From positions 8,265-72,264 of the forward strand of contig JAZDEY010000082.1 in NCBI GenBank assembly GCA_043808325.1: DNA of 64,000 nucleotides. The letters are read 5' to 3'. The stretch comes from JAZDEY01 sp043808325 [NCBI: Candidatus Eiseniibacteriota bacterium]. Lineage in GTDB: Bacteria > Arandabacterota > Arandabacteria > Arandabacterales. Positions 1 through 64,000 of this stretch are shown here, piece by piece (the first letter of the stretch is position 1; each line of letters opens with the position of its first letter). Made by a program: the position numbers and the translations under genes. The notes under the pieces are model-generated. The model had not been told where the DNA came from. It saw only the letters and a program-made list of their open reading frames with translations, and did not search any database.

Positions 1-121
1 TTCGGCGTTGACTTCGTAAGGACAATGCTCACGGCGCGCTGAGCAGCACCAATCACTACTTATTCTCTCCAGGAATTTGGTGTACGCCGATGATCGTTCA
101 AAGTGCCATTGGGGTGTATCC

Positions 122-1261
122 ATGAGAATCGCTTTCGTGTTGCCCGGCTATCCGTGGAGGCCGGTGGGCGGCTTCCGAGTGGTCTACGAATATGCCAACG
201 GGCTCGTTGCAAGAGGTCACGACGTGTCAGTTGTACATCCGAGGCGGCTAGCGAATGACATCCCCACAACCACGCCGAGGCGCTTACTCCGGCTCCGACT
301 ACAGGCCGGCCGGCTGCGTAATTTGATCATGCGGCCCGTGGTGCGCTGGGCTCCGATTGACGAGCGCGTCAGAATGCTATACGTTCCCGAACCCCTTCCC
401 AGGTACGTCCCGGACGGCGACGCCGTGTTTGCCACCGCCTGGCAGACCGCGGAGTACGTCGGAGCCTACCCCGAGGGGAAGGGCGACAGATGCTACCTCG
501 TACAGTCCTACGAGGTCTGGAGCGGGCCCCGCGAGCGGGTGGACGCAACCTGGCGAGCCCCCCTCAAGAAGGTAGTGATCGCGAGATGGCTCTATGAGAA
601 GGGGCTGGAGCTGGGGGTCGCCGCGGACCAGATGATGCATGTTCCCAACGGCATCAATCACGCGAGATACCGGATCGTCCTACCGATTGAGGAGCGCAGG
701 CCACAGGTGGCCATGTTGTACAGTCCGCTCGGCTGCAAGGCGTCGGAGGATGGGATCCGGGCCCTGGAACTGGCCCGGCGGAGAGTGCCGCAGATCCAGG
801 CTCGCCTCTTCGGGACCGGCCCGCGGCCCAAGGACCTTCCGAGATGGATTGACTATTTCCGTGACCCCGCGCAGACCCGTCTCATCGAGAACATCTACAA
901 CGGCAGCAGCATCTACTTGTGCTCGAGCCTCGCCGAAGGCTGGGCGCTTCCTCCAGCCGAGGCTATGGCCTGTGGGTGTGCGCTGGTATCAACCGACATC
1001 GGCGGAGTCCGGGATTATGCGCAACATGAAGTGACTGCCCTGCTCTCTCCCCCGGGAAACCCTGAGAAACTTGCCGCGGCCCTTATACGTTCCCTCACTG
1101 ATGAACGCCTGCGGACCGGGATCGCCAGATCGGGCAACGAGTGCATCAAGGGGTTCACCTGGGAGAGAAGCACGGACCTACTCGAGCAGTTCTTGGAACA
1201 GGAGGAACGCCATGGGATCACGCCTGGACGAATTTCGCGCCTACAGAGAGAAGATGAATGA
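122..1261 (+). CDS. Glycosyltransferase family 4-like protein
   Basis: Predicted cytoplasmic GT-B glycosyltransferase that would move a sugar from a nucleotide-sugar donor to a cell-surface glycan or lipid. The N-terminus has the glycine-rich acceptor-domain opening of GT4 enzymes (MRIAFVLPGYPWRPVGGFR). The C-terminal half carries the donor-site block 'SLAEGWALPPAEAMACG', equivalent to the E-x7-E motif, followed by 'GGVRDYA'. I chose ATG 122 over an in-frame start at 77 because homology begins at 122. The 380-residue length is normal for the family. The 3' end overlaps the next gene by 50 bases in another frame, so the two are probably cotranscribed. Donor and acceptor cannot be told. The family call is firm, the substrate unknown. 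Confidence 0.85.
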   Translation: MRIAFVLPGYPWRPVGGFRVVYEYANGLVARGHDVSVVHPRRLANDIPTTTPRRLLRLRLQAGRLRNLIMRPVVRWAPIDERVRMLYVPEPLPRYVPDGDAVFATAWQTAEYVGAYPEGKGDRCYLVQSYEVWSGPRERVDATWRAPLKKVVIARWLYEKGLELGVAADQMMHVPNGINHARYRIVLPIEERRPQVAMLYSPLGCKASEDGIRALELARRRVPQIQARLFGTGPRPKDLPRWIDYFRDPAQTRLIENIYNGSSIYLCSSLAEGWALPPAEAMACGCALVSTDIGGVRDYAQHEVTALLSPPGNPEKLAAALIRSLTDERLRTGIARSGNECIKGFTWERSTDLLEQFLEQEERHGITPGRISRLQREDE

Positions 1262-1553
1262 AAGGATTCTCGCGGGGGACCACCTGGGAATGAAGCGTTT
1301 CTTCAGGCTGGACGCCGCTGCCTATGAGGACGGGGCCCTTTCCGGGAAGACCAAGGAGCTGGTGGGCCTGGTCGCCTCGACGGTCTTGAGATGCAACGAT
1401 TGCATCGATTACCACCTTGGACAATGTGTGAAAGCCGGCTATAGCGATGCCGAGATCTACGATGCCCTGAATGTCGCTCTGGTAGTCGGGGGAAGCATTG
1501 TGATTCCGCACCTGCGCCACGCTTATGAGACCGTAGAGTTGCTCCGGAAATAG
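1212..1553 (+). CDS. AhpD-like carboxymuconolactone decarboxylase family protein
   Basis: Small all-alpha protein of the AhpD/carboxymuconolactone decarboxylase fold. The family signature is the redox pair with downstream histidine in 'RCNDCIDYHLGQC' (CxxC...H), which in AhpD relays a proton and electrons during peroxide reduction. The 113-residue length fits a single-domain member. Start ATG 1212 lies inside the end of the glycosyltransferase gene (50-bp overlap) and is preceded by GGAGGAACGCC, a good ribosome-binding site, which supports an independently initiated but transcriptionally linked gene. Likely role is thiol-dependent peroxide or disulfide chemistry. The substrate is not known, and gamma-carboxymuconolactone decarboxylase activity is unlikely because no aromatic pathway genes are nearby. 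Confidence 0.85.
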   Translation: MGSRLDEFRAYREKMNERILAGDHLGMKRFFRLDAAAYEDGALSGKTKELVGLVASTVLRCNDCIDYHLGQCVKAGYSDAEIYDALNVALVVGGSIVIPHLRHAYETVELLRK

Positions 1554-1561
1554 GGTTAGAG

Positions 1562-1588
1562 CCAAGGGCGGCAAGGGCCGCCCCTTGG
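1562..1588 (+). terminator. GC-rich hairpin after the AhpD-like gene
   Basis: CCAAGGGCGGC and GCCGCCCCTTGG form an 11-bp stem with one bulged C around AAGG, starting 8 bases after the stop codon. No U-tract follows, so intrinsic termination is only a guess. Confidence 0.35.
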
Positions 1589-1623
1589 GCGCCGTGGGTC
1601 CATATCCTCATCCTAGAAAGCGC

Positions 1624-1652
1624 TTGACTTGGCGCATCCGGCGGGCTAAACT
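1624..1652 (+). promoter_or_regulatory. Sigma-70-type promoter for gdhA
   Basis: TTGACT (1624-1629), a 17-base spacer, then TAAACT (1647-1652). Both hexamers are close to consensus with ideal spacing. The element sits about 100 bases upstream of the gdhA start and after a hairpin, so gdhA is probably its own transcription unit. Confidence 0.55.
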
Positions 1653-1750
1653 CTCTCGAATAGTGAGCAAGGCCTGCCTTGCAGGCGGATTCTTAACCCA
1701 ATGTCAGTCGAACCGGCGGTGTTTTCAACACCTGTCCAAGGAGGAGAAAC

Positions 1751-3112
1751 ATGGCAGACTATGTCAGCGATTTAATGGCATGGGTCAAGGCGAAGAACCC
1801 GGCTGAGCCGGAATTTCACCAGGCAGTGGAGGAAGTCGCAAGTTCGGTGGCAGTGGTGCTGGAGCGCCGCCCGGAGTATCGCAAGGCGAAGATCCTCGAG
1901 CGCATGATCGAGCCCGAGCGCGTATTCATGTTCCGGGTTCCCTGGATGGACGACAGCGGCAACATCCATATCAACCGTGGTTTCAGGATCCAGATGAATA
2001 GCGCCATAGGCCCTTACAAGGGCGGTCTCAGGTTCCACCCCACGGTCAATCTGGGCATACTCAAGTTCCTTGCCTTCGAGCAGGTCTTCAAGAACTCCCT
2101 CACCACGCTTCCCATGGGCGGCGGCAAGGGCGGCAGCGATTTCGACCCCAAGGGCAAGAGCGACAACGAAGTGATGAGATTCTGCCAAAGTTTCATGAGC
2201 GAGCTCTTCCGCCACATCGGCCCGGATACCGACGTACCGGCGGGCGACATCGGAGTAGGCGGACGCGAGATCGGCTTCCTGTTTGGCCAGTACCGGAAAC
2301 TACGCAACGAATTCACCGGCGTCTTAACCGGCAAGGGCCTGAAGTGGGGTGGGTCGCTCATACGTCCGGAAGCCACCGGCTACGGAGCCGTGTATTTTGC
2401 TGCCGAGATGCTCGGCACCAGGAAGGAAACCCTGGAAGGCAAGATGTGCCTCGTTTCCGGAAGCGGCAACGTGGCGCAATACACCGTCCAGAAGATCAAT
2501 CAGATGGGCGGCAAGGCCGTCACCCTATCGGATTCCAGCGGATACATCTACGATCCCGAGGGAATCGATGATAAGAAACTGGCATTTGTAATGGACCTGA
2601 AGAACGTCCGGCGCGGCCGCATCAAGGACTACGTCGACCAGTTCAAGAAGGCCACTTACACCCAGATTGATGCCGGCCTGGGCTATAATCCGCTGTGGAA
2701 TCACAAGGCCCACTGCGCGTTTCCCAGTGCCACCCAGAACGAGATCGACCGCAGGGATGCCGAGAATCTCGTGAAGAACGGCGTATACGTGGTATCCGAA
2801 GGCGCCAATATGCCCACCACTCCCTCGGGAGTGGAAGTGTTCCTCGATGCCAAGATTCTTTATGGCCCCGGCAAGGCCGCAAATGCCGGCGGAGTCTCCT
2901 GCTCGGGACTCGAAATGTCCCAGAACAGCATGCGCCTCAGCTGGCCGAGAGAGGAAGTCGACCAGCGCCTGCACGGTATCATGAAGAGCATCCACAAGAC
3001 CTGCGTGGACGCCGCGACGGCCTTCGGCACGCCGGGCAACTACGTAAATGGGGCGAACATCGGCGGCTTCCTCAAGGTGGCCGATGCGATGCTCGAGCAG
3101 GGCTTGGTTTAA
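1751..3112 (+). CDS. gdhA: NADP-type glutamate dehydrogenase
   Basis: Cytoplasmic glutamate dehydrogenase converting 2-oxoglutarate, ammonium and NAD(P)H to glutamate. At 453 residues it matches the hexameric small-subunit class. It contains the substrate-binding block 'KGGLRFHPTVN', the catalytic-lysine motif 'PMGGGKGGSDFDP', the conserved 'DVPAGDIGVGGREIG', the linker 'RPEATGYGAVYF' and a Rossmann segment 'VSGSGNVAQYT'. The variant of the fingerprint is the one usual for biosynthetic NADP-linked enzymes, so assimilation is the likely direction. AAGGAGGAG ends four bases before ATG 1751. It has its own promoter and a strong terminator. With glnA at 5.6-7.0 kb it gives the cell both routes of ammonium assimilation. 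Confidence 0.97.
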   Translation: MADYVSDLMAWVKAKNPAEPEFHQAVEEVASSVAVVLERRPEYRKAKILERMIEPERVFMFRVPWMDDSGNIHINRGFRIQMNSAIGPYKGGLRFHPTVNLGILKFLAFEQVFKNSLTTLPMGGGKGGSDFDPKGKSDNEVMRFCQSFMSELFRHIGPDTDVPAGDIGVGGREIGFLFGQYRKLRNEFTGVLTGKGLKWGGSLIRPEATGYGAVYFAAEMLGTRKETLEGKMCLVSGSGNVAQYTVQKINQMGGKAVTLSDSSGYIYDPEGIDDKKLAFVMDLKNVRRGRIKDYVDQFKKATYTQIDAGLGYNPLWNHKAHCAFPSATQNEIDRRDAENLVKNGVYVVSEGANMPTTPSGVEVFLDAKILYGPGKAANAGGVSCSGLEMSQNSMRLSWPREEVDQRLHGIMKSIHKTCVDAATAFGTPGNYVNGANIGGFLKVADAMLEQGLV

Positions 3113-3138
3113 GGTTAGCCCTACCGGAAAAGAGACAG

Positions 3139-3162
3139 CGCGGGAGGCTCAGGCCTCCCGCG
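3139..3162. terminator. Bidirectional terminator between gdhA and the radical-SAM gene
   Basis: CGCGGGAGGC-TCAG-GCCTCCCGCG is a perfect 10-bp stem with a 4-base loop, followed by TCTGTATTCT on the plus strand. It lies between two convergent genes, 26 bases after the gdhA stop codon, so it can serve both. Confidence 0.75.
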
Positions 3163-3180
3163 TCTGTATTCTAGCCAGAC

Positions 3181-4188
3181 TCATTCGGGGACCACATTAA
3201 GCTTGGCGCCGCACTTGCGGCACTTCCTGCCATCGAGCCCGGTCACCCTGGACGAGAACCCCGTCCGCTCGATCACTGTGGTCCCGCAGCCGGCACAGTA
3301 GGTGTTCTCGTACCGGCCCGCGGGAAGGTTCCCCGCGTAGACATACTTGAGACCGCTCGCCTTACCGATTTCCGCGGCATCGAAGATGGTCTCCGACGGT
3401 GTCCAGTCCTTGTCCTGACGCTTGTAGCCAGGATGGAATCTCGAGACATGCCAGGGTATCTCCGGCGAGATCGACACGATGAAGCAAGCCAGCTCACGCA
3501 GCTCGACCTTGCTGTCATTCTCACCCGGTATCACCAGCGTCGTTATCTCCAGGAAGATGCCCTCCTCATGCATCAGCCTGATTGCCTCCAGGACCGGGGC
3601 AAGCCGCGCCCGGCAGCGCGTCTTGTAGAATTCGTCACTGAAGGACTTGAGGTCGACATTGGCGGCATCAATCACTCCGGCCATTTTCTCCACGGTCTCT
3701 GGAGTCTGGTAGCCGTTGGTGACGAAGATATTCTTAAGGCCGGCCTGCTTGGCCAGCACGGCCGTATTGTACGCGAACTCAAAGAAGATCGTGGGCTCGG
3801 TATAGGTATAGGAGATGCTCTTGCACCCCTGCGACCGGGCCTCGGCGACGACCTCTGCAGGCACGAACTCCTCACCGTAGATCGAGCCTTCGTCATGCGT
3901 CATCTGAGAGATCTGCCAGTTCTGGCAGAAGTCACAGAAGAAATTGCAGCCAGGGGCCGCTATTGAGTACGAGCGGGTGCCCGGCAGGAAGTTATAGAGG
4001 GGTTTTTTCTCAATGGGATCGACCGCACGCGATATCAGCTTTCCGTAGACCAGGGTATAGAGCGTGCCCTCGGAATTGAGCCGGACACCGCAAAGCCCGC
4101 GTTTGCCTTTCTCTACGGCGCAGCGATGGGCACAAAGGAAGCAGAGCACCGTGCCGTTCCGACGTCTCCACAACATTGCTTCTTTCAT
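3181..4188 (-). CDS. amrS: AmmeMemoRadiSam-type radical SAM enzyme
   Basis: Radical-SAM protein of the AmrS/PflA-like family. The radical-SAM cluster motif is 'CNFFCDFC' (CX3CX2C) after an N-terminal Cys-rich segment 'CFLCAHRCAVEKGKRGLCGV'. The C-terminus carries a zinc-ribbon-like pair, CAGC and CRKC, near the last 45 residues. I chose the start at 4188 (MKEAMLWRRR) because GAGGG lies just upstream; a longer version from 4236 is possible but lacks homology. The partner Memo and AMMECR1 proteins of this three-part system are not seen next to it, so the substrate stays unknown. The gene converges on gdhA and shares its terminator. Family call is strong, pathway unknown. Confidence 0.9.
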   Translation of the reverse strand: MKEAMLWRRRNGTVLCFLCAHRCAVEKGKRGLCGVRLNSEGTLYTLVYGKLISRAVDPIEKKPLYNFLPGTRSYSIAAPGCNFFCDFCQNWQISQMTHDEGSIYGEEFVPAEVVAEARSQGCKSISYTYTEPTIFFEFAYNTAVLAKQAGLKNIFVTNGYQTPETVEKMAGVIDAANVDLKSFSDEFYKTRCRARLAPVLEAIRLMHEEGIFLEITTLVIPGENDSKVELRELACFIVSISPEIPWHVSRFHPGYKRQDKDWTPSETIFDAAEIGKASGLKYVYAGNLPAGRYENTYCAGCGTTVIERTGFSSRVTGLDGRKCRKCGAKLNVVPE

Positions 4189-4329
4189 AAGCCCTCGGCC
4201 GCTCGCCAACGTTATCTTACCCCTCGCACCTAACAAAGTAAAGTGCCCAGACTCAGGGTTTGAGGATTGACAACCAGCCCGGGCTTAGTAAGATACAGAC
4301 GTGAAACCGCAGACAACGGGAGCCTGGTA

Positions 4330-4782
4330 ATGCCGCTATCGCCATTCGAGGAGATTATCAACTTCGCTCGGGACAAGGAAAAGGAATCCATAGCCTTCTA
4401 TGAGGATCTCGCCCGCAAGACAGGCGATCCCGCGAAGAAGGACGCGATCCTCGCCATGGCCGATGAGGAACGGAAGCACGAGAAACTCCTTCGTGGATTG
4501 ACACCCGAGAGCCTTCAGTTTGCAAAGGGGTCTTCACAACCGGACATGAGGCTCGGCGACTACATGATCGACCTCGAACCGTCGGGCGATCTCACATACC
4601 AGGAACTCCTGGTGATCGCGATGAAGCGAGAGGAGAAGTCCCGGGCCCTCTATGCCGACCTGGAGGCGAGGGCCGCCGATAGCGCAACCGGCAAGGTCTT
4701 TACCCTGCTCAAGGGTGAAGAGCTCAAACACAAGACGAAACTGGAAAAAGAGTACGAAGGGCACGTCTTCTGGGAAGGATAA
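4330..4782 (+). CDS. Ferritin-like / rubrerythrin-type diiron protein
   Basis: Two-repeat four-helix-bundle protein of the ferritin-like superfamily. Iron-ligand patterns are visible in both halves: 'EKESIAFYEDLA' with 'DEERKHEKLL', then 'REEKSRALYADLEA' with 'KGEELKHKTKL'. There is no rubredoxin domain, so this is an erythrin-like protein rather than a full rubrerythrin. The 151-residue form starting at ATG 4330 is preceded by GGGAG; an in-frame start at 4267 would add a segment without similarity. Likely role is peroxide reduction or iron handling in an anaerobe. A paralogue lies at 32.7 kb in the flavodiiron operon. The next gene starts 11 bases downstream. Confidence 0.85.
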   Translation: MPLSPFEEIINFARDKEKESIAFYEDLARKTGDPAKKDAILAMADEERKHEKLLRGLTPESLQFAKGSSQPDMRLGDYMIDLEPSGDLTYQELLVIAMKREEKSRALYADLEARAADSATGKVFTLLKGEELKHKTKLEKEYEGHVFWEG

Positions 4783-4793
4783 GAGCTCGCCTC

Positions 4794-5480
4794 GTGAACC
4801 TTGCTGAAGTGCCTGACGATCCAGCCCCCACCGGCCACACTCGTGCTGGTGCTCGCCGCGCGGTCATTCGAGTCTTCGCCCTGGTCATGCTCGTAACTAC
4901 TCTCTCTTCCGCGCCGGCTCTTGCCTTGAGAATGATTGGGGTTGAGGCCGGCGGCCTGGTGACTTCAAGTCCGAAATACGGATCCGCCCTGGTCTATGGC
5001 GCGAGCATTATGGAGGGCAAGGGAAGATTCGGCGTAGGGTTCGCTTTCATGAGATTCGGCAACTCCTTCGATTCCGAGATCGTGGGAAAGCGCGGGGGCG
5101 AGACTGACACCGCCAGGTTCAGAGAGACCGTGTGGGATTACTATGTCAGTATCTTGGGCACCTACATGCGTCAGAGTCCCAATAAGAAGACGCTTCTGAT
5201 TGCGGGTCTCGGACCCCAGATCCACTTCCTTTCCTCGAACAGGCCAAACCCCTCGGGAGCATACACCGAGACCGCGCGGGACTCCCGGCTCGGCATCGGC
5301 CTCATGGCTCGCTACGAGCGGGTGATCAGCATGTTCGGGGAGACCACCGCTTTTGTCAGTGGGTCCTGCTCCTGGATGCAATCGGGGATCCCGCTGGTCG
5401 ATCCCCTGAGCGAGTACACCCCACCGGTGGACGCCGTGACTTCGGCTGCCCTGACCGTTGGCTTGGCTTTTCCATTCTGA
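4794..5480 (+). CDS. Secreted protein, probable outer-membrane beta-barrel
   Basis: Unrecognised 228-residue protein. The start appears to be GTG 4794. A hydrophobic stretch, roughly residues 24-45, ends in Ala-rich 'SSAPALA' and reads as a signal peptide. The mature part alternates short polar and aromatic/glycine-rich segments (for example 'GRFGVGFAFMRFG', 'LLIAGLGPQIHFL') and the protein ends in 'VGLAFPF'. Alternating beta-strand texture with a terminal Phe is typical of outer-membrane barrels recognised by BAM, but this is inference from composition. It follows the ferritin-like gene by 11 bases, and the functional link is unclear. Confidence 0.6.
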   Translation: MNLAEVPDDPAPTGHTRAGARRAVIRVFALVMLVTTLSSAPALALRMIGVEAGGLVTSSPKYGSALVYGASIMEGKGRFGVGFAFMRFGNSFDSEIVGKRGGETDTARFRETVWDYYVSILGTYMRQSPNKKTLLIAGLGPQIHFLSSNRPNPSGAYTETARDSRLGIGLMARYERVISMFGETTAFVSGSCSWMQSGIPLVDPLSEYTPPVDAVTSAALTVGLAFPF

Positions 5481-5593
5481 CAGTCCGCCCTGGGAAACCC
5501 GGCGAGGGAGCAGGGTGATGCGAAGGCGAATTGCTTCCTGAGCCGGAGCGCACCCCGCGACCGAGGGGGGCTCTGTGCGAGGGAGTTTCGCTG

Positions 5594-7027
5594 TCAGCAG
5601 TCCAGGTAGATTTCGATCTCGTAGGGGTGAGGATGTTGCCTTACCGGATATATCTCCAGCCGGTACTTGAGGTCGAACCAGGTCTCGATCAAGTCCCTGG
5701 TAAAGACATCACCCTCAAGCAGGAACTTGTGATCCTTCTCAAGAGCCTCGAGGGCCTCGTGTAGATCAAAGGGAACGGCCATAATCCCCTTGGCTTTGAG
5801 ATCGGGCAGCTTGAAGACATTCATGTCGAAGGGCCCGAACCCTTCCTTCTCGGGGTCTATCTTGTGTCGGATGCCGTCCAGCCCCGCCATCAGCATTGCG
5901 GCCATCGAGAGATAGGCATTGGCAGTAGCATCCGACGGCCTGAACTCAACCCGAGCATCCTTTTCATCACCCCTGCTCTTGGGTATGCGCACCGCCGCAC
6001 TACGGTTACCTATCGAATAGGTGAAGCAGATCGGGGCTTCAAAACCCGGCACCAGGCGTTTGTAGGAATTGGTGCTGGGGCAAGTAAGTGCCAGGAGGGC
6101 CCTGCCGTGCTTGAGGAGCCCCCCGATGTAGTACAGGGCCTCTCTGCTGAGGTTGCCGTAGCCGCCCTTCTTGAAGAAGATGTTCCGGCCGCCCCTCACG
6201 AGGTTCTGGTGGAAGTGCATCCCGTTCCCCGGCTGACCATAAAGCGGCTTGGGAATGAAGGTGGCAACCAGGCCATGCTTGGCAGCCAGGGTCTTTATGA
6301 TGTACTTGGCAATGACGATATTGTCGGCACAAGCCATAAGGGTGGCAGGGCGAACCTCGATTTCACATTGCCCGGCGGAACCACCCTCGTGATGAGCGTA
6401 CTTAACATCGATGCCCGCCGCCTGGATCTCGGCGACCATCATCGAACGAAGCCGAGGAAACCGGTCCAGTGGCGGAACGGCATGGTAGCCCTTGCCGGTT
6501 ATCCACGGGTAGGTCTTGTTCTCGCACCCGGGATCGATCCCGGCCTCGAGCGATTTCACGGTGTACCCCGTGATCGCAGGCAAGCCCATGATCTTCACTT
6601 CATCGAAGAGATTGTACTCCAGCTCCGGCATAAACAAGGCGTGGTCGGCAATGCCGGTTTCCACGAGAAAGCGCTCCGCCTTGTGGGCAACCAGCCGGGG
6701 ATCCCGCCCAAAAGGCTTCTTGGTATCGGCCTCGACCACATAACAGATGAAACTGACCGACCGAGTGCCGGTCCCATCATCCACGAAGTGGGTCGCCGGA
6801 TCTGGAATCAGCCCCAGATCTCCGCTCTCCAGCCGCGTGAATCCGGGAACGCTTGACCCGTCGAATGCCACGCCACGGCTGAAGGTTTCGGCGGTGAAAT
6901 TGGTGACTGGCAGCATCACCTGATGCCAGCGCCCTATCAGATCCACGAATCTGAGATTGACGTCTCTCGCGCCGGATTTCCTTACAAAGGCGAGAGCCTT
7001 CTCGATCTTTGCGCCTTTCCTTGTCAT
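5594..7027 (-). CDS. glnA: Glutamine synthetase type I
   Basis: ATP-dependent ligase making glutamine from glutamate and ammonium. It contains the beta-grasp segment 'GVAFDGSSVPGF', the metal/glutamate-binding 'MPELEYNLFDE', the ATP-site block 'GNGMHFHQNL' and 'RSAAVRIPK'. At 477 residues from ATG 7027 it has the usual GSI length (GTG 7066 is an alternative start). The region matching the adenylylation loop of enteric GlnA (NLYDLPPE) reads 'MNVFKLPD', so Phe405 occupies the place of the adenylylated Tyr. The enzyme is therefore probably not controlled by AMP attachment. It sits 45 bases downstream of the alkaline phosphatase gene on the same strand, and a joint transcript is possible. Confidence 0.95.
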   Translation of the reverse strand: MTRKGAKIEKALAFVRKSGARDVNLRFVDLIGRWHQVMLPVTNFTAETFSRGVAFDGSSVPGFTRLESGDLGLIPDPATHFVDDGTGTRSVSFICYVVEADTKKPFGRDPRLVAHKAERFLVETGIADHALFMPELEYNLFDEVKIMGLPAITGYTVKSLEAGIDPGCENKTYPWITGKGYHAVPPLDRFPRLRSMMVAEIQAAGIDVKYAHHEGGSAGQCEIEVRPATLMACADNIVIAKYIIKTLAAKHGLVATFIPKPLYGQPGNGMHFHQNLVRGGRNIFFKKGGYGNLSREALYYIGGLLKHGRALLALTCPSTNSYKRLVPGFEAPICFTYSIGNRSAAVRIPKSRGDEKDARVEFRPSDATANAYLSMAAMLMAGLDGIRHKIDPEKEGFGPFDMNVFKLPDLKAKGIMAVPFDLHEALEALEKDHKFLLEGDVFTRDLIETWFDLKYRLEIYPVRQHPHPYEIEIYLDC

Positions 7028-7072
7028 CTCGCGTAACCCCTTGGTTGGCCGAGCCGGATGCACCACGCTCGA

Positions 7073-8278
7073 CTATAGCCCGAGAACCATCACCATAGCA
7101 CGATTAGTATCGGTATTGTCCTTGATTCCTGCAAAGAGGTCCTGCCCAGGCCCGCGCGCGAAAATGGGAACCATCGTCCCGGTATGGCCTTCGGATATCC
7201 ACTTGAGGTAGCCGTAATCCTCGCCGGTGATGTTTGCCACATCATCGATCGAAGGATAGCCTGCGTTGGTCGAGGTTAGCGCGGGAGCTCCCGTATCATG
7301 GTCAGCAGTCACGACGATTGTAAGCGTGGAGTCGCTCTGCTGGTATTCCATCGCGTGGCTCAGGGCCGCATCCAAGGCCAGGAGCTCACCCAGGGCCGTC
7401 CCCAGCAGGTTCTCGTGCTCGGCATGGTCTATCCTGCCACCTTCCACCACCAGCACGAACCCATCGGGGTCGGCGGTCAGGGTTCTCAGGGCCTTATCGA
7501 ACATCTCGGTGAGCGACGGGGTCTCATAGGCGCGCCGTTCACCGTCGTAGGGCATGTCCTCGTCGGCAAAGAGCCCGATGAGCCGCTTGCCGGCGAAGGC
7601 GTCGAGGCCCGCCTTGTCGAAAACCACGTCAAAGCCTTTGGCTTTGGCCTCAGCCACCAGATCTCTACTGTCGGTCCGCTTGCCGCCGTCCGAAGGCAGG
7701 AAATATGCCTTGCCCCCTCCCATCACCACGGTTGCGTCGCCCTCCACTATCTGGGCCGCAATATCGACTTCGTTGGCCCTTATCGCCACATGGGAGAGAA
7801 ACGATGCGGGGGTGGCGTCAGTAATGGTAGTGGTGGTTATGACGCCGACGGACTTGCCCTTGCTCACCGCCCGCTCAAGCAGATTCTTAAGCTCGGCGCC
7901 GTCGGGCGCAGTGCCGACCTTGCCGTTATTGGTCTTGGTACCTGTGGAAAGAGCAGTGGCCCCGGCCGCCGAGTCGGTCACCAGCTTATTGTTGGAGTAG
8001 GTCGAGGCCAGCCCGGCTCGCCCGGTATTTGCGAATTCCACCATGTTGAGGGGCGCCTGAAGCGCCTTCTCGGAATAAACCTTGGCAATACTAACTATCT
8101 CCGGCCCCATGCCGTCGCCGATGAAGAGGATCAGGCTCTTCGCGTGGAGCCGCGCATCAGTGCCAGCAATTCCCGTCTGGGTCTCGTAGGCCGGCCTCAC
8201 GAAAGTCGCCTGAGAACACGCCAGCGATGAGAGGCATATCAAGATTGCCGAAACCACCAGCCGTTTTCCGCTCATCAT
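7073..8278 (-). CDS. Alkaline phosphatase (PhoA family), exported
   Basis: Metal-dependent alkaline phosphatase releasing phosphate from monoesters. The N-terminal metal site 'LFIGDGMG' and the nucleophile motif 'VTDSAAGATA' (Ser) are clear, followed by 'KTNNGKVG' and metal ligands in 'VVEGGRIDHAEHEN' and 'VVTADHDTGA'. The N-terminus 'KRLVVSAILICLSSLACSQ' is a signal peptide with a possible but non-ideal lipobox (S-L-A-C), so it may be a periplasmic lipoprotein. Two consecutive ATGs (8278 and 8275) follow GGAGGG; the second has the better spacing. At 401 residues it is slightly shorter than E. coli PhoA. It is followed by glnA. Confidence 0.93.
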   Translation of the reverse strand: MMSGKRLVVSAILICLSSLACSQATFVRPAYETQTGIAGTDARLHAKSLILFIGDGMGPEIVSIAKVYSEKALQAPLNMVEFANTGRAGLASTYSNNKLVTDSAAGATALSTGTKTNNGKVGTAPDGAELKNLLERAVSKGKSVGVITTTTITDATPASFLSHVAIRANEVDIAAQIVEGDATVVMGGGKAYFLPSDGGKRTDSRDLVAEAKAKGFDVVFDKAGLDAFAGKRLIGLFADEDMPYDGERRAYETPSLTEMFDKALRTLTADPDGFVLVVEGGRIDHAEHENLLGTALGELLALDAALSHAMEYQQSDSTLTIVVTADHDTGAPALTSTNAGYPSIDDVANITGEDYGYLKWISEGHTGTMVPIFARGPGQDLFAGIKDNTDTNRAMVMVLGL

Positions 8279-8342
8279 TCCCTCCGGACTATTGAGTTGT
8301 GATCAGTAGGCCAATTGCCGTCCGTTCTTCGCGGATAAGGGG

Positions 8343-8371
8343 ATAATAATATGATGGCGCCAGATTTGAAA
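8343..8371 (-). promoter_or_regulatory. Possible promoter for the alkaline phosphatase gene
   Basis: On the minus strand, TTTCAA, a 17-base spacer and TATTAT lie about 65 bases upstream of the start codon in an unusually AT-rich patch. The -10 is good, the -35 is poor. Confidence 0.3.
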
Positions 8372-8464
8372 GCTCTCGGTTCGCAACGACGCTTACCGTC
8401 CCCGCGACCGCCGGACCGGCGCACAGATCAGGGTGAGTATCGGCTGGACCCGAGGACCTGCGAC

Positions 8465-9766
8465 CTATCGCATGAAGATCAATTGGACCAGAACAAAAAC
8501 CGGCAACAGCACGATCAATGAGAACTTCCAGACATAGGAGAAGAAGTGCGGCATCTTGATGTTGTTGTCTTCGGCCACCGCTTTTACCAGGAAGTTCGGG
8601 CCATTTCCGATATAGGTCATGCTCCCAAAGAACACCGCACCTACGCAGATTGCCCTCATGAGCTCTTGGGGAATTCCGGCAACCATGCTCGAGGCCTGTT
8701 TCCCCAGGCCGAGCGCAAGCGAGTAAAAGGCGACTGCCGTTGGAGTATTGTCCAGGACGCTGCTCAGACTGCCGGCAGCATAGTAGAATTGACGGGGCAG
8801 ATTCACACCAAGATGCTGTGCGTTGTACTCCAGGTAAAGCAGGCAGGGCACCATTGTCACGAAGATCCCGAAGAACAGATAGGCAACCTCTTTAATCGGT
8901 CCCCAGGTGAAATTGTTGGAGACGCGGGCCAATCGTGGAGTCAGAGCCAACGAGAGAAGTGCCATGGCGACGAGCGCCAGCTCCCTCACGAATCGGTAGT
9001 ATGGGTTTCGGTGAATCACGCTGACGTATTGTTCATTCAGGAAGGCAACTGCAAGCACCACCCCCACAAGCCAAACGAAATTCAACTTGCCTTCGAGCTT
9101 GAGCGGGCGAATGTTGGTCTCGTCCCGCAGTACCGCCTGTGGGCTCTCCTTCCTATAGTAATAAGAATCAACGAGGAAGTACACCACGAGGAGCAAGCCA
9201 TTGACGAACAGCCACTCCGGGAAGAGTCTCAGAAACCAGGTAAACGGCGTTCCCCGCAGGTACATCATGAACAGGGGCGGATCGCCAAGCGGGGTCAGCA
9301 GGCCGCCGCAGTTGGCAACTATTCCTATGAAAAACAGGATCGTGTGGATCTTGAACTTCCTTTCCTGGTTTGTTTTGATCACAGGGCGGACCAGCAGCAT
9401 TGCGGCCCCGGTGGTTCCCATAATCGACGCCAGCACTGCACCCGTGCCAAGAAACGCCGTGTTGATGATTGGTTTTGCCTCGATGTCCCCGCCGAGAGAG
9501 ATGCCTCCGGTTATGGTAAAGAGCGAGCCGAGCAGGATTATGAAGGGCAGATAGTCAAAAACCAGCGTGTCAAAAAGCCTCTCATGCATTCCACTTGCCA
9601 AGAGGAAAACGGCTATCGGCAGGCTGAGAACTCCCGCAACGATGAGTTTGTTCCTATTCTTCTCCCACCAGTGATTCCAGACGAGCGGAAAGATCGCGAT
9701 GGATAGCAGCATCAGGACAAATGGCAGAAGACTTATGAGCGGGGCATCGAATCTCTCAGCATTCAC
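8465..9766 (-). CDS. NhaD-like Na+/H+ antiporter (ion transporter superfamily)
   Basis: Polytopic inner-membrane protein with about 11 predicted hydrophobic segments. The pattern 'IMGTTGAAMLLVRP' and 'ANCGGLLTPLGDPPLFM' is characteristic of NhaD-type sodium/proton antiporters within the ion-transporter superfamily, and 'GSMTYIGNGPNFLVKAVA' is the second family repeat. Start is GTG 9766, with GAGG five bases upstream. It is the last gene of the minus-strand hydrogenase-Mrp run, 55 bases after the maturation protease, so it may be cotranscribed. A sodium/proton exchanger here would couple the sodium gradient of the Mrp-type complex to proton motive force. That link is inference. Confidence 0.85.
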   Translation of the reverse strand: MNAERFDAPLISLLPFVLMLLSIAIFPLVWNHWWEKNRNKLIVAGVLSLPIAVFLLASGMHERLFDTLVFDYLPFIILLGSLFTITGGISLGGDIEAKPIINTAFLGTGAVLASIMGTTGAAMLLVRPVIKTNQERKFKIHTILFFIGIVANCGGLLTPLGDPPLFMMYLRGTPFTWFLRLFPEWLFVNGLLLVVYFLVDSYYYRKESPQAVLRDETNIRPLKLEGKLNFVWLVGVVLAVAFLNEQYVSVIHRNPYYRFVRELALVAMALLSLALTPRLARVSNNFTWGPIKEVAYLFFGIFVTMVPCLLYLEYNAQHLGVNLPRQFYYAAGSLSSVLDNTPTAVAFYSLALGLGKQASSMVAGIPQELMRAICVGAVFFGSMTYIGNGPNFLVKAVAEDNNIKMPHFFSYVWKFSLIVLLPVFVLVQLIFMR

Positions 9767-9821
9767 GGCTGCCTCAATATCTCCTGACCAACGCGGCCAC
9801 CCTCACTACTCTCGACCGTCA

Positions 9822-10313
9822 TCAGCCTACGGCGGCCTCCCAGGGTGATTCCTTGATCGCCGAATTGATCACTTCGGCGAGGTCCCGCCCGGCCTCGGCC
9901 ACGACCTCGCTCAAGGGCTTCCCGAACTCAAGGCTCTCAGGCTGGACCGCAAGAAAGAAGGTCTTGGCGCCCGTCTGGGCCTCGATGTAATCCGTAAATA
10001 TGGTCAAGCGCGCTGCGCGAGTCGGAAGCCCGCCACAGACGATATCCGCCCTGGCCACGATGCGGACTTCGCCGGGCCGCCCGCCGAAGTCGGCGGCATC
10101 GATCACGACGACCTTCTCAGGCTTCATGCGCGCGATCACCCCCAGATAATTCTCGGGAGTCTCGCCGCAGTCGATAACCTTAACACGGCTGGTGGCCTTG
10201 AGGAGCGATCCGACAAGGGGTCCGACCCCGTCATCTGCCCGCCAGGTGTTTCCCACGCAAGCCACAACCACCCGGCCGGTGAGCATGCGTGCAAGAAAAG
10301 GGTGATCGACCAT
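9822..10313 (-). CDS. Hydrogenase maturation protease, HycI/HyaD family
   Basis: Nickel-dependent endopeptidase that clips the C-terminal tail of a [NiFe] hydrogenase large subunit after cofactor insertion. The family signature 'VGNTWRADDGVGPLV' and the second acidic ligand in 'KVVVIDAADFGG' are present. The 163-residue length is typical. It lies 58 bases after the last complex subunit. The large subunit at 16.8-18.0 kb has a 42-residue tail beyond its final Cys motif (CxxCTER), so a substrate is present in the same run. No hypABCDEF genes lie in the window, so the rest of the maturation set must be elsewhere. Confidence 0.9.
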   Translation of the reverse strand: MVDHPFLARMLTGRVVVACVGNTWRADDGVGPLVGSLLKATSRVKVIDCGETPENYLGVIARMKPEKVVVIDAADFGGRPGEVRIVARADIVCGGLPTRAARLTIFTDYIEAQTGAKTFFLAVQPESLEFGKPLSEVVAEAGRDLAEVINSAIKESPWEAAVG

Positions 10314-10371
10314 ACGACTCTAAGCAGCTCCAGCCGTGGCTTTGCGCTTCTTTGCCCCTCCTCAGGCTTCT

Positions 10372-10980
10372 CTAAGCCTTGAGCTGGACCTGGCGCCTGC
10401 ACTTCGGGCAGAGAATCCTTATGACATCCTGCCTGTCAGGCTCCAGATGCTCCTCACGCGGGGGAACATCGGCGAGGAGTTTCGAGTCCTTGAGGGCTGA
10501 AAGAATCAACGTAGGGTTAGAATAGGCGAGGGGACCGAGCCTGTCGGCGACCCACCTTATATGTTCAGCGGCTCCTACGACGTCGCCGCACATTTCACAC
10601 ATCACAAGTTCCTTCTCGAGACCGGTCTTGGCGTCCTCTCGGTTGAAGTAAACCGTGTCATAGTCCGTGGTCAGCTTGATGCCTTTCTTGGTGATGCAAT
10701 TGGCCTCACACTGACCGCACTGGATGCACTTGTCGTACCGCAGGGTGATCGTCCGCTTCCTGGTCTTGGGATCGTCCTCCACCTGGATGTCATCGGCCGG
10801 GCAGACCATGGCGCAGGCCCCACAGCCCACACAACCCTCCTCATCATACTTGGCCTTACCCCGGAAACGCTTCTGCGGCTCAGATGGCTTTCTGGGGAAT
10901 GGATGCGTGTATGGTCCCGTGAACAGGGCCGTAAACGCTTCCTTCAAGATCCTACCCTGAAGAATGCCGGGTAACTTCAT
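10372..10980 (-). CDS. Hydrogenase ferredoxin-like subunit (NuoI/EchF/MbhN type)
   Basis: Iron-sulfur subunit expected to pass electrons between the soluble donor side and the small subunit of the membrane hydrogenase. Two [4Fe-4S] motifs are visible: 'CVGCGACAMVCP' and 'CIQCGQCEANC'. The 202-residue protein is longer than MbhN because it adds a C-terminal half with two more Cys pairs, 'CEMCG' and 'CPKCRR', which could form a zinc ribbon or rubredoxin-like site. Start ATG 10980 overlaps the mnhG stop codon by four bases (ATGA) and has GGGGAGG upstream. A much longer in-frame extension reaching 11235 has no similarity and runs inside mnhG. Confidence 0.88.
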   Translation of the reverse strand: MKLPGILQGRILKEAFTALFTGPYTHPFPRKPSEPQKRFRGKAKYDEEGCVGCGACAMVCPADDIQVEDDPKTRKRTITLRYDKCIQCGQCEANCITKKGIKLTTDYDTVYFNREDAKTGLEKELVMCEMCGDVVGAAEHIRWVADRLGPLAYSNPTLILSALKDSKLLADVPPREEHLEPDRQDVIRILCPKCRRQVQLKA

Positions 10981-11339
10981 TTGTCCTCCCCAAGAGGATA
11001 CTTGATCTCCTGCGCGCGTTCCTTGAACTTGTTGACCACACTCTTGTCCCAAAGTCTCACACCTGCCAGATATGATCCTCTGACAAGGGCATGTGCGGCA
11101 GTGGGCGAGGTAAACAACACGAAGACAGCGCAGAGCCCGGCCTTTATGGCGATCGCCGGCGAAGCCGTGACCACAGCGGTCCCAGCGAGCACAAGTATCG
11201 TGCCGAGGGTTACGCACTTCGTGGCGGCCTGGCACCTATTGTAGACGTCCGGCAGTCGCAAGAGACCCACGCAGCCGACGAAATCGAAGAAGGCCCCTAT
11301 GCTGATGAGGATGTAGCCTATGATCACGTTGCTACTCAT
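10977..11339 (-). CDS. mnhG: Mrp antiporter subunit G
   Basis: Small membrane subunit with three hydrophobic helices, matching MrpG/MnhG. The marker is 'LLRLPDVYNRCQAATKCVTLG', close to the family 'RLPDVYtRlHAAtKatTLG'. The 120-residue form starts at ATG 11339 with AGGGGAGGGGG just upstream. It overlaps mnhF by eight bases and the ferredoxin-like gene by four, evidence of translational coupling. In Mrp complexes subunits E, F and G form the outer block tied to Na+ transport. In Mbh-type hydrogenases the same trio is MbhA-C. Confidence 0.9.
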   Translation of the reverse strand: MSSNVIIGYILISIGAFFDFVGCVGLLRLPDVYNRCQAATKCVTLGTILVLAGTAVVTASPAIAIKAGLCAVFVLFTSPTAAHALVRGSYLAGVRLWDKSVVNKFKERAQEIKYPLGEDK

Positions 11340-11595
11340 CAAACCCCCTCCCCTCAAGATGTTTCGCTAGCGCAAGCGTTCCTATGAAACTGACAAGGGA
11401 CCAAGCAATGGCGAGGTTGACGAAGTAGTCTTTGCGCGTGATTAGCACCAACAGGCACACAAAACCCACAACCACAACGCCAAGTATATCGATGGCAACG
11501 GCCCGGTCGGGGGCGCTTGGGCCGTGGCCGATTCTGTAGAGACACATGAAGCAAGCTGCCGCAAGAACGCCTGCTATCACGAAGATGAACGTCAT
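11332..11595 (-). CDS. mnhF: Mrp antiporter subunit F
   Basis: An 87-residue protein with three predicted transmembrane helices, matching MrpF. The conserved 'GPSAPDRAVAIDILG' is the family hallmark (GPt.aDRvvaldtl). It overlaps mnhE by four bases upstream and mnhG by eight bases downstream, as expected for subunits made in fixed ratio. Role: structural and ion-path component of the sodium-translocating membrane arm. Confidence 0.92.
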   Translation of the reverse strand: MTFIFVIAGVLAAACFMCLYRIGHGPSAPDRAVAIDILGVVVVGFVCLLVLITRKDYFVNLAIAWSLVSFIGTLALAKHLEGRGFDE

Positions 11596-12101
11596 TCGAA
11601 TATCCTCCCCAGCAGCTTCTCAAATCGTCCGGATATGTGCTGCGTGGCCTCCTCTACGTCCTCCGCTTTGACGTATATCCAATGGACGTAAAGATAGCCG
11701 TCGTCGGTCAGGTCAACGGTGATCGTACCCGGCGTCAGAGTTATGGAGTTGGCAAGCATTGTCCTGCCCGCATTGCTTTTCAGGGATGTCTTGATCTTGA
11801 CTATTCCCGGCCTTATCGGCAGATCCGGATGGATGACCCTATAGACCACGTCCAGGTTGGCGTGGATCATGGCCCACAAGAAGGTGGGAATATAGACCAG
11901 GAACCAGAATATGCGGGTCGGGATACCCTTCAAGCGGACCCCTCCCGGGACCTTGTCGCCAAAGAAGATCCCTACGAAGAGGGCGACAAATACGCCCAGC
12001 ACCGTACTCTGTACATCGAAATCATTCGTGCCGGGATAGAAGGGCCACACCAGCAGGAACCATAGCACAAATGACACAAGTGTAAGGGTCAGCCTTCTCA
12101 A
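11592..12101 (-). CDS. mnhE: Mrp antiporter subunit E
   Basis: A 169-residue membrane subunit of the MrpE/MnhE family: two to three N-terminal hydrophobic helices followed by a soluble domain with 'IVKIKTSLKSNAGRTMLANS' and 'ITLTPGTITVDL', both diagnostic. The start appears to be TTG 12101, four bases after GGAGGAGA, since no ATG is suitably placed. It lies 12 bases after mnhD and overlaps mnhF by four bases. Confidence 0.92.
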   Translation of the reverse strand: MRRLTLTLVSFVLWFLLVWPFYPGTNDFDVQSTVLGVFVALFVGIFFGDKVPGGVRLKGIPTRIFWFLVYIPTFLWAMIHANLDVVYRVIHPDLPIRPGIVKIKTSLKSNAGRTMLANSITLTPGTITVDLTDDGYLYVHWIYVKAEDVEEATQHISGRFEKLLGRIFE

Positions 12102-12113
12102 GCCATCTCCTCC

Positions 12114-13598
12114 TTACATCCCCAATACCCGGGTCGCATACTCAAAGCCTTCTTGAAGAGCCTTAGCCGCCGGCATGAAGAAGCCGTCTTTGACCTGCGG
12201 AAGCCACAGCAATCCCATGAGCGTGGCGAGAACCGCAAATCCCACCATGGAGATTCGCATGAAAACCGGCACTTCATGCGCTGAAGCGTAAGCTTCCTTG
12301 GGTTCTCCGAAGAAGGTTCTCCGCTGCATTCTCATAAATGCGGCAAGCGTGAGAATGCTCACCCCTGTTGCCCATGCGGCATAACCGTATTTCTCCGCCT
12401 GCACGGCCGCAATGATTATGAAGAGCTTGCTCCAGAAACCGCTGAAAGGCGGTATCCCTGCAATTGACATAGAGCCTATGAGCGAGGTTGCTCCTGTGAC
12501 CGGCATCTTGTCCCGCAGGGCGCCCATTTTGTTCATGTCCCGCGTCCCGGTCGAATACTCGATAGCGCCGGCGTTGAGGAACAACAAGGACTTGAAAACC
12601 GCGTGATTCATGAGATGGAAAAGAGCAGCCGCGATTCCCAGTCTTGTGCCGAGGCCAAATCCAAGCACAATATATCCAACCTGGCTTATGCTCGAATACG
12701 CCAGGAACCGCTTGATGTCGTCCTGCCCCATCGCCAAGAGCACACCTACGACCATCGAGACAGTACCAAGCACAAGCAGTATCGTGGAGATAAGCGGCGT
12801 CATGCCCATCGCATTGAACAGGATCCTTGCCATGGCATACAGCCCGATCGTCTTGATGAGGACCCCCGAGAGCATCGCCGATATGGGAGCGGGGGCGGAC
12901 GGGTGGGCATCCGGCAGCCATGAGTGGAACGGAATCAGTGCAGATTTAAGTCCAAAACCGGCAATAAATAGAGCAAGTGCAAAGAAGAAAAGGGGCTGAG
13001 TATTGCCAGCCAGGACCCTGGAGATCTGAGCCAGATTGAGGTTGCCGGTCAGGGCGTAGGTTATTGCGATCCCTAAGAGGATGAGCGTAGAGCCCACACT
13101 CCCGAGGACGAGATACCTGAACGAGGCCTCGAGCTCCTCATGCTGGCAGCCAAAGGCAACAAGTGCGTATGAAGCAATTGACGCAATCTCAAGAAAAACA
13201 TAAAGATTGAAGATGTCGCCCGTCAGCGCAACCCCGAGCATTCCCCCGACCATCAGCAAGAACAGACTGTAGAACCGGGATTTCGACGTGAACCTGTCCA
13301 TGTACTGGATCGAATAGACCGTCACGAGGAAGGAGACAAGCGTGATCGTGATCAGCATGACAACCGAAGCGCTATCCAGCACGAGATTGATCCCGATGGG
13401 TATCCCGGCCCTCGGCAGCCACCCTCCCATCCAGTAAACACCGCTCTTGCCGATCACAGAAAGTGCCATCAGGAAAAGCACGAGCGTCGTCACATTTCCG
13501 AGCACATCACAGAGCCGCGGATTCTTTCTTCCAACCAGCGGAATGAGAAAGCCGGCCCCCAGGGGGATCGCAACAAACAACGGAAGAATCTGCATCAT
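12114..13598 (-). CDS. mnhD: Mrp antiporter subunit D (NuoN/NuoM-like ion-pumping subunit)
   Basis: A 494-residue polytopic subunit of the antiporter-like family shared by Mrp and respiratory complex I, with about 14 helices. The ion-path residues are kept: TM5 glutamate 137 in 'YVFLEIASIASY', the TM7 lysine in 'GLKSALIPFHSWLPDAH' and the TM8 lysine in 'SGVLIKTIGLY'. It is thus a likely active ion-translocating unit. It sits in the usual Mrp order C-D-E, eight bases after mnhC and 12 before mnhE. It is the second antiporter-type subunit of the cluster; the other (15009-16832) lacks the TM5 glutamate. Confidence 0.93.
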   Translation of the reverse strand: MMQILPLFVAIPLGAGFLIPLVGRKNPRLCDVLGNVTTLVLFLMALSVIGKSGVYWMGGWLPRAGIPIGINLVLDSASVVMLITITLVSFLVTVYSIQYMDRFTSKSRFYSLFLLMVGGMLGVALTGDIFNLYVFLEIASIASYALVAFGCQHEELEASFRYLVLGSVGSTLILLGIAITYALTGNLNLAQISRVLAGNTQPLFFFALALFIAGFGLKSALIPFHSWLPDAHPSAPAPISAMLSGVLIKTIGLYAMARILFNAMGMTPLISTILLVLGTVSMVVGVLLAMGQDDIKRFLAYSSISQVGYIVLGFGLGTRLGIAAALFHLMNHAVFKSLLFLNAGAIEYSTGTRDMNKMGALRDKMPVTGATSLIGSMSIAGIPPFSGFWSKLFIIIAAVQAEKYGYAAWATGVSILTLAAFMRMQRRTFFGEPKEAYASAHEVPVFMRISMVGFAVLATLMGLLWLPQVKDGFFMPAAKALQEGFEYATRVLGM

Positions 13599-13605
13599 GC
13601 TCGCT

Positions 13606-13953
13606 CTAACCTCTTAGCCTCCGGATTTCCTGTATGTCGTAAGTGCCGTATCGTTCATATAGCCGCATGGCAATCGCTACCGTCATTGCCGTGACGCCGA
13701 CCCCGATCACGATCGCGGTAAGAACAAGCGCCTGGGGAATGGGGTCAACCGAGCTGCGCGCGAAGGTGTCGGGTGGGATCGTGGTATCCATAATAGGCGC
13801 GATCCCCTTCAGCCGGTATCCGATCATGACAAGAAAGAGATTGACCGAATTCTCAAGAACAACAAGACCGATTATGATCTTGATGAGATTTCTCTTCACC
13901 ATCACACCGTAAAGCCCGACCATGAAGAGCATAAGACACAGTGCATAGAGCAT
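13606..13953 (-). CDS. mnhC: Mrp antiporter subunit C (NuoK-like)
   Basis: A 115-residue protein with three hydrophobic helices, homologous to MrpC and NuoK. The conserved 'LVVLENSVNLFLV' contains the TM2 glutamate used in the ion path, and 'DPIPQALVLTAIVIGV' is the family's third-helix signature. It lies 12 bases after mnhB and seven before mnhD. In the complex it would sit between the antiporter subunits and the hydrogenase membrane anchor. Confidence 0.93.
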   Translation of the reverse strand: MLYALCLMLFMVGLYGVMVKRNLIKIIIGLVVLENSVNLFLVMIGYRLKGIAPIMDTTIPPDTFARSSVDPIPQALVLTAIVIGVGVTAMTVAIAMRLYERYGTYDIQEIRRLRG

Positions 13954-13965
13954 GGCTATCTCCTT

Positions 13966-14448
13966 CTATTCTACCTTCTGCTCCCCCTCGTAGACTACCC
14001 TAAGAAGGATCAGCAGTATGAAAAGCAAGAACAGCGAACTGGCAACTTTAAGGGCAATCGCAATATTACAGAGCGGAATGATGCCGCCACTGACAAGATG
14101 AAACGGCCGGCCTATATGCAGTACCTTGACCGGGAAATTGCCGAAGAACACACCCCCGAGGCTCGGCAACATGCCCAGAAGCGCGATCGTAAGGAACATG
14201 AGGCCCCCGATACTGTCGATCTCAGCAACGATGTTCATGCTGAGGATCTTCGGTGCTCCAGTCTTGCCGTAGGAGAGGACCAGCATCACAAAGGCAAGGG
14301 CCAGGATGACGCCGCCGGCAAAGCCGCCACCAGGGGTGAGGTGACCGTATGCAACGATGTAGATGCCAAAGACAAGAATGAAGCCTTTAACCCAACCCGC
14401 CATGGTCTTCACTATCGATGTCATGCCCTGCGGTTTCACTCCTGCCAT
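13966..14448 (-). CDS. mnhB: Mrp antiporter subunit B (MnhB domain)
   Basis: A 160-residue membrane protein with four helices matching MnhB/MrpB. The signature 'IYVAYGHLTPGGGFAGG' (family: i..hGhlsPGGGFqgG) is clear. It overlaps the preceding MbhD/E-like gene by 13 bases and is followed by mnhC after 12 bases. Together with that neighbour it reproduces the C-terminal MrpA plus MrpB block that contacts the hydrogenase or antiporter core. Confidence 0.92.
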   Translation of the reverse strand: MAGVKPQGMTSIVKTMAGWVKGFILVFGIYIVAYGHLTPGGGFAGGVILALAFVMLVLSYGKTGAPKILSMNIVAEIDSIGGLMFLTIALLGMLPSLGGVFFGNFPVKVLHIGRPFHLVSGGIIPLCNIAIALKVASSLFLLFILLILLRVVYEGEQKVE

Positions 14449-15005
14449 TCCAGCTCCTCCGGCTCGGATGATGCCTTGCGAGCCCTCTTTCGGATTATGG
14501 CGATGGCACCCATCACGGCGGTAAAGAGCACCGTTGCCTCTCCGAGGGTATCATAAGCTCTGTAATCAAGGATCACCGCGCTCACGATATTCGCAGCGCC
14601 GGTGTCATTGACACCGTTCATGACGTAATACATCGAGGGTGTGTTCGGAATGACTGAAAACACCGGATGGCCGAACTCCGGCAAGCCTTGGAACACCCTC
14701 ATCGATGCAAGAAACACCACGAAAAGCAGGGTCATGGTGACCATCAAACCGAAGAAGTCCCTGTTCCCGGCGAATGACTTGAGTCCGACCCTCAGAGTCG
14801 CTCTAATCAGGATAATCAAGGTAAGCACCTCGACCACGATCGGCACGATCGCAACGTCGGGCGCCAGCATAAAGAAGAACGCGATAATGAGGCCGAAGCC
14901 CACGGCTGTTATGGAGACAACGACAGCCAGCAGGTCCCGAATCTCAATGGCGATTATCGCTGCTATTATGGTGAAAAGAACCACTACTCCCAGCAATTCA
15001 ACCAT
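14436..15005 (-). CDS. MbhD/MbhE-like subunit (C-terminal MrpA equivalent)
   Basis: A 189-residue membrane protein with about five to six helices. The first part has the DUF4040/MbhD pattern (segments 'AVGFGLIIAFFFMLAPDVA' and 'VVEVLTLIILIRATLR'). The last part, 'VILDYRAYDTLGEATVLF' followed by 'AVMGAIAI', is the MbhE/MrpA-tail signature. In Pyrococcus Mbh these are two genes and in Mrp both are the C-terminal end of the large MrpA. Here they are fused to each other but separate from the NuoL-like half, which lies four bases upstream. This split shows how the antiporter module was combined with a hydrogenase. Confidence 0.88.
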   Translation of the reverse strand: MVELLGVVVLFTIIAAIIAIEIRDLLAVVVSITAVGFGLIIAFFFMLAPDVAIVPIVVEVLTLIILIRATLRVGLKSFAGNRDFFGLMVTMTLLFVVFLASMRVFQGLPEFGHPVFSVIPNTPSMYYVMNGVNDTGAANIVSAVILDYRAYDTLGEATVLFTAVMGAIAIIRKRARKASSEPEELEWQE

Positions 15006-15008
15006 TTC

Positions 15009-16832
15009 TCACCTCAGTAGAATAAGCATGATAATGAGCCAGCCGGCAAGTGCCCACGTAAGATAGTCCGGAAGGTTCCCGGTATGAATTGCTCTGAATC
15101 CCTTGACGAAATAGTAGGCGAGTCGACGGCCTATCTCGTACAGATCAAGAGATCTCCTCTGGGCGGCGCCATACACGCTCTTGAAAAAGCCCATGTCACT
15201 CACGGTCCGGTAAAAGTCCGTTCCGGTCACCCTGGTCTCGCTAGGCAGGATTTCACCCCCGACATAGGCTGAATCCACTCTTACCGCCTTCAGCCTGCCC
15301 GCCAAGTAGATTACCAGACCAATCACGATGCCGACCATGATCATAACCGTGGCGAGCCCTGGACTCCACCAGCCGAGCCACTGGCTCACGCCCGGGACCA
15401 CTAGCGAAGGCACAGCACTAACCGCCGGTATTATAAACGGTTTGAGAACCAACGAATAGGCAAAAACGCCGAACGCAACGCAGAGCGCCGCCAGCACGAT
15501 CATGGGCAGCACCATTGTGAGGCCGACTTCCCTGGGACCCGCGCCACGCTTGGCACGGACACCGAGAAAGACCGAGTGAAGCACTTTCACGAAGCTTGCG
15601 AGGGTAAGTGCTGAACCAAACAGCGCGGCAACGAGCCAGATCACCCACAGATGACCGCCATTCTTGGACATGCCTATTATTCCCTGGTAAACCATCCACT
15701 TTGAGGCAAAACCATTGAAGGGAGGAACACCCGATATCGCCAGGGACGCTATCGCACATGCTCCGAAGGTTATCGGCATGTACCTCGCAAGCCCGCCGAG
15801 GCTGTCCAGATCGGTTGTGCCCTCCCGTTTCTCCACAGCGCCACTGCAAAGGAACAGCAACCCCTTGTAGATGGCATTATTGAGCATGTGGAAAAGTCCG
15901 CCGGCTATACCGATGGGATTCATCGTCCCTATCCCTATCACCATGTACCCAACCTGGGAAACGGCATGGAAGCCGAGCAGCCGCTTCATGTCGTGCTGGA
16001 CAAGCGCCATCATCACCGCCGCGATGATCGTGAACGATCCGACGATAAGCAGGAGCAGCATCATCGCCGGCGTCAGGTTGAAAACGTGAAGCGAGATGCG
16101 GGCGAGCAAGTATATACCCAGAAGCTTGTCCACCGACGCCGGCAAGAAGGCAACCGCTGATGCGGGGCCCCATTCAGCCGCGTCGGGTATCCAGCTGTGG
16201 AAGGGCATGGCGCCGGCTTTGGCAAATGCTGCACAGGCAAAGAGAATGAAAGCAAAACAGGAAAGCCGCGTGATCGTCGGGATGGGATCTTGCGACAGGC
16301 TTGTTGAATCCGTCATCATCCAGAGAATCGCAACGCCAAGCGCCATCAGAGCGTCGGTGCCGCCGACTATTATCATGGTCTTCTTAGCAGCAGCCGAGGC
16401 CCTAGCCCCCGCAACACCTATCAGCAGATAAAGAGTGAGACCCAAAAACCCCCAAAAGCTGAGGAGCATGACGAGATCGTTAGAAAGGACGGCGCCGTAT
16501 GCTGCTCCAAGGGAGAGAAGGGAATAGGCATAGTACTGTTTGAGATTCGGCTTGCCCCTCATAAATCCGAGGGAATAGACCATCATCAGGAGGCCAAAGA
16601 AACCTATCGAGAGAAGAACAAACGATGATAGATAGTCCACCTTGAAGAGCGTCATCCCAAACATCTTGCTCTCGAGCCACCCCTTCCGGAACAGGACTAT
16701 CGTGAGCCAGAAGGTCACCCCCACGATGATGACGGCGATCGTTTCCTTGACGCCCTTGAGGGCATCCGGGATAATCCTCACAAGGAGGCCGGCAATCATC
16801 GGGATAAGAATCGTGTAGCCCACTAGATCCAT
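15009..16832 (-). CDS. NuoL/MrpA-like antiporter subunit with altered ion-path residues
   Basis: A 607-residue polytopic membrane protein of the proton-conducting transporter family, similar in length to NuoL and the N-terminal half of MrpA. The TM7 lysine is kept ('FAKAGAMPFHSWIPDAAEWG', Lys205), but the usual TM5 'FWE' reads 'SFWGFLGLTLYLLIG', with Gly128 where the essential Glu is expected. The TM8 'HAATMVKAG'-like block reads 'FLPASVDKLLG'. A C-terminal amphipathic stretch follows the last helices. It overlaps the hydrogenase large subunit gene by 10 bases. It may use another carboxylate, or act mainly as a structural or coupling subunit. Confidence 0.87.
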   Translation of the reverse strand: MDLVGYTILIPMIAGLLVRIIPDALKGVKETIAVIIVGVTFWLTIVLFRKGWLESKMFGMTLFKVDYLSSFVLLSIGFFGLLMMVYSLGFMRGKPNLKQYYAYSLLSLGAAYGAVLSNDLVMLLSFWGFLGLTLYLLIGVAGARASAAAKKTMIIVGGTDALMALGVAILWMMTDSTSLSQDPIPTITRLSCFAFILFACAAFAKAGAMPFHSWIPDAAEWGPASAVAFLPASVDKLLGIYLLARISLHVFNLTPAMMLLLLIVGSFTIIAAVMMALVQHDMKRLLGFHAVSQVGYMVIGIGTMNPIGIAGGLFHMLNNAIYKGLLFLCSGAVEKREGTTDLDSLGGLARYMPITFGACAIASLAISGVPPFNGFASKWMVYQGIIGMSKNGGHLWVIWLVAALFGSALTLASFVKVLHSVFLGVRAKRGAGPREVGLTMVLPMIVLAALCVAFGVFAYSLVLKPFIIPAVSAVPSLVVPGVSQWLGWWSPGLATVMIMVGIVIGLVIYLAGRLKAVRVDSAYVGGEILPSETRVTGTDFYRTVSDMGFFKSVYGAAQRRSLDLYEIGRRLAYYFVKGFRAIHTGNLPDYLTWALAGWLIIMLILLR

Positions 16833-18040
16833 ATCTTGTCCATCCTCGAATTATACTTCTCCATGAGCTTCCGGGTTTTCTCATGCGATAGCCTGAGAAG
16901 ATCCTTGCCGGTCAGCAGCTGCCGGCCGCTGCCGGCATCAACCACGAGCGTCCGCTCCGTACAACAATAGCACGGGTCAATCGCTGCGAGCGTTATGGTG
17001 GCATCCGACACGGTATAGCCCACACAAGCGCGCTTATTTGTCGGCACATTCATGAAACTCGGCGCGCGGATCTTGTATCTCACGGGGCGGTTGCTACCGT
17101 CCGACCGGGTATAATGTATGACCTCCCCTCGCGGAGCTTCATGGGTTCCGATGCCTTCACCGGGGGGAATCTCGGTGAGGTTCGCATCGATGCCGTCCTT
17201 CACCTCGAGGAGCTTCCGGCAGCACTGCTTGCATATCTTGACCGACTCGAGGATCTCCAGGACCCGCACCACGAGCTTATCGAAGACGTCGCCCCTTTCG
17301 GTGACGATCACGTCGAAGTCGACGTCGCCATAGGCCGCGTAAGGATGGTCCCTCCGCACGTCTATGGGAACACCGGAAGCTCTCGCCGTCGGCCCAAGAG
17401 CCCCGAGCTCGATGCAATCCTGCTTGGTAAGGACGCCGATGTTCTTGGTCCTGGCCTGAAGCACGGGATCGGAGAGCGCAACATCGCGGAACATCAAGGT
17501 GGGCTTTACTAGGCTGTCGAGGATACGCACTGCCGAAGCGATATCCTCATCGGCAAAGTCACGCCGGACACCGCCGGGCTTCATCATGCCGTAATGATTG
17601 CGGTTACCGGTCAGGAGCTCAAAGAGATCCAGCACGGGTTCCCTATACTTCCAGGCCCACATCCACACCGTGTTGTAGCCCAGGAAGTGGCCCGCCAGCC
17701 CCAGCCACAGAAGGTGGGAGTGAACCCTCTCCAATTCCCCGATGAAGGTTCTGATGTACTTGGCTCGCTCGGGAATCTCAACGCCGGCAACGTCCTCGGT
17801 CGCCATCACGCCGGCGAAGGGGTGCGACGAAGAGCAGATGCCGCAGATCCGCTCGACCAGGAAAGGAATCTGATCATAGCTCAGACCCTCAGCCAGCTTC
17901 TCGATACCGCGATGGTTATAGCCTATCTCTATCTCAAGCTCGACCACTTTCTCACCCTCGACGTGGAGCTTGAAAAACTCGGGCTCCTCCTGCAGAGGAT
18001 GATAAGGTCCGATCGGAATTACAGTCTTACTTTTGGCCAT
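16823..18040 (-). CDS. Group-4 [NiFe] hydrogenase large subunit (EchE/MbhL type)
   Basis: Catalytic subunit of a membrane-bound, energy-converting hydrogenase. All four NiFe ligands are visible: Cys66 and Cys69 in 'RICGICSSSH' (L1 motif with downstream His73) and Cys357 and Cys360 in 'DPCYCCTER' (L2 motif). NuoD, and Mbx/Mbs-type relatives, lack these four ligands, so this is read as a true hydrogenase. It has 405 residues from ATG 18040, preceded by GGAGGGG. The 42 residues after the L2 motif would be the tail removed by the protease at 9822-10313. It overlaps the NuoC-like gene by 14 bases and the NuoL-like gene by 10. Subgroup (4d, 4e or another) cannot be fixed without a tree. Confidence 0.93.
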   Translation of the reverse strand: MAKSKTVIPIGPYHPLQEEPEFFKLHVEGEKVVELEIEIGYNHRGIEKLAEGLSYDQIPFLVERICGICSSSHPFAGVMATEDVAGVEIPERAKYIRTFIGELERVHSHLLWLGLAGHFLGYNTVWMWAWKYREPVLDLFELLTGNRNHYGMMKPGGVRRDFADEDIASAVRILDSLVKPTLMFRDVALSDPVLQARTKNIGVLTKQDCIELGALGPTARASGVPIDVRRDHPYAAYGDVDFDVIVTERGDVFDKLVVRVLEILESVKICKQCCRKLLEVKDGIDANLTEIPPGEGIGTHEAPRGEVIHYTRSDGSNRPVRYKIRAPSFMNVPTNKRACVGYTVSDATITLAAIDPCYCCTERTLVVDAGSGRQLLTGKDLLRLSHEKTRKLMEKYNSRMDKIWI

Positions 18041-18491
18041 TGTCCCCGCCCCTCCAATCCTTCCAATCCTTCCGCAACGGGTGATTGTCCGTAGGCCAGT
18101 CATCCGACAGCAAGAGATGTCTCATGTCCGGGTGATTCCGGAACTCAATTCCCAGCAGTTCGTGCATCTCCCGCTCGATCCACTCGGCCGCGGGCACCCG
18201 GATCGCTATCGACTCGATCGAAGGCTTATCCGGATCGAGTATCACACGGAGATTGAGGAAACGGTGCGCCCGGTCAAGCGGAAAGTGATACAGTATCTCC
18301 ATGCCGCCTACCATGTGCATCCCCGTAGCGATCGAGAAGCGGCAACCCAGTTCCTTATATAGATACTCGGCCACGTCCGGTAGCCCTTTGGGATCGACCG
18401 TGATATAGGTCCGGCCGGGGCTCTTATCGTAAACTTCGATGATCGCGGCTCCGAACCTGGTCTTAAGACCCTGCAGAACCTCGTCCGCCAT
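18027..18491 (-). CDS. Hydrogenase NuoC-like subunit (EchD/MbhK type)
   Basis: A 154-residue soluble subunit homologous to the 30-kDa subunit of complex I. The family block near the C-terminus is complete: 'WIEREMHELLGIEFRNHPD' followed by 'LLLSDDWP' and 'HPLRKDW'. It probably docks the large and small hydrogenase subunits at the membrane. It lies 13 bases after the small-subunit gene and overlaps the large-subunit gene by 14 bases, in the typical B-C-D order of complex I relatives. Confidence 0.92.
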   Translation of the reverse strand: MADEVLQGLKTRFGAAIIEVYDKSPGRTYITVDPKGLPDVAEYLYKELGCRFSIATGMHMVGGMEILYHFPLDRAHRFLNLRVILDPDKPSIESIAIRVPAAEWIEREMHELLGIEFRNHPDMRHLLLSDDWPTDNHPLRKDWKDWRGGDNGQK

Positions 18492-18504
18492 CTAATCCGT
18501 CCTC

Positions 18505-18936
18505 CTATTTCTTGCTCGCCGCAAGCTTGGCCTGGACCAAAGCCACAACGGCCTGAATCATGGCCTCCGGCTTGGGTGGGCATCCCGCAATGTAAGCATC
18601 AACCGGGACAACCTCATCAAGCGGCCTGGTCTCATTATATGATTTCCCAAACATCTCCGTAGAGCAAGAACAATTGCCTAAGGCAATCACAAAACACGGC
18701 TTGGGCGCCTGAGCGATCACCCGCTTGAGTACCTTGCTTGATTTGCGGTTCATCGAGCCCGTAACCAGGATCGCATCCGCGTGGCGGATGCTCCCGACCA
18801 GCTGAATCCCGAAGCGCTCAAGATCAAAGCGGGGAGTGAGAGCGTCAAGTATCTCGATGTCGCAGTTATTGCACGGGCTGGCTGCGAGATGAAAGACCCA
18901 GATCGATTTCGTGAGCGCCTTAAGCTTTAGACTCAT
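18505..18936 (-). CDS. [NiFe] hydrogenase small subunit (NuoB/EchC/MbhJ type)
   Basis: A 143-residue subunit holding the proximal [4Fe-4S] cluster that feeds the NiFe site. Cluster ligands appear in 'CNNCDIEI' (CxxC near the N-terminus), 'ALGNCSCS' and 'IAGCPPKPEA'. The family length is 140-160. The N-terminal 'SIWVFHLAASPCNNC' is typical of Ech/Mbh members. It lies 10 bases after the NuoH-like gene and 13 before the NuoC-like gene. Confidence 0.93.
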   Translation of the reverse strand: MSLKLKALTKSIWVFHLAASPCNNCDIEILDALTPRFDLERFGIQLVGSIRHADAILVTGSMNRKSSKVLKRVIAQAPKPCFVIALGNCSCSTEMFGKSYNETRPLDEVVPVDAYIAGCPPKPEAMIQAVVALVQAKLAASKK

Positions 18937-18946
18937 ACCCTATTCC

Positions 18947-19882
18947 TCACAAACCCAGGAAAGCCAGAACCACCGCCGCAACACCGAAGGGTGTCACCAT
19001 CGCCCAGAAGAACTTCATTACCTGATCGATCCTAAGTCTAGGATTAGTGTTTCTTATGAGCGTCATCAACAGAAGTATCACCAAGTATCCGACCACCCCG
19101 TAAACCAGACTTAGCCAGGATGATCTCCAGTTCAAACCACCGAGGAAAAGCACAATCATAAAGAGCGGCATCACGAAAGCCATCATCCACTGGGTCAGCT
19201 TGAAGAGCCCTAGCGGGATACCGGAATACTCTATGTATGCGCCACCCATGATCTCGGTCTCCGCCTCAGGAGCATCAAAGGGAACCTTGCCGAGCTTCGC
19301 TTGAGCAACAAGGAGACAGATAAGAAAGGCAATCACGCCGGAAATTGAGGCGATTATTGGCCGCCCAGCGGCCTGATACTGTATGATTTCGTCGAGCCTT
19401 ATCGTGTTTCCCGCCTTGATTATAGCGACCAGTATGGCAAGCACGAAAGGAAGCTCGTAGGAGAGAATCATCTTCATTTCCCTGGAGCCACCCAACGATG
19501 CAAGCGGATTGCCCGATGCGAACGCCCCCAGAATCACGGCCTGAGACGGGATGGTAAGAAGATAGATCACGACGATGAGATCGCCGACGAAGGTCTGAGA
19601 TGGAAATACGATTGTCCTCAGGAGGATCGCGCTAACTACCGCGACAGCTGCAAGCGCGAAAAGCGGTGCCGACAGGAAAAGGAAACGTGACGCGCCCTCG
19701 GGCACGATGACCTCCTTGCCCAAGAGCTTGACGAAGTCATAGACCGGCTGGAAGAATGGCGGGCCAACCCTCCACTGTATTCTGGCCGTGATCTTGCGGT
19801 CGAACCAGTGAGCGAACATGCCGACCACGGCCGCAATCACGAAACCCACAACCAGGAATCCCATCGCTTGAAGAATGCTCAT
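18947..19882 (-). CDS. Hydrogenase membrane anchor (NuoH/EchB/MbhM type)
   Basis: A 311-residue protein with about eight helices, homologous to NuoH, which anchors the hydrogenase and connects it to the ion pathway. Diagnostic segments include 'DRKITARIQWRVGPPFFQPV', 'KLGKVPFDAPEAETEIMGGA' (acidic loop contacting the quinone/proton-path equivalent) and 'TNPRLRIDQVMKFFW'. It follows the polyferredoxin gene by nine bases. With the antiporter subunits it forms the membrane arm. Confidence 0.94.
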   Translation of the reverse strand: MSILQAMGFLVVGFVIAAVVGMFAHWFDRKITARIQWRVGPPFFQPVYDFVKLLGKEVIVPEGASRFLFLSAPLFALAAVAVVSAILLRTIVFPSQTFVGDLIVVIYLLTIPSQAVILGAFASGNPLASLGGSREMKMILSYELPFVLAILVAIIKAGNTIRLDEIIQYQAAGRPIIASISGVIAFLICLLVAQAKLGKVPFDAPEAETEIMGGAYIEYSGIPLGLFKLTQWMMAFVMPLFMIVLFLGGLNWRSSWLSLVYGVVGYLVILLLMTLIRNTNPRLRIDQVMKFFWAMVTPFGVAAVVLAFLGL

Positions 19883-19891
19883 ACGAACCTG

Positions 19892-20374
19892 CTACCTCTT
19901 CCAGACGTCACATTTCACTACCAAATGCTCGCCACCCTGGTGGAGCTTTTTCGCCTCATCGGGCTCGATCTCTACGAACTTGATTGCGCCCAGAGGACAG
20001 GTCTTGACACACAGCGGGTCGTCAGCTGGAGCGATCCTGCCCAGGCAGTAATCGCACCTTGAGAGCCAGTACGGGATCAGTTCCGGGTAAATCGTGCCAA
20101 AGGGACAGGCCAGAGCGCAGGATTTGCAGCTTATGCATCTCAGGTTGTGCCGCCTGAGGACGCCGCCGGGCTCCTTCTCGAGGGCCTCCTTGGGGCAGGC
20201 ATTGATGCAGTTCCCCGATTCGCACTTTCGGCAGATGACGGCATAGGCCGCCAGCTCTCGAAGACTAGTTATGCCGTCGTTGGCCGGGTGGTAGGGGTAA
20301 CTACACCGGGTCGTGCACTGCTCCTTGGCCTCGCACCCGTCGCATATGTCCAGATCGATGAAGATCTTTTTCAA
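19892..20374 (-). CDS. Four-cluster ferredoxin-type electron carrier (HycB/CooF-like)
   Basis: A 160-residue iron-sulfur protein with about 16 cysteines arranged as four [4Fe-4S] binding sets. Visible groups are CDGC with C and C, 'CRKCESGNCINACP', 'CISCKSCALACP' and 'CDYCLG' with 'CVKTCP'. This layout matches HycB, HydN and CooF, which carry electrons into membrane hydrogenases. Its place between the beta/gamma input pair and the NuoH-like anchor suggests it wires the diaphorase to the hydrogenase. It is 18 bases after the gamma-like gene and nine before the anchor gene. Confidence 0.9.
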   Translation of the reverse strand: MKKIFIDLDICDGCEAKEQCTTRCSYPYHPANDGITSLRELAAYAVICRKCESGNCINACPKEALEKEPGGVLRRHNLRCISCKSCALACPFGTIYPELIPYWLSRCDYCLGRIAPADDPLCVKTCPLGAIKFVEIEPDEAKKLHQGGEHLVVKCDVWKR

Positions 20375-20392
20375 CTCGGCGACCTCACAAAA

Positions 20393-21226
20393 TTAATCCC
20401 AAAGGGCCGGCTTGCCCTTGATAAGGTCATAGGTCATCACCGGGCCGTCCCTGCACACCATGTATTCGCCCAGCATGCAATGCCCGCATTTGCCTATCCC
20501 ACAACTCATGTTCTTTTCCATGGAGAGATAGATCACGTTATCGGGAAAGCCTAGCTCCACCAGCTTCAAGGTGGCGAACTTCATCATGACGGGCGGGCCG
20601 CAGACCACCACCAGGCTGTTTGCCATATCGAGCCCGAGGTCCTTGACCACGGTCGTCACCACGCCCACGTTGCCTTTCCAGGTGGGATCGCCCACGTCCA
20701 CCGAGAGCCGGAATTCGATCCTGGATGGGTTTATCTTGGGCCACTGCTCCAGGATCTGGGACTTATAGATGATGTCCTGCGGCGCTTTGGCGCCGTAGCA
20801 GAAGAGGATCTTCTTGAAATCGTCAAGCCGGTTACACAGTGCCAGGAAAAGTGACCGGAGCGGAGCAAGCCCGACACCACCCCCGACGATCAAGATCTCC
20901 TTGCCTTTGAAGTGGTCCAGGGGATAGCCCTTGCCCATCGGGCCCCTGACGCCGACCGTCTCGCCCTTCTTCATAGCGTGGAGCACACCCGTTACCTTAC
21001 CCGCCCTCATTATGGTGAACTCCAGGGTCTCCCTGACCCGAGGATTGGAGGAGGGCGTGAAGGGAGCCTCACCCAGGCCCGGCACGGTGACTTCCATGAA
21101 CTGACCGGCCTCAAAGGGAATCTCCTCACTGGGCCTCAGGACAAAGGTCTTGATCGTAGAGCTTTCGTCGATCACCTCTAGGATCTCGGCAAGTATCGGC
21201 TTATAGATGTCTTTAGCTACCGACAT
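20393..21226 (-). CDS. Sulfhydrogenase gamma / AsrB-like FAD-NAD(P) reductase subunit
   Basis: A 277-residue flavoprotein of the ferredoxin-NADP reductase superfamily. It has the FAD block 'APFTPSSNPR', the pyrophosphate/NAD region 'LIVGGGVGLAPLRSL', the nicotinamide motif 'VVVCGPPVMMKF' and a C-terminal [2Fe-2S] site 'CGIGKCGHCMLGEYMVC'. This architecture is that of AsrB and of the gamma subunit of Pyrococcus sulfhydrogenases. Start ATG 21226 overlaps the preceding gene by 10 bases. Likely role: exchange electrons between NAD(P)H and the iron-sulfur chain of the complex. No siroheme sulfite reductase subunit (AsrC) is near, so sulfite reduction is unlikely. Confidence 0.9.
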   Translation of the reverse strand: MSVAKDIYKPILAEILEVIDESSTIKTFVLRPSEEIPFEAGQFMEVTVPGLGEAPFTPSSNPRVRETLEFTIMRAGKVTGVLHAMKKGETVGVRGPMGKGYPLDHFKGKEILIVGGGVGLAPLRSLFLALCNRLDDFKKILFCYGAKAPQDIIYKSQILEQWPKINPSRIEFRLSVDVGDPTWKGNVGVVTTVVKDLGLDMANSLVVVCGPPVMMKFATLKLVELGFPDNVIYLSMEKNMSCGIGKCGHCMLGEYMVCRDGPVMTYDLIKGKPALWD

Positions 21227-22323
21227 ACTTCCTTGAGCACCTTTCTCATGTCTATCTTGCCCGGGCAGCCGGCTATGCATCTGCCGCAGCCGGTGCACCC
21301 GTCGAAGCCATAGTTCTTCGGAAAATAGTCGAGCTTATGATAGTACCTGTGCTTGAAGCGCTCGACCAGGTGTTTGCGGGGATTTGCGCCCCCGGCGACT
21401 TGCGCGAAACGCTTATAGGCGCAGGCATCCCACATCTTGAGCCGCTTGTAGCGGTCCCGGAATCTCTCATCATAGAGGAGAAAACACTGGCAGGTGGGGC
21501 ACAGGAAAAGGCATGCGCCGCACTCGACGCAGGTCTCAACATGCTTGGCCCAGGCGGCGTCGTCGTACGCTCCGGCAAGCAGCTCCGGCCAGGTCTTGGG
21601 CGGCTTGTACTCCGCCGACTGTTTCTCGACCGACTGCAGCGTCTTCTGCCGGATCGCCTGGCGCTCCGCGAGATGCTTATCGGTCGCGGGCTTGAATACA
21701 TCCTTATTGGCGTCGGCAGCTTCCTTGCCCTTGTCGCTTCCGACTTCGGCAACGTAGCCGCCTTCGAGCTTGGTCAGGTTCAAGTCAAAACCCTTCTCGG
21801 CATAGGGCTTCACACCGACCAGCACGCAAAAACAGGTCTCCAGAGGCTCGGTGCAGTCGGTGCTCACGACAAAGCCTTTCTTGCGGCGTTCCTCATAGAA
21901 GGGATCCTTGAAATCGCCCTCCAGGAAGACCTTGTCGAGGGCTTCGATAGCCCTCACGTCGCAGGCCGATGCCCCCACTATTGCAAAGGGCCTGGATTCT
22001 TTGAAGGAGCTCTCTTTGGAAGGGTACTCAGCAACCTCTTCGAGCAAGGAGAAGAAGAAGGGTTTAAGCGGCTGAAATGATCTTACGCCGGGATAGGTAA
22101 ACCCGCCGGCCGCAGCGTAGGGCTTTATCCTTACTCGCCCCTCGTCATCCTTGGTGGTCACAAACAGGTCGCCGCGCTTCTCAAACCAGGACAAGAACCT
22201 GGGGAAGTCCGAATCAGTTACGTAGTAGGCCGTCATCCACCTTTTTCCTGTCTGTGAATCGGCGTAGCCTTCAACCGCGCCGATCTTGTCCCACCGAATC
22301 GGTGAACATATATTGTCGCTCAC
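21217..22323 (-). CDS. Sulfhydrogenase beta / AsrA-like iron-sulfur subunit
   Basis: A 368-residue protein of the 4Fe-4S dicluster family that pairs with AsrB/gamma subunits. Two cluster motifs lie in the C-terminal third: 'CVECGACLFLCPTCQC' and 'CTGCGRCIAGCPGKIDMRK'. The N-terminal two thirds carry the family region with 'IVGASACDVRAIEALD' and 'VSTDCTEPLETCFC', which has further cysteines. It is the first gene of the run; the start is GTG 22323, about 47 bases after a good -10 element. It probably relays electrons from the flavoprotein to the polyferredoxin encoded two genes downstream. Confidence 0.9.
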   Translation of the reverse strand: MSDNICSPIRWDKIGAVEGYADSQTGKRWMTAYYVTDSDFPRFLSWFEKRGDLFVTTKDDEGRVRIKPYAAAGGFTYPGVRSFQPLKPFFFSLLEEVAEYPSKESSFKESRPFAIVGASACDVRAIEALDKVFLEGDFKDPFYEERRKKGFVVSTDCTEPLETCFCVLVGVKPYAEKGFDLNLTKLEGGYVAEVGSDKGKEAADANKDVFKPATDKHLAERQAIRQKTLQSVEKQSAEYKPPKTWPELLAGAYDDAAWAKHVETCVECGACLFLCPTCQCFLLYDERFRDRYKRLKMWDACAYKRFAQVAGGANPRKHLVERFKHRYYHKLDYFPKNYGFDGCTGCGRCIAGCPGKIDMRKVLKEVCR

Positions 22324-22369
22324 CTCACGTCAAGCGAAAACCGGGAAGTTGACGCGACGAAACTCAGGA

Positions 22370-22398
22370 ATGATACAAGAATGTCTGCCGAAACGCAA
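22370..22398 (-). promoter_or_regulatory. Probable promoter of the hydrogenase-Mrp operon
   Basis: Read on the minus strand: TTGCGT, a 17-base spacer, TATCAT (five of six -10 matches), ending 46 bases before the GTG start of the first gene. No other gene lies between it and the operon. Confidence 0.45.
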
Positions 22399-22512
22399 CT
22401 GATTTTTCAGCATGGTCTTGGGGTCGAGGAGGGTCGTCGTATTGCTCGGGGATTGGCCGGGGTGTTGACCGGAATCCCTGCATGAGGGCAATCTGTGGGG
22501 CCATTTGAAGGC

Positions 22513-23691
22513 CTATCGGAAGATGGCCTTGATCGCGCCCCAAGTGGAAGGCTGAATCGCGCTTGGACCACAGGCGCACCCGTCACCCAACGCGCCGATG
22601 AGACCGCAATTGGTGCCGGCAGGATGATTGCCCGGCAAGCAGGGTGATGTGCTGCAAAGCCTAAGGTCATAAGGCTCACCTTCGTGATAGCAGAATCCGG
22701 GGCAAACCGAGAAATCGCCGCCTTGGCCAACCATGCCGGCGATAACCCCGACCCAATCACCGCCCTCATTACCGTGGATGTCGGTGCATCCTATGTTTGG
22801 TCCATAGTCGGGGTCATCGACATGGTAGAAACCACACCCACCGGTTCCGTAGGCAATTATGCAATTGCTGATCGCCTCCCCCACATAGGCGGAAATCGCG
22901 CTGCCCTCGGGTGCATGATTGGCGAAGAAGGTGCAACCCGCGATGCGTGCCCCTCCAGCCATATTGTTCACGGCGATGGCCCCGCCGTATGAACCCGACC
23001 AGTTGCCGCAGAAAACACTGTTGCGGATGATCGCATCGGCTTCATGACCATCGCAGTAAATGGCGCCTCCTCCAGGCCAGTACGCCCGATTGCCGTTGAA
23101 GGTGCAGCCATCGATCGTGATATTAAAATAGATGCCGTAAAAATAGATAGCGCCCCCGCAACCCGCCTCATTCGAGGTGAATGTACAGTTGCTGATAACG
23201 GCATTACACGTCCAACAATAGAGGTCGAATGCGCCACCGGAGCCCTCGGTCGAGTTGGAGACGAAGGCACAGTCTCTTGCCGTGATCGACAGGCCCGAAC
23301 CCCCCGATGAGGTGTTGTATGCCAATACGGCCGGGCCGGCGTCTCGAATCGTGATGCCGTCGAGCACGAGGTTCCCCTTCTCAATATCAAAAACATGTCG
23401 CAATCCACTCGGGTCCAGGTCTTCTTCCCCGTCGATCACGCAATCGCCGGCATTACCGGTTTCCGATCGTATCAATATGGCTTTATCGGGGACCACCATG
23501 TTGTAGTTGCCGGCACCGCGGAAGGTGCCGCTGGCAAGCAGCAGCGTGTCTCCAGAGACCGCCAGACTGATGCCCGCCTGGATCGTGGGCACATCCCCGG
23601 ATCCGTCAGGGCTGATGTAGATAGTGTGGCACGAGGCCGGACCGGCAATGAGAAGAACGGCCGCAGCCAATACCAATAGCAAGCATCGCAT
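22513..23691 (-). CDS. Secreted right-handed beta-helix (polymorphic-repeat) protein
   Basis: A 392-residue exported protein. The N-terminus 'MRCLLLVLAAAVLLIAGPASC' is a signal peptide with possible lipoprotein cleavage. It opens with 'YISPDGSGDVPTIQAGISLA', the usual entry into pectate-lyase-like helices. At least four imperfect Pmp-type repeats follow ('C.F..N.a..GGai': CAFVSNSTEGSGGA, CTFTSNEAGCGGA, CTFNGNRAYWPGGGA, SVFCGNWSGSYGGA). The tail 'LIGALGDGC' and 'STWGAIKAIFR' recurs in surface proteins of Eisenbacteria-like lineages. Probably a cell-surface or released adhesin or glycan-binding protein; no catalytic site is evident. It has no clear operon partner. Confidence 0.8.
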   Translation of the reverse strand: MRCLLLVLAAAVLLIAGPASCHTIYISPDGSGDVPTIQAGISLAVSGDTLLLASGTFRGAGNYNMVVPDKAILIRSETGNAGDCVIDGEEDLDPSGLRHVFDIEKGNLVLDGITIRDAGPAVLAYNTSSGGSGLSITARDCAFVSNSTEGSGGAFDLYCWTCNAVISNCTFTSNEAGCGGAIYFYGIYFNITIDGCTFNGNRAYWPGGGAIYCDGHEADAIIRNSVFCGNWSGSYGGAIAVNNMAGGARIAGCTFFANHAPEGSAISAYVGEAISNCIIAYGTGGCGFYHVDDPDYGPNIGCTDIHGNEGGDWVGVIAGMVGQGGDFSVCPGFCYHEGEPYDLRLCSTSPCLPGNHPAGTNCGLIGALGDGCACGPSAIQPSTWGAIKAIFR

Positions 23692-23840
23692 GCTCCACTT
23701 CTCCTTCCTTTCGTCGCCGCACTCCTATCATATGCCTATTTCTGCATTATGTGAAGGACTTTCACCCACGGCGGAGGGAGAGGGTAATGTCAAGAGAAGC
23801 GTATACTTTTGAGAGGTGTCTCCTTCAGCGTGATCGAAAG

Positions 23841-24647
23841 CTAGCTAAAAGCCACATCCAGTATCATCATCACCACAAAGCCGCCGATGGTGCTCAGAGT
23901 GGCCAGGTCGGTGTTTCCGAATCTCCGGGACTCGGGAATCACCTCTTCGACCACAACGTAGATCATCGCACCGGCTGCAAAGGCCAGAGCGTATGGCAGG
24001 AGCGCCTCGACCTTGATCACCGCAAGTGCGCCCAGGACCGCGGCGGCAGGCTCGACCAGGCCCGACAGCTGACCGAATGCAAAACTCTTCCGTCGGGACA
24101 TGCCTTCGCATCGCAGCGGCATGCTGACCGCGATTCCTTCCGGGAGATTCTGAAGGCCGATACCGACCGCGAGGGCAATTGCGCCCGGGAGGGCGTAGCC
24201 CGGAAGCCCTACGTGGGCTGCTCCGAAAGCGACCCCAATTGCCAGGCCTTCGGGGATATTGTGCAAGGTCACAGCGAGCACCAGCAGGGCGCTGGTCTTG
24301 AGCCTGGTCCTTATACCTTCAGCCTTCTCGACCGGCAGCCCGAGATGAAGGTGCGGCAATATCTGATCGACGAGCCAGATGAAGAGACTTCCTGTGAGAA
24401 AGCCCACCGCAGGCGCGAACCAAATGGGAAGTGCTTTACCCCGTGACATCTCAACTGCCGGTGCCAAGAGCGACCAGAAGCTTGCCGCCGTCATCACTCC
24501 CGCGGCAAAACCGAGCATTCCATCCAGCATCTTCCGATTGGGTTCCTTACTCAAGAATACGAAGCCCGCGCCGGCTGCTGTCATGGCGTAGGTATAGGTG
24601 CTGGCGAGCAAGGCCTGGAGAACCGGACTCAAACTCGTCAGGAACAA
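23841..24647 (-). CDS. ZIP family divalent metal transporter
   Basis: A 268-residue inner-membrane transporter with about eight helices for uptake of zinc, iron or related metals. The metal path motifs of the ZIP family are clear: 'LHNIPEGLAIGVAFG' in TM4 and 'GIGLQNLPEGIAVSMPL' in TM5, plus 'HLHLG' in the variable loop. It resembles the GufA subgroup. It begins 12 bases after the DUF438-type PAS gene on the same strand, suggesting cotranscription and perhaps metal- or redox-linked regulation. Confidence 0.92.
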   Translation of the reverse strand: MFLTSLSPVLQALLASTYTYAMTAAGAGFVFLSKEPNRKMLDGMLGFAAGVMTAASFWSLLAPAVEMSRGKALPIWFAPAVGFLTGSLFIWLVDQILPHLHLGLPVEKAEGIRTRLKTSALLVLAVTLHNIPEGLAIGVAFGAAHVGLPGYALPGAIALAVGIGLQNLPEGIAVSMPLRCEGMSRRKSFAFGQLSGLVEPAAAVLGALAVIKVEALLPYALAFAAGAMIYVVVEEVIPESRRFGNTDLATLSTIGGFVVMMILDVAFS

Positions 24648-24659
24648 TGTGACCTCCCT

Positions 24660-25058
24660 TTACTGAAGGGGCTTGTCCGCCGGGGCGCGCCCCACGATGT
24701 CCGATACGTTCTGCACAAACTCGAGGCAGCCGAGATACTCACCGGCGCGGTCCCGCACCGCAAAATAACGAATATGAATCAGCCGGCCCTCCAATCTCGT
24801 CCAGGACTCGGCAGCGTCCCGCCGGCCGGTCTTGAGATCCTGTAGTAACTCGCTAACCAGACCAACGCTCTTCTCGGGGTGGCAGGACTGGACACTGGTA
24901 CCGAGTATAGCTTCTTTTCTGGAGAAGAGCTGGGCCTTGGGTTCGTTGTAGTAGCGAACCGTGCCGTCGGCGTCCGCAAAAGTCATGTCCCCGGGAAGCG
25001 CGTTGAGTATTGCCTCGATCTGCACCTGCGAGAGCTTACCTGTTTTGAAATCCATCAT
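24660..25058 (-). CDS. Stand-alone DUF438-type PAS protein
   Basis: A 132-residue single PAS domain. The pattern 'AILNALPGDMTFADADGTV', then 'SCHPEKSVGLVSELLQDL' and 'IHIRYFAVRDRAGEYLG', matches the C-terminal PAS_10 domain of DUF438 hemerythrin-family proteins, with their Cys-His-Pro motif. Here it occurs without the hemerythrin part. I chose the start at 25058 because GGAGAGG sits six bases before ATG-ATG; upstream in-frame sequence shows no similarity. It could sense heme, metal or redox state through the Cys-His pair. It precedes a ZIP metal transporter by 12 bases. Function of the lone domain is unknown. Confidence 0.8.
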   Translation of the reverse strand: MMDFKTGKLSQVQIEAILNALPGDMTFADADGTVRYYNEPKAQLFSRKEAILGTSVQSCHPEKSVGLVSELLQDLKTGRRDAAESWTRLEGRLIHIRYFAVRDRAGEYLGCLEFVQNVSDIVGRAPADKPLQ

Positions 25059-25378
25059 TTCGTTCCTCTCCTGACTTGTCGATCTCCCATCAGCATTTCC
25101 TATCGGCATGGCGTCGCCGGTTCCACCTGCCTTCCGGTCCGGCAACCGAAGGTTATGACATCTTGCCCGCGATGGACAGATCAAAATGGGGACCGGCCCC
25201 GAAGGAAACTGCGGGAGACTGCATATCGGACACCCTGGTTTCGAGGATTGATGATTACGTGGATGCGGGCAAACAGGCCGTGTGGGAGTTTCGGCGCCAA
25301 GGGTAATGACCCGGGGTAAGTAGAGGTAAACAAGTGAGGTCACGCACCCCCGGCCCCTACTGCCTCTGTGGCAATCGA
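25059..25378. other. Intergenic region without a recognisable gene
   Basis: The 320 bases between the PAS gene and the Cys-rich small gene hold open frames on both strands, but none shows similarity, good initiation or sensible composition. No clear promoter or hairpin was found. Confidence 0.5.
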
Positions 25379-25606
25379 TCAGGCAAGCTCGCGCAGTAGC
25401 CTATCCAGGATTATCTCCCTGTCGGTCAGGATCTCAGTCCCAATCGATCCCGACACGCGGGCATCTCGGCCAACCGCGACCCTGCACTTGTATCGGTCGC
25501 AGTCGCGATACTCGCCCCAACAGAAGGCCCACGCCAGGTGGATCTGCTCACTCCCCTCGGCGAAGGTCTCAAAGCCCGGGCAATTCCTGGCAAACGGACA
25601 GCTCAT
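25379..25606 (-). CDS. Small cysteine-rich protein
   Basis: A 75-residue protein with five cysteines in two groups, 'CPFARNCPGF' and 'CWGEYRDCDRYKC', followed by a helical C-terminal part 'EILTDREIILDRLLRELA'. The spacing would suit zinc or an iron-sulfur cluster. Its ATG overlaps the stop codon of the upstream 78-residue gene by four bases, which supports real translation. I do not recognise the family. Other genes downstream on the strand are the PAS protein and the ZIP transporter. Confidence 0.6.
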   Translation of the reverse strand: MSCPFARNCPGFETFAEGSEQIHLAWAFCWGEYRDCDRYKCRVAVGRDARVSGSIGTEILTDREIILDRLLRELA

Positions 25607-25839
25607 GGTTCCAACCTTTCAAAGAGGTCTGAGTGATTACGACCTAGAAGGTAGATCGCCCGAAAAGCCCACGGACTTAAGATCATTCTCTGCAATTGGC
25701 CCGTCACCTGTCCTGCTTTCTTGAGCGAGAGGACTTTCCTGATGAATCGGGTGTCGGAGAGGGTACGGCCGCGTGTTCTCAGCCCGAAACCGGGCGTGAG
25801 CCAAGCTTCATCAAAAAAGGTTTCCCACCATTCATGCAC
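25603..25839 (-). pseudogene. Short gene resembling a truncated methyltransferase N-terminus
   Basis: A 78-residue reading frame starting 'MHEWWETFFDEAW', like the first residues of many class I SAM methyltransferases, with a later 'TRFIRKVLSLKKAG' resembling the helix before motif I. The expected glycine-rich SAM motif never follows; the frame ends after 'HSDLFERLEP'. No continuation was seen in other frames downstream. It overlaps the Cys-rich gene by four bases. It could be a decayed methyltransferase start or an unrelated small protein. Confidence 0.35.
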
Positions 25840-25984
25840 TGTGGTCCCCTCTTAGCTTATTCCCGCGCCTAACCCGCACCGAATCGAGCTTAAGATGTTG
25901 TGTAATGCGAAACCTTTAGGTTAACTTAATAGGCACGGAGCCCTTAGGCAAGAGGGGAAAACCCGGATCGGAATAGAGATCGGC

Positions 25985-28759
25985 ATGAGAAGGAAGATTG
26001 CCCTGACACTGGTGTGCGCCGCAGTGGCCTTTGCGGCCGCATTCATTCAGTTTGTGAATCGCGGCTACGTTGGAGCGATAGATGCCGGCGACTCGGTCCG
26101 ACTTATGGGCTATGGCCCGCACCTACGCGCACCGTGGCAGCGCGTTGCCTTCTATCCCATAGAGACCCGCGAGATCACCATCAGGAACTCATCCGAGGGA
26201 CCACAGGGCAGATTCAACTTCGACATCAGTCTGGAGTTGTCGGTCCGCCGCAACAACGTGGCCGCGCTCCACCGGTCCTATCGTGGGAAGTACGCCGAGG
26301 TCCTGATCTCACCGCTCGTCGCCGATTTCCTGAGGCGCCGCGGGGATGGATCCGGTAACTGGGACTGGGGAGGCGATACTCAGAAGACCGGCAAAGAGAT
26401 CGTTACTTATCTCAATTCCTCACTCGCTACATATAAAATCAATGTGTACGCGGCGTCGCTCCGGTCCTTCGAGGTGGTCACCAACCCGGAGGACAAGAGG
26501 ATATCGGCTGTCGCCGACCAGGTCGGGGGGCGAGTGATCGTCGTCGGTTGTGACGGCTTTGACTGGGAGATCTACCGGGCAGTCTCGAAGATCAAGCGCA
26601 TGCCCAACATCGAGAAGCTGATTGCCGAGGGCGCAACCGGCGATTTGCTCTCGATGGAACCCTTGATCTCTCCCATGATCTGGACCACGCTGGCAACCGG
26701 TGTCGAGCCTCCGGCTCACGGCATAGTGGACTTTCTGATGAAGGATGCTGCCACGGGCGAAGACGTGCCCATATCAAGCGGCATGCGGCGGGTGCCCGCC
26801 CTGTGGAACATGATGACGCGCTTCGGGCGGTCCTCAGGTTTCATCGGATGGCTGGGGACCTTTCCGGCCGAAGCGGTCAAGGGTTTCATGGTGTCGGACC
26901 GCGTGGGCTATCACATCTTCGATCCCCGCTGGCAGAAGGGCGCTTCCTATGAGGCCGACCGGGGCGGCGCCCGCCGCGCCGACACACCCGGCCTCATCTA
27001 TCCCGATAATCTCGTGGGCGAGATTCGGCCCTTTATCCTCGACGCCAGCGAGGTTCCCTACGAGACCGTGGCGGATTTCATAAAGGTCGGGCGCGACCAG
27101 ATCGCGCCCCAGGCGAAGACTTTCGATCCGCTGGACCTTCCCCGAAATCTGAGAGTCGCCCTGGCATCGAACCTCACCTACGAGAGCGTTGCCCGGTATG
27201 CATACAAGCAGTACCGGCCCCAGCTCTTCTCGGTATACCTCGATCTTATCGATAACACATGTCATCTTTTCATCAAGTATATGGAGCCTCATACTCAGGA
27301 CGTATCCGACCGGGACGCGCAGAAATATGGCGGAGCAGTGCTGGAGGCCTATGCTCACACCGATCGCTTGGTCGGTGAGTGGCTCAAGGTGGTCGACGAG
27401 GGGACCACCCTGATCTTCCTCTCCGATCACGGCTTCAAGAGCGGCGACCTGCGGCCTAGGGCACCCTCGGTCGTAGGCGCGCCTCAGGCGGTCGCCTGGC
27501 ACAGGATGGCGGGTGCGATCGCCCTCTATGGCAACCACGTCCGGAAGGGGGCCAAGCTCACCGATGCGGGTATCCTCGACATCGCCCCGACAATCTTGCG
27601 ACTGGTCGGTCTTCCCAAAGCCAAGGACATGTCGGGGCGGGTGCTCGAGGCCGCCTTCGATTCCGATTGGCTCGCGGTCTCATCCCAGACCGGCGAGATA
27701 GCAACCTACGGGGTGCGGACCGCGGTAGCATCGTCACCGAGACAGAAGGAAGAAGAAGCGGCCATCCTCGATCGGCTCAAGGCCCTGGGCTACGTGGGAG
27801 GCGCGCCCACCGACCTCACCAAACTTGCTCACTCGCTGATGATGAAGGGGGAATTCGACAAGGCGATCGAGATCTGGAACGAGATCCTTGCCAAGGAACC
27901 CGGCAATCTCGATGTTGTCGTCGCGATGGGCAATGCCCTGATCCAGAAGGGCGACCTTGATAAGGCCTACATGGTGCTCAGTGACGCCACCAAGAAGGAT
28001 CCGAACTTCCTGCCGGCCCGGAATATGCTGGCCCTCTACCACATCAACGTGGGTCACCTCGATGAGGCGGCCAGGATCTCGAAGGGCGTGATCGCCAACG
28101 ATCCCAAGAACGCCGAGGCCTATTTTAACCTCGGAGTGGTGCTGGACCAGCAGGGAAGATACGACGAGTCTTTCGCAGCCTTCAAGCAATCGGTCGAGCT
28201 CCGGGGGGATTTCGACCAGGCCCGGATGAACCTTGGCAACGCCTACCTTCGGCGGGGCAGGTCTGTCGAGGCCAAGATCCAGTTTGAGAAGGCAATTGAG
28301 ATAAACCCCGGCGACCCGCACGCGTGGTACTCGCTGGGGCGGATAGCCCAGACGACCAACAGACCCAACGATGCTATCGCCAATTACCGTGAGGCACTGA
28401 AGCGCATGCCGAGCTTCAACCCTGCGCGCATAGGTCTGGCGATCGCTCTCGCCTCAGGCGGACAATTCGAAGAGGCGAAACGGGAGCTCGAGAGCGGCCT
28501 TCAATACAAATTCGACCTGGGTGCGATCAATACCAATATCGGTATCCTCGACCGCCAAATTGGGGATGCGGCCTCCGCCGAGAAGCATTTTAAACAGGCA
28601 ATAGCTGCAGACCCTCAATATATCCCGGCGAGACTTGACCTGGCGGATCTTTATGCCGGCCGGGGAGACAAGGCCAAAGCGCGCCGAGAGGTCGAAGCCG
28701 CCTTGCGGCTTGACCCCACAAATGCCGAGGCCAAGAGACTCCTCGGAACTCTGAGGTAG
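25985..28759 (+). CDS. Membrane-anchored band-7/SPFH - phosphodiesterase - TPR fusion protein
   Basis: A 924-residue three-part protein. Residues 1-22 form a signal anchor. Residues about 25-165 have the SPFH/prohibitin pattern ('RLMGYGPHLRAPWQRVAFYP', 'FNFDISLELSVRRNNVAALH', 'YRGKYAEVLISPLVADFLR'). Residues about 183-560 form a type I phosphodiesterase/nucleotide pyrophosphatase domain of the alkaline-phosphatase fold, with metal Asp190 in 'VVGCDGFDW', the nucleophile Thr in 'MIWTTLATG' and 'FLSDHGF'. After the linker 'LKALGYVGG' (typical of sulfatase-TPR proteins) come about eight or nine TPR units to the C-terminus. The protein probably faces the periplasm. The phosphodiesterase-TPR pairing is familiar; the N-terminal band-7 addition is unusual. 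Substrate unknown. Confidence 0.82.
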   Translation: MRRKIALTLVCAAVAFAAAFIQFVNRGYVGAIDAGDSVRLMGYGPHLRAPWQRVAFYPIETREITIRNSSEGPQGRFNFDISLELSVRRNNVAALHRSYRGKYAEVLISPLVADFLRRRGDGSGNWDWGGDTQKTGKEIVTYLNSSLATYKINVYAASLRSFEVVTNPEDKRISAVADQVGGRVIVVGCDGFDWEIYRAVSKIKRMPNIEKLIAEGATGDLLSMEPLISPMIWTTLATGVEPPAHGIVDFLMKDAATGEDVPISSGMRRVPALWNMMTRFGRSSGFIGWLGTFPAEAVKGFMVSDRVGYHIFDPRWQKGASYEADRGGARRADTPGLIYPDNLVGEIRPFILDASEVPYETVADFIKVGRDQIAPQAKTFDPLDLPRNLRVALASNLTYESVARYAYKQYRPQLFSVYLDLIDNTCHLFIKYMEPHTQDVSDRDAQKYGGAVLEAYAHTDRLVGEWLKVVDEGTTLIFLSDHGFKSGDLRPRAPSVVGAPQAVAWHRMAGAIALYGNHVRKGAKLTDAGILDIAPTILRLVGLPKAKDMSGRVLEAAFDSDWLAVSSQTGEIATYGVRTAVASSPRQKEEEAAILDRLKALGYVGGAPTDLTKLAHSLMMKGEFDKAIEIWNEILAKEPGNLDVVVAMGNALIQKGDLDKAYMVLSDATKKDPNFLPARNMLALYHINVGHLDEAARISKGVIANDPKNAEAYFNLGVVLDQQGRYDESFAAFKQSVELRGDFDQARMNLGNAYLRRGRSVEAKIQFEKAIEINPGDPHAWYSLGRIAQTTNRPNDAIANYREALKRMPSFNPARIGLAIALASGGQFEEAKRELESGLQYKFDLGAINTNIGILDRQIGDAASAEKHFKQAIAADPQYIPARLDLADLYAGRGDKAKARREVEAALRLDPTNAEAKRLLGTLR

Positions 28760-28806
28760 GCGCTTCCACGGGCGCAGAAATTTGCACACCCACCCCACAT
28801 CTTTCT

Positions 28807-28835
28807 TGACAAAACAAACCCTACCCATTATGTTA
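28807..28835 (+). promoter_or_regulatory. Sigma-70-type promoter before the recombinase gene
   Basis: Perfect TTGACA (28807-28812), 17-base spacer, TATGTT (28830-28835), 58 bases upstream of the recombinase start, in an AT-rich patch. Confidence 0.55.
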
Positions 28836-28893
28836 CCAAACACGGAGGGACGCCTGGGTCATCAGGCACGGATTCGCAAAAGGAGCGTCGGCC

Positions 28894-29763
28894 ATGTATG
28901 CCAATAGGCAAGCTATCGTACCGCAGGATGTCGTCAAGCAGTTCAAGCAGGATCTCACCCAGCGTGGATACAGTGCAAGAACGACTGAAGTCTACGCAAC
29001 AGCCGTATCATCCTTCCTGAAAGCAGTGCCCAACCCGGCATCTCCCACACCTGATGATGCCGACAAGTACATCCGGGGCATCCTCGAGGGCACGTCGAAG
29101 GGTGGTGCATCACAGTCTTCGGTGGGTATCGCCGCCAGTGCCATCAAGCTGCTCTTCAAACACCAGTTCGGAAAACCGCTCGAGCTCTCGGTGGAGCTCA
29201 AGAGACGGGCGCGGCCGATGCCGTCGATTCTCAGCAGGGAGGAGATCCAGAAGATCGTCAGTATCACGAGGAACGTCAGCCACAGACTGATCTTCCAGCT
29301 CATGTATTCTTCGGGCCTCAAGCTGGATGAGCTTCTGGGCCTCCAGGTAAAGGACGTCGACATCGAGGGGAAGAAGCTCACCATCCGCGGCAACGCGAAG
29401 AGCGGCAGAAAAGCCAAGTCCCAAAGGGAGACCATCCTCTCGGACAAGATTGGCCCAATGCTTCATGCGTTCGTCTCGGATAGGGGTCCAGAGGATTACG
29501 TGTTCCCTGGCATCGAGGGCGGCCCGATGACCCCGAGAGCAGTCCAGAAAGCCTTCAAGCAGGCTCTGAAGAAGGCGGACATTAAGAGGAAGGCCAGCTG
29601 CAATTCGCTGAGACATTCCTTCGCGGTCCATCTGCTTCAGAAGGGTACGGACATAAAGCACGTCAGGCGGCTGCTCGGGCACGCCCGGACCGAGACCACG
29701 TCGATCTACAAGCGACTGGTCACCGAAGAGAAGGTTGCGATAAAGAGCCCGCTGGACCTATAG
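28894..29763 (+). CDS. Tyrosine recombinase (XerC/D-like) with altered catalytic residues
   Basis: A 289-residue protein with an N-terminal SAM-like core-binding domain (about residues 10-90) and a C-terminal phage-integrase domain. The nucleophile is present (Tyr272 in 'TTSIYKRL'), as are Arg240 and His263 ('SLRHSFAVHLLQKG', 'LLGHARTETT'). Two usually invariant positions differ: the box-I Arg of 'TGLRvSEL' is Lys143 in 'SSGLKLDELLGL', and the His of 'HxLRH' is Asn237 in 'CNSLRH'. It is a single gene with its own promoter and terminator, without phage or IS partners. It may be a diverged chromosomal recombinase, a weakly active one or a DNA-binding relic. Confidence 0.88.
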   Translation: MYANRQAIVPQDVVKQFKQDLTQRGYSARTTEVYATAVSSFLKAVPNPASPTPDDADKYIRGILEGTSKGGASQSSVGIAASAIKLLFKHQFGKPLELSVELKRRARPMPSILSREEIQKIVSITRNVSHRLIFQLMYSSGLKLDELLGLQVKDVDIEGKKLTIRGNAKSGRKAKSQRETILSDKIGPMLHAFVSDRGPEDYVFPGIEGGPMTPRAVQKAFKQALKKADIKRKASCNSLRHSFAVHLLQKGTDIKHVRRLLGHARTETTSIYKRLVTEEKVAIKSPLDL

Positions 29764-29795
29764 AGACTGTATCGACAGGCCGGCTACTACAGGAT

Positions 29796-29822
29796 GACCC
29801 CATGGGACCGTCCCGTGGGGTC
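29796..29822 (+). terminator. Terminator hairpin after the recombinase gene
   Basis: GACCCCATGGGA and TCCCGTGGGGTC pair over 12 positions (one G-U) around a 3-base loop (CCG), followed by AGTTCTTTGGCGGTTTTC, 33 bases past the stop codon. Confidence 0.7.
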
Positions 29823-29843
29823 AGTTCTTTGGCGGTTTTCGTA

Positions 29844-29871
29844 TTGACTTGCAGCCCGCTGCATATATCAT
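29844..29871 (+). promoter_or_regulatory. Promoter of the WrbA-rubredoxin-flavodiiron operon
   Basis: TTGACT (29844-29849), a 16-base spacer, TATCAT (29866-29871), about 118 bases before the wrbA start and directly after the recombinase terminator. Confidence 0.5.
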
Positions 29872-29988
29872 GATCTAGGTTACTTCACTCTTTTCAACAT
29901 AACCTGACTGGAGCCTGCGGGGTCGCATATGGAAGCTGCGATCATGGCAAAGCCGACGCGCAGAGCATTGAAGAAGGAGGCAAGGCAC

Positions 29989-30600
29989 GTGAGGATGCTG
30001 ATCCTTTATTACTCTCTCTATGGCCACATTCACCGTATGGCACAGGCGGTATCTGAAGGCGCCAGGGAGGTTCCGGGAGTAGACGTGTTTCTGCGCCGAG
30101 TCCCGGAGACGCTACCCGAGGTGGTGCTTGAGAAGATGGGGGCGCTGGAGGCCCAGAAATCGATGGCCGCTGTTCCCATGTGCACAGTCGAGGAACTGGG
30201 ACTGGCCGACGCCGTGATCTTCGGGACTCCCACGCGCTACGGCAACATGTGCGGTCAGATGCGCCAGTTCCTTGACGCCACGGGCGGCCTATGGACAAGA
30301 GGCGCCTTGGTGGGCAAGGTGGGCAGCGTATTTACAAGCTCGGCCACGCAGCACGGCGGCCAGGAATCGACCATCCTGAGTTTTCACACAACCCTGCTTC
30401 ATCACGGGATGGTGGTTGTCGGACTGCCGTATGCCTTCCAGGGCCAGACGCGCATGGACCAGATCACCGGTGGTTCCCCTTACGGGGCCTCCACGATCGC
30501 TGGAGCCAAGGGCGAGCGGTGGCCAAGCGAGAACGAGCTCGCCGCCGCGAGATACCAGGGCAGGCACACCGCAACCATAGCATCGAAACTCTCGAAGTAG
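29989..30600 (+). CDS. wrbA: WrbA-type NAD(P)H:quinone oxidoreductase
   Basis: Flavodoxin-fold enzyme reducing quinones by two electrons with NAD(P)H and FMN. The FMN-phosphate loop '[15 protein letters not shown]', the block '[19 protein letters not shown]' and '[15 protein letters not shown]' are all typical of WrbA, and '[11 protein letters not shown]' near the C-terminus is a strong family marker. GGAGG (29976-29980) is eight bases before GTG 29989, which I take as the start; an ATG at 29929 is in frame but the extra residues lack similarity. It is the first gene of an oxygen-defence run with a flavin reductase-rubredoxin, a flavodiiron protein and a rubrerythrin. Confidence 0.93.
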
Positions 30601-30675
30601 CCGGTGCGGGCAGCCATATGGTCATCTTGACTTGAATTGAGGCCATCACTAGATTGCATACGGAGGAAAATGTAG

Positions 30676-31386
30676 ATGGACACCAAGGCTCTCTGGCTTT
30701 GCAGTTACGGTCTGTACGTGGTCAGCTCGCGGAAGGGAGACAATCTCAACGGGCAGATCGTCAACACCGTGTTTCAGGTGACTGCTGAACCTCCCACTAT
30801 TGTCGTGAGCGTCAACAGATCCAACCTGACCCATGAATTCATCTCTTCAAGCAAGGCCTTTGCAGCCTCCATCCTTTCCACCGTGACTCCGATGTCGTTC
30901 ATCGGCACGTGGGGCTTCAAGTCAGGCAGGGAGATCGATAAGTTCAAAGACACCAAGTACCGGACCGGGAAGACCGGCTCACCCATAGTGCTGGATTACT
31001 CCCTCGGCTATATCGAAGCAGAAGTGATAGACAAGCTTGATGTAGGCACCCACACCATCTTCGTCGGCAAAGTGGTCGATTGTGGCGTCACGGGTCAGGG
31101 CGAACCTATGACCTACGCTTATTATCACCAGGTGAAGAAAGGCAAGACCCCGAAGGCTGCCGCGACCTATCAGGAAGATCAAAGGATCCAGGCACCGGGC
31201 TCAGGAACCAGGGAGGAGACAAAGATGAGGAAGTACAGATGCACCGTATGCGGATATATTTACGATCCAAAGGCCGGAGATCCTGATGCCGGAATAAAGC
31301 CGGGCACGGCCTTCGAAGACCTGCCCGACGACTGGGCCTGCCCGGTTTGCGGTGTGGCCAAGGACCAATTTGAGCCTGCGGAGTAA
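30676..31386 (+). CDS. hrb: Flavin reductase-rubredoxin fusion (high-molecular-weight rubredoxin)
   Basis: A 236-residue two-domain electron carrier. Residues 1-160 form a flavin reductase-like FMN domain ('[20 protein letters not shown]', '[15 protein letters not shown]'). Residues about 178-236 form a rubredoxin with both Fe-binding CxxCG sites, '[10 protein letters not shown]' and '[13 protein letters not shown]'. This arrangement is that of Moorella Hrb, which passes electrons from NADH to the flavodiiron protein FprA. The FprA gene follows 85 bases later, as in Moorella. Expected role is oxygen and nitric oxide reduction in the cytoplasm. Confidence 0.94.
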
Positions 31387-31471
31387 TCGCCGGATCTGGA
31401 GTCTGCGGAACTGAAACCCGTGTAGCTTAAGTCCGCAAGCAATACGCGGGGTGTGGAGGAGGCTCGCACCT

Positions 31472-32659
31472 ATGGCCGTGAGAACAATCAAGGACAATGT
31501 CTACTACGTTGGCGCGATCGACTGGCAGCGGCGGCTCTTTGACTCCCTGATCCCGCTTCCCGACGGAACCAGCTACAATGCGTATCTCATCCGGGGAAAT
31601 GACAGGACCGCTCTCATAGACACGGTCGATCCTTCACGAGAGCAGGAGCTCTTGAGCAATCTCAAGGAGCTCGGTGTCGAGAAGCTCGATTACATAATCG
31701 CCAATCACGCCGAGCAGGATCACTCGGGTCTGATCGGCAGAATGGCTGAGCTCCATCCCGAGTCCAAGATCGTTACCAATCCCAAGTGCAAGGATCTTCT
31801 GCGCGAGCACCTTCTCGTTTCTGAGGACAGGTTCTTGACCGTAGAGGACGGCCAGAGCCTGCCGCTAGGGGGCAAGACCCTGCAATTCATGCTTGCGCCC
31901 TGGGTGCACTGGCCCGAGACCATGTTCACGTACCTGGTCGAGGACAAGATTCTCTTTCCGTGCGATTTCCTCGGGGCTCATCTCGCTACCTCAGAGCTCT
32001 TCGTCGAAAGTGTCGCGGACTTCCATGAGGCTGCGAAACGCTACTATGCCGAAATCATGATGCCCTTCAGGAACAATGTTCAGAAGCACCTGGCAAGACT
32101 CGCGGGAGTCGATATCCGTGTGGTGGCCCCCAGCCACGGTCCGATCCATCTCAATCCCGAGTCCATTATCAAGGCTTACAGCGAATGGTCTTCGGACAGT
32201 GTGAAAAACGAGGTCGTCATACCTTACATTTCGATGCACGGCAGCACCCAGAGGATGGTGGACTATCTGGTCGGCGAACTGATCGGGCGCAGGATCGTGG
32301 TGAAGCCCTTTGACCTGGTGGTAACCGACGTCGGCAAACTCGCGATGGCACTGGTTGATGCTGCGACCATCGTGATAGCCGCCCCGACTGTGCTGGTCGG
32401 GCCCCACCCCCTGGCGGTCTACGCCACCTACCTTGCCAATGCCCTGAGGCCGAAGGTGCGATTCGCCGGCGTTGTGGGCTCGTACGGCTGGGGATCCAAG
32501 ATGCTTGACACCATAAAGGCGATGATCCCCGATCTGAAGGTTGAAGTCCTGACGCCGGTCATAGTAAAAGGATACCCAAAGCCCGCCGATTTTGAGGCAC
32601 TCGGCAAGTTGGCGGATGAGATCCTGGGGAAACACAGGCAGGCCGGCCTGACGGCCTGA
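31472..32659 (+). CDS. fprA: Flavodiiron protein (A-type flavoprotein)
   Basis: Oxygen and/or nitric-oxide reductase with an N-terminal metallo-beta-lactamase diiron domain (residues about 1-250) and a C-terminal flavodoxin domain (about 252-395). Diiron ligands are visible: His79, Glu81, Asp83 and His84 in 'ANHAEQDHSG', His in 'PWVHWPETMFTY', Asp in 'FPCDFLGAH' and His in 'APSHGPIH'. The FMN loop is 'YISMHGSTQRMVDYL'. Start ATG 31472 is nine bases after GGAGGAGG. The rubredoxin-flavin reductase fusion upstream is its probable electron donor. Confidence 0.95.
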   Translation: MAVRTIKDNVYYVGAIDWQRRLFDSLIPLPDGTSYNAYLIRGNDRTALIDTVDPSREQELLSNLKELGVEKLDYIIANHAEQDHSGLIGRMAELHPESKIVTNPKCKDLLREHLLVSEDRFLTVEDGQSLPLGGKTLQFMLAPWVHWPETMFTYLVEDKILFPCDFLGAHLATSELFVESVADFHEAAKRYYAEIMMPFRNNVQKHLARLAGVDIRVVAPSHGPIHLNPESIIKAYSEWSSDSVKNEVVIPYISMHGSTQRMVDYLVGELIGRRIVVKPFDLVVTDVGKLAMALVDAATIVIAAPTVLVGPHPLAVYATYLANALRPKVRFAGVVGSYGWGSKMLDTIKAMIPDLKVEVLTPVIVKGYPKPADFEALGKLADEILGKHRQAGLTA

Positions 32660-32679
32660 TACAGCGAAGGAGGTTCGAG

Positions 32680-33153
32680 ATGGCCATATTCAAGGCAAGC
32701 GAGATCTTACAGATCGCCATGAGAATCGAGGAGAACGGAGAGAAGATGTACAGCCATGCCGTGACCTTGACTGATGATCCCAAGCTCAAGGAGCTCCTGG
32801 GCTTGCTTGCCGGTGAGGAGACAAAGCACAAGAAGGTTTTCGTGGAGATGGTCTCCAAGCTCGAGAACTACGAACCCCCGGAGACCTACCCGGGCGAGTA
32901 TTTCGCATATCTGCGCGCGTACGCGGACAGCATCGTTTTCCCACCGGACGAGATGCAAGAGGAGCTCGAGGATCTCTACGACGTGGAAGAGGCGATTGAG
33001 TTTGCAATGCAGCGCGAAATCGAATCCATTCTGTACTACATCGAGACCAAGTCCGTAGTCCCCAAGAGCCAGGCCGACCAAATCGACAAGATAATCGCAG
33101 AGGAGCGCAAGCACTATCTCAAGTTAGTCGACGTCAGGAAGGGCCTGGACTGA
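32680..33153 (+). CDS. Rubrerythrin-like diiron protein
   Basis: A 157-residue ferritin-like protein with the four carboxylate motifs of an erythrin: 'IEENGEKMY', 'GEETKHKKVF', 'MQREIESILYY' and 'AEERKHYLKL'. No rubredoxin domain is attached, so its reductant may be the Hrb protein of the same operon. It begins 20 bases after fprA, with AAGGAGG eight bases before ATG. Likely peroxidase of the oxygen-defence operon, complementing the flavodiiron oxidase. Confidence 0.92.
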   Translation: MAIFKASEILQIAMRIEENGEKMYSHAVTLTDDPKLKELLGLLAGEETKHKKVFVEMVSKLENYEPPETYPGEYFAYLRAYADSIVFPPDEMQEELEDLYDVEEAIEFAMQREIESILYYIETKSVVPKSQADQIDKIIAEERKHYLKLVDVRKGLD

Positions 33154-33161
33154 GACCGCGG

Positions 33162-33920
33162 ATGGGCATCTATGAGAGGTTCGCGGACTTGTATGCTCAC
33201 GGCCCCTATCCCGGGTACAGCCGGAGGATGGCCGAGCTCGTGCCTCTAACCCTCCGAAAGCTTGATGTGCACGCCAAGACCATTCTCGATGTAGCCTGCG
33301 GGGAGGGTACTTTTGCTGTAGCGATGGCAAAGCAGGGGTTCGACGTCACCGGCCTCGATCTGTCTCCCCACATGCTTGGGATAGCTCGGCGCCGCGCCGA
33401 CCAGGAAAGCCTCGGGGTGAGACTTGTGCTGGGCGACATGCGCTCCCTCGGGTTCGGCAGCCGATTCGATCTTGTCACATGCTGGTATGACAGCCTGAAC
33501 TACCTTCTCCACGGCCGGGAGATCCTGGCCGCTTTCACGGGAATCTCTGAGGCTCTGAATCCCGGCGGCGTTTTCATCTTTGACATGAACACGATCTACG
33601 GGCTCGCCGTACTGTGGCGGTCACACCCCTTCTTTGTGGCCCAGGATGCTCCCGACATTTTCGACGTTCACATCAACAGTTACGATGCCGAGACCAAGAC
33701 CGCAACCAAGCGCATAGTGGGTTTCGCAAGACAGGGAGGAATCTGGGACCGCATCGACGAGGAGCACGTGGAACGCGGTTATAGTCTGGAGGAAATCAGG
33801 ACGTGCCTTGCGGATTCCGGGCTCGAAGAGATCGCATGCTGGGCCAGTCTCGAGAATTGGACTGCGCCCGGCCCTGAGACAGGGCGCGTATGGTTCGTTG
33901 CGAAAAGAAGCGCTACCTGA
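33162..33920 (+). CDS. Class I SAM-dependent methyltransferase
   Basis: A 252-residue methyltransferase of the Rossmann class. SAM-binding motif I is 'ILDVACGEGTFAVAMAKQG', motif II 'VTGLDLSPHML' and motif III region 'LVLGDMRSLGF'. The N-terminus 'YERFADLYAHGPY' is usual for small-molecule methyltransferases of this type. It starts nine bases after the rubrerythrin stop codon, so it is probably in the same transcript. Substrate unknown; no pathway neighbour identifies it. Confidence 0.9.
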   Translation: MGIYERFADLYAHGPYPGYSRRMAELVPLTLRKLDVHAKTILDVACGEGTFAVAMAKQGFDVTGLDLSPHMLGIARRRADQESLGVRLVLGDMRSLGFGSRFDLVTCWYDSLNYLLHGREILAAFTGISEALNPGGVFIFDMNTIYGLAVLWRSHPFFVAQDAPDIFDVHINSYDAETKTATKRIVGFARQGGIWDRIDEEHVERGYSLEEIRTCLADSGLEEIACWASLENWTAPGPETGRVWFVAKRSAT

Positions 33921-33977
33921 TAGCCTCCAGTGCTGAGGCCACCCGATGATGCCCGACCGAGGGAGGTAGGTTGAGAC

Positions 33978-35366
33978 ATGAAAGCCGACAAGACCACCGC
34001 AGGTATTCTGGTGCTGCTCTTTGCAGCAGGGTTCCTCCATTGGATATGGTTCTTGAACCACGGGGAGATGTCCTTCAAGGCCTACGACTGGGGGAAGGAG
34101 TTCCTGTACTACTCGGTCCTCAAGCAGGCGATCGCCACAGGCATGATACCCTATCATATCTCCCTTGCCTTTCAGAACAGCAACAGGTTCCTCGCGATCC
34201 CCGAGACCAATCTCTCGCCTCAGGTCCTCTTGCTGTCCTTTATGAATGTAGGGCTCTTCGTGGTTGTGAACACGCTCCTGCTCTATTCGGCGGGTTTCGT
34301 AGGTTGCCTTCTCCTCAAGAGGAGGTATAACCTTTCACTCCTGAGTTTCGCGGCATTCTTCCTGCTCTTTAACTTCAACGGTCACATAGTGGCACACATC
34401 GGTGTGGGCCATTCCATGTGGGTCGGCTATTTCCTGCTTCCTTTCTTGTTCCTCTTCATGCTGGAACTGCTGGAGGGAGAGCGGTGGGGGTCCCCGGCGC
34501 TGAAGATCGCACTTGTCTTGTTCGCGATTCTGCTTCAGGGCTCCTTCCATCTCTATGTCTGGTGCCTTATATTTCTCATGCTTCTCCTGGCTTTCAACTG
34601 GAGGTATCTGAAGCCGATTCTGCTCGCGATCGTACTGAGCGGGGTGTTATCGGCTTTCAGGCTGCTGCCGGCGCTATTCGCCCTGTGGGGCAAGAAGGAG
34701 AAGTTCATCTGGTCTTATCCCACTCCCCTGGAGCTGCTGGACGGACTCGCGACCATTCGGGACCGCACGCCCGACAGGTACCGCCCGTGGGGAACGGCCG
34801 GCTGGTGGGAATACGACATCTATATCGGGCTCGTCGGCCTCGCCGTGCTGGTGGGTTTCGGGCTATATCTGCGCCACAGCAAAGACCCCGAGCTCGAGAA
34901 ATACCGATACAGCGCGCTCGATCTGCCGATGTTCGTGATGACCCTGCTGTCGATCAGCTATTTCCACGCCTTCATCACGCGGATCCCGATCCCGCTCTTG
35001 AAGAGCGAGCGGGTCGCCACAAGATTCATAATCATCCCGGTAGTTCTGCTGGCACTTCTCGCCTCGATACGGATGGAACCGATTCTCCGCCGCGTCCGGC
35101 AGACCTTCAAATTCAAATTGATCGCGATCGGCGCCCTTGTGGTGATGGCGCTGGGGTTCCTGGATCACTCATTCCTGTGGTCCACGGCGAGGTTGGATCG
35201 CATGTTTGCGACCAAGGGTGGCGAGCTTACGGTCCCATCGATCCTGAGCGAGCCGGATGGCCTGTACAAGACCATCGTCGCCATATCCTTAGGTATAACG
35301 CTGCTCGCCCTGGCCGGCCTTGTCTACCTGGCCGTCAGACTCAGGGCAAAAGAGGAACGCGCCTGA
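33978..35366 (+). CDS. Polytopic membrane protein, GT-C-like
   Basis: A 462-residue inner-membrane protein with about 10-12 hydrophobic helices. The early loop 'YDWGKEFLYYSVLKQAIATG' and the segment 'NFNGHIVAHIGVGHSMWVG' resemble polyprenol-dependent glycosyltransferases of the GT-C fold and YfhO-like proteins, but I cannot name a family with certainty. It starts 57 bases after the methyltransferase and ends four bases before the convergent receiver-DHp gene. It could add sugars to envelope molecules. Confidence 0.7.
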   Translation: MKADKTTAGILVLLFAAGFLHWIWFLNHGEMSFKAYDWGKEFLYYSVLKQAIATGMIPYHISLAFQNSNRFLAIPETNLSPQVLLLSFMNVGLFVVVNTLLLYSAGFVGCLLLKRRYNLSLLSFAAFFLLFNFNGHIVAHIGVGHSMWVGYFLLPFLFLFMLELLEGERWGSPALKIALVLFAILLQGSFHLYVWCLIFLMLLLAFNWRYLKPILLAIVLSGVLSAFRLLPALFALWGKKEKFIWSYPTPLELLDGLATIRDRTPDRYRPWGTAGWWEYDIYIGLVGLAVLVGFGLYLRHSKDPELEKYRYSALDLPMFVMTLLSISYFHAFITRIPIPLLKSERVATRFIIIPVVLLALLASIRMEPILRRVRQTFKFKLIAIGALVVMALGFLDHSFLWSTARLDRMFATKGGELTVPSILSEPDGLYKTIVAISLGITLLALAGLVYLAVRLRAKEERA

Positions 35367-35370
35367 TCCC

Positions 35371-36105
35371 TTAGGAGCTCCAGCCGCAGGTCGGCAGCGA
35401 AGGGGTCAGCTCGGGAGTCGGCTGCTTCTCCGCCGTCTCGTCGGGGCCTAACTGAGAGGCCTTATCGATATCGATTATCTTGATCCCGTCGAGGTACTCG
35501 CGGGTTTCGTACCGCGTGATCGACTGGAGCTTGCTCGTGATCTGAGCCATGGTCTCGGTCGCTTCCTTGATCTTCAGCATCTTGTCGTGAAGCGGACCTG
35601 ACTGAGGAACCTGCTTCAGCACGAGCTCGGTGTATCCCGAGATCACCTGCATCGGCTGGTTGAACTCGTGACAGGTCGCTCCGGCCATCTCAACCACGCC
35701 CCGCAGTTTCTCGCGCTGCATCAGCTCATTGTGCATATCGAGGATACGCCGGCCGGCACGAACACGCACGTTGAGCTCATGCGGGTTGAAAGGTTTGGTG
35801 ACATAGTCGTCGGCGCCCGCCTCGATCCCCTCAACGATGTCTTCCTTCTGGTCCCGCGCGGTCAGAAGCACAATGTATATGTAATCCTTACGCTGCTGTT
35901 TGCGCACTTCCCTGCAGATCTGTACGCCATCAACGCCGGGCATCATCCAGTTGAGAATAGCCAGCTTGGGCGAGTCCTCGCGCTCAAGCACTCGCAGGGC
36001 CTCGGTGCCGTTGGAGCAGGTGATCACCTGGTAACCCCACATCACCAGCTTGCGTTCCAGAAGTCGTCTTGATACTGCGTCATCTTCAGCTATCAGGATC
36101 TTCAT
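35371..36105 (-). CDS. Pseudo-receiver fused to a histidine-kinase dimerisation domain
   Basis: A 244-residue cytoplasmic signalling protein. Residues 1-118 form a receiver domain with intact acidic pocket ('LIAEDDAV') and Lys104 ('YVTKPFNPHE'), but the phosphoacceptor position reads Asn52 in 'AILNWMMPGVDG' (codon AAC). Residues about 132-205 form a HisKA-type dimerisation helix pair with H-box 'CHEFNQPMQVISGY' (His146). No ATPase domain follows; the last 45 residues are unstructured-looking. The gene overlaps the end of the upstream hybrid kinase by four bases, so the two are coupled and likely interact. It may be a phosphotransfer partner or an allosteric subunit. Confidence 0.85.
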   Translation of the reverse strand: MKILIAEDDAVSRRLLERKLVMWGYQVITCSNGTEALRVLEREDSPKLAILNWMMPGVDGVQICREVRKQQRKDYIYIVLLTARDQKEDIVEGIEAGADDYVTKPFNPHELNVRVRAGRRILDMHNELMQREKLRGVVEMAGATCHEFNQPMQVISGYTELVLKQVPQSGPLHDKMLKIKEATETMAQITSKLQSITRYETREYLDGIKIIDIDKASQLGPDETAEKQPTPELTPSLPTCGWSS

Positions 36106-39100
36106 TGTGAGTCCCTCCCTAGTGCGACCAGAGCCGGTTTGAGGCGTTCGAGTTCGTCTTCCAGTTTCGCGCAGGCCGATTCGGCCTCGTCAAGCGGGCC
36201 GTTGCGCCCTATTTGCTCAAGCCGCATGGCCGCCTCGAAGGCAGCCTTTGCGGCAAAGTTGCCGACTGAACCCTTGACCGTGTGAGCAGCCCGTTCGATC
36301 TCCACCGGGTCCCTGTGCGCCACCGCCTCGCGTACACGCGAGACCAGGCTCGGGCACTGCTCTACAAACATTCCCGCAATCTCCTTCAGGAGCTCGACAT
36401 CACCCTCCAGATGTGCGAGTGCGCCAAGCCAGTCGATCACGTCCTGGTCCTGGCGGACCCCAGCCACGCCGACTTTCGGCCTGACCTCCCCCGAAGCGAT
36501 GTTCTCAACGGCTTCCAGGAGTTCCTGTGCCCTGATCGGCTTGGAGACATAGCCGTCCATTCCGGTCTCCAGGCAGCGTTCCCGATCGCCCTTCATCGCG
36601 TGTGCGGTCATCGCAATTATCGGGATATGGCCGCCCGACTTCTTCTCCTTCTCACGAATCGCGGCGGTTGCCTCGAAGCCGTCGACCTCGGGCATCTGCA
36701 CGTCCATCAGCACCAGATCGAAGCGGTCCTTTTCGAGCGCGATCAAGGCCTCACCTCCGTTGGTCGCGACCACCAGGGTATGTCCGCGCTTCTCAAGCAT
36801 GCGCACGACCAGCTTGACGTTGACCGGGCTGTCCTCGGCAACAAGAATGTGGAGACTTCGGCGGTTCTCGCGAAGTGTATGCTGCGTCACGAGCAGGGGC
36901 TGCTCGGCTCCCCGATCGCGCTTGCCGAGAGTCAGCATTACCGCTTCCCAGAGATCGGATTGTTTGATCGGCTTCATCAGATATGCGGCGATTCCCAATT
37001 CACGGCATCTTGCGCCATCGCCCGTCCTCCCACCCGATGTCAGCAGGATCAACACCGTGCCGGCCAAGTCCTTGTTGCTCTTTATGTGCTCGCAAAGCCT
37101 GAACCCGTCCATCTCCGGCATCCTGCCATCGACTATTCCCATGACGTAGGGTTCGCCGGCTCTGTGTGCCTCTTCCATCTCCTTGAGTGCGGCCTCGCCG
37201 CTCTCCACGCTCTTGGGTCTCATGTGCCAGTGGGTAAGCATTTCCTCAAGAAGCTGCCTGCTCCTGGCATTATCGTCGACAATCAAGACCCGAAGGCCCT
37301 CGATGTCCACGATCTCAGCGAGCATCGTCTTCATTGCCGAGCCTTTCTGAAGAGGAAACTCGACGATGAAGTAGAACATGCTTCCCTTTCCTGCTTCACT
37401 TTCCACGCCGATCTCGCCGCCCATCATCTCCACAAGCCGCTTCGAGATCGCAAGACCCAATCCCGTCCCGCCATACCTGCGCGTGGTGGAGCCGTCCACC
37501 TGCGTGAACTTATCGAAGATCACTGCCTGGCGGTCCTCGGGAATGCCGATACCGGTGTCCCTGATCTCGAACCGGATGGTTGCCGTGTCCTGGGTCTCCG
37601 CATCCAGCTTGGCTTCGACCGCAACCTCACCCTTCTCGGTGAACTTGACGGCATTCCCGGCTAGATTCAGCATGATCTGCCGGAGCCTACCGGGATCGCC
37701 CCGCAACCTGGTCGGAACACGGTGATCGACAAAGCAGCTGAGCTCGATGCCCTTCTCGTCCGTTCTTTGCTTGAGGATGTCGCCGATGCTCTCAACGACG
37801 CTTACCAGATCGAAGTCGATCTTTTCGAGATCCATCCTGCCGGCCTCAATCTTGGAGAAGTCGAGGATGTCGTTGATCACGGTAAGGAGGGCGGCTCCGC
37901 TGCTATAGATGGTTTCGACGAAGTCTCGTTGCTCTTTGTTGAGGACTTCATCCTCGAGCAGAAGCTGCGAGAAACCCAATATGCCATTCAGAGGCGTGCG
38001 AATCTCGTGACTCATCATCGCGAGGAATTCACTCTTGGCGGCGTTCGCGGACTTTGCCTGGGCAGTCATGTCCTGCGCGACTGTGGTCGCTTCCTCAAGG
38101 TGTCGGTTAGTGTCGGTCAGCTCGCGGTTTGCCCGTTCGGCGGAATCCTTTGCGGTCTTGAGTTCCAGCTCGGCCGACTTGCGCTCGGTGATGTCCTGGG
38201 CCACGCAGACTATGCCCTCAACCGTGCCGTCGTCGTTGACCATGACCGAGCTTGAGAATGAGACCGGTATTCGCCGCCCGTCCTTGGCGATGTAGACCCT
38301 CTCGACGAAAGTCTCTGGGACACCAGCGACGGGCAAGCCCGTAATGGGCTGGTCCTGGGGCGGCTGGTCTGGGCATGACTGGCCGCTCAATGACTTGCCG
38401 GGGCTGCCCTCGCTGGCGCCCGCCTGTTCTAAGGAGGTCCTGCCATCTGCTTCATCGACGAGAAGCGATCCGAGAGGGTTTCCCACAAGATCACCTTCTT
38501 GGTATCCCAAGAGATCGAGGGTGGCCTGGTTCACGCTTCTTATCGTCCCATCAGGATTGACTATGACAAGCGTATCCATCATGGATCTGATTATGTTGTC
38601 CACGTACCGTTTGGAGACCGTGGTCTTGATCAGTCCCTCTGTCATAAGATTGAACGATCCCACCAAGTCGCCGATCTCGTCTGTGACCGAGGATGGAATC
38701 TCTATCTTCTGGTTGAGATTCCCCTTGGCCACCTCCGCCGCACGGAGCGAGAGCGTTTTGATCGGGCCGACGATTCTACGGATCAGGAAGGTGAGCACCA
38801 CCAGCAGCAAGACGAAAGCCGCAACTCCGGTAACAAGCGCCTTCAACCATTGGACCTGAGCCGCCCGTGCGGTTGACGACAGGGACATCGCCACCTGCTG
38901 GCCCCCCGATATCGTGAGCCGGTTCAGATCCCCGACAAGCGCCTTCTCGAAGGCGGATGCTGCTTGCGCCCGCGCCGCGGTCTCCTCACCATAGGCGCGA
39001 CGGAACTGCGGCGATATGCGCTCCGCCTCTATTACCCTCTTGGTGTGCTCGACGGCCGCTGCGTAGTACCCGTTGAAATCCTCAGTAAGTTTGCTCAGTC

Positions 39101-39455
39101 TGGGCCGCTCGGGCTCGGGCGCTGCGTGCACCATCTTCTCGGCATGCGCGAGAAATATGACCTTCTCCTGCTCGCATTTATCGATCAGGGACCTGTCCTT
39201 GGTCCTGGCTGCCTTGTCGAGAAGGGCCGAAATGTCCTGGAAGTAGTCAATCAGATGGAACGCTTCGGTATACTGCTGGAATGCGGACAACTCGACTTCA
39301 CGGAGCTCGGCGGTCACCTGCCGGGCGGTGGTATAGCTCATGTAGATCACAATCGCCATCGCCGCGACAAAGCCGGCCAGCAAGAGGCCGAACTTGACCT
39401 TAAGGGGGAAACGAAAGCCGGTCATGCGCAATACACTCGATCTGAAGCTGTTCAT
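36102..39455 (-). CDS. Hybrid sensor histidine kinase with two receivers and an Hpt domain
   Basis: A 1117-residue membrane phosphorelay kinase of BarA/ArcB-like layout. Two transmembrane helices (about 22-42 and 205-227) flank a periplasmic helical sensor; then HAMP, a PAS domain ('LVIVNPDGTIRSVNQATLDL'), HisKA with H-box 'MSHEIRTPLNGILGF', and HATPase with 'NLAGNAVKFTEKG', 'DTGIGIPEDR' and 'GTGLGLAI'. Receiver 1 has Asp in 'IVDGRMPEMDG', receiver 2 in 'LMDVQMPEVDG'. A C-terminal Hpt domain has its His in 'AAHTVKGSVGNFA'. All phosphotransfer residues are present. A Gln/Pro/Ser-rich insert of about 50 residues splits the PAS region. No output regulator with DNA-binding domain lies nearby; the overlapping partner is the receiver-DHp protein. 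Confidence 0.95.
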   Translation of the reverse strand: MNSFRSSVLRMTGFRFPLKVKFGLLLAGFVAAMAIVIYMSYTTARQVTAELREVELSAFQQYTEAFHLIDYFQDISALLDKAARTKDRSLIDKCEQEKVIFLAHAEKMVHAAPEPERPRLSKLTEDFNGYYAAAVEHTKRVIEAERISPQFRRAYGEETAARAQAASAFEKALVGDLNRLTISGGQQVAMSLSSTARAAQVQWLKALVTGVAAFVLLLVVLTFLIRRIVGPIKTLSLRAAEVAKGNLNQKIEIPSSVTDEIGDLVGSFNLMTEGLIKTTVSKRYVDNIIRSMMDTLVIVNPDGTIRSVNQATLDLLGYQEGDLVGNPLGSLLVDEADGRTSLEQAGASEGSPGKSLSGQSCPDQPPQDQPITGLPVAGVPETFVERVYIAKDGRRIPVSFSSSVMVNDDGTVEGIVCVAQDITERKSAELELKTAKDSAERANRELTDTNRHLEEATTVAQDMTAQAKSANAAKSEFLAMMSHEIRTPLNGILGFSQLLLEDEVLNKEQRDFVETIYSSGAALLTVINDILDFSKIEAGRMDLEKIDFDLVSVVESIGDILKQRTDEKGIELSCFVDHRVPTRLRGDPGRLRQIMLNLAGNAVKFTEKGEVAVEAKLDAETQDTATIRFEIRDTGIGIPEDRQAVIFDKFTQVDGSTTRRYGGTGLGLAISKRLVEMMGGEIGVESEAGKGSMFYFIVEFPLQKGSAMKTMLAEIVDIEGLRVLIVDDNARSRQLLEEMLTHWHMRPKSVESGEAALKEMEEAHRAGEPYVMGIVDGRMPEMDGFRLCEHIKSNKDLAGTVLILLTSGGRTGDGARCRELGIAAYLMKPIKQSDLWEAVMLTLGKRDRGAEQPLLVTQHTLRENRRSLHILVAEDSPVNVKLVVRMLEKRGHTLVVATNGGEALIALEKDRFDLVLMDVQMPEVDGFEATAAIREKEKKSGGHIPIIAMTAHAMKGDRERCLETGMDGYVSKPIRAQELLEAVENIASGEVRPKVGVAGVRQDQDVIDWLGALAHLEGDVELLKEIAGMFVEQCPSLVSRVREAVAHRDPVEIERAAHTVKGSVGNFAAKAAFEAAMRLEQIGRNGPLDEAESACAKLEDELERLKPALVALGRDSQ

Positions 39456-39665
39456 GCGGCGACTCCATGTCCCAGGGACGGTCTTGGGTCTTGTTACTCG
39501 CTGGTTATATCGGCAGATTCAGGTCTTTAGGATAGCTGTTTTGGGGGTCCCGGTGGACCCGACAATGCCGCGTATCAACCCGCAGAAGATCGCGGGCTTG
39601 CCGGTTCGAGCGGTCTGGTGGTTCTCCGGAGTCAGTCGGAATTCGATGCAATCGGTCCGTGCCAA

Positions 39666-40445
39666 TCACGCTCCCAGGTAGGCCTCACGGACTCGCGGGT
39701 TCTCGTGGAGACTCGTCCCGGGGCCGTCGAGCGTGATCCTGCCGGTCTCGAGAACATAGGCATAGTGCGCGATGGAGAGCGCCTTGTGCGCGTTTTGCTC
39801 CACCAGCAAGATGCTTGTGCCCTGCGAATTGATTTCCTTTATTATCGCGAATATCTCGTTCACGAGTATCGGGGAGAGACCCATTGAGGGCTCATCCAGC
39901 ATCAGAAGCCGGGGCTGCGACATCAGCCCACGCCCCATCGCGAGCATCTGCAGTTCGCCGCCCGAGAGAGTTCCCGCCGATTGGGACAAGCGTTCGCGGA
40001 GTCGGGGAAACGACTCGAAGACCCGCTGCATCGCCTTGTCTATTCTTGCCCGGTCATCGATCAAGTAGGCCCCCACCCGCAGATTCTCGAATACCGTGAG
40101 GTTCGCAAACGGCTTCCGCCCCTCGGGCACGTGAGCGATACCGAGGCCGGCGACCTTGTGGCCGACTAGATTGGTTATGTCTTTCCCATCAAAGGCAACC
40201 TTGCCCGCCCCGGCACGGATTGCGCCCGAGATTGTCTTGAGGGTCGTGCTCTTGCCGGCGCCGTTGGCACCGATCAGGGCGACGATTTCATTCTGACACA
40301 CGTCCAGCGATATCCCCTGCACGGCATTTATGGCGCCGTAGGACACTTCCAGATTCTTGATCTCCAGGAGCTTCTGGCTACGCTCCAAGTGCCGGCCCCT
40401 TTCCAAGCCACACTCGCCCAGGCCGTCTCCCGCAAGGAGAGACAC
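39666..40445 (-). CDS. livF: Branched-chain amino-acid ABC transporter ATPase LivF
   Basis: Cytoplasmic ATPase of a hydrophobic amino-acid ABC importer. Walker A is 'ALIGANGAGKSTTLKT', the ABC signature 'AGTLSGGELQMLAMGRGL' and Walker B 'LLMLDEPSMGLSP', with switch His in 'LLVEQNA'-type region. LivF markers 'GIAHVPEGRKPFANLTVFEN' are present. The start is uncertain: GTG 40445 is given, but TTG 40388 with AAAGGGG upstream would fit the family N-terminus better. Last gene of livKHMGF, 13 bases after livG. Confidence 0.93.
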   Translation of the reverse strand: MSLLAGDGLGECGLERGRHLERSQKLLEIKNLEVSYGAINAVQGISLDVCQNEIVALIGANGAGKSTTLKTISGAIRAGAGKVAFDGKDITNLVGHKVAGLGIAHVPEGRKPFANLTVFENLRVGAYLIDDRARIDKAMQRVFESFPRLRERLSQSAGTLSGGELQMLAMGRGLMSQPRLLMLDEPSMGLSPILVNEIFAIIKEINSQGTSILLVEQNAHKALSIAHYAYVLETGRITLDGPGTSLHENPRVREAYLGA

Positions 40446-40458
40446 CGTCGGCGAGGGC

Positions 40459-41226
40459 TCAGTCTCCCTTCCCGAGGTAGGCTTCGATTACCTTGGGATC
40501 GCTCTGAACTTCCTTGGGACTTCCCTCGGCGATCTTCTCGCCGAAATCCATGACGGCAACACGTTCGCAGATCGACATTACTACCCTCATCTGATGTTCT
40601 ATCAGGAGAATAGTCAATTTGAACCGCTCGCGGATGAAGCGAATCAATTCCATCAGATTGACGGTCTCCTGCGGATTCATGCCTGCGGCGGGTTCATCGA
40701 GCAGAAGCAATTTGGCGTCGGTCGCAAGTGCCCGGGCGATCTCCAGCCGGCGCTGCTCGCCGTAGGGAAGGTTGCTGGCGATTTCGTGTGCTCGCGTCTG
40801 GAGATTCAGAACCTCGAGAATCTCCGCAGCCTTCTCTGCTACCGAAAGTTCCTCCCTCGCGAACCCTCTCGTTCGTATGATAGCCGAGACAAGACCATAA
40901 TTAACGTGCATATGATGGGCAATCTTGATGTTGTCGATCACAGTGAGACCGCTGAAGAGCCTGATGTTCTGGAACGTCCGCGCAATCCCCCGCTGAGCTA
41001 TCTCATAGGGCTTGAGGCCGGTGATCGACGCGCCGCGAAGCATGATGTCACCCTGGTCGGGAAGATAGATCCCTGTGATAAGGTTGAAGACCGTGGTCTT
41101 TCCGGCCCCATTGGGGCCGATCAAGCCCACCAGTGCGCCCTCTTCGATCGCCAGGTCGAAGGCGGAGACAGCCCTGAGACCGCCGAAGTACTTGGTCATT
41201 CCGCTGATTCTGAGGATCGGCTTCAT
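40459..41226 (-). CDS. livG: Branched-chain amino-acid ABC transporter ATPase LivG
   Basis: Second ATPase of the importer, 255 residues from ATG 41226. Walker A 'GLIGPNGAGKTTVFNLI', signature region 'SNLPYGEQRRLEIARALATD', Walker B 'LLLLDEPAAGMNPQE' and H-loop 'ILLIEHQM'. The motif 'GIARTFQNIRLFSGLTV' is typical of LivG. The start overlaps the livM stop codon by four bases (ATGA). Confidence 0.94.
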   Translation of the reverse strand: MKPILRISGMTKYFGGLRAVSAFDLAIEEGALVGLIGPNGAGKTTVFNLITGIYLPDQGDIMLRGASITGLKPYEIAQRGIARTFQNIRLFSGLTVIDNIKIAHHMHVNYGLVSAIIRTRGFAREELSVAEKAAEILEVLNLQTRAHEIASNLPYGEQRRLEIARALATDAKLLLLDEPAAGMNPQETVNLMELIRFIRERFKLTILLIEHQMRVVMSICERVAVMDFGEKIAEGSPKEVQSDPKVIEAYLGKGD

Positions 41227-42173
41227 TTGTCTCTCGGTTTCAAGAAGCTGAATTCCATGCCCCCCCAGAGCCCCCTGGGCCGCAGGATCATCACTATAAT
41301 CAGAAGCAGCGGATAGATAACCAGGCGCCAATCAAGGATCTGTGGAGGCAGAAGGACGCGCAGGCCTTCCAGCAGGAAGGTCCAACCGACAGCCGCAATC
41401 AGCGTGCCGGATATGCTGCCAAGCCCGCCCAGGACAACGATCAAGAGAACGTCGATCGATTTGAGAAAATCGAAATTCGACGGATGTAGGAACGAGTACA
41501 GATGCGCATAGAGCACACCGGCCACTCCGGCAAACATGCAACCCATGACAAAACCCATGGTCTTATAACGCGTGGTGTTTACGCCAACCGACTCCGAGGC
41601 GATTTCATCTTCCCGAATCGAGATACAGGCCCGGCCGATGCTCGAATAAACGAAGTTGCGGATCACGGCGACCGCTCCGAGCGCCATGAAGAACGTCCAC
41701 GTGACGTTGGTGATCTTCGGTATGCCCAGCATCCCGCGGGAGCCGCCGAGTTTCGGGATCACGGCATCGGCGTTGTCGAACAGCACCTTGACTATGATCC
41801 CGAAGGCAAGTGTGGCGATTCCCAGATAATCGGATTTGAGTCGCAGGATGGGAAGTCCTATCAGGAAGGCGATCAGGCCCACAAACACGGCCGCCGCCAC
41901 CATCGCTACGATGAAGACCGGGATCCCGCCGCCCGCGAAAGACTTGGTGATGAGGGCAGAAGTATAGGCTCCGATCCCATAGAAGGCTGCGTGACCCAGC
42001 GAGAACTGGCCAGTGTAACCATAGATTAGATTCAGTCCCAGGGCGGATATCGTCATTATCAAAGCAAACTGAATGATCTGCTGCCAGTAGGGGTTGATCA
42101 ACCCGGCGGCAATAAGAATCATGAGTACGGCATAACCGCACAGGGCGACAGCCGGGGCCAGGAACCGTCTCAT
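41223..42173 (-). CDS. livM: Branched-chain amino-acid ABC transporter permease LivM
   Basis: A 316-residue inner-membrane permease with about nine helices. LivM family segments are 'LGLNLIYGYTGQFSLGHAAF' near residue 45 and 'AIREDEIASESVGVN'-like loop ('SIREDEIASESVGV') that contacts the ATPase. It overlaps livH by four bases upstream and livG by four bases downstream, showing tight translational coupling. Confidence 0.95.
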   Translation of the reverse strand: MRRFLAPAVALCGYAVLMILIAAGLINPYWQQIIQFALIMTISALGLNLIYGYTGQFSLGHAAFYGIGAYTSALITKSFAGGGIPVFIVAMVAAAVFVGLIAFLIGLPILRLKSDYLGIATLAFGIIVKVLFDNADAVIPKLGGSRGMLGIPKITNVTWTFFMALGAVAVIRNFVYSSIGRACISIREDEIASESVGVNTTRYKTMGFVMGCMFAGVAGVLYAHLYSFLHPSNFDFLKSIDVLLIVVLGGLGSISGTLIAAVGWTFLLEGLRVLLPPQILDWRLVIYPLLLIIVMILRPRGLWGGMEFSFLKPRDK

Positions 42174-43054
42174 ACTTTCTCAATCCCCTTCTTTCCCAGA
42201 AGGCCGGTCGGTTTGAAGATCAGCACTATGATCAAGATCGAGAAGGCAACCGCATCGCGCATGGTCGAGGAGACAAAGGCAGACGTCATGGTTTCGACGA
42301 CTCCCATGATAACGGCGCCGAGCATTGCCCCGGGGATATTGCCGATGCCTCCAAGGACCGCAGCGACAAACGCCTTGAGCCCGGGCATGATTCCCATGAA
42401 CGGATTGATCTGGGGATAGGCAATGCCGTAGAGAACCCCGCCGGCAGCAGCCAGAGCCGAGCCCATGCCGAACGTGAGCGAGATGATTCGGTCGACGTTT
42501 ATGCCCATCAGGCTCGCAGTCTCTCGGTCGAAGGAGACCGCCCTCATTGCCATCCCCACCTTGGTCCGTTGCACAATATACTGGAGGATAATCATAAGTG
42601 CGATCGCCACGGCGAAGACGATCACCTGGATCGTGGAGACGCAAACGCCGCCCAGCTGGTAGGTGACCACCTTGAAGGGCCTCGGAAAGGCAAGGTAGTT
42701 CGGGCCGAAAACGAACTTGAGGCTTGTGAAGTACTCCAAGAATAGGGAAACACCCATCGCGGTGATAAGAGCCGCAATCCGCGGCGCCGCCCGCAGGGGC
42801 TTGTAGGCGACCCGCTCGATGGTGATACCCAGGATCGCGCACCCGACCATCGCACATGCCATCGCGACCGGGAAGGGAAGATGAAACCGCATGATGCCGT
42901 AGTAGCCAAGGAAGGCGCCGACCATGAAGACGTCGCCATGAGCGAAATTGATCAGCCGGACGATCCCGTAAACCATGGTGTAGCCGAGGGCGATCAACGC
43001 ATAAACGAAGCCGAGCTGGAGCCCGTTTATCAGCTGCTGGAGAAAGTATGACAT
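42170..43054 (-). CDS. livH: Branched-chain amino-acid ABC transporter permease LivH
   Basis: A 294-residue permease with about eight helices. The N-terminal 'QQLINGLQLGFVYALIALGY' and 'YGIVRLINFAHGDVFMVGA' are diagnostic of LivH, as is the coupling loop 'MRAVSFDRETASLMGINVDR'. It follows livK by 27 bases and overlaps livM by four. Confidence 0.95.
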   Translation of the reverse strand: MSYFLQQLINGLQLGFVYALIALGYTMVYGIVRLINFAHGDVFMVGAFLGYYGIMRFHLPFPVAMACAMVGCAILGITIERVAYKPLRAAPRIAALITAMGVSLFLEYFTSLKFVFGPNYLAFPRPFKVVTYQLGGVCVSTIQVIVFAVAIALMIILQYIVQRTKVGMAMRAVSFDRETASLMGINVDRIISLTFGMGSALAAAGGVLYGIAYPQINPFMGIMPGLKAFVAAVLGGIGNIPGAMLGAVIMGVVETMTSAFVSSTMRDAVAFSILIIVLIFKPTGLLGKKGIEKV

Positions 43055-43081
43055 GCGTACCTTGTTGCCGCCGTGGGTCCC

Positions 43082-44212
43082 CTATGGCTTCACTGTCGCA
43101 ACGTACTCCTGTCCCGTCTTGGTGTACTTTAAGATAGCGGCGCTCTTAATAGGATTGCCGGATTGATCAAACGTGACATCGCCTGAGACCGCCTTCTTCT
43201 CGATTGCCTGGAGCGCATCGCGCACCCTGGCCGGCTCGTCGGAGCCCGCTTTCTTGACTCCCTCAATCAGCAAATGGGTCGCATCGTAAGCCAGTGTCGC
43301 CAGGGCGTCCGGCTTGGCGCCGAACTGGGCCTCGTATTTCTTTACCCACGCTTGAACCTCCGGGCGAGGATCCTCCGGCGAGTAGTGATTGGTGAAATAG
43401 CCGCCCTCAATCGCGTCGCCCGCGATCTTGATCATCTCGGGAGAATCCCAACCGTCGCCGCCCATGAAGATCGACTTTATGCCGAGCTGGCGCGCCTGCT
43501 TGGCGATCAGGGCAACTTTGTTGTAGTAGTCGGGAATGTAGAGGATATCGGGGTTCTCTCTCTTGACCTTGGTCAGGATCGCCGAAAAGTCCGGGTCGTC
43601 CTTGGCATAGGATTCATACCCGACCACGGTGCCGCCGCCCTTGGTGAAACTGTCGCGGTAGAATTCGGCGAGGCCCTTCACGTAGTCGTTGCTGACATCG
43701 TAGAGGATCGCAGAGGTCTTGGCCTTAAGGTTATCCAATGCGAACTTGGCTGCGACCGCCCCCTGAAACGGATCTATGAAACATGCCCTGAAGATCAGGG
43801 CTTTCCGCGATCCGTCTTCCCGCACCGTCACCTTGGTGGCGGTCGAAGTCGGAGTGATCATCACGGCGCCCATGCCCTCGCAGAGCTCCGACAGAGGAAT
43901 CGAGCACTTGGAGGAAACCGAGCCCACGATCAGTTTCACGCCGTCCTGATTTATTAGCTTGCTGCCGGCATTGGCGGCTTCGGTAGGATCGTTCTTGTCA
44001 TCCGATACGTAGACCTTGATCTGCTTCCCGGCGATCCCACCGGCGGAGTTGGCCTCTTCGACCGCCATCATGAAACCATTCTTGGTCGATTCGCCGAAGG
44101 TCTTGACGTCTCCGGTGAGCGGCGCGACCAATCCAATCTTGATCACGTTCTCCTTCTGTGCGCACGATACCAGAACAAGCAGAGCCGAAGCGATGACAAG
44201 AAATCTCCTCAT
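43082..44212 (-). CDS. livK: Branched-chain amino-acid-binding lipoprotein LivK-like
   Basis: Periplasmic type I substrate-binding protein for the Liv importer, 376 residues. The N-terminus 'MRRFLVIASALLVLVSCAQ' is a lipoprotein signal peptide with lipobox V-S-C, so it is tethered to a membrane. The mature domain opens with 'IKIGLVAPLTGDVKTFGEST' and continues with 'VEEANSAGGIAGKQIKVYV', both typical of Leu/Ile/Val-binding proteins. Start ATG 44212 is six bases after GGGGAGG. With gdhA and glnA in the window, amino-acid nitrogen use is a theme; the exact ligand is unproven. Confidence 0.93.
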   Translation of the reverse strand: MRRFLVIASALLVLVSCAQKENVIKIGLVAPLTGDVKTFGESTKNGFMMAVEEANSAGGIAGKQIKVYVSDDKNDPTEAANAGSKLINQDGVKLIVGSVSSKCSIPLSELCEGMGAVMITPTSTATKVTVREDGSRKALIFRACFIDPFQGAVAAKFALDNLKAKTSAILYDVSNDYVKGLAEFYRDSFTKGGGTVVGYESYAKDDPDFSAILTKVKRENPDILYIPDYYNKVALIAKQARQLGIKSIFMGGDGWDSPEMIKIAGDAIEGGYFTNHYSPEDPRPEVQAWVKKYEAQFGAKPDALATLAYDATHLLIEGVKKAGSDEPARVRDALQAIEKKAVSGDVTFDQSGNPIKSAAILKYTKTGQEYVATVKP

Positions 44213-44443
44213 TGCATCCTCCCCATTCTGACAAATTCCCGTGACCGTCCACCTATTGTCAATGCCAAGGTCCACCGACGCAACAGTAATTTTGGCGCCG
44301 GCGGAGCCCCGGTCCGTCACCCTCGGTGATCCAAGAGCCCGTATTTCCTGCTATACTATACTTCGATATCACGGTAGCCTTACAGCTGTCGCAGGCAAGA
44401 CCAAGGCAGCTGTCGCCGAAAGGCACCTACGAAGAGAGCGCAG

Positions 44444-45850
44444 ATGAAACTGGCACTGACTTTTCTGGGCGCGGCCCAGAATGTGACGGGCTCGCGGTAT
44501 TTACTTGAGGCGAACGGATCGAGAATCCTGATTGACTGCGGCCTCTATCAGGAGCGTACCCTCCTACAAAGGAACTGGGAGCCGTTCCCGGTGTCGCCGG
44601 GTTCTCTCGATACCATCCTCCTGACCCACGCCCACATGGATCACTGTGGCATCGTGCCTCGGGTCACCAAGAGCGGCTTCCGAGGCAAGATCCACTCGAC
44701 CGCGGCCACGCGCGAGATCGCAGCGATAGGCTTCTTGGACTATGCCCATATCCAGATCGAGGATCTCGAGTTCAAGAGAAGAAGGCATGCGCGCGAGAAC
44801 AGGAAGTCGCCCCGGCCGACGATTCCTTTATATACCAACGAGGACGCAGTCAATTCCATGCGATTCTTCAATACCATCAATTACGGGCGGCCGCTGGAGA
44901 TCGGGGATGGGATCGAAGTCACCTTTTACGACGCGGGCCATATCCTTGGATCCGCGTCGCTGAGGCTGGACGTCCGGGCGAATGGGGATGCGAGGAGCCT
45001 CATCTTTTCCGGAGACATCGGCCGCTGGAACCGACCCATTATCAACGATCCCACCGTTTTCCACGATGCCGATTACGTGGTGATGGAATCCACCTATGGC
45101 GACCGCCTCCACGAGGATCCCATGGACATCGATACCATGCTTGAGGATACGGTCCGTTCCACAAGGCAGAATGGGGGCAACATCGTAATACCGAGTTTTG
45201 CGATCGGGCGAACCCAGGAGGTGCTCTATTACCTGAACTCATCGCTTCTGAAGGGCCGCATCCCTCACCTGCCCGTCCTGATCGACAGCCCGATGGCGGC
45301 TGAGGTCACCGAGGTTTTCAAGCGCCATCGAGAGCTCTTTGACCGGGAGATGAGCGAACTGGTGAGACAGGGGCATTCGCCCTTCAGCTTCCCCGGTCTC
45401 AGGACGATCAGCTCGGTCGAAGAGTCAAAGGCCGTAAACGACCTCAGGGAGACTGCGGTGATCATCGCGGGATCGGGCATGTGCACCGGCGGGAGAATAA
45501 AGCATCATCTGGTGTACAACATCGCAAGGCCCGAAAGCACCATACTCTTCGTGGGTTATCAGGCAGTCGGAACACTGGGCCGCGAGATCGTGGACGGCGC
45601 AAGAGAGGTTAGAATCCTGGGGCAGATCTATCCCGTGAAAGCCAAGGTCATGCAGATTCACGGCTTCTCAGCGCACGCCGACCGGGACGAGCTCTTGAGA
45701 TGGGTCTCGGGCCTTGAGAGGCCGCCCAGACACGTTTTCGTGACCCACGGCGAGCCTGAGGCCTCTCAGAAATTCGCGGAGCTCTTGGGAACAACAAAGG
45801 CCTGGAGCGTGACCGTGCCTCATTATGAGGACCGCGTCGAGCTTGATTGA
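44444..45850 (+). CDS. Beta-CASP metallo-beta-lactamase RNase-like protein
   Basis: A 468-residue nuclease of the CPSF/RNase J-like beta-CASP family. Metal ligands of the lactamase core are 'LLTHAHMDHCGIV' (motif 2), 'DAGHILGSASL' and 'IFSGDIGRWN'. The beta-CASP insert contains 'VMESTYGDR', 'IPSFAIGRTQEVLYYL' and 'IIAGSGMCTGGRIKHHL', followed by the final His motif 'HGFSAHADRDELL'. It has no KH or RNase J C-terminal domain. It likely processes or decays RNA in the cytoplasm. It is divergent from livK, and an AT-rich doublet TATACTATACT at 44352-44362 may hold its -10. The next gene starts nine bases after its stop codon. Confidence 0.92.
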   Translation: MKLALTFLGAAQNVTGSRYLLEANGSRILIDCGLYQERTLLQRNWEPFPVSPGSLDTILLTHAHMDHCGIVPRVTKSGFRGKIHSTAATREIAAIGFLDYAHIQIEDLEFKRRRHARENRKSPRPTIPLYTNEDAVNSMRFFNTINYGRPLEIGDGIEVTFYDAGHILGSASLRLDVRANGDARSLIFSGDIGRWNRPIINDPTVFHDADYVVMESTYGDRLHEDPMDIDTMLEDTVRSTRQNGGNIVIPSFAIGRTQEVLYYLNSSLLKGRIPHLPVLIDSPMAAEVTEVFKRHRELFDREMSELVRQGHSPFSFPGLRTISSVEESKAVNDLRETAVIIAGSGMCTGGRIKHHLVYNIARPESTILFVGYQAVGTLGREIVDGAREVRILGQIYPVKAKVMQIHGFSAHADRDELLRWVSGLERPPRHVFVTHGEPEASQKFAELLGTTKAWSVTVPHYEDRVELD

Positions 45851-45859
45851 GAGTGGGCA

Positions 45860-47722
45860 GTGCGTTCAAGGTTGCGGAATCACTTGCGGGGGTCGGCCGG
45901 GGCGGGGTCCGTCATCGCGCGCCGGGAAGCCGGCGCGAAGGTTCGCAAGGCAACTGCACTTCTCGGCATTCTGCTCCTGGTGATCGCCTGCGGACGAACC
46001 GCAGATCGGCCTAACGTGGTCATCATCGCAGTGGATACGCTTCGGCCGGATCATCTCGGTTGTTACGGCTATGTGCGCAACACCAGCCCCAACATCGACA
46101 GGCTGGCCGGCGAGGGCGTGCTCTTTGAGCGAGCCGTCAGCCAGGCACCCTGGACCACTCCCTCGTTTGCGACAATCTTCACATCCCTGTACCCCACCCA
46201 GCACGGTGCCAAGGGTTTCAGCAATCGTATGAGGACCGATTTCCCCACCCTGGGAACCTTGCTGGAGAAGGCGGGGTACGCCACCGCAGCGATAGTCAAT
46301 GCGCCTTCCCTCAGCAGGGCTTACGGCGTCGATCGAGGCTTCGGAGTTTATGCCCTGGCCTCGGATGAAATCCGCGCAGCCGACCAAACGACCCGAGATG
46401 CCCTGGCGTGGATTGACCTCAATAAGAACCGGCCCTTCCTCACCTTTGTGCATTACTTCGACCCGCACATGCCGTATGCGCCACCCGCGCCCTACGACAC
46501 AACCTTCGATCCCCATTACCAGGGTCCGCTCCACAATTCCTTTGATTTTGACGGATTCTCACTTGAGCGATCCAAACTCTTCGAGGAGCTGAAGCGTCTC
46601 TCCGCGGCGGATTGGAATCACATCAGATCTCTGTACGACGGGGAGATTGCATTCACCGACAGGGCCGTTGGGGACTTGCTCGCCGGCCTTCGCCAGCGCG
46701 GGCTCGGGAGTGGAACCCTGATTGTGTTCTTAAGCGATCACGGCGAGGAGTTCTTCGAGCACGGGGGCTTCGAGCACGGCCACTGCCTTTATGATGAAGT
46801 GATACGCGTTCCACTGGTGTTCTCCCTGCCTGGCGTGATCCCCAAAAACGTGAGGCTTTCGGAGCAGGTGCGCCTGATCGATGTCGCTCCGACCATCCTT
46901 GATGTGGCCGGGCTCGAGAGGCCCGCTGATTTTGAGGGCACGAGCCTTATGCCGCTCCTACTCGGCAAGGGCCATGACAAGTCCCGGCGGCACGGCACAC
47001 TGCCGCCCGAGGTCGCGTACTCCGAGGCTGTGATCTATGAACGAGAGAAGAAGAGCGTCGTCGTGGATGGATGGAAACTGATCTATGATGCGGTGACAGA
47101 GGAAATGCAGATGTTCAATCTGGTCGACGATCCAGGTGAAACTCGGAATCTAGTCGCTACCGAACTCGAGACCCTTGGTTCACTGGAACGGTATCTTTTC
47201 CAGGCCTTGCTCGGCACATCGGACTCATGGTACATCGAGATCGCGGGAGGCCTCCAGGACCATGCCTTCGATCTCACCCTAGGTCCCGGAAGGGGTCCGC
47301 TCGTAGGCAACATCCACCCGTACCGCTTTTTCGACGCCAACGGGCATGTAGTGAATGTGGGCGCCGCGGCCAGCGAGCAAGACGGGATCATGCGAATAGA
47401 GGGGCTTCATCTTGGAGCGCCTCTTAAGCTTGCATTCAAAGTCGAACCCGAAGACATGCCCATCAAGTTCGATCTTAGAGTCGACGGCAAGCCGGCAATC
47501 GGGCAGACCTTTCTCGGACGATCACTTGCAAGACCCGAAGAAATGCCCTTCACGCAGGTGCCACGGCGGGAACGAGGCAAATCGCAGGGGGTGCCGTCTA
47601 AGCGTCCGTCCCCGCCCTACCTACTTATCTGGCATACTCAGAGCCCATGCACGGGCGAGACCGCCATGCGACTGGATGAACGAACCAAGAAAGAGCTTCG
47701 GGCTGTGGGCTACATCCAGTGA
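45860..47722 (+). CDS. Sulfatase-fold lipoprotein (alkaline phosphatase superfamily)
   Basis: A 620-residue exported hydrolase-fold protein. After a basic N-terminus comes 'LLGILLLVIACGRTADRPNV', a lipoprotein signal with lipobox V-I-A-C. The sulfatase core has 'VVIIAVDTLRPDHLGCYGY' (metal Asp pair), 'FLTFVHYFDPHMPY' and 'VFLSDHGEEFFEHG'. At the site where true sulfatases have Cys/Ser for formylglycine (C/SxPxR), the sequence is 'APWTTPSFATIF', so a formylglycine cannot form and the Thr may act as nucleophile, as in phosphotransferases. Start is GTG 45860, nine bases after the beta-CASP gene. The C-terminus 'RAVGYIQ' matches the usual family ending. Confidence 0.87.
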   Translation: MRSRLRNHLRGSAGAGSVIARREAGAKVRKATALLGILLLVIACGRTADRPNVVIIAVDTLRPDHLGCYGYVRNTSPNIDRLAGEGVLFERAVSQAPWTTPSFATIFTSLYPTQHGAKGFSNRMRTDFPTLGTLLEKAGYATAAIVNAPSLSRAYGVDRGFGVYALASDEIRAADQTTRDALAWIDLNKNRPFLTFVHYFDPHMPYAPPAPYDTTFDPHYQGPLHNSFDFDGFSLERSKLFEELKRLSAADWNHIRSLYDGEIAFTDRAVGDLLAGLRQRGLGSGTLIVFLSDHGEEFFEHGGFEHGHCLYDEVIRVPLVFSLPGVIPKNVRLSEQVRLIDVAPTILDVAGLERPADFEGTSLMPLLLGKGHDKSRRHGTLPPEVAYSEAVIYEREKKSVVVDGWKLIYDAVTEEMQMFNLVDDPGETRNLVATELETLGSLERYLFQALLGTSDSWYIEIAGGLQDHAFDLTLGPGRGPLVGNIHPYRFFDANGHVVNVGAAASEQDGIMRIEGLHLGAPLKLAFKVEPEDMPIKFDLRVDGKPAIGQTFLGRSLARPEEMPFTQVPRRERGKSQGVPSKRPSPPYLLIWHTQSPCTGETAMRLDERTKKELRAVGYIQ

Positions 47723-47728
47723 CAGCGC

Positions 47729-47749
47729 GGCTACCCCGGATGGGTAGCC
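47729..47749. terminator. Hairpin between convergent genes
   Basis: GGCTACCC-CGGAT-GGGTAGCC is a perfect 8-bp stem directly after the sulfatase-fold gene and five bases before the end of the convergent protease gene. No strong U-tract on either side. Confidence 0.55.
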
Positions 47750-47753
47750 CCAC

Positions 47754-49625
47754 CTAATAGAGATCCTTGAGTTTCAGTTTGAGCGTCTGCACCTTGCCTT
47801 CGCGGGCGATCCGCATCGTGTACTCAGTGCCGGCTGCCTCCTTGAATAGCTCACTGATCGCAATCACGCCGGCAAGCCGTTCGACCGGAATCCCGTTTAT
47901 CGATTTCAGGACGTCGCCCTTCTTGAACCCCGCCTTGTCAGCCGGTGTGCCTGAGGACACATAGAAGACTTCGATGCTGCCGTCGTCGGCGTTCATGAAC
48001 CCCAGCCCGCTCTTCCCATTTGGGAACTCGCGATCGAAATCCTTGCCCTTCTCGAATATCACCCGTTGATCTTTGTAGTCCAGATAGAGGACGAGGTGCC
48101 TCAGGATATCGTTGCCGATGTTTCCCGTTCCCTCTTTGCTGCCCAGTGCCCCGGAGGTCTTCTCCAGCGGCGCCGAGATGACCTGATTGCTGAGGGTATA
48201 CCCCGCTATGTCCACCTGCCCGTATCTTGAGGCTCGCACGGTGAAGTAACCGCCGGCGCCACCGGCCAAACCGTCGACCCCAGGGCGGCCGAGGATCTGA
48301 TTCGCATCAGCAAAGCCATAGAAGAAACTGGTGCCGCTGGCACCCAAATCAAGCGACCAGAGGCCCGAGTACTTTCCATCAACCGACATAGGGACCATGA
48401 ACAAATTGTCCTTGAGCGGCGCATCGACCACCTTGCCGTTACCCTTGTAGATATACGCCGCCGGATCATAGAAGGAGAGCGTCTTGCCGGCATAATCCAC
48501 CCTGGTCACAAAGCGCGACAGAAAATCGTACCCCAGGACTCCAACCACATCCAAACCGGCGCGTTTGAAGAGACCGCTCAAGCTGATCGATGCGACCTGC
48601 TGCTCGTTGAATTGGATTCCGGGAATACTGAAAGGCGGCAGCTCCACGAATGAGGCCTCCACCGTTTGGCCCGCGCCGCTAGCCTTGATTGAGCCGGCAG
48701 ATTCAAGGCCAAGATGGGCCGCATAGGCCGAGTCTATCACGGTGATCGATGCTCCTGTGTCCAGGACCCAGAGCCTTCTGTCGCAATTGACGGTCACGTC
48801 GAGAAAAATGTGCTCCCCGATGTACTGAAAAGGAATGTTCTCAGCGCTGACTCCGTTCGTGAACTGAAAGTCCTTGACGTCTTCACCGGGCGGCTCGAAC
48901 AGCGCCGGATCGATCGCGATGTTGGATTCGTACTTGGTGATCTGGACAGTTTGTTTCTGTCCGATCGGTGCGATTTCATTCTCCTGCCTGAACGCAACCT
49001 GAATTCCATTCACGTTGCGATAGTCGGAAAAGACGGCCCGAAGTTCTTGGTCGGGGCTGACGCGGGTCATTTTCTCGAGGTAGAGGTTCGAGGTGTTGAC
49101 GTAGAAAAGCATGTAGTCCTTGTTGATACTGTTCGCGATCTTCACAACGTAGCAGTCCGCCGTGCCGACCTTCTCGGTCCCCTCGAAGGTGAGCGTGAAA
49201 TTCTTGGAGTCACGGTTCAGATGATCATAGACAGCCATCAGTTCATCGACTTTCCGCTTATTGAGCGTGGACTCGTCCTTCTGGATCTGAAGCTTGCCGT
49301 TCTGATCGACCGTCCATGCAAACTTGCCGTTGTCACCTGATATCTGCCTAAACACCTTGATATCGACTTCCTGGCGCTTCTGGATCGGCGTCTCGTCCCA
49401 CTCCCTGACTGTGCCCTCGAGACCGTACACGGAAATCGTGGCCTCGAAATACCTGGTGCGCTCGGCTTTGAGCCTCTCCAGGCCACCCATCGCCTCGTAG
49501 TGTTTGGCTAGGATTTCATGGGGGTCGGTGAGTGGCTGTGTCCAGGACCTTCCTGAGATCAGGATCGAACCGAGCAGTATCACCGATACCAGGCAGACAA
49601 GAGATGGACTGCGTCGCGAAGGCAT
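47754..49625 (-). CDS. Secreted retropepsin-like aspartyl protease with PDZ domain
   Basis: A 623-residue exported protein with signal peptide 'MPSRRSPSLVCLVSVILLGS'. Residues about 30-260 form an outer-membrane-lipoprotein-sorting-like N-terminal region ('YFEATISVYGLEG'). A two-lobed aspartyl-protease part follows: first catalytic motif 'WVLDTGASITVIDSAY', second 'SLDLGASGTSFFYG'. A C-terminal PDZ domain includes 'VSSGTPADKAGFKKGDVLKS' and 'INGIPVERLAG'. Bacterial proteins of this layout are common but poorly characterised. It is probably periplasmic or surface-bound. No clear operon partner; convergent with the sulfatase-fold gene. Confidence 0.87.
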   Translation of the reverse strand: MPSRRSPSLVCLVSVILLGSILISGRSWTQPLTDPHEILAKHYEAMGGLERLKAERTRYFEATISVYGLEGTVREWDETPIQKRQEVDIKVFRQISGDNGKFAWTVDQNGKLQIQKDESTLNKRKVDELMAVYDHLNRDSKNFTLTFEGTEKVGTADCYVVKIANSINKDYMLFYVNTSNLYLEKMTRVSPDQELRAVFSDYRNVNGIQVAFRQENEIAPIGQKQTVQITKYESNIAIDPALFEPPGEDVKDFQFTNGVSAENIPFQYIGEHIFLDVTVNCDRRLWVLDTGASITVIDSAYAAHLGLESAGSIKASGAGQTVEASFVELPPFSIPGIQFNEQQVASISLSGLFKRAGLDVVGVLGYDFLSRFVTRVDYAGKTLSFYDPAAYIYKGNGKVVDAPLKDNLFMVPMSVDGKYSGLWSLDLGASGTSFFYGFADANQILGRPGVDGLAGGAGGYFTVRASRYGQVDIAGYTLSNQVISAPLEKTSGALGSKEGTGNIGNDILRHLVLYLDYKDQRVIFEKGKDFDREFPNGKSGLGFMNADDGSIEVFYVSSGTPADKAGFKKGDVLKSINGIPVERLAGVIAISELFKEAAGTEYTMRIAREGKVQTLKLKLKDLY

Positions 49626-49838
49626 ACATTCCTCCTACTCTCAGGGGTTGAATGGCCAGGAGATGGTACAATACCCCAACGTGCTTCCGAGATTGCGCTT
49701 CGAGTCTACTGGTTCCGGCAGACAGTGTCAAGGGACGCTCGGGTACCATGGTGTGACATATTGTATGCGGGATCCAATATGGCGGGGGCAGATTCCGAAG
49801 CATCGCAGCCGAAATCTGCCCCGCCCACTGAAGCTCGC

Positions 49839-50036
49839 CTACTTGCGTTTCAGTTCCTGGATACGCTCCGCCACCGCAGCGATCTCCTTTTCAAGCTCCG
49901 CCTTGTATTCCTCCAGCCGTTCGGCTTCCTCCTTCGAAGTCCTGAACCGCCGAGCGAAGCCTCCCGACTCGCAGCAGATCGGGATACACTCACAGTCCGC
50001 CAAGCGTCTCCTCGCATCCTTCGGGTCGCAGCACAT
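49839..50036 (-). CDS. Small Cys-rich coiled-coil protein
   Basis: A 65-residue protein. The first half has six cysteines ('MCCDPKDARRRLADCECIP' then 'ICCESGGFARRF'), the second is a charged coiled coil ('RLEEYKAELEKEIAAVAERI'). Its tail closely resembles the last 27 residues of the ArsR regulator upstream ('LERYRKDLEKELAGVKARI'). GGAGGTGACCGGT lies just before ATG 50036. It looks like a DUF5320-type companion of ArsR regulators. It may bind metal, or heterodimerise with the regulator; function unknown. Confidence 0.7.
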   Translation of the reverse strand: MCCDPKDARRRLADCECIPICCESGGFARRFRTSKEEAERLEEYKAELEKEIAAVAERIQELKRK

Positions 50037-50102
50037 TACCGGTCACCTCCTTTCCAATTTCCCCGGCAGCGCCAAAGCCGCCGGTGACAGGGATTGCAAT
50101 AA

Positions 50103-50126
50103 TTAAGTAGTTAAGCATTAACTTAA
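50103..50126 (-). promoter_or_regulatory. Palindromic operator before the small Cys-rich gene
   Basis: GTTAA-GCA-TTAAC (50110-50122) is a perfect inverted repeat nested with TTAAGT (50103-50108) and ACTTAA (50121-50126). It lies between the ArsR gene and the small gene it precedes. A related half-site, GTTTAAC (50601-50607), lies just upstream of the ArsR start. AT-rich dyads of this kind suit ArsR-family binding. Confidence 0.5.
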
Positions 50127-50165
50127 CTCCGAGGTCAAAAAAACGACGACCTCTCCACTCCGTAC

Positions 50166-50594
50166 CTAGCCTCTCTGCCGTTGGCGGACCCTCCTGATCC
50201 TCGCCTTTACACCCGCAAGCTCCTTCTCCAGGTCCTTCCGGTATCTCTCCAATGACTCCACGTCCGCATCGTCTACCCGCCTGACCACAGCTCCGTCACG
50301 AGTCCCGCAATCGCAGGTGCAGACCGCTGTCAGCTCGCGGCCGCATTTCTCCAAACCTCGTGTGTCTATGCTGTAGGGAATGAAGTAGCCGTGCCTCTCA
50401 CTATTTACGAGCCCCGCCTGACGCATCAGTTTGAGATGCTGCGATACGGCTGCGGGAGTGACGCCTACCATCTCGGCGATTTTCTTGGCACCAAGAGGTC
50501 CCTTGGACTTCAGGATCTCAAGTATCTTGACCCTTGTCCCTACACCCAGCACTCTGAACATGTCACAGCAGGAATCTCTCACTTCGCCGACCAC
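50166..50594 (-). CDS. ArsR family transcriptional regulator with C-terminal coiled coil
   Basis: A 142-residue winged-helix regulator. The HTH is 'GAKKIAEMVGVTPAAVSQHL' with recognition helix 'KLMRQAGLVNSERHG', typical of ArsR/SmtB proteins. Cysteines at the N-terminus ('DSCCDMF') and mid-protein ('CTCDCGT') could bind metal. The extra C-terminal coiled coil is shared with the small protein encoded downstream. An AT-rich half-site GTTTAAC lies seven bases upstream of the start and a full dyad precedes the downstream gene, suggesting autoregulation of a two-gene unit. Inducer unknown. Confidence 0.87.
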   Translation of the reverse strand: MVGEVRDSCCDMFRVLGVGTRVKILEILKSKGPLGAKKIAEMVGVTPAAVSQHLKLMRQAGLVNSERHGYFIPYSIDTRGLEKCGRELTAVCTCDCGTRDGAVVRRVDDADVESLERYRKDLEKELAGVKARIRRVRQRQRG

Positions 50595-50812
50595 CTCAGG
50601 GTTTAACTATTTTAGCCACTACTACAATACTCAAGCTGCGGGAGTCTGTCAAGCGGCTTCTGAGCGCACTCCCATTAGGGGAATAGCTACCGGCTTAGAG
50701 ACAAGTCTTGTGCTGCAAAAGCGGGGAGTGATAAAGTGGCAGAGTAGCCCTCAGTAGTGGCTGGTTCTGAACCGACCCGCACTGGCCGGTCTTGATTCGA
50801 CCACTGACATAT

Positions 50813-50908
50813 TTTGATCGCCGGCGATTTCGGGCCTCAAAGCTGGTGGATAATCACAGGCGGGAGTGCTTGGCAATTGAGCCTGGGCTGAATCTCACAG
50901 TAGAGGTC
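50813..50908 (+). pseudogene. IS3-type transposase remnant
   Basis: About 32 codons read like the integrase core of IS3-family OrfB ('RRRFRASKLVDNHRRECLAIE', cut here: RRRFRASKLVDN, then RRECLAIEPGLNL). Similarity stops on both sides; no DDE triad, inverted repeats or target duplication were seen. The rest of the 500-base gap (50595-51099) holds nothing recognisable apart from an ArsR half-site. Confidence 0.5.
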
Positions 50909-51099
50909 AAGCAGGAATCCGCCTCAGGCAGTTGTCATCTGTCCGTTAGTGCGGTATATCTTAGGTCGGCTGAACTGAGGTCCGACCTTGAGGGAGTGAT
51001 TTTGGTGGGTATCGGTCGAGCGCATGAAGCACGGTTTGGTGCGTCACTTCAGGAATCATGGGATGTCAAGTGAGCCAGCCGTCAAGAGGCGAGACTGAC

Positions 51100-52641
51100 A
51101 TGACCGCGGGATTCCATCTCGCCGGTGGTCTGAGAGCACTGCGCAGGAGCCCGGCCCGGCTGGTCCTGGTGCTCTTCGCGTGCTTCTTCTTGCTTCTCTC
51201 GGGTGGCAGACTGGGCAGTGGGGACGCCAGCCTGCAGCTGCAGGCCACGATGCTGCTTGCAACCACGGGGAGACTGGGCACGACCGCGCCGCCAGCGGGA
51301 GCCGACGGAGGGTGGGTTGCAAACCGGGACGGGCGCTATTATGAGGTCCATGACATTGGCAATATCGGATTGATGCTCCCGGCGGCCGCGCTGAGCGCCC
51401 TCATGTCCAAGAGACCCGGTTCGGAGCTCGTGGAGGCGCCACCGATATCGGCTAGAGTGGGGGTATCACTGACCTGTGCCCTGCTTAGCGCGATCGGTTG
51501 CTTCTTCATGTTCAAACTATTTGCTCTGTATCACGGTGTGCGACGGGGGTTTCTGCTCAGTTTAGCATTCGCAACCACCACAATCTTCTGGGTCTATGCT
51601 AAGACTGCATGGGATGTCACGGGAGCATGCTGTCTCATGTGCGCAGCTCTGTACTTCTCTGCCAAATTGCTTCACGACAGCCGGCCAGTGCGGGACACGG
51701 TGCTGGCTGCGGTCGCCCTTGGTCTTGCGTGCTCGTTCCGCTTCTCGCTGGCGCCGTTCTTCGTACCGAGCATCATCCTTGCAATGTACTTATCAAGGCC
51801 TCGCCATCGATGGTGGCACTATGTCGCTTTCCTGCTGTGCTTCCTGACCACTATGCTGCCCGATCTCGGCTACAACTATGTCAGGATGGGATCTCTGTTC
51901 CGCCCCGCGACGACAGCACCCCAGCACCTCCAGACCAACAACGCGCTGACCGGAAGCATTCTGAGAGGCCTGTTTGGGCTGCTGTTTGCGCCGAACAGGA
52001 GCCTTTTCATATACTCGCCGATCCTTCTGTTAATGGTTGCGCTGCCGTTCATGTGGGGTAGCATCGCGCCGGAACGCCGCCGGCTTTTCTCTGCGTTTGG
52101 TGCCGGCTGTGTCCCATACATTTTGCTGATCGCCAAGATGAAAAGCTGGGGCGCTTTTGGCTGGGGCCCGCGTTATCTTGTTCCAGTGATACCCGTCTTT
52201 TTCCTGGGCGCGAGCCTGGCGCTGACGGCTCTCTGGGAGAAGCACAGGGAGTTGGTCCTCGGACTTGTCATCGTGTCTGTGCTCGTCAATGCTCCGGCCG
52301 TGCTGGTCAATTGGAACTTAACGACTACGGAGTTCCCGCAGGCAAGGGATCAGAATGCTCGATTGCCACGTCAGATGATGGCAACTTGGACGGGTCTGGT
52401 CATGGGGCTTCAAGGGAAACCGCTCCCTGCCCCACCAGAGATAGCAAACGACCCGATACGAAGCGCGGGCAGACGATTCCCTGATCTATGGACAGTCCGA
52501 TTGATGGAGCAATCACGGTTTGGCCTGATTGCGGGATTGGGCATCTCGCTGCTTTTCACGATCCTCATTGGCTGGTCACTTGTCTTCCTGTTGAAGAGGG
52601 ACAGATGGGGCCCACGGATTAACCAGGGCGGTGTGGGCTGA
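51100..52641 (+). CDS. Polytopic membrane protein, possible GT39/GT-C glycosyltransferase
   Basis: A 513-residue inner-membrane protein with about 10-12 helices. An early periplasmic loop after the first helix has 'SGDASLQLQATMLLATTG' and 'YYEVHDIGNIGLMLPAA', which resembles the acidic loop and 'PG' region of dolichol/undecaprenol-dependent mannosyltransferases. I choose ATG 51100 (AGAGG ten bases upstream); ATG 51058 is also in frame. No GT partner genes are adjacent. Function is inferred only from topology and weak similarity. Confidence 0.65.
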   Translation: MTAGFHLAGGLRALRRSPARLVLVLFACFFLLLSGGRLGSGDASLQLQATMLLATTGRLGTTAPPAGADGGWVANRDGRYYEVHDIGNIGLMLPAAALSALMSKRPGSELVEAPPISARVGVSLTCALLSAIGCFFMFKLFALYHGVRRGFLLSLAFATTTIFWVYAKTAWDVTGACCLMCAALYFSAKLLHDSRPVRDTVLAAVALGLACSFRFSLAPFFVPSIILAMYLSRPRHRWWHYVAFLLCFLTTMLPDLGYNYVRMGSLFRPATTAPQHLQTNNALTGSILRGLFGLLFAPNRSLFIYSPILLLMVALPFMWGSIAPERRRLFSAFGAGCVPYILLIAKMKSWGAFGWGPRYLVPVIPVFFLGASLALTALWEKHRELVLGLVIVSVLVNAPAVLVNWNLTTTEFPQARDQNARLPRQMMATWTGLVMGLQGKPLPAPPEIANDPIRSAGRRFPDLWTVRLMEQSRFGLIAGLGISLLFTILIGWSLVFLLKRDRWGPRINQGGVG

Positions 52642-52680
52642 GCGTGACGGGCTGCGACGTCGCGAGGGGCCCTCTGTGCG

Positions 52681-52709
52681 TTGTCATAACGGCGGATTTG
52701 CGGTATAAT
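52681..52709 (+). promoter_or_regulatory. Strong sigma-70-type promoter for the protease gene
   Basis: TTGTCA (52681-52686), 17-base spacer, perfect TATAAT (52704-52709). It implies a leader of about 210 bases before the protease start. Confidence 0.65.
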
Positions 52710-52803
52710 TGAAGCGAGCGATGGTTGAACCGCTGGTAAACCGGGCAACTATTATCAACAACGGCAATCTAAAGGGTATGGAGTATAGTAAGTTATGGTG
52801 TCC

Positions 52804-52851
52804 GTGCCACGAAGGTGGTAACCGGATGCCGAACTCGGTAATGGCCGACCA
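52804..52851 (+). promoter_or_regulatory. Candidate structured leader element
   Basis: Stacked helices are possible: TGGT (52816-52819) with ACCA (52848-52851), CC with GG, and TGCCG-AACT-CGGTA (52827-52840). An alternative hairpin CCAC-GAAG-GTGG (52807-52818) competes with the outer helix. The core 'ATGCCGAACTCGG' also resembles loop C of 5S rRNA, but the rest does not. No known riboswitch matched by eye. Confidence 0.3.
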
Positions 52852-52925
52852 GGAACTGACAGATCGGACTTAGATTACGGAGATGGAGAATGTCCAGACG
52901 TCGCAGGCAGCCACGGAGGTAGCAA

Positions 52926-55900
52926 ATGCTGAGGCAAGTCGTTTTCGCAATGACAGTCGTGCTTTCTCTCCTGGCATTTAGTTCGCTGGGATTTGGCTTT
53001 CTTCCACCCGGGAAGGCTTCAATCGGCTCCTCGGAGGAAGTGCGGACCTTGAGCGAGCCGGTGCCTCCTTCAGCCCGTGCCGCTTCGGAGTGGCGGACCT
53101 TCACTGCTACCGAGGGTGAAGACTTCGCGGCTGCTTGGAATCCCGTCACGGGAACACCACACCGCATCCGCGGCAAGGGCATCAGGATCGCCGACGCGGT
53201 GACCGAGGCCAACGTCGCTGGCCTTGCCGGCGATTTCGTCCGGTCCCAGGCAGGCCTGCTTGGAGCGGACCCCGGCAGTCTCCGCCTGCTCACCAGCGAG
53301 AAGCACGGCACGAGATGGTACGTGGATTATCAGCAAACCTATCGCGGTCTTGACGTCGTCGGAGGCAGGGTTCACGTGAGGCTTCTCGAAGGCGGGACAG
53401 TCACCACCTTCGGGTCGGATTTCTATCAGGATATTGCTGTCTCCCCGATTTCATCGCTTTCCGAGGATGCGTGCCTTGCGGCTGCCAAGAATGACGTTGG
53501 CTTTGATTCGCGAACCGACACAGTTCTATCAACACGCCTGATGGTACTGCCGATCGCCCGAGGCAACTCGGCAACCTACTACCTGGCCCGCGAGGTGAGA
53601 CTCAAGATAGAGTCCGACCCGGCAGCGGGTCGCGAGCCCGCCATCTGGAGAACTTACGTGGACGCCGGTTCCGGCGAGATCCTCGTCAAGCACAACGAGA
53701 TCTACTACGATACGATCTCCGGGACGGTATCCGGCTATATCAAGCCCCTGTACATCACCGATGCCGACCAACTGACGAACTTCGCCGATCACCATGTCAC
53801 CATCACCGGGTACCCGCAGGCAACCGCCGATCAGACTGGCCACTACTCCATTGAGGTCGGAACCGGCGGCATGCGTTATTTCTCCACGGCAATCAAGGGC
53901 AGATGGGCGGCGGTATCCAACTCGTACGGCGCTTCTGCGGCCTTCCGCGACTCTACGCCGCCGGGAACACAAAAGGATGTAATCTGGAGATCGACCAATT
54001 CGCTCGCAAGCGAACGCAACGCCTACTATCACGCCTGGATTGCCCACGACAAGATAAGGAGCATCGATCCAGCCTTTACCGGCATGGACCGGCAGACGCC
54101 GGTCAGCGTCAACCAGCAGAACTACTGCAACGCCTACTGGGACGGCAACGGCATCACTTTCGGCGCAGGCCAGGGCTCGTGCCAGGACCTGGCGATGTTC
54201 GCCGACGTCATGTACCACGAATACGGCCACGGGATAGCCGACAAACAGTATTCCCCGCTGGCTCCGAGCGGAGCGATGCACGAGGCCTTCGCGGACTACT
54301 ACGCTTGTACCATAACCGGCGAGCCCTATATCGGCGAAGGCATCGCCGGACCGGGCAGCTATTTCAGGACGATCGACAACACGCTCAGGTATCCGGACGA
54401 TTTGACGGGCGAGGTTCACGATGACGGCCGCATACTGGCCGGCGCCCTTTGGGACCTGAGAGAATCGCTCTCACCCGATGTCCATCTTGCCGATTCCCTA
54501 TTTCACTTCGCCAGATACGGTAAGGCGGACAATTTCTTCGATTACTATTACGACGTTCTTGAGACCGATGACGACGACGGCAATCTTGCCAACGGGACCC
54601 CGCATTACTATCAGATTCTCGATGCCTTCGGCAAACATGGGATCGGTCCCGGGCTCTATATCGATATAGCCCAGACGCCCGTTCAGGATTCGGAGGACTC
54701 CACCTCCACCTACCCGGTAGTTGCCACAATAACCTCCAACATGGCCCTCGACCCTGATTCGCTTCTCCTCCATTACTCCATCGACGGCACGTGGACGGTG
54801 CTCACCATGGTGCCGACCGCAAACCCCAATGAATACTCGGCCGCAATTCCCCACCAACGGTACGGAAAGACGGTCAGCTATTACATCTATGCAAAGGCCG
54901 ATGGACGCAGCAACTCTGCCACCTCTCCTGCGGGTGCGCCCTCAGTCCTTCACGTCTTTGGGATCGGCCGGGACACGATAGCCCCGACGATCGCCCACAC
55001 TCCCCTCGGCGATCAACCCGATGCAGGCTGGCCCTCCACGGTTGCGGCCACGGTGACCGACAACCTCGGGCTCGCCTCTGTGACACTCGAGTACTCCAAG
55101 AACGCTCAGGCTCAACCGGCTATCGCTATGACCCGTGTCGAGGGAACCAATGATTATCGAGCGACCTTCGCCGTTGCTGCATCGGCAGGGGATTACATCG
55201 AGTATAGAATTGTAGCGATCGACGCCTCGGCAGCCGCCAATACCAGCACCGACCCGCCGGCAAGCTACCACGTCTTCGTGATCGCGGACGCATACTACTA
55301 CGCGTTTGAGACGGGCGTCGAGGGCTGGACGCACTACGCGGCAAATTACTGGACCGACCAGTGGCACCTGTCAGCGACAAGAAATCATACGCCCGGAGGG
55401 GGAACCAGCTGGAGGTGCGGCGACACAGGGACCGGCGACTATGCGGCTCATCTCCATGCGCTTCTTGAAACACCTACCGTTCAAATCGGCCCGAATTCCC
55501 AGCTGACCTTCTGGTACTGGATGGATGCCGAGTCCTACCTACCGCTTGAGGGATCGGGACTGGCCTGGGACGGAGGCGCACTTTCGCTCGTGGACTCGGC
55601 CGGCAAGGCGACCGTGCTCGATCCCGTGGGTGGTTATACCTATGAGATCCTTGCTGATTCCGATGCGCCTTTTACGGCCGGTAAACCCGTGTATTCGGGT
55701 CACGAGAGTGGCTGGAGGATGGCACTGTTCGATCTGTCGCGCTATCAGGGCTCGGGCAAGATACGGTTCAAGTTCGGCTCCGACATGGCTGTCGGCTTCG
55801 AGGGCTGGTATATCGATGACGTCATGATATGGAGCAGCGGCACCTCGTCCGGCGTAGGCGGCTTGTGCGACAACACGTGCCAGAATCCGGGGCTGCCGGT

Positions 55901-56180
55901 ACATTGCAGCCTCGGTAACGCGCTGCCCAATCCCGCCAGCGGCAGGACCGGCATTTCCTACTCGGTTGCCTCGCCCGGCTCTCATGTGGCAATCAGGGTG
56001 TTCGACGTGAGAGGGCGCCTTGCCGCGAATCTGGTCGATGAAACCAAGATCCCGGGCCGCTATGCGGCTACCTGGGACGGCCGGGATCTCAGCGGCGCCC
56101 AGGTGTCGCCGGGAATCTACTTCATCAGGATGGAGACCAAGAACTTCAAGGCAGCTTCTAAGCTGGTGCTTGTGAGATAA
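52926..56180 (+). CDS. Secreted M4/M36-like zinc metalloprotease with sorting domain
   Basis: A 1084-residue exported protease. Signal peptide about residues 1-25, then an FTP/PepSY-type propeptide ('LDVVGGRVHVRLLEGGTVTT') to about residue 270. The catalytic zinc site is 'MYHEYGHGIADKQY' (HEYGH, catalytic Glu) with the third ligand in 'MHEAFADYYA' (ExxxD). Beyond residue 600 come Ig-like modules and a MAM/immune-inhibitor-A-like beta region ('FETGVEGWTHYAANYW'). The last 90 residues form a FlgD/Por-type domain ('LPNPASGRTGISYSV', 'VFDVRGRLAANLV', 'SPGIYFIRMET') used for surface attachment or secretion. GGAGG lies seven bases before ATG. Likely digests extracellular protein. Confidence 0.92.
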   Translation: MLRQVVFAMTVVLSLLAFSSLGFGFLPPGKASIGSSEEVRTLSEPVPPSARAASEWRTFTATEGEDFAAAWNPVTGTPHRIRGKGIRIADAVTEANVAGLAGDFVRSQAGLLGADPGSLRLLTSEKHGTRWYVDYQQTYRGLDVVGGRVHVRLLEGGTVTTFGSDFYQDIAVSPISSLSEDACLAAAKNDVGFDSRTDTVLSTRLMVLPIARGNSATYYLAREVRLKIESDPAAGREPAIWRTYVDAGSGEILVKHNEIYYDTISGTVSGYIKPLYITDADQLTNFADHHVTITGYPQATADQTGHYSIEVGTGGMRYFSTAIKGRWAAVSNSYGASAAFRDSTPPGTQKDVIWRSTNSLASERNAYYHAWIAHDKIRSIDPAFTGMDRQTPVSVNQQNYCNAYWDGNGITFGAGQGSCQDLAMFADVMYHEYGHGIADKQYSPLAPSGAMHEAFADYYACTITGEPYIGEGIAGPGSYFRTIDNTLRYPDDLTGEVHDDGRILAGALWDLRESLSPDVHLADSLFHFARYGKADNFFDYYYDVLETDDDDGNLANGTPHYYQILDAFGKHGIGPGLYIDIAQTPVQDSEDSTSTYPVVATITSNMALDPDSLLLHYSIDGTWTVLTMVPTANPNEYSAAIPHQRYGKTVSYYIYAKADGRSNSATSPAGAPSVLHVFGIGRDTIAPTIAHTPLGDQPDAGWPSTVAATVTDNLGLASVTLEYSKNAQAQPAIAMTRVEGTNDYRATFAVAASAGDYIEYRIVAIDASAAANTSTDPPASYHVFVIADAYYYAFETGVEGWTHYAANYWTDQWHLSATRNHTPGGGTSWRCGDTGTGDYAAHLHALLETPTVQIGPNSQLTFWYWMDAESYLPLEGSGLAWDGGALSLVDSAGKATVLDPVGGYTYEILADSDAPFTAGKPVYSGHESGWRMALFDLSRYQGSGKIRFKFGSDMAVGFEGWYIDDVMIWSSGTSSGVGGLCDNTCQNPGLPVHCSLGNALPNPASGRTGISYSVASPGSHVAIRVFDVRGRLAANLVDETKIPGRYAATWDGRDLSGAQVSPGIYFIRMETKNFKAASKLVLVR

Positions 56181-56197
56181 CCCCGGCGCGAGGGGCA

Positions 56198-57007
56198 TCA
56201 CCCTTGCGGGGCCTCGGGTTCGCACAGCTTGCCGTAGAACTCCGGCCTGCGGTCGTTGAGGACGTGATTGGCGGGGGTCACGGTTTTCCGATCGGCCAGC
56301 GCCGAGTCAATCTCGATTATCTGGATTACCTCATCCCGGCCGGCGCGCACCAGTACCTCGCCGGCAGGACCTATGATCTGACTGGTGCCGATGAACGCGA
56401 GCTCCAGACCTGCTCGCGCTTCCATCCCGACTCGATCTGCGGTGATCGCGAAGACCCTGTTCTCCAGACACCGAGTGATCATCGCTTGAGGGCAGTACCC
56501 GAGTACTAGATTCGCCGGATGGCATAGGATCTGGGCGCCCATAAGGGTAAGCACACGGGCGGTCTCGGGGAAGATCCAGTCAAAGCAGATCATCAGCCCG
56601 AGTTTGACTCCATTAACATCGACGACGGAAAAGCCTCGGTCTCCTGGCGTGAATAGGTCCTTCTCCCGGTCGAAGAGATGGATCTTTCTATAGGACCCGA
56701 TGACCTCGCCGCGGGAAAAGACGAAGCAGGAGTTGTAGCAATTGGCGCCATCGCGTTCGGCAAGGCCCGCAACTATCGTTGCCCCGGTCTTGCCGGAGAG
56801 ATCGCCCAGGAAAGCAAAGGTTTTGTTTCCCGATTCCTCGGCCAGAGCAAGCAGCTCTGCCCGCGACTCAAAGATGTAACCGGTCGAGCAGAGCTCCGGC
56901 AGCACGACGAGATCCGCATTGGCGCCATCGAGGAATTCCGCCACTCTGGTGAGATTGGCATCCTTCTCGCCGAAGGCCGGCGCAAACTGTAAGTATCCGA
57001 CTCTCAT
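56198..57007 (-). CDS. Nitrilase-superfamily amidohydrolase
   Basis: A 269-residue carbon-nitrogen hydrolase with the full Glu-Lys-Cys triad: Glu in 'LVVLPELCSTGYI', Lys in 'GSYRKIHLFDRE' and Cys in 'LGLMICFDWIFPE'. The second Glu-bearing block 'DLVVLPE' and length fit branches acting on small amides (omega-amidase or N-carbamoyl amino acid hydrolase type). The start ATG 57007 overlaps the stop codon of a 61-residue gene upstream in the form TGATG, suggesting coupling. Substrate unknown. Confidence 0.92.
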   Translation of the reverse strand: MRVGYLQFAPAFGEKDANLTRVAEFLDGANADLVVLPELCSTGYIFESRAELLALAEESGNKTFAFLGDLSGKTGATIVAGLAERDGANCYNSCFVFSRGEVIGSYRKIHLFDREKDLFTPGDRGFSVVDVNGVKLGLMICFDWIFPETARVLTLMGAQILCHPANLVLGYCPQAMITRCLENRVFAITADRVGMEARAGLELAFIGTSQIIGPAGEVLVRAGRDEVIQIIEIDSALADRKTVTPANHVLNDRRPEFYGKLCEPEAPQG

Positions 57008-57192
57008 CACTGATCCTCGCTATACAGCGGCCGCTGACCCGACTCCTTTCCCGACCACCCTCGATACCCCGTCAGGCAACGATGCGTCCGGTCTCCGCTG
57101 AGAGTTTTCACGCCCCACTTGCGGAATTCCTCCCACTCCGAGGCCGAGAACACCCGCAGGTACTCCTCTCCACCTACCACAAAACTTAACAT
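57007..57192 (-). CDS. Small hypothetical protein coupled to the nitrilase gene
   Basis: A 61-residue protein with realistic composition: 'VVGGEEYLRVFSASEWEEF' followed by 'RKWGVKTLSGDRTHRCLTGY', rich in Trp, Arg and Glu. Its stop codon overlaps the nitrilase start (TGATG). No family recognised. The ribosome-binding site is weak. It could be a real accessory peptide or a chance frame, and coupling is the best argument for it. Confidence 0.45.
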   Translation of the reverse strand: MLSFVVGGEEYLRVFSASEWEEFRKWGVKTLSGDRTHRCLTGYRGWSGKESGQRPLYSEDQ

Positions 57193-57335
57193 ATCTCGTT
57201 ACAGAGAAACAAGTTCTAAGATTCAGCCGTGCCGGGGCTGCGATATCCCGATCTGGCATGCTTAGTGCTTTTTGGGTCAACCGAACTTGGGTCGTGCAAA
57301 GGCACCCCCGCAGATGAGAATTGCGGCTAGCAAGT

Positions 57336-57399
57336 CTGGGGACTCGCTCAAAGCCCCACGCGCCAAGGTGCTCCAGCAATAGACAGAGCGAGTCCCCAG
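57336..57399. repeat. Perfect 14-bp inverted repeat in the leader of the next gene
   Basis: CTGGGGACTCGCTC (57336-57349) and GAGCGAGTCCCCAG (57386-57399) pair perfectly around 36 bases. GGTGCT (57367-57372) can instead pair with AGCACC (57398-57403), and CTCC (57403-57406) can pair with GGAG (57412-57415), part of the AAGGAG ribosome-binding site of the gene starting at 57427. Either a regulatory leader or a small mobile (MITE/REP-like) repeat. Confidence 0.6.
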
Positions 57400-57426
57400 C
57401 ACCTCCTCAAAGGAGAGCGAAGGAAA

Positions 57427-58209
57427 ATGGCAGCCCAGAGATCTGATTTTGATAAGGACGGCCTTCTCAAGAAACCGACGCAGTTTCTCATGCTGAATTG
57501 CCTGCTGCTTACGCAAGTAGAGGAAGCCGAGGTAACCGATGCCCAATCTGGCTGCAGAGAAGATCACCGCTTCGAAGAAGAGGTTAGCTCATACCTTGAG
57601 AATCTGTTAAGAGCCTTCTCAGATCCCCCAACGGCGGAACATCTGAAACCCTATCTTTTCGACTATGACATCGAGGTCATGAGAAGGCTCGAGACCGCCG
57701 AGGACGTCAGCGTCAAATACATGATAGCGACAGCCGAGCGCGATCTTCTGATAGTCGCTGTGGCGGTTTTCGAGGGCGCCGACCAAGCCGATGTCCCATC
57801 AGAAGCGGAGTTCAAGCATGGAACCCAGGGCCAGATGGGAAGAGGCCAGTCCCATTACCACTTCGCCTTCTCCTACTCTAACAAGGTGGTCGACGCGAAG
57901 CAGGCGGTGGCCTCGCTGCTGGGCAAGTTCTCTATCGGGCTTGAGAAGTACACGACCATACTCTCGTATGTGACCAACGGACCCGTTGATGTTGCGGCCA
58001 AGTTCGCCAACGCCGATATCTATCACCTGGCCCGCTCGGTCGCGACCACCGGCCGGCATATTCGCCTTGAATATAAACAGAACGAGTTTCTTGACGCTTA
58101 CCTCGAGTGGAGACAGCGCCGCACAGAAGACGCAAAGCAGCGGGTGCTCAGCATTGCGGACGAACTAAGAGAGATGGACCCGACCTTCTCCTACACGCCT
58201 GAGGCTTAG
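57427..58209 (+). CDS. Hypothetical protein
   Basis: A 260-residue soluble protein I do not recognise. No signal peptide or membrane segment. Around residues 50-85 it is helical and acidic ('FEEEVSSYLENLLRAFSDPP'); the middle ('KYMIATAERDLLIVAVAVFEG') suggests an alpha/beta core; the segment 'GRGQSHYHFAFSYSNKVV' is distinctive. AAGGAG precedes ATG 57427 by ten bases but may be masked by a small hairpin. It lies between the nitrilase (divergent) and a lipoprotein gene. No neighbour suggests a function. Confidence 0.8.
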   Translation: MAAQRSDFDKDGLLKKPTQFLMLNCLLLTQVEEAEVTDAQSGCREDHRFEEEVSSYLENLLRAFSDPPTAEHLKPYLFDYDIEVMRRLETAEDVSVKYMIATAERDLLIVAVAVFEGADQADVPSEAEFKHGTQGQMGRGQSHYHFAFSYSNKVVDAKQAVASLLGKFSIGLEKYTTILSYVTNGPVDVAAKFANADIYHLARSVATTGRHIRLEYKQNEFLDAYLEWRQRRTEDAKQRVLSIADELREMDPTFSYTPEA

Positions 58210-58614
58210 AACACGATCCCCGAGCAGGCCACGCGAACAAAGACCGGCAGCTAAAAAAATCCCCGCCACGAGCCGCGTGTCCAGTAATTCTGATTCCCGG
58301 ATATTCCAGGTGGGTGCCCTCACACACGCGTCAAGTTTTCTGGTAGGTTCCAGACTTACAATCGACGTGAGAATCTGGGCTCCCCAATGTTAAGCTGTTG
58401 GCTCAGAATTCGCTGGCAGCATCGCGAGCAACGGCAGGGATTTTTATCGTTATTCGGTTTTCAAATCCTGATTCTTACTGTGATTATACCAACCGTGGGT
58501 GCCTGAAGTCAATCATTCCTGCGAGCAGCCTTCGCAATCTTCCAACGGAATTATTGACTTAGAATGATGAAAGTGCTATGGCGACGCTGCACGGTGCGAC
58601 TCGCCTGGCCCGCA
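58210..58614. other. Non-coding gap of 405 bases
   Basis: The region between the convergent hypothetical and lipoprotein genes is more AT-rich than its surroundings. It holds no convincing reading frame, tRNA or repeat. A run CTAAAAAAATCC near 58252 could be part of a weak terminator, without a clear hairpin. Confidence 0.5.
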
Positions 58615-61236
58615 TCAATCGTCCATCGGCCCCGTCGATTCCAGCACTCGCTCTGCCGAACTGGCTCCCACCCCTTCATATAGCGAGCCCACCAGCACCC
58701 GGAAATTGATGTTGAGCCGGGCCTTCGCACATGATGTCACCCAGTCGTCCTCCTGTCCGTCCCCATCGGTGTCGCGGCAGCAATAGCATTCACAGATCTT
58801 GGAGCCTGCTAGGTCGGCAGTTATCCCACCCTCAATCGCCTGGGTCAGCTCCTTCCCATATTCCTCAAGGAAAAGATCGCCGAAATCGGTGATGCCGCAA
58901 TTGCATGGAGCGAACTCAGGTCTGCCTTGGATCGTGAAGCTCATGGGATTGTAGTCGGTGTTGTGATAATTGCAGAGGTATCTGGTTGTCACATAGGCTG
59001 CAGCGGCATAGCGGGTGTACCCGCTACACCCGATCACATCCATGGCTCCCAGATCGAACTGGCCGGTGCCGCCAAGCCTGGTGTCGATAATGATCTCGAT
59101 GCCATCAAAGGCAATGCCCGACGTGATTCCGGCTATGTCAATCACCTGACCGGGACCGGGCCCGCTGGGGCAGGGCCATCCGGGGCTCAGCTTCCGTGCG
59201 CCTATTGTTGCAGCGGTGAAACTAAGCTCCGTCTCGTAGGTGCCGTCGGCATTCATATCAAGCTGAACCGTCCCCTCCATCCTGCCCTTGGGCTTCATCA
59301 GGAGATCGCGCGGAGCGCTGATGCTGTGATCCTGCTCCACGGTGACCTGAATCGAATCAGGGTAGTAATCCTCGTGTGAGGCCACTAGCCGGTAAGTCCC
59401 TGGGGCGAGCCGCAGGCTGTAGGACCCGTTGTTTATGATATAGGTATCGTTTGTGTGTTCGCCGCCGATCTGTCTCACCGTGAGATCTAGCCGCTTCTTG
59501 AACTTGATATCGGCCACACTGTTCCTCTGCAGGATCTCGTCAACTACGTTGCCGCCGACCGATCCCGATACCACCTCCAGCTCGAGGTAAGGCGCGGTCA
59601 CGGTTGTATCCTCGATCACGTTGACCGTAACCGATTGGGCGATGTAGCCGGTCTTGGAAGCTCTGATTGTCTTTTCTCCTACCATGATGTTCTCGAAGTA
59701 GTAGCCCCCCGACGCGCCGGTGTGAACTTGATGCGCGGGATTCATCGGGTTGCCTGTATCGCCCTCAAGATCGACCGTGGCGCCGTCAATGGGAAGGCCG
59801 CTGCCCTTGTCATGAACGCTTCCGGCGATCTTCCCGACGTGTATCTCCGTGACTTGCTCCCAGATCGCGAAGCTGGTCTTGAAGCGGGTGGAGTAGAAGC
59901 CGTAGGTGGTCTTCATTACCGTAGTCACGTTGTCGCTGATCAGCACCACCTTGGCCGGAAGAAGAGCGTACCGCCCAAGCGATGCCAGCGCTTCTTTGCC
60001 CAGATTGATGCGCAAGGCTGCCATGGCCTTGGCGCGGAAAGCTTCGTTGTTCACGATCTCACCGAGGGTCTCTTTGGCTATGAACCACACCAAACCGAAG
60101 GGTTCGCGGGCTCTGATGCGCTCGTATATGTAGTCGGCCCTCCTTGGATACCTGAGGAAGCCCAGCAGTTCGAGCACCGTCTGCTTCGCGAGCTCCCCGC
60201 GGCCGAAGGTGCTTGAGGTGTTGGCTATCACTGACACGATCTGAGGCACGAACTCGAAAAGGACAGTGGCCCCGCCTGCATACAGTACATACGGCTTCTC
60301 AAGATTGGTCAGGTCATCGAAGTTGTTGTCGGAGTCCGATGCCCAACCGGCCCCGTAGACGAAGACCTGTAGGGTATCGCCGTTGGGCTCAAGATCAAGA
60401 TTGAATTCGCGCTCGGAGGGCGCCCACATCTTGCCCTTGAGGGCATCGAGCAGAGTCCCGTTGGGGAAGAGAAGGAACTCCTCGCTGGGCGTGACACAAT
60501 AGGCCCAGCGACCGCGTGCGTTGGTAACCATGAATTTGTCGGCGCCGGAGTAAGTGATCTCGTGGCCGCTCACCGGATAGCCCGGAGTGATGCTGACATC
60601 GGCGCCGGGGGTACCCACCATATCGCCGACCATCTGGGCGCTCTCCGGATAGTAGCGCGCGACGGCCGCGGGGTAGGAATTCAGGTAGGCCGTCACCGCC
60701 TCGGTTAGGAGGGAATCGATCTCGGCATCCTCAATCCCCAGGACCTCTGGGTTTTCAGTCATCTTGCTCGCCAGTAGGCTTTCCAGGGCATCGATCTCCC
60801 GAAGGCCGTCGAGTACCGACAGCACTTCTTGGGCCCCGGACTGTTCGGCCACGCACACCAGCGGATTGAGATAGGTCAGAGCAAGTGAGGTCGAGCGGAC
60901 ATCCATCTGGATCCCGCCGGCCTCTTGCGGATCGGGTACTATGGCCATCAGCATCGGCACGTCGCCCCCGCTGCATGCAAGCGCAAGTCCCGGGAGGCCC
61001 TCATTTCCCTGTATGGTGAACCAACCGGTGGGATCCGCCGAGGCCTGGTGGTCCCCGAAGCTTATGACGACACTCTCCAGATCAACGGCCTCGCCTGCGG
61101 GAAACTCCACGCTCCCGACCATGGACACCTCTACCGGTCCTGGCTGCGTGTTTCCTCCATCCTGAGAACAGGACAGTATCAGGAGGAGTGCGGCCAGTAC
61201 TGCCACGAGTGATACCGATGCTCGCGAGTTCGACAT
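58615..61236 (-). CDS. Large lipoprotein with carboxypeptidase-regulatory-like domains
   Basis: An 873-residue exported protein with lipoprotein signal 'LVAVLAALLLILSCSQDGG' (lipobox I-L-S-C, so the -3 residue is I). The middle holds at least two beta-sandwich repeats of the carboxypeptidase-regulatory (CarboxypepD_reg/PEGA) type ('KIAGSVHDKGSGLPIDGATV', 'EKTIRASKTGYIAQSVTVNV', 'LAPGTYRLVASHEDYYPDSI'). The C-terminal part is Cys-rich ('CNCGITDFGD', 'CECYCCRDTDGDGQEDD'), including a DxDxDG-like calcium loop. No enzyme site seen. Probably a surface or outer-membrane protein of this lineage. It has no operon partner. Confidence 0.8.
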   Translation of the reverse strand: MSNSRASVSLVAVLAALLLILSCSQDGGNTQPGPVEVSMVGSVEFPAGEAVDLESVVISFGDHQASADPTGWFTIQGNEGLPGLALACSGGDVPMLMAIVPDPQEAGGIQMDVRSTSLALTYLNPLVCVAEQSGAQEVLSVLDGLREIDALESLLASKMTENPEVLGIEDAEIDSLLTEAVTAYLNSYPAAVARYYPESAQMVGDMVGTPGADVSITPGYPVSGHEITYSGADKFMVTNARGRWAYCVTPSEEFLLFPNGTLLDALKGKMWAPSEREFNLDLEPNGDTLQVFVYGAGWASDSDNNFDDLTNLEKPYVLYAGGATVLFEFVPQIVSVIANTSSTFGRGELAKQTVLELLGFLRYPRRADYIYERIRAREPFGLVWFIAKETLGEIVNNEAFRAKAMAALRINLGKEALASLGRYALLPAKVVLISDNVTTVMKTTYGFYSTRFKTSFAIWEQVTEIHVGKIAGSVHDKGSGLPIDGATVDLEGDTGNPMNPAHQVHTGASGGYYFENIMVGEKTIRASKTGYIAQSVTVNVIEDTTVTAPYLELEVVSGSVGGNVVDEILQRNSVADIKFKKRLDLTVRQIGGEHTNDTYIINNGSYSLRLAPGTYRLVASHEDYYPDSIQVTVEQDHSISAPRDLLMKPKGRMEGTVQLDMNADGTYETELSFTAATIGARKLSPGWPCPSGPGPGQVIDIAGITSGIAFDGIEIIIDTRLGGTGQFDLGAMDVIGCSGYTRYAAAAYVTTRYLCNYHNTDYNPMSFTIQGRPEFAPCNCGITDFGDLFLEEYGKELTQAIEGGITADLAGSKICECYCCRDTDGDGQEDDWVTSCAKARLNINFRVLVGSLYEGVGASSAERVLESTGPMDD

Positions 61237-61463
61237 TCGACTGATACCTCCTCGGTAGAGATTCGTGGAATCCGGATGCTCTCAATCGATCATCGCTGAC
61301 TGAGGGGACGTGCTATCTGCAAGTCGGCGCCTCCATGGGTTCAATCGGCTCCCCGCGGGTGTTACGTGAGCGGAATTCCCCGACGGCAACGGCCGACGGG
61401 CAGAGACAGCCGGGCATACTGGCAGGATCTGCTTGTCAATCGGTTAGCGAGATATGACGCGGT

Positions 61464-63641
61464 CTATCTCAGGAGGCTCAACTTCCCCGTCCGGGAGAGG
61501 TCGCCGGATCTGAATCTATAGAAGTAGATCCCAGCTCCGGCCTCTCGGCCGGCCGAGTCCGTGCCGTCCCAGACAAGCGAATGCGTGCCCGCGTCGAACG
61601 GTTTGATGCCGAGATCCCTTACTAGCCTCCCCGCGACATCATAGATGGCGACCGACACCGTAGAGGACCGAGTGAGCGAGAAGGAAATGGTCGCGCTGTC
61701 CCGGAACGGGTTTGGGCCCACGGAAGTTGCGACCTCACGCGGCGCCAGCGGCTCGACACCCGCGCACCAGGTGGTATCAAGCACCCCTCGGATCATGTAG
61801 TTGCCATAGGCGCCGTTGTCCACATAGAAATTCCCCTGGTAGTAGGTCATGGTCCGCCCCGACCACGCGGAGCTATTGTCGGAGGCCATGTCGGAGCCGT
61901 TGTACTCGACATAGACTGCCCAGAAGTCTCCCGACGGAATGATCACGTTTTCGCTGCTGAAGTCCTCATAGGTCCAGGCGTATGTGACCGCAGCAGTGGT
62001 GGTATGCAGGGTCGACAGGGGAATTCCGGGTTTTCCGCCCACACCCGAAGCATCCCAGATCCGGCACTGGAAGTTGGGATTGTAGGGATCGCAACTCATG
62101 ATGTTGAGCCCCCGCACCCAGGCGGGATACTTGGCCGGAGTCACCTTGACAGCAAACCCGGAGTTGGCTGCGCCCCAGTAGTAGCAGATGTCGCGCCATC
62201 CATCATCGTAGGCAATCTCGTCATAGAGGTTGCCGGCGCTCACAACCATATTCATCAGGGTCTTTTGCGGATTACCCCACGTGATGCCAGTCACTGTGAC
62301 GGCCGACGGGGTTCCGCGATAGGTGCTAGATGTCGGAATGACGAGGCCATCGAACCAGTTCCTCGCTTGATAGGGGTACATGTCACCGCGGTCGGCATAG
62401 TTCCCAGGCGTGCCACAGTCCAAGTTGAAGTTGCCGTCAGGCTGCTCAACGGTCACCAGAGAATGGAAGCCGCCCGAAGTGCAAGTGCCGCCGTTTTCGC
62501 AATCGTTTTCGGTCCAAGCGTTCTCATCCACGTGGAAGACCATGAGTCCCTTCTTGCGAAGGCTCCGGTCGAATGGATCCGCAAGGCTATCGTAAAATGC
62601 GGCAAGGAAGTACTCAGACTCAGGGCCGTCTGTCCCTAACTTGAGGACCTGCTGATAGGGAGGTTGCGGCAGCAGCTCGAACGATGAGAGTTGAATCGGA
62701 TTAGCCGAGCCGGTGACCACGGTAGGCGTGAGCCAGCCCATCTTGATCTTGCCCCATGGACAAATGTGCGTCGGGCGAGAAGGTGTCATCACGTCGCCAC
62801 CCCAGCCACCATATCCCATAAGCGCCCAGGCCCCGACTCCCCAACTTGTGATGGACGTACACCATCTGCCGACATCATACTGGTCGGGAAGCCCCAGGAT
62901 GTGGCCATACTCGTGGCAGAAGACCCCAATGTTGATGTGAGCGACGGGCGACGACTTCTGAAGCTCCGGACAACAGGTGTAGGTATCAATCGTGACGCCA
63001 TCGTAACTGCGGGCGGTCCCGCCCATGGCGCTAATCGAGCTGGTGTGGCTCTGGATGTCGTTGGTGTTGAGGCTGGTCTCGCAGCCTTCGCCGCTATGCA
63101 CAATGAAGATCGACTCGGCTACTCCGTCCCCATCATTGTCGAACTGGGCGAAATTACAGCCCGCCGCTTCGGCGGCATCGACCGCCTCTTCAACCAGTTT
63201 GGCCGTGTTCTGAGGGTAGGTTCCCCAGCCCTTAAGGCCATTGCCATAGTAATTTCGGCCCTGACTGGCCGTATACCAGCCCCGCGTCTCACCGGAAAGC
63301 ACAAGCTGGCTATAGGAGACCTGCGCGTAGTACGCAGCTATGCTGCCCACACCCCATGAGCCAAAGGCCATACTGTCGAATGATGCCCGCGAGTAAGTGT
63401 TGGCAAGGTCGCTAAACTTGATCACGATCACCAGGGCTTTGTAGCTTCCCAACCGACCTGCGGGAGGGATAGGAAGTGGCGTATTTACGTATTCGGGTGG
63501 CGGCGCAAGCAATTCCTTCGAGAGCATGGATGGGCCGCCGGCCTTCTCCATTGCGACCGGATTGATCGGCATGCCATAGGCAAGTGATGAAAGAACGACC
63601 ACCAGACCTGCTGCCAAGAATGCACGCTTAAGCAGACTCAT
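61464..63641 (-). CDS. Secreted M6-family metalloprotease with sorting domain
   Basis: A 725-residue exported protease of the M6 (immune inhibitor A) family. Signal peptide at residues 1-23. The zinc site is 'VFCHEYGHILGLPDQYDVG', with catalytic Glu and the typical HExxHxxGLPDxYD. An N-terminal family block 'GSYKALVIVIKFSDLANTY' precedes it. The last 90 residues form a FlgD/Por-type domain ('VGPNPFRDSATISFSL', 'IYDVAGRLVRDLG', 'GAGIYFYRFRSGDL') like that of the protease at 52.9 kb. Start ATG 63641 follows GAGGTGC. Likely degrades extracellular protein, feeding the Liv importer. Confidence 0.93.
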   Translation of the reverse strand: MSLLKRAFLAAGLVVVLSSLAYGMPINPVAMEKAGGPSMLSKELLAPPPEYVNTPLPIPPAGRLGSYKALVIVIKFSDLANTYSRASFDSMAFGSWGVGSIAAYYAQVSYSQLVLSGETRGWYTASQGRNYYGNGLKGWGTYPQNTAKLVEEAVDAAEAAGCNFAQFDNDGDGVAESIFIVHSGEGCETSLNTNDIQSHTSSISAMGGTARSYDGVTIDTYTCCPELQKSSPVAHINIGVFCHEYGHILGLPDQYDVGRWCTSITSWGVGAWALMGYGGWGGDVMTPSRPTHICPWGKIKMGWLTPTVVTGSANPIQLSSFELLPQPPYQQVLKLGTDGPESEYFLAAFYDSLADPFDRSLRKKGLMVFHVDENAWTENDCENGGTCTSGGFHSLVTVEQPDGNFNLDCGTPGNYADRGDMYPYQARNWFDGLVIPTSSTYRGTPSAVTVTGITWGNPQKTLMNMVVSAGNLYDEIAYDDGWRDICYYWGAANSGFAVKVTPAKYPAWVRGLNIMSCDPYNPNFQCRIWDASGVGGKPGIPLSTLHTTTAAVTYAWTYEDFSSENVIIPSGDFWAVYVEYNGSDMASDNSSAWSGRTMTYYQGNFYVDNGAYGNYMIRGVLDTTWCAGVEPLAPREVATSVGPNPFRDSATISFSLTRSSTVSVAIYDVAGRLVRDLGIKPFDAGTHSLVWDGTDSAGREAGAGIYFYRFRSGDLSRTGKLSLLR

Positions 63642-63983
63642 TTGGGCACCTCGTGATTATGAACCCTTAGTGTGCGCTCGCAGCTTGACCGCCGAAGGAG
63701 TGACAACTACTTGCAGGTGATCCGGTACGGACTCGCAGTCCCTCCGTGGCCCCGCGCCGGCCTCGCTTGCAGTCCCATCGCCGGTGAAGCCCTAATGCGC
63801 CAGTTCATGTTCTATCGCTTCAAGCCAATTGTACCCCACCTGCGACCGGAAGTCAACCGCGCGCATTGACTCATAATAAATGTATTCGAAAGGGGTTCGT
63901 TGCCTCAGAAATAAAAAGTATTCGAAACATTGGTCAGATACGCTCCTGGCGCCGTGGGAATCGGCGCTCAGGAGGTAGCAGGC
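63642..63983. other. Intergenic region with a repeated TTCGAA element
   Basis: No convincing gene in these 342 bases. GTATTCGAAA occurs at 63882-63891 and again at 63918-63927, 36 bases apart, each centred on the palindrome TTCGAA, about 60-100 bases before the gene start at 63984. They may be paired binding sites for a regulator of that gene. Confidence 0.4.
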
Positions 63984-64000
63984 ATGGGGATGGACATGAG
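63984..64000 (+). CDS. Start of a further gene, cut by the window end
   Basis: ATGGGGATGGACATGAG is preceded by AGGAGG with seven bases of spacing, an excellent ribosome-binding site. Only 'MGMDM' can be read, so the product cannot be guessed. Confidence 0.4.

What the first reader, a model, noticed from the sequence alone, without database searches (positions are those of the whole stretch)
8465..22323. [NiFe] group-4 hydrogenase, complete Mrp antiporter and beta/gamma diaphorase in one packed gene run
Some 18 minus-strand genes, most overlapping or within 30 bases, encode an AsrA/AsrB-like (sulfhydrogenase beta/gamma) pair, a four-cluster ferredoxin, NuoH-, NuoB-, NuoC- and catalytic NiFe large subunits, NuoL-like and MbhD/E-like subunits, MnhB-G, an MbhN/EchF-like ferredoxin, a HycI protease and an NhaD-like antiporter. 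Known Mbh complexes take reduced ferredoxin directly; known beta/gamma pairs serve soluble sulfhydrogenases. Joining them predicts an ion-pumping hydrogenase that exchanges electrons with NAD(P)H, with reverse electron flow or H2-driven NAD(P)+ reduction as options. I know of no characterised complex with this composition.
Basis: partly seen in the sequence, partly recalled or inferred. Interest (0 to 1): 0.8.

Follow-up and report, generated by a model that had tools for sequence, protein, structure and literature searches.

The report
Ion-pumping hydrogenase with NAD(P)H module
A run of bacterial genes appears to build one membrane machine that trades electrons between hydrogen gas and the cell's common electron carrier NAD(P)H while moving ions across the membrane; the gene set is widespread in uncultured bacteria and was noted once in print, but I found no test of what it does.

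Summary
Eighteen minus-strand genes at 8465-22323 encode an AsrA/AsrB (sulfhydrogenase beta/gamma) pair, a HycB-type four-cluster ferredoxin, NuoH/B/C, a catalytic [NiFe] large subunit, a complete Mrp set with two antiporter-like subunits, a second ferredoxin and a HycI protease. Two details change. The second ferredoxin is HycF-like rather than MbhN-like, and the last gene (NhaD-like) matched nothing in 80 related loci. The AsrAB link is not chance: of 53 relatives with enough upstream DNA, 51 keep AsrA and 52 AsrB. In 116 genomes of one phylum (Omnitrophota) this type of AsrA occurs in 24 of 26 carriers of the large subunit and 0 of 90 others, and it forms its own clade apart from other AsrA copies. 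Best reading: one ion-pumping NAD(P)H-linked hydrogenase, in which AsrAB plugs into an FHL-type HycB-HycF wire in place of formate dehydrogenase. The gene set is already in print for one Saganbacteria genome (2019, 'enigmatic'), and an apparent orthologue is published as HydDB group 4g, 'ferredoxin-coupled (putative)'. So it is a variant of a known kind, biochemically untested as far as my searches show. Direction, NAD versus NADP, and whether ferredoxin also enters stay open.

The parts
21217..22323 (-). AsrA / sulfhydrogenase beta-like iron-sulfur subunit
   Evidence: NCBIfam ShyB 5e-56, HydB 2e-45, AsrA 5e-33, all below their cut-offs; 9nez_B 1.8e-43; model matches SHI beta 9nez_B, TM 0.78/0.84; 15 cysteines in 54/54
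20393..21226 (-). AsrB / sulfhydrogenase gamma-like FAD, NAD(P)H, [2Fe-2S] subunit (start taken as the ATG at 21226; the ORF runs to 21298)
   Evidence: NCBIfam AsrB 4e-61, below its cut-off; 9nez_C 1.9e-51; four [2Fe-2S] cysteines 58/58
19892..20374 (-). HycB/CooF/DmsB-type four-cluster ferredoxin
   Evidence: Pfam Fer4_11; 16 motif cysteines, the first quartet kept less well (53-64 of 64) and the other three in 61-65 of 65; HycB 5e-8 among stronger matches to other four-cluster proteins
18947..19882 (-). NuoH/HycD-like membrane anchor subunit
   Evidence: Pfam NADHdh 5e-69
18505..18936 (-). NuoB-like hydrogenase small subunit, one [4Fe-4S]
   Evidence: Pfam Oxidored_q6; C22, C25, C89, C119 in 72/72
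18027..18491 (-). NuoC-like subunit
   Evidence: Pfam Complex1_30kDa
16823..18040 (-). [NiFe] hydrogenase large subunit (start taken as the ATG at 18040; the ORF runs to 18103), with C-terminal extension
   Evidence: MBH large subunit 3e-88, HycE 6e-79; NiFe ligand cysteines 79/79
15009..16832 (-). NuoL/MbxH'-like antiporter subunit (MrpA N-terminal role)
   Evidence: Pfam Proton_antipo_M; matches 6u8y_X over residues 7-602
14436..15005 (-). fused MbhD-MbhE (MrpA C-terminal part)
   Evidence: Pfam MbhD and MbhE
13966..14448 (-). MnhB/MrpB
   Evidence: Pfam MnhB
13606..13953 (-). MnhC/MrpC
   Evidence: Pfam Oxidored_q2
12114..13598 (-). MnhD/MrpD, second antiporter-like subunit
   Evidence: Pfam Proton_antipo_M; NCBIfam PRK08376 3e-124, below its cut-off
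11592..12101 (-). MnhE/MrpE
   Evidence: Pfam MNHE
11332..11595 (-). MnhF/MrpF
   Evidence: Pfam MrpF_PhaF
10977..11357 (-). MnhG/MrpG
   Evidence: Pfam PhaG_MnhG_YufB
10372..10980 (-). HycF-like two-cluster ferredoxin with CxxC...CPxC quartet
   Evidence: NCBIfam PRK12387 7e-28, below its cut-off; best fold matches are HycF, 7z0t_F TMt 0.84; 12 cysteines 48/48
9822..10313 (-). HycI maturation protease
   Evidence: Pfam HycI; TIGR00072 over its cut-off, TIGR00142 hycI 1e-29 below its cut-off
8465..9766 (-). CitMHS_2-type transporter (NhaD-like); neighbour, not taken as part of the complex
   Evidence: Pfam PF16980; no match in 80 related loci

Best explanation
One membrane complex: an ion-translocating [NiFe] hydrogenase that exchanges electrons with NAD(P)H. 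Proposed path: NAD(P)H - FAD and [2Fe-2S] in AsrB - [4Fe-4S] clusters of AsrA - HycB-type ferredoxin - HycF-like ferredoxin - NuoB-like cluster - NiFe site in the large subunit. Redox work at the NiFe site is coupled through NuoH to two antiporter-like subunits and a complete Mrp set. Shown here: the gene set, cofactor ligands, conserved order, co-occurrence and the separate AsrAB clade. Inferred: physical assembly, the path, ion coupling and reversibility. With NADH near -280 mV, H2 production at more than trace H2 would have to be driven by the ion gradient. At high H2 the reverse reaction (H2 to NAD(P)+) could yield about 26 kJ per 2 electrons at 1 bar, enough for at most one to two ions (my arithmetic).
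For: Gene order kept in relatives with about a dozen phylum-level labels given by depositors. Of 53 loci with at least 4.7 kb upstream, AsrA in 51 and AsrB in 52. In 116 genomes of the phylum of G017 (its record is labelled Omnitrophota), cluster-type AsrA (over 365 bits) in 24 of 26 large-subunit carriers and 0 of 90 others; in 21 of the 24 it lies on the same contig, about 4-5 kb upstream. Cluster AsrA and AsrB split cleanly from 14 and 15 other copies, support 0.976 and 0.873. Distance correlation with the large subunit: AsrA 0.77, AsrB 0.82, about the level of NuoB 0.76 and HycF-like 0.83. The HycF-like cysteine quartet is in 48/48; in E. coli FHL this C-terminal part of HycF contacts HycB (PMC9474812 passages). 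A Rex-like gene (Pfam-tested in one of the six) lies upstream of AsrA in 6 of 80 loci; that Rex senses NADH/NAD+ is recalled.
Against: No transcript, protein or activity data. NAD(P)H use rests on homology. 4g enzymes are described as putatively ferredoxin-coupled (PMC5037454). Rex lies near only 6 loci, and Rex-operator-like sites upstream of AsrA are no commoner than in shuffles. In L003, one of the closest relatives, AsrA and the large subunit are both interrupted by in-frame TGA. Four loci with enough downstream DNA lack MrpB, MrpC, MrpE, MrpF and MrpG matches (L010, L019, L045, L078). One genome (G136) has the AsrA type but no large subunit found; its AsrA lies 1.3 kb from a contig end.
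Confidence: 0.62

Rival explanations
1. Three-way hub: reduced ferredoxin enters at the ferredoxin subunits and NAD(P)H at AsrAB, and both feed H2 production together (confurcation), or ferredoxin-driven pumping also reduces NAD(P)+.
For: Two polyferredoxin subunits are present; HydDB lists 4g as putatively ferredoxin-coupled. An electron-bifurcating enzyme family with a non-canonical mechanism is reported (PMC9304861, title and start of abstract in listings).
Against: No second flavin-type subunit among the families found in the cluster. The HycF-like surface has the quartet that in FHL lies in the part touching HycB, so an MBH-type ferredoxin site may be covered (inference).
Confidence: 0.2
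2. Ferredoxin-only Mbh-like hydrogenase; AsrAB is a separate soluble NAD(P)H:ferredoxin or diaphorase enzyme that is merely co-transcribed.
For: The 2019 report proposes an Mbh-like function for its related cluster (PMC6349859). AsrAB also occurs away from hydrogenases: L101, L106, L107 and L108 show no large subunit beside it, and in L102 it lies beside Hdr-like genes.
Against: Near-perfect linkage and a dedicated clade. The 13 other group 4-like places in the same sample (438-464 bits) have no AsrA match within 50 kb, and the two read (L090, L091) show no AsrAB.
Confidence: 0.12
3. Sulfite, polysulfide or sulfur reduction uses the AsrAB pair, with the hydrogenase as electron donor.
For: Family names only (AsrAB; sulfhydrogenase).
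Against: AsrC over cut-off in 0 of 20 genomes (no control over cut-off); no sulfite-reductase-type gene in the run.
Confidence: 0.04

Closest known systems
Group 4 NiFe + Mrp + cooF + asrA/asrB region of Saganbacteria RX5A (PMC6349859)
   Same: Same kind of gene set; nearest relatives given as Zixibacteria and Omnitrophica (passages)
   Different: Also lists an unclassified molybdopterin oxidoreductase, for which I saw no recurrent neighbour among the 14 groups printed (by eye); called enigmatic; no broad survey and no NAD(P)H claim in the passages seen
HydDB group 4g
   Same: L038 carries the genome label of Ca. Saelkia tenebricola MAG_3300035698_749, published with one hydrogenase, group 4g, Mrp-linked (PMC8542988 passages); its only PF00374 match is in this cluster
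   Different: 4g is a loosely clustered class of undetermined role, putatively ferredoxin-coupled (PMC5037454 passages); not all of it need carry AsrAB
MBH of Pyrococcus furiosus (group 4d)
   Same: Large subunit closest among solved structures; Mrp-type membrane arm
   Different: Here an AsrAB + HycB-type input, a HycF-like ferredoxin and two antiporter-like subunits; that MBH has one is recalled
E. coli formate hydrogenlyase (group 4a)
   Same: HycB-HycF type wire and HycE-like large subunit
   Different: AsrAB in place of formate dehydrogenase; Mrp arm
Group 3b sulfhydrogenase SHI
   Same: Beta and gamma subunits
   Different: 3b enzymes are soluble with their own small and large subunits (recalled); AsrAB copies beside such large subunits fall outside the cluster clade

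Membership tests
[NiFe] hydrogenase group 4 | Both CxxC NiFe ligand pairs in a NuoD-like large subunit with Nuo-like membrane subunits | tested here: met
   (79/79)
HydDB group 4g | HydDB classifier assignment | not testable with these tools
   Indirect only: the genome of L038 is published as carrying a 4g enzyme
MBH (group 4d) | Direct ferredoxin input through MbhN, no NAD(P)H module | tested here: not met
   AsrAB and HycB-type genes present; ferredoxin subunit fits HycF better than MbhN (TMt 0.84 against 0.48)
Formate hydrogenlyase (group 4a) | Formate dehydrogenase subunit with the complex | tested here: not met
   none in the gene run; no FdhF-like group by eye among the 14 recurrent neighbour groups printed
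Group 3b sulfhydrogenase | Soluble complex with 3b-type small and large subunits beside AsrAB | tested here: not met
   large and small subunits are group 4 type with membrane subunits; separate AsrAB-hydrogenase sets seen elsewhere
Anaerobic sulfite reductase AsrABC | AsrC present | tested here: not met
   none in the run; 0 of 20 relatives' genomes over cut-off, without a control over cut-off
Mrp antiporter | Equivalents of MrpA to MrpG | tested here: met
   MrpA as NuoL-like + MbhDE, then B, C, D, E, F, G
Ion-translocating hydrogenase | Measured ion transport coupled to H2 turnover | not testable with these tools
   none

The most novel reading that the evidence does not exclude
A large clade now filed under 'ferredoxin-coupled (putative)' group 4g is really a family of gradient-coupled NAD(P)H:proton oxidoreductases, a hydrogenase counterpart of complex I in which a sulfhydrogenase beta/gamma module replaced formate dehydrogenase on an FHL-type wire. 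It would let many uncultured fermenters make H2 from NAD(P)H by spending ion gradient instead of by electron bifurcation, or reduce NAD(P)+ with H2 while pumping.
Probability: 0.5. Interest if true: 0.72.

Novelty: new variant of a known kind. Interest (0 to 1): 0.52.

Why it matters
How NADH electrons become H2 without a strong donor is an energy problem for fermenters, and the known answers rest largely on electron bifurcation (recalled). A conserved, NAD(P)H-fitted, Mrp-linked hydrogenase across many uncultured phyla would be another answer and would change the function assigned to part of group 4g. It also shows exchange of electron-input units in the complex I superfamily, and it is directly testable.

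Tried and rejected
Chance neighbourhood: rejected. A soluble hydrogenase as the true partner: in 8 of 20 genomes there is no other PF00374 match. In G001, G002 and G003 the second large subunit lies in stretches with no AsrA/AsrB match (L081-L083). I call it 3c-like by eye, from its start sequence and from MvhD- or HdrA-like ORFs near such large subunits in L083, L084 and L087 (recall, no family scan). Several genomes do hold further large subunits, and G009 holds a second AsrAB-hydrogenase set (L086).

Apparent exceptions followed up. L031 lacks AsrAB because the run is cut inside NuoH, where the reading frame joins a phosphatase-like ORF (probable contig chimera, by eye). L065/G017 has AsrA in two pieces elsewhere plus a second AsrB. 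G042 has its upstream stretch reading N, so it cannot be judged. In G095, G026 and G128 the AsrA lies on another contig, and the large-subunit run reaches a contig end in each. L003 counts as having AsrA, but its AsrA has two in-frame TGA at arginine positions 147 and 287 and its large subunit one at 282.

Rex operator scan: no excess over shuffles (16 of 52 with 4 or fewer mismatches; shuffles predict 15.8). Promoter/terminator scan: counts near shuffles (10 against 7.7; 17 against 13.9), not used. The AsrC search was noisy and had no control over cut-off. Caldithrix abyssi, cultivated, was checked as a possible model; its paper says none of its hydrogenases is group 4 (PMC5317091 passages). 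Passages of PMC7886697 and PMC11323493 describe other group 4 or related complexes and gave nothing on AsrAB. The MrpD distance correlation was first 0.25 (n=57), with mixed paralogues; after dropping rows under 42% identity to the window it is 0.61 (n=51), and the NuoL-like goes from 0.47 (n=68) to 0.79 (n=55). Rows shorter than 75% of the window protein were dropped before the cysteine counts. A HydDB-referenced tree was not made: reference sequences were not to hand.

Searches behind 'not characterised in print'; open-licence PMC papers only.

Full report
WHAT IS THERE. Eighteen minus-strand ORFs run from 22323 down to 8465. Family scans identify, in order: AsrA, AsrB, a four-cluster ferredoxin, NuoH, NuoB, NuoC, the large subunit, a NuoL-like antiporter subunit, fused MbhD-MbhE, MnhB, C, D, E, F, G, a two-cluster ferredoxin, HycI and a CitMHS_2 transporter. 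AsrA, AsrB and the second ferredoxin do not reach the NCBIfam cut-offs of their best-named models; their solved-structure matches are strong. Fifteen of 17 junctions overlap or have gaps of 18 bases or less. The large subunit is closest among solved structures to MBH alpha (3e-88) and HycE (6e-79). Its NiFe ligand cysteines are kept in 79 of 79 aligned sequences. In 78 of 79 the second motif reads DPCxxCT[ED]R and is followed by 31-55 residues, as expected for HycI-type processing (recalled). HycI itself matched in 26 of 45 loci with enough downstream DNA.

IS IT CONSERVED. One scan of GTDB species genomes with the large subunit gave 185 relatives, of which the best 80 were kept. The closest (77-81% identity) include a MAG labelled Candidatus Eisenbacteria. 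Others carry depositor labels from Omnitrophota, Elusimicrobia, Kiritimatiellae, Lentisphaerae, Chitinispirillaceae, WOR-3, Clostridia, Gammaproteobacteria and more. Gene order is very constant. Of 53 loci with at least 4.7 kb upstream, 51 have AsrA and 52 AsrB; of 45 with at least 7.5 kb downstream, 45 have the NuoL-like subunit, 45 the HycF-like ferredoxin and 40 MrpE. Of the other 27, one (L053) gave no large-subunit ORF and 26 had too little upstream DNA to count. The 80 are a top-scoring set, not a random sample, and L003 counts although its AsrA and large-subunit frames hold in-frame stops.

INDEPENDENT CO-OCCURRENCE TEST. In 116 genomes of the phylum of G017 (record L065, labelled Omnitrophota), large subunits of this type (25 over 680 bits, plus one partial at a contig end, G103) occur in 26. 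AsrA scores fall in two groups. Those over 365 bits occur in 24 genomes, all among the 26; none of the other 90 has one. Of these 24, 21 are on the same contig about 4-5 kb upstream and 3 are on other contigs. The two carriers without it are G017 (AsrA in two pieces) and G042 (upstream masked). In the 8 genomes held for the phylum of G001, one of the window's closest relatives, the large subunit is in 5 and the high-scoring AsrA in 6, including all 5; in G134 they lie on different contigs, and in G136 only AsrA was found.

CONTROL. The first phylum sample has 25 lower-scoring AsrA places (under 250 bits, G017's two pieces set aside). I read stretches around 9 of these 25 (L097-L105) and 3 from other genomes (L106-L108). 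Seven of the nine sit in the order AsrA-AsrB-(small)-large, which I recall as that of group 3b (in L098 the large subunit is cut by the contig end). L101 has no large subunit beside it, and L102 lies beside Hdr-like genes and a Nuo set without NiFe motifs. L106-L108 show AsrAB without a large subunit. L017 carries a second AsrAB-hydrogenase set in tandem with the cluster. Trees split cluster-type AsrA (54) from 14 others with support 0.976, and AsrB (58) from 15 others with 0.873. The 13 other group 4-like large subunits of that phylum sample (438-464 bits) have no AsrA match within 50 kb, and the two loci read lack AsrAB (L090, L091).

ALTERNATIVE PARTNERS. Across 20 genomes reached through loci (20 of the 80), 8 have only one PF00374 match, the cluster's own large subunit. 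AsrA has a single match in 14 of 20, in each case on the same contig within about 5 kb of that large subunit. AsrC reached its cut-off in 0 of 20, but also in 0 of 14 control genomes. These are mostly metagenome-assembled genomes, so absences are soft. The window's own genome is not held.

ANATOMY. AsrB keeps its four [2Fe-2S] cysteines in 58 of 58 and AsrA 15 cysteines in 54 of 54. AsrA's model (pLDDT 84.5) matches SHI beta at TM 0.78/0.84. The last ferredoxin keeps 12 cysteines in 48 of 48. Eight fit two [4Fe-4S] clusters, and the rest form CxxC...CPxC, like the metal quartet reported in HycF, whose C-terminal extension contacts HycB (PMC9474812 passages). Its model (pLDDT 82.6) fits HycF (TMt 0.84 for 7z0t_F, 0.68 for 7z0s_F) better than MbhN (0.48). 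This suggests an FHL-type input wire with AsrAB where FdhF would sit; that step is inference.

HOW IT WOULD WORK. Potentials quoted in the PMC9304861 abstract (NADH about -280 mV, H2 -414 mV standard, ferredoxin about -500 mV; listings) give about 26 kJ per two electrons for H2 to NAD+ at 1 bar (my arithmetic). At 10 Pa H2 sits near -296 mV and the margin is about 3 kJ. So the complex could pump when oxidising H2 at high H2, or spend an ion gradient to make H2 from NAD(P)H. Which direction prevails is not shown. A Rex-like gene lies upstream of AsrA in 6 of 80 loci, in five within about 330 bases and in L044 at 1.3 kb, a hint of NADH control; operator-like sites were not enriched.

AGAINST PRIOR WORK. 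[quoted passage not shown] PMC8542988 (passages) lists Ca. Saelkia tenebricola with a single hydrogenase, group 4g, Mrp-linked; its main text has no hit for asrA, asrB or anaerobic sulfite; locus L038 bears that genome's label. HydDB calls 4g undetermined, perhaps ferredoxin-coupled (PMC5037454 passages), and PMC11257099 repeats this for Endomicrobium (passages). What is added here is the systematic linkage, the dedicated AsrAB clade, the HycF-type wire and hence the NAD(P)H prediction.

Noticed in passing
L057:11083-11808 and 17 other loci: A PhoU-domain gene (Pfam PF01895, tested on L057) occurs directly after the large subunit in 18 of 80 loci.
   Followed up: partly
L006, L007, L008, L044, L066, L075, upstream of AsrA: Rex-like redox repressor gene upstream of AsrA (Pfam tested on L075).
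   Followed up: partly
L003:5808-6872 and 10001-11287: AsrA holds TGA at two arginine positions and the large subunit one TGA at a leucine position; decay, strain variation or assembly error not told apart.
   Followed up: partly
L006:2612-3673 and L008:2499-3461: A second, more distant AsrA match lies about 3 kb upstream of the cluster AsrA.
   Followed up: no
G017 (L093, L094; cluster in L065): AsrA lies in two pieces in opposite orientation about 25 kb apart, the second beside an extra AsrB, while the cluster keeps only AsrB.
   Followed up: partly
L031:7977-9035: NuoH C-terminal half reads in frame with a phosphatase-like ORF; probable assembly chimera (by eye).
   Followed up: partly
L010, L019, L045, L078: Mrp-poor versions of the cluster; L010 and L019 show AsrAB, L045 and L078 are cut upstream.
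   Followed up: partly
L019, L026, L027, L033, L046, L048, L060: HypF-, HypE- and HypD-like maturation genes (named by eye) lie near the cluster in 6-7 loci.
   Followed up: no
window:7073-8278: An alkaline-phosphatase-like gene follows the run; a look-alike recurs about 8.2-8.3 kb downstream of the large subunit in L001, L002, L003 and L005 (by eye).
   Followed up: no
L102: AsrAB between Hdr-like genes and a Nuo set without NiFe motifs, possibly another use of the same input pair.
   Followed up: no
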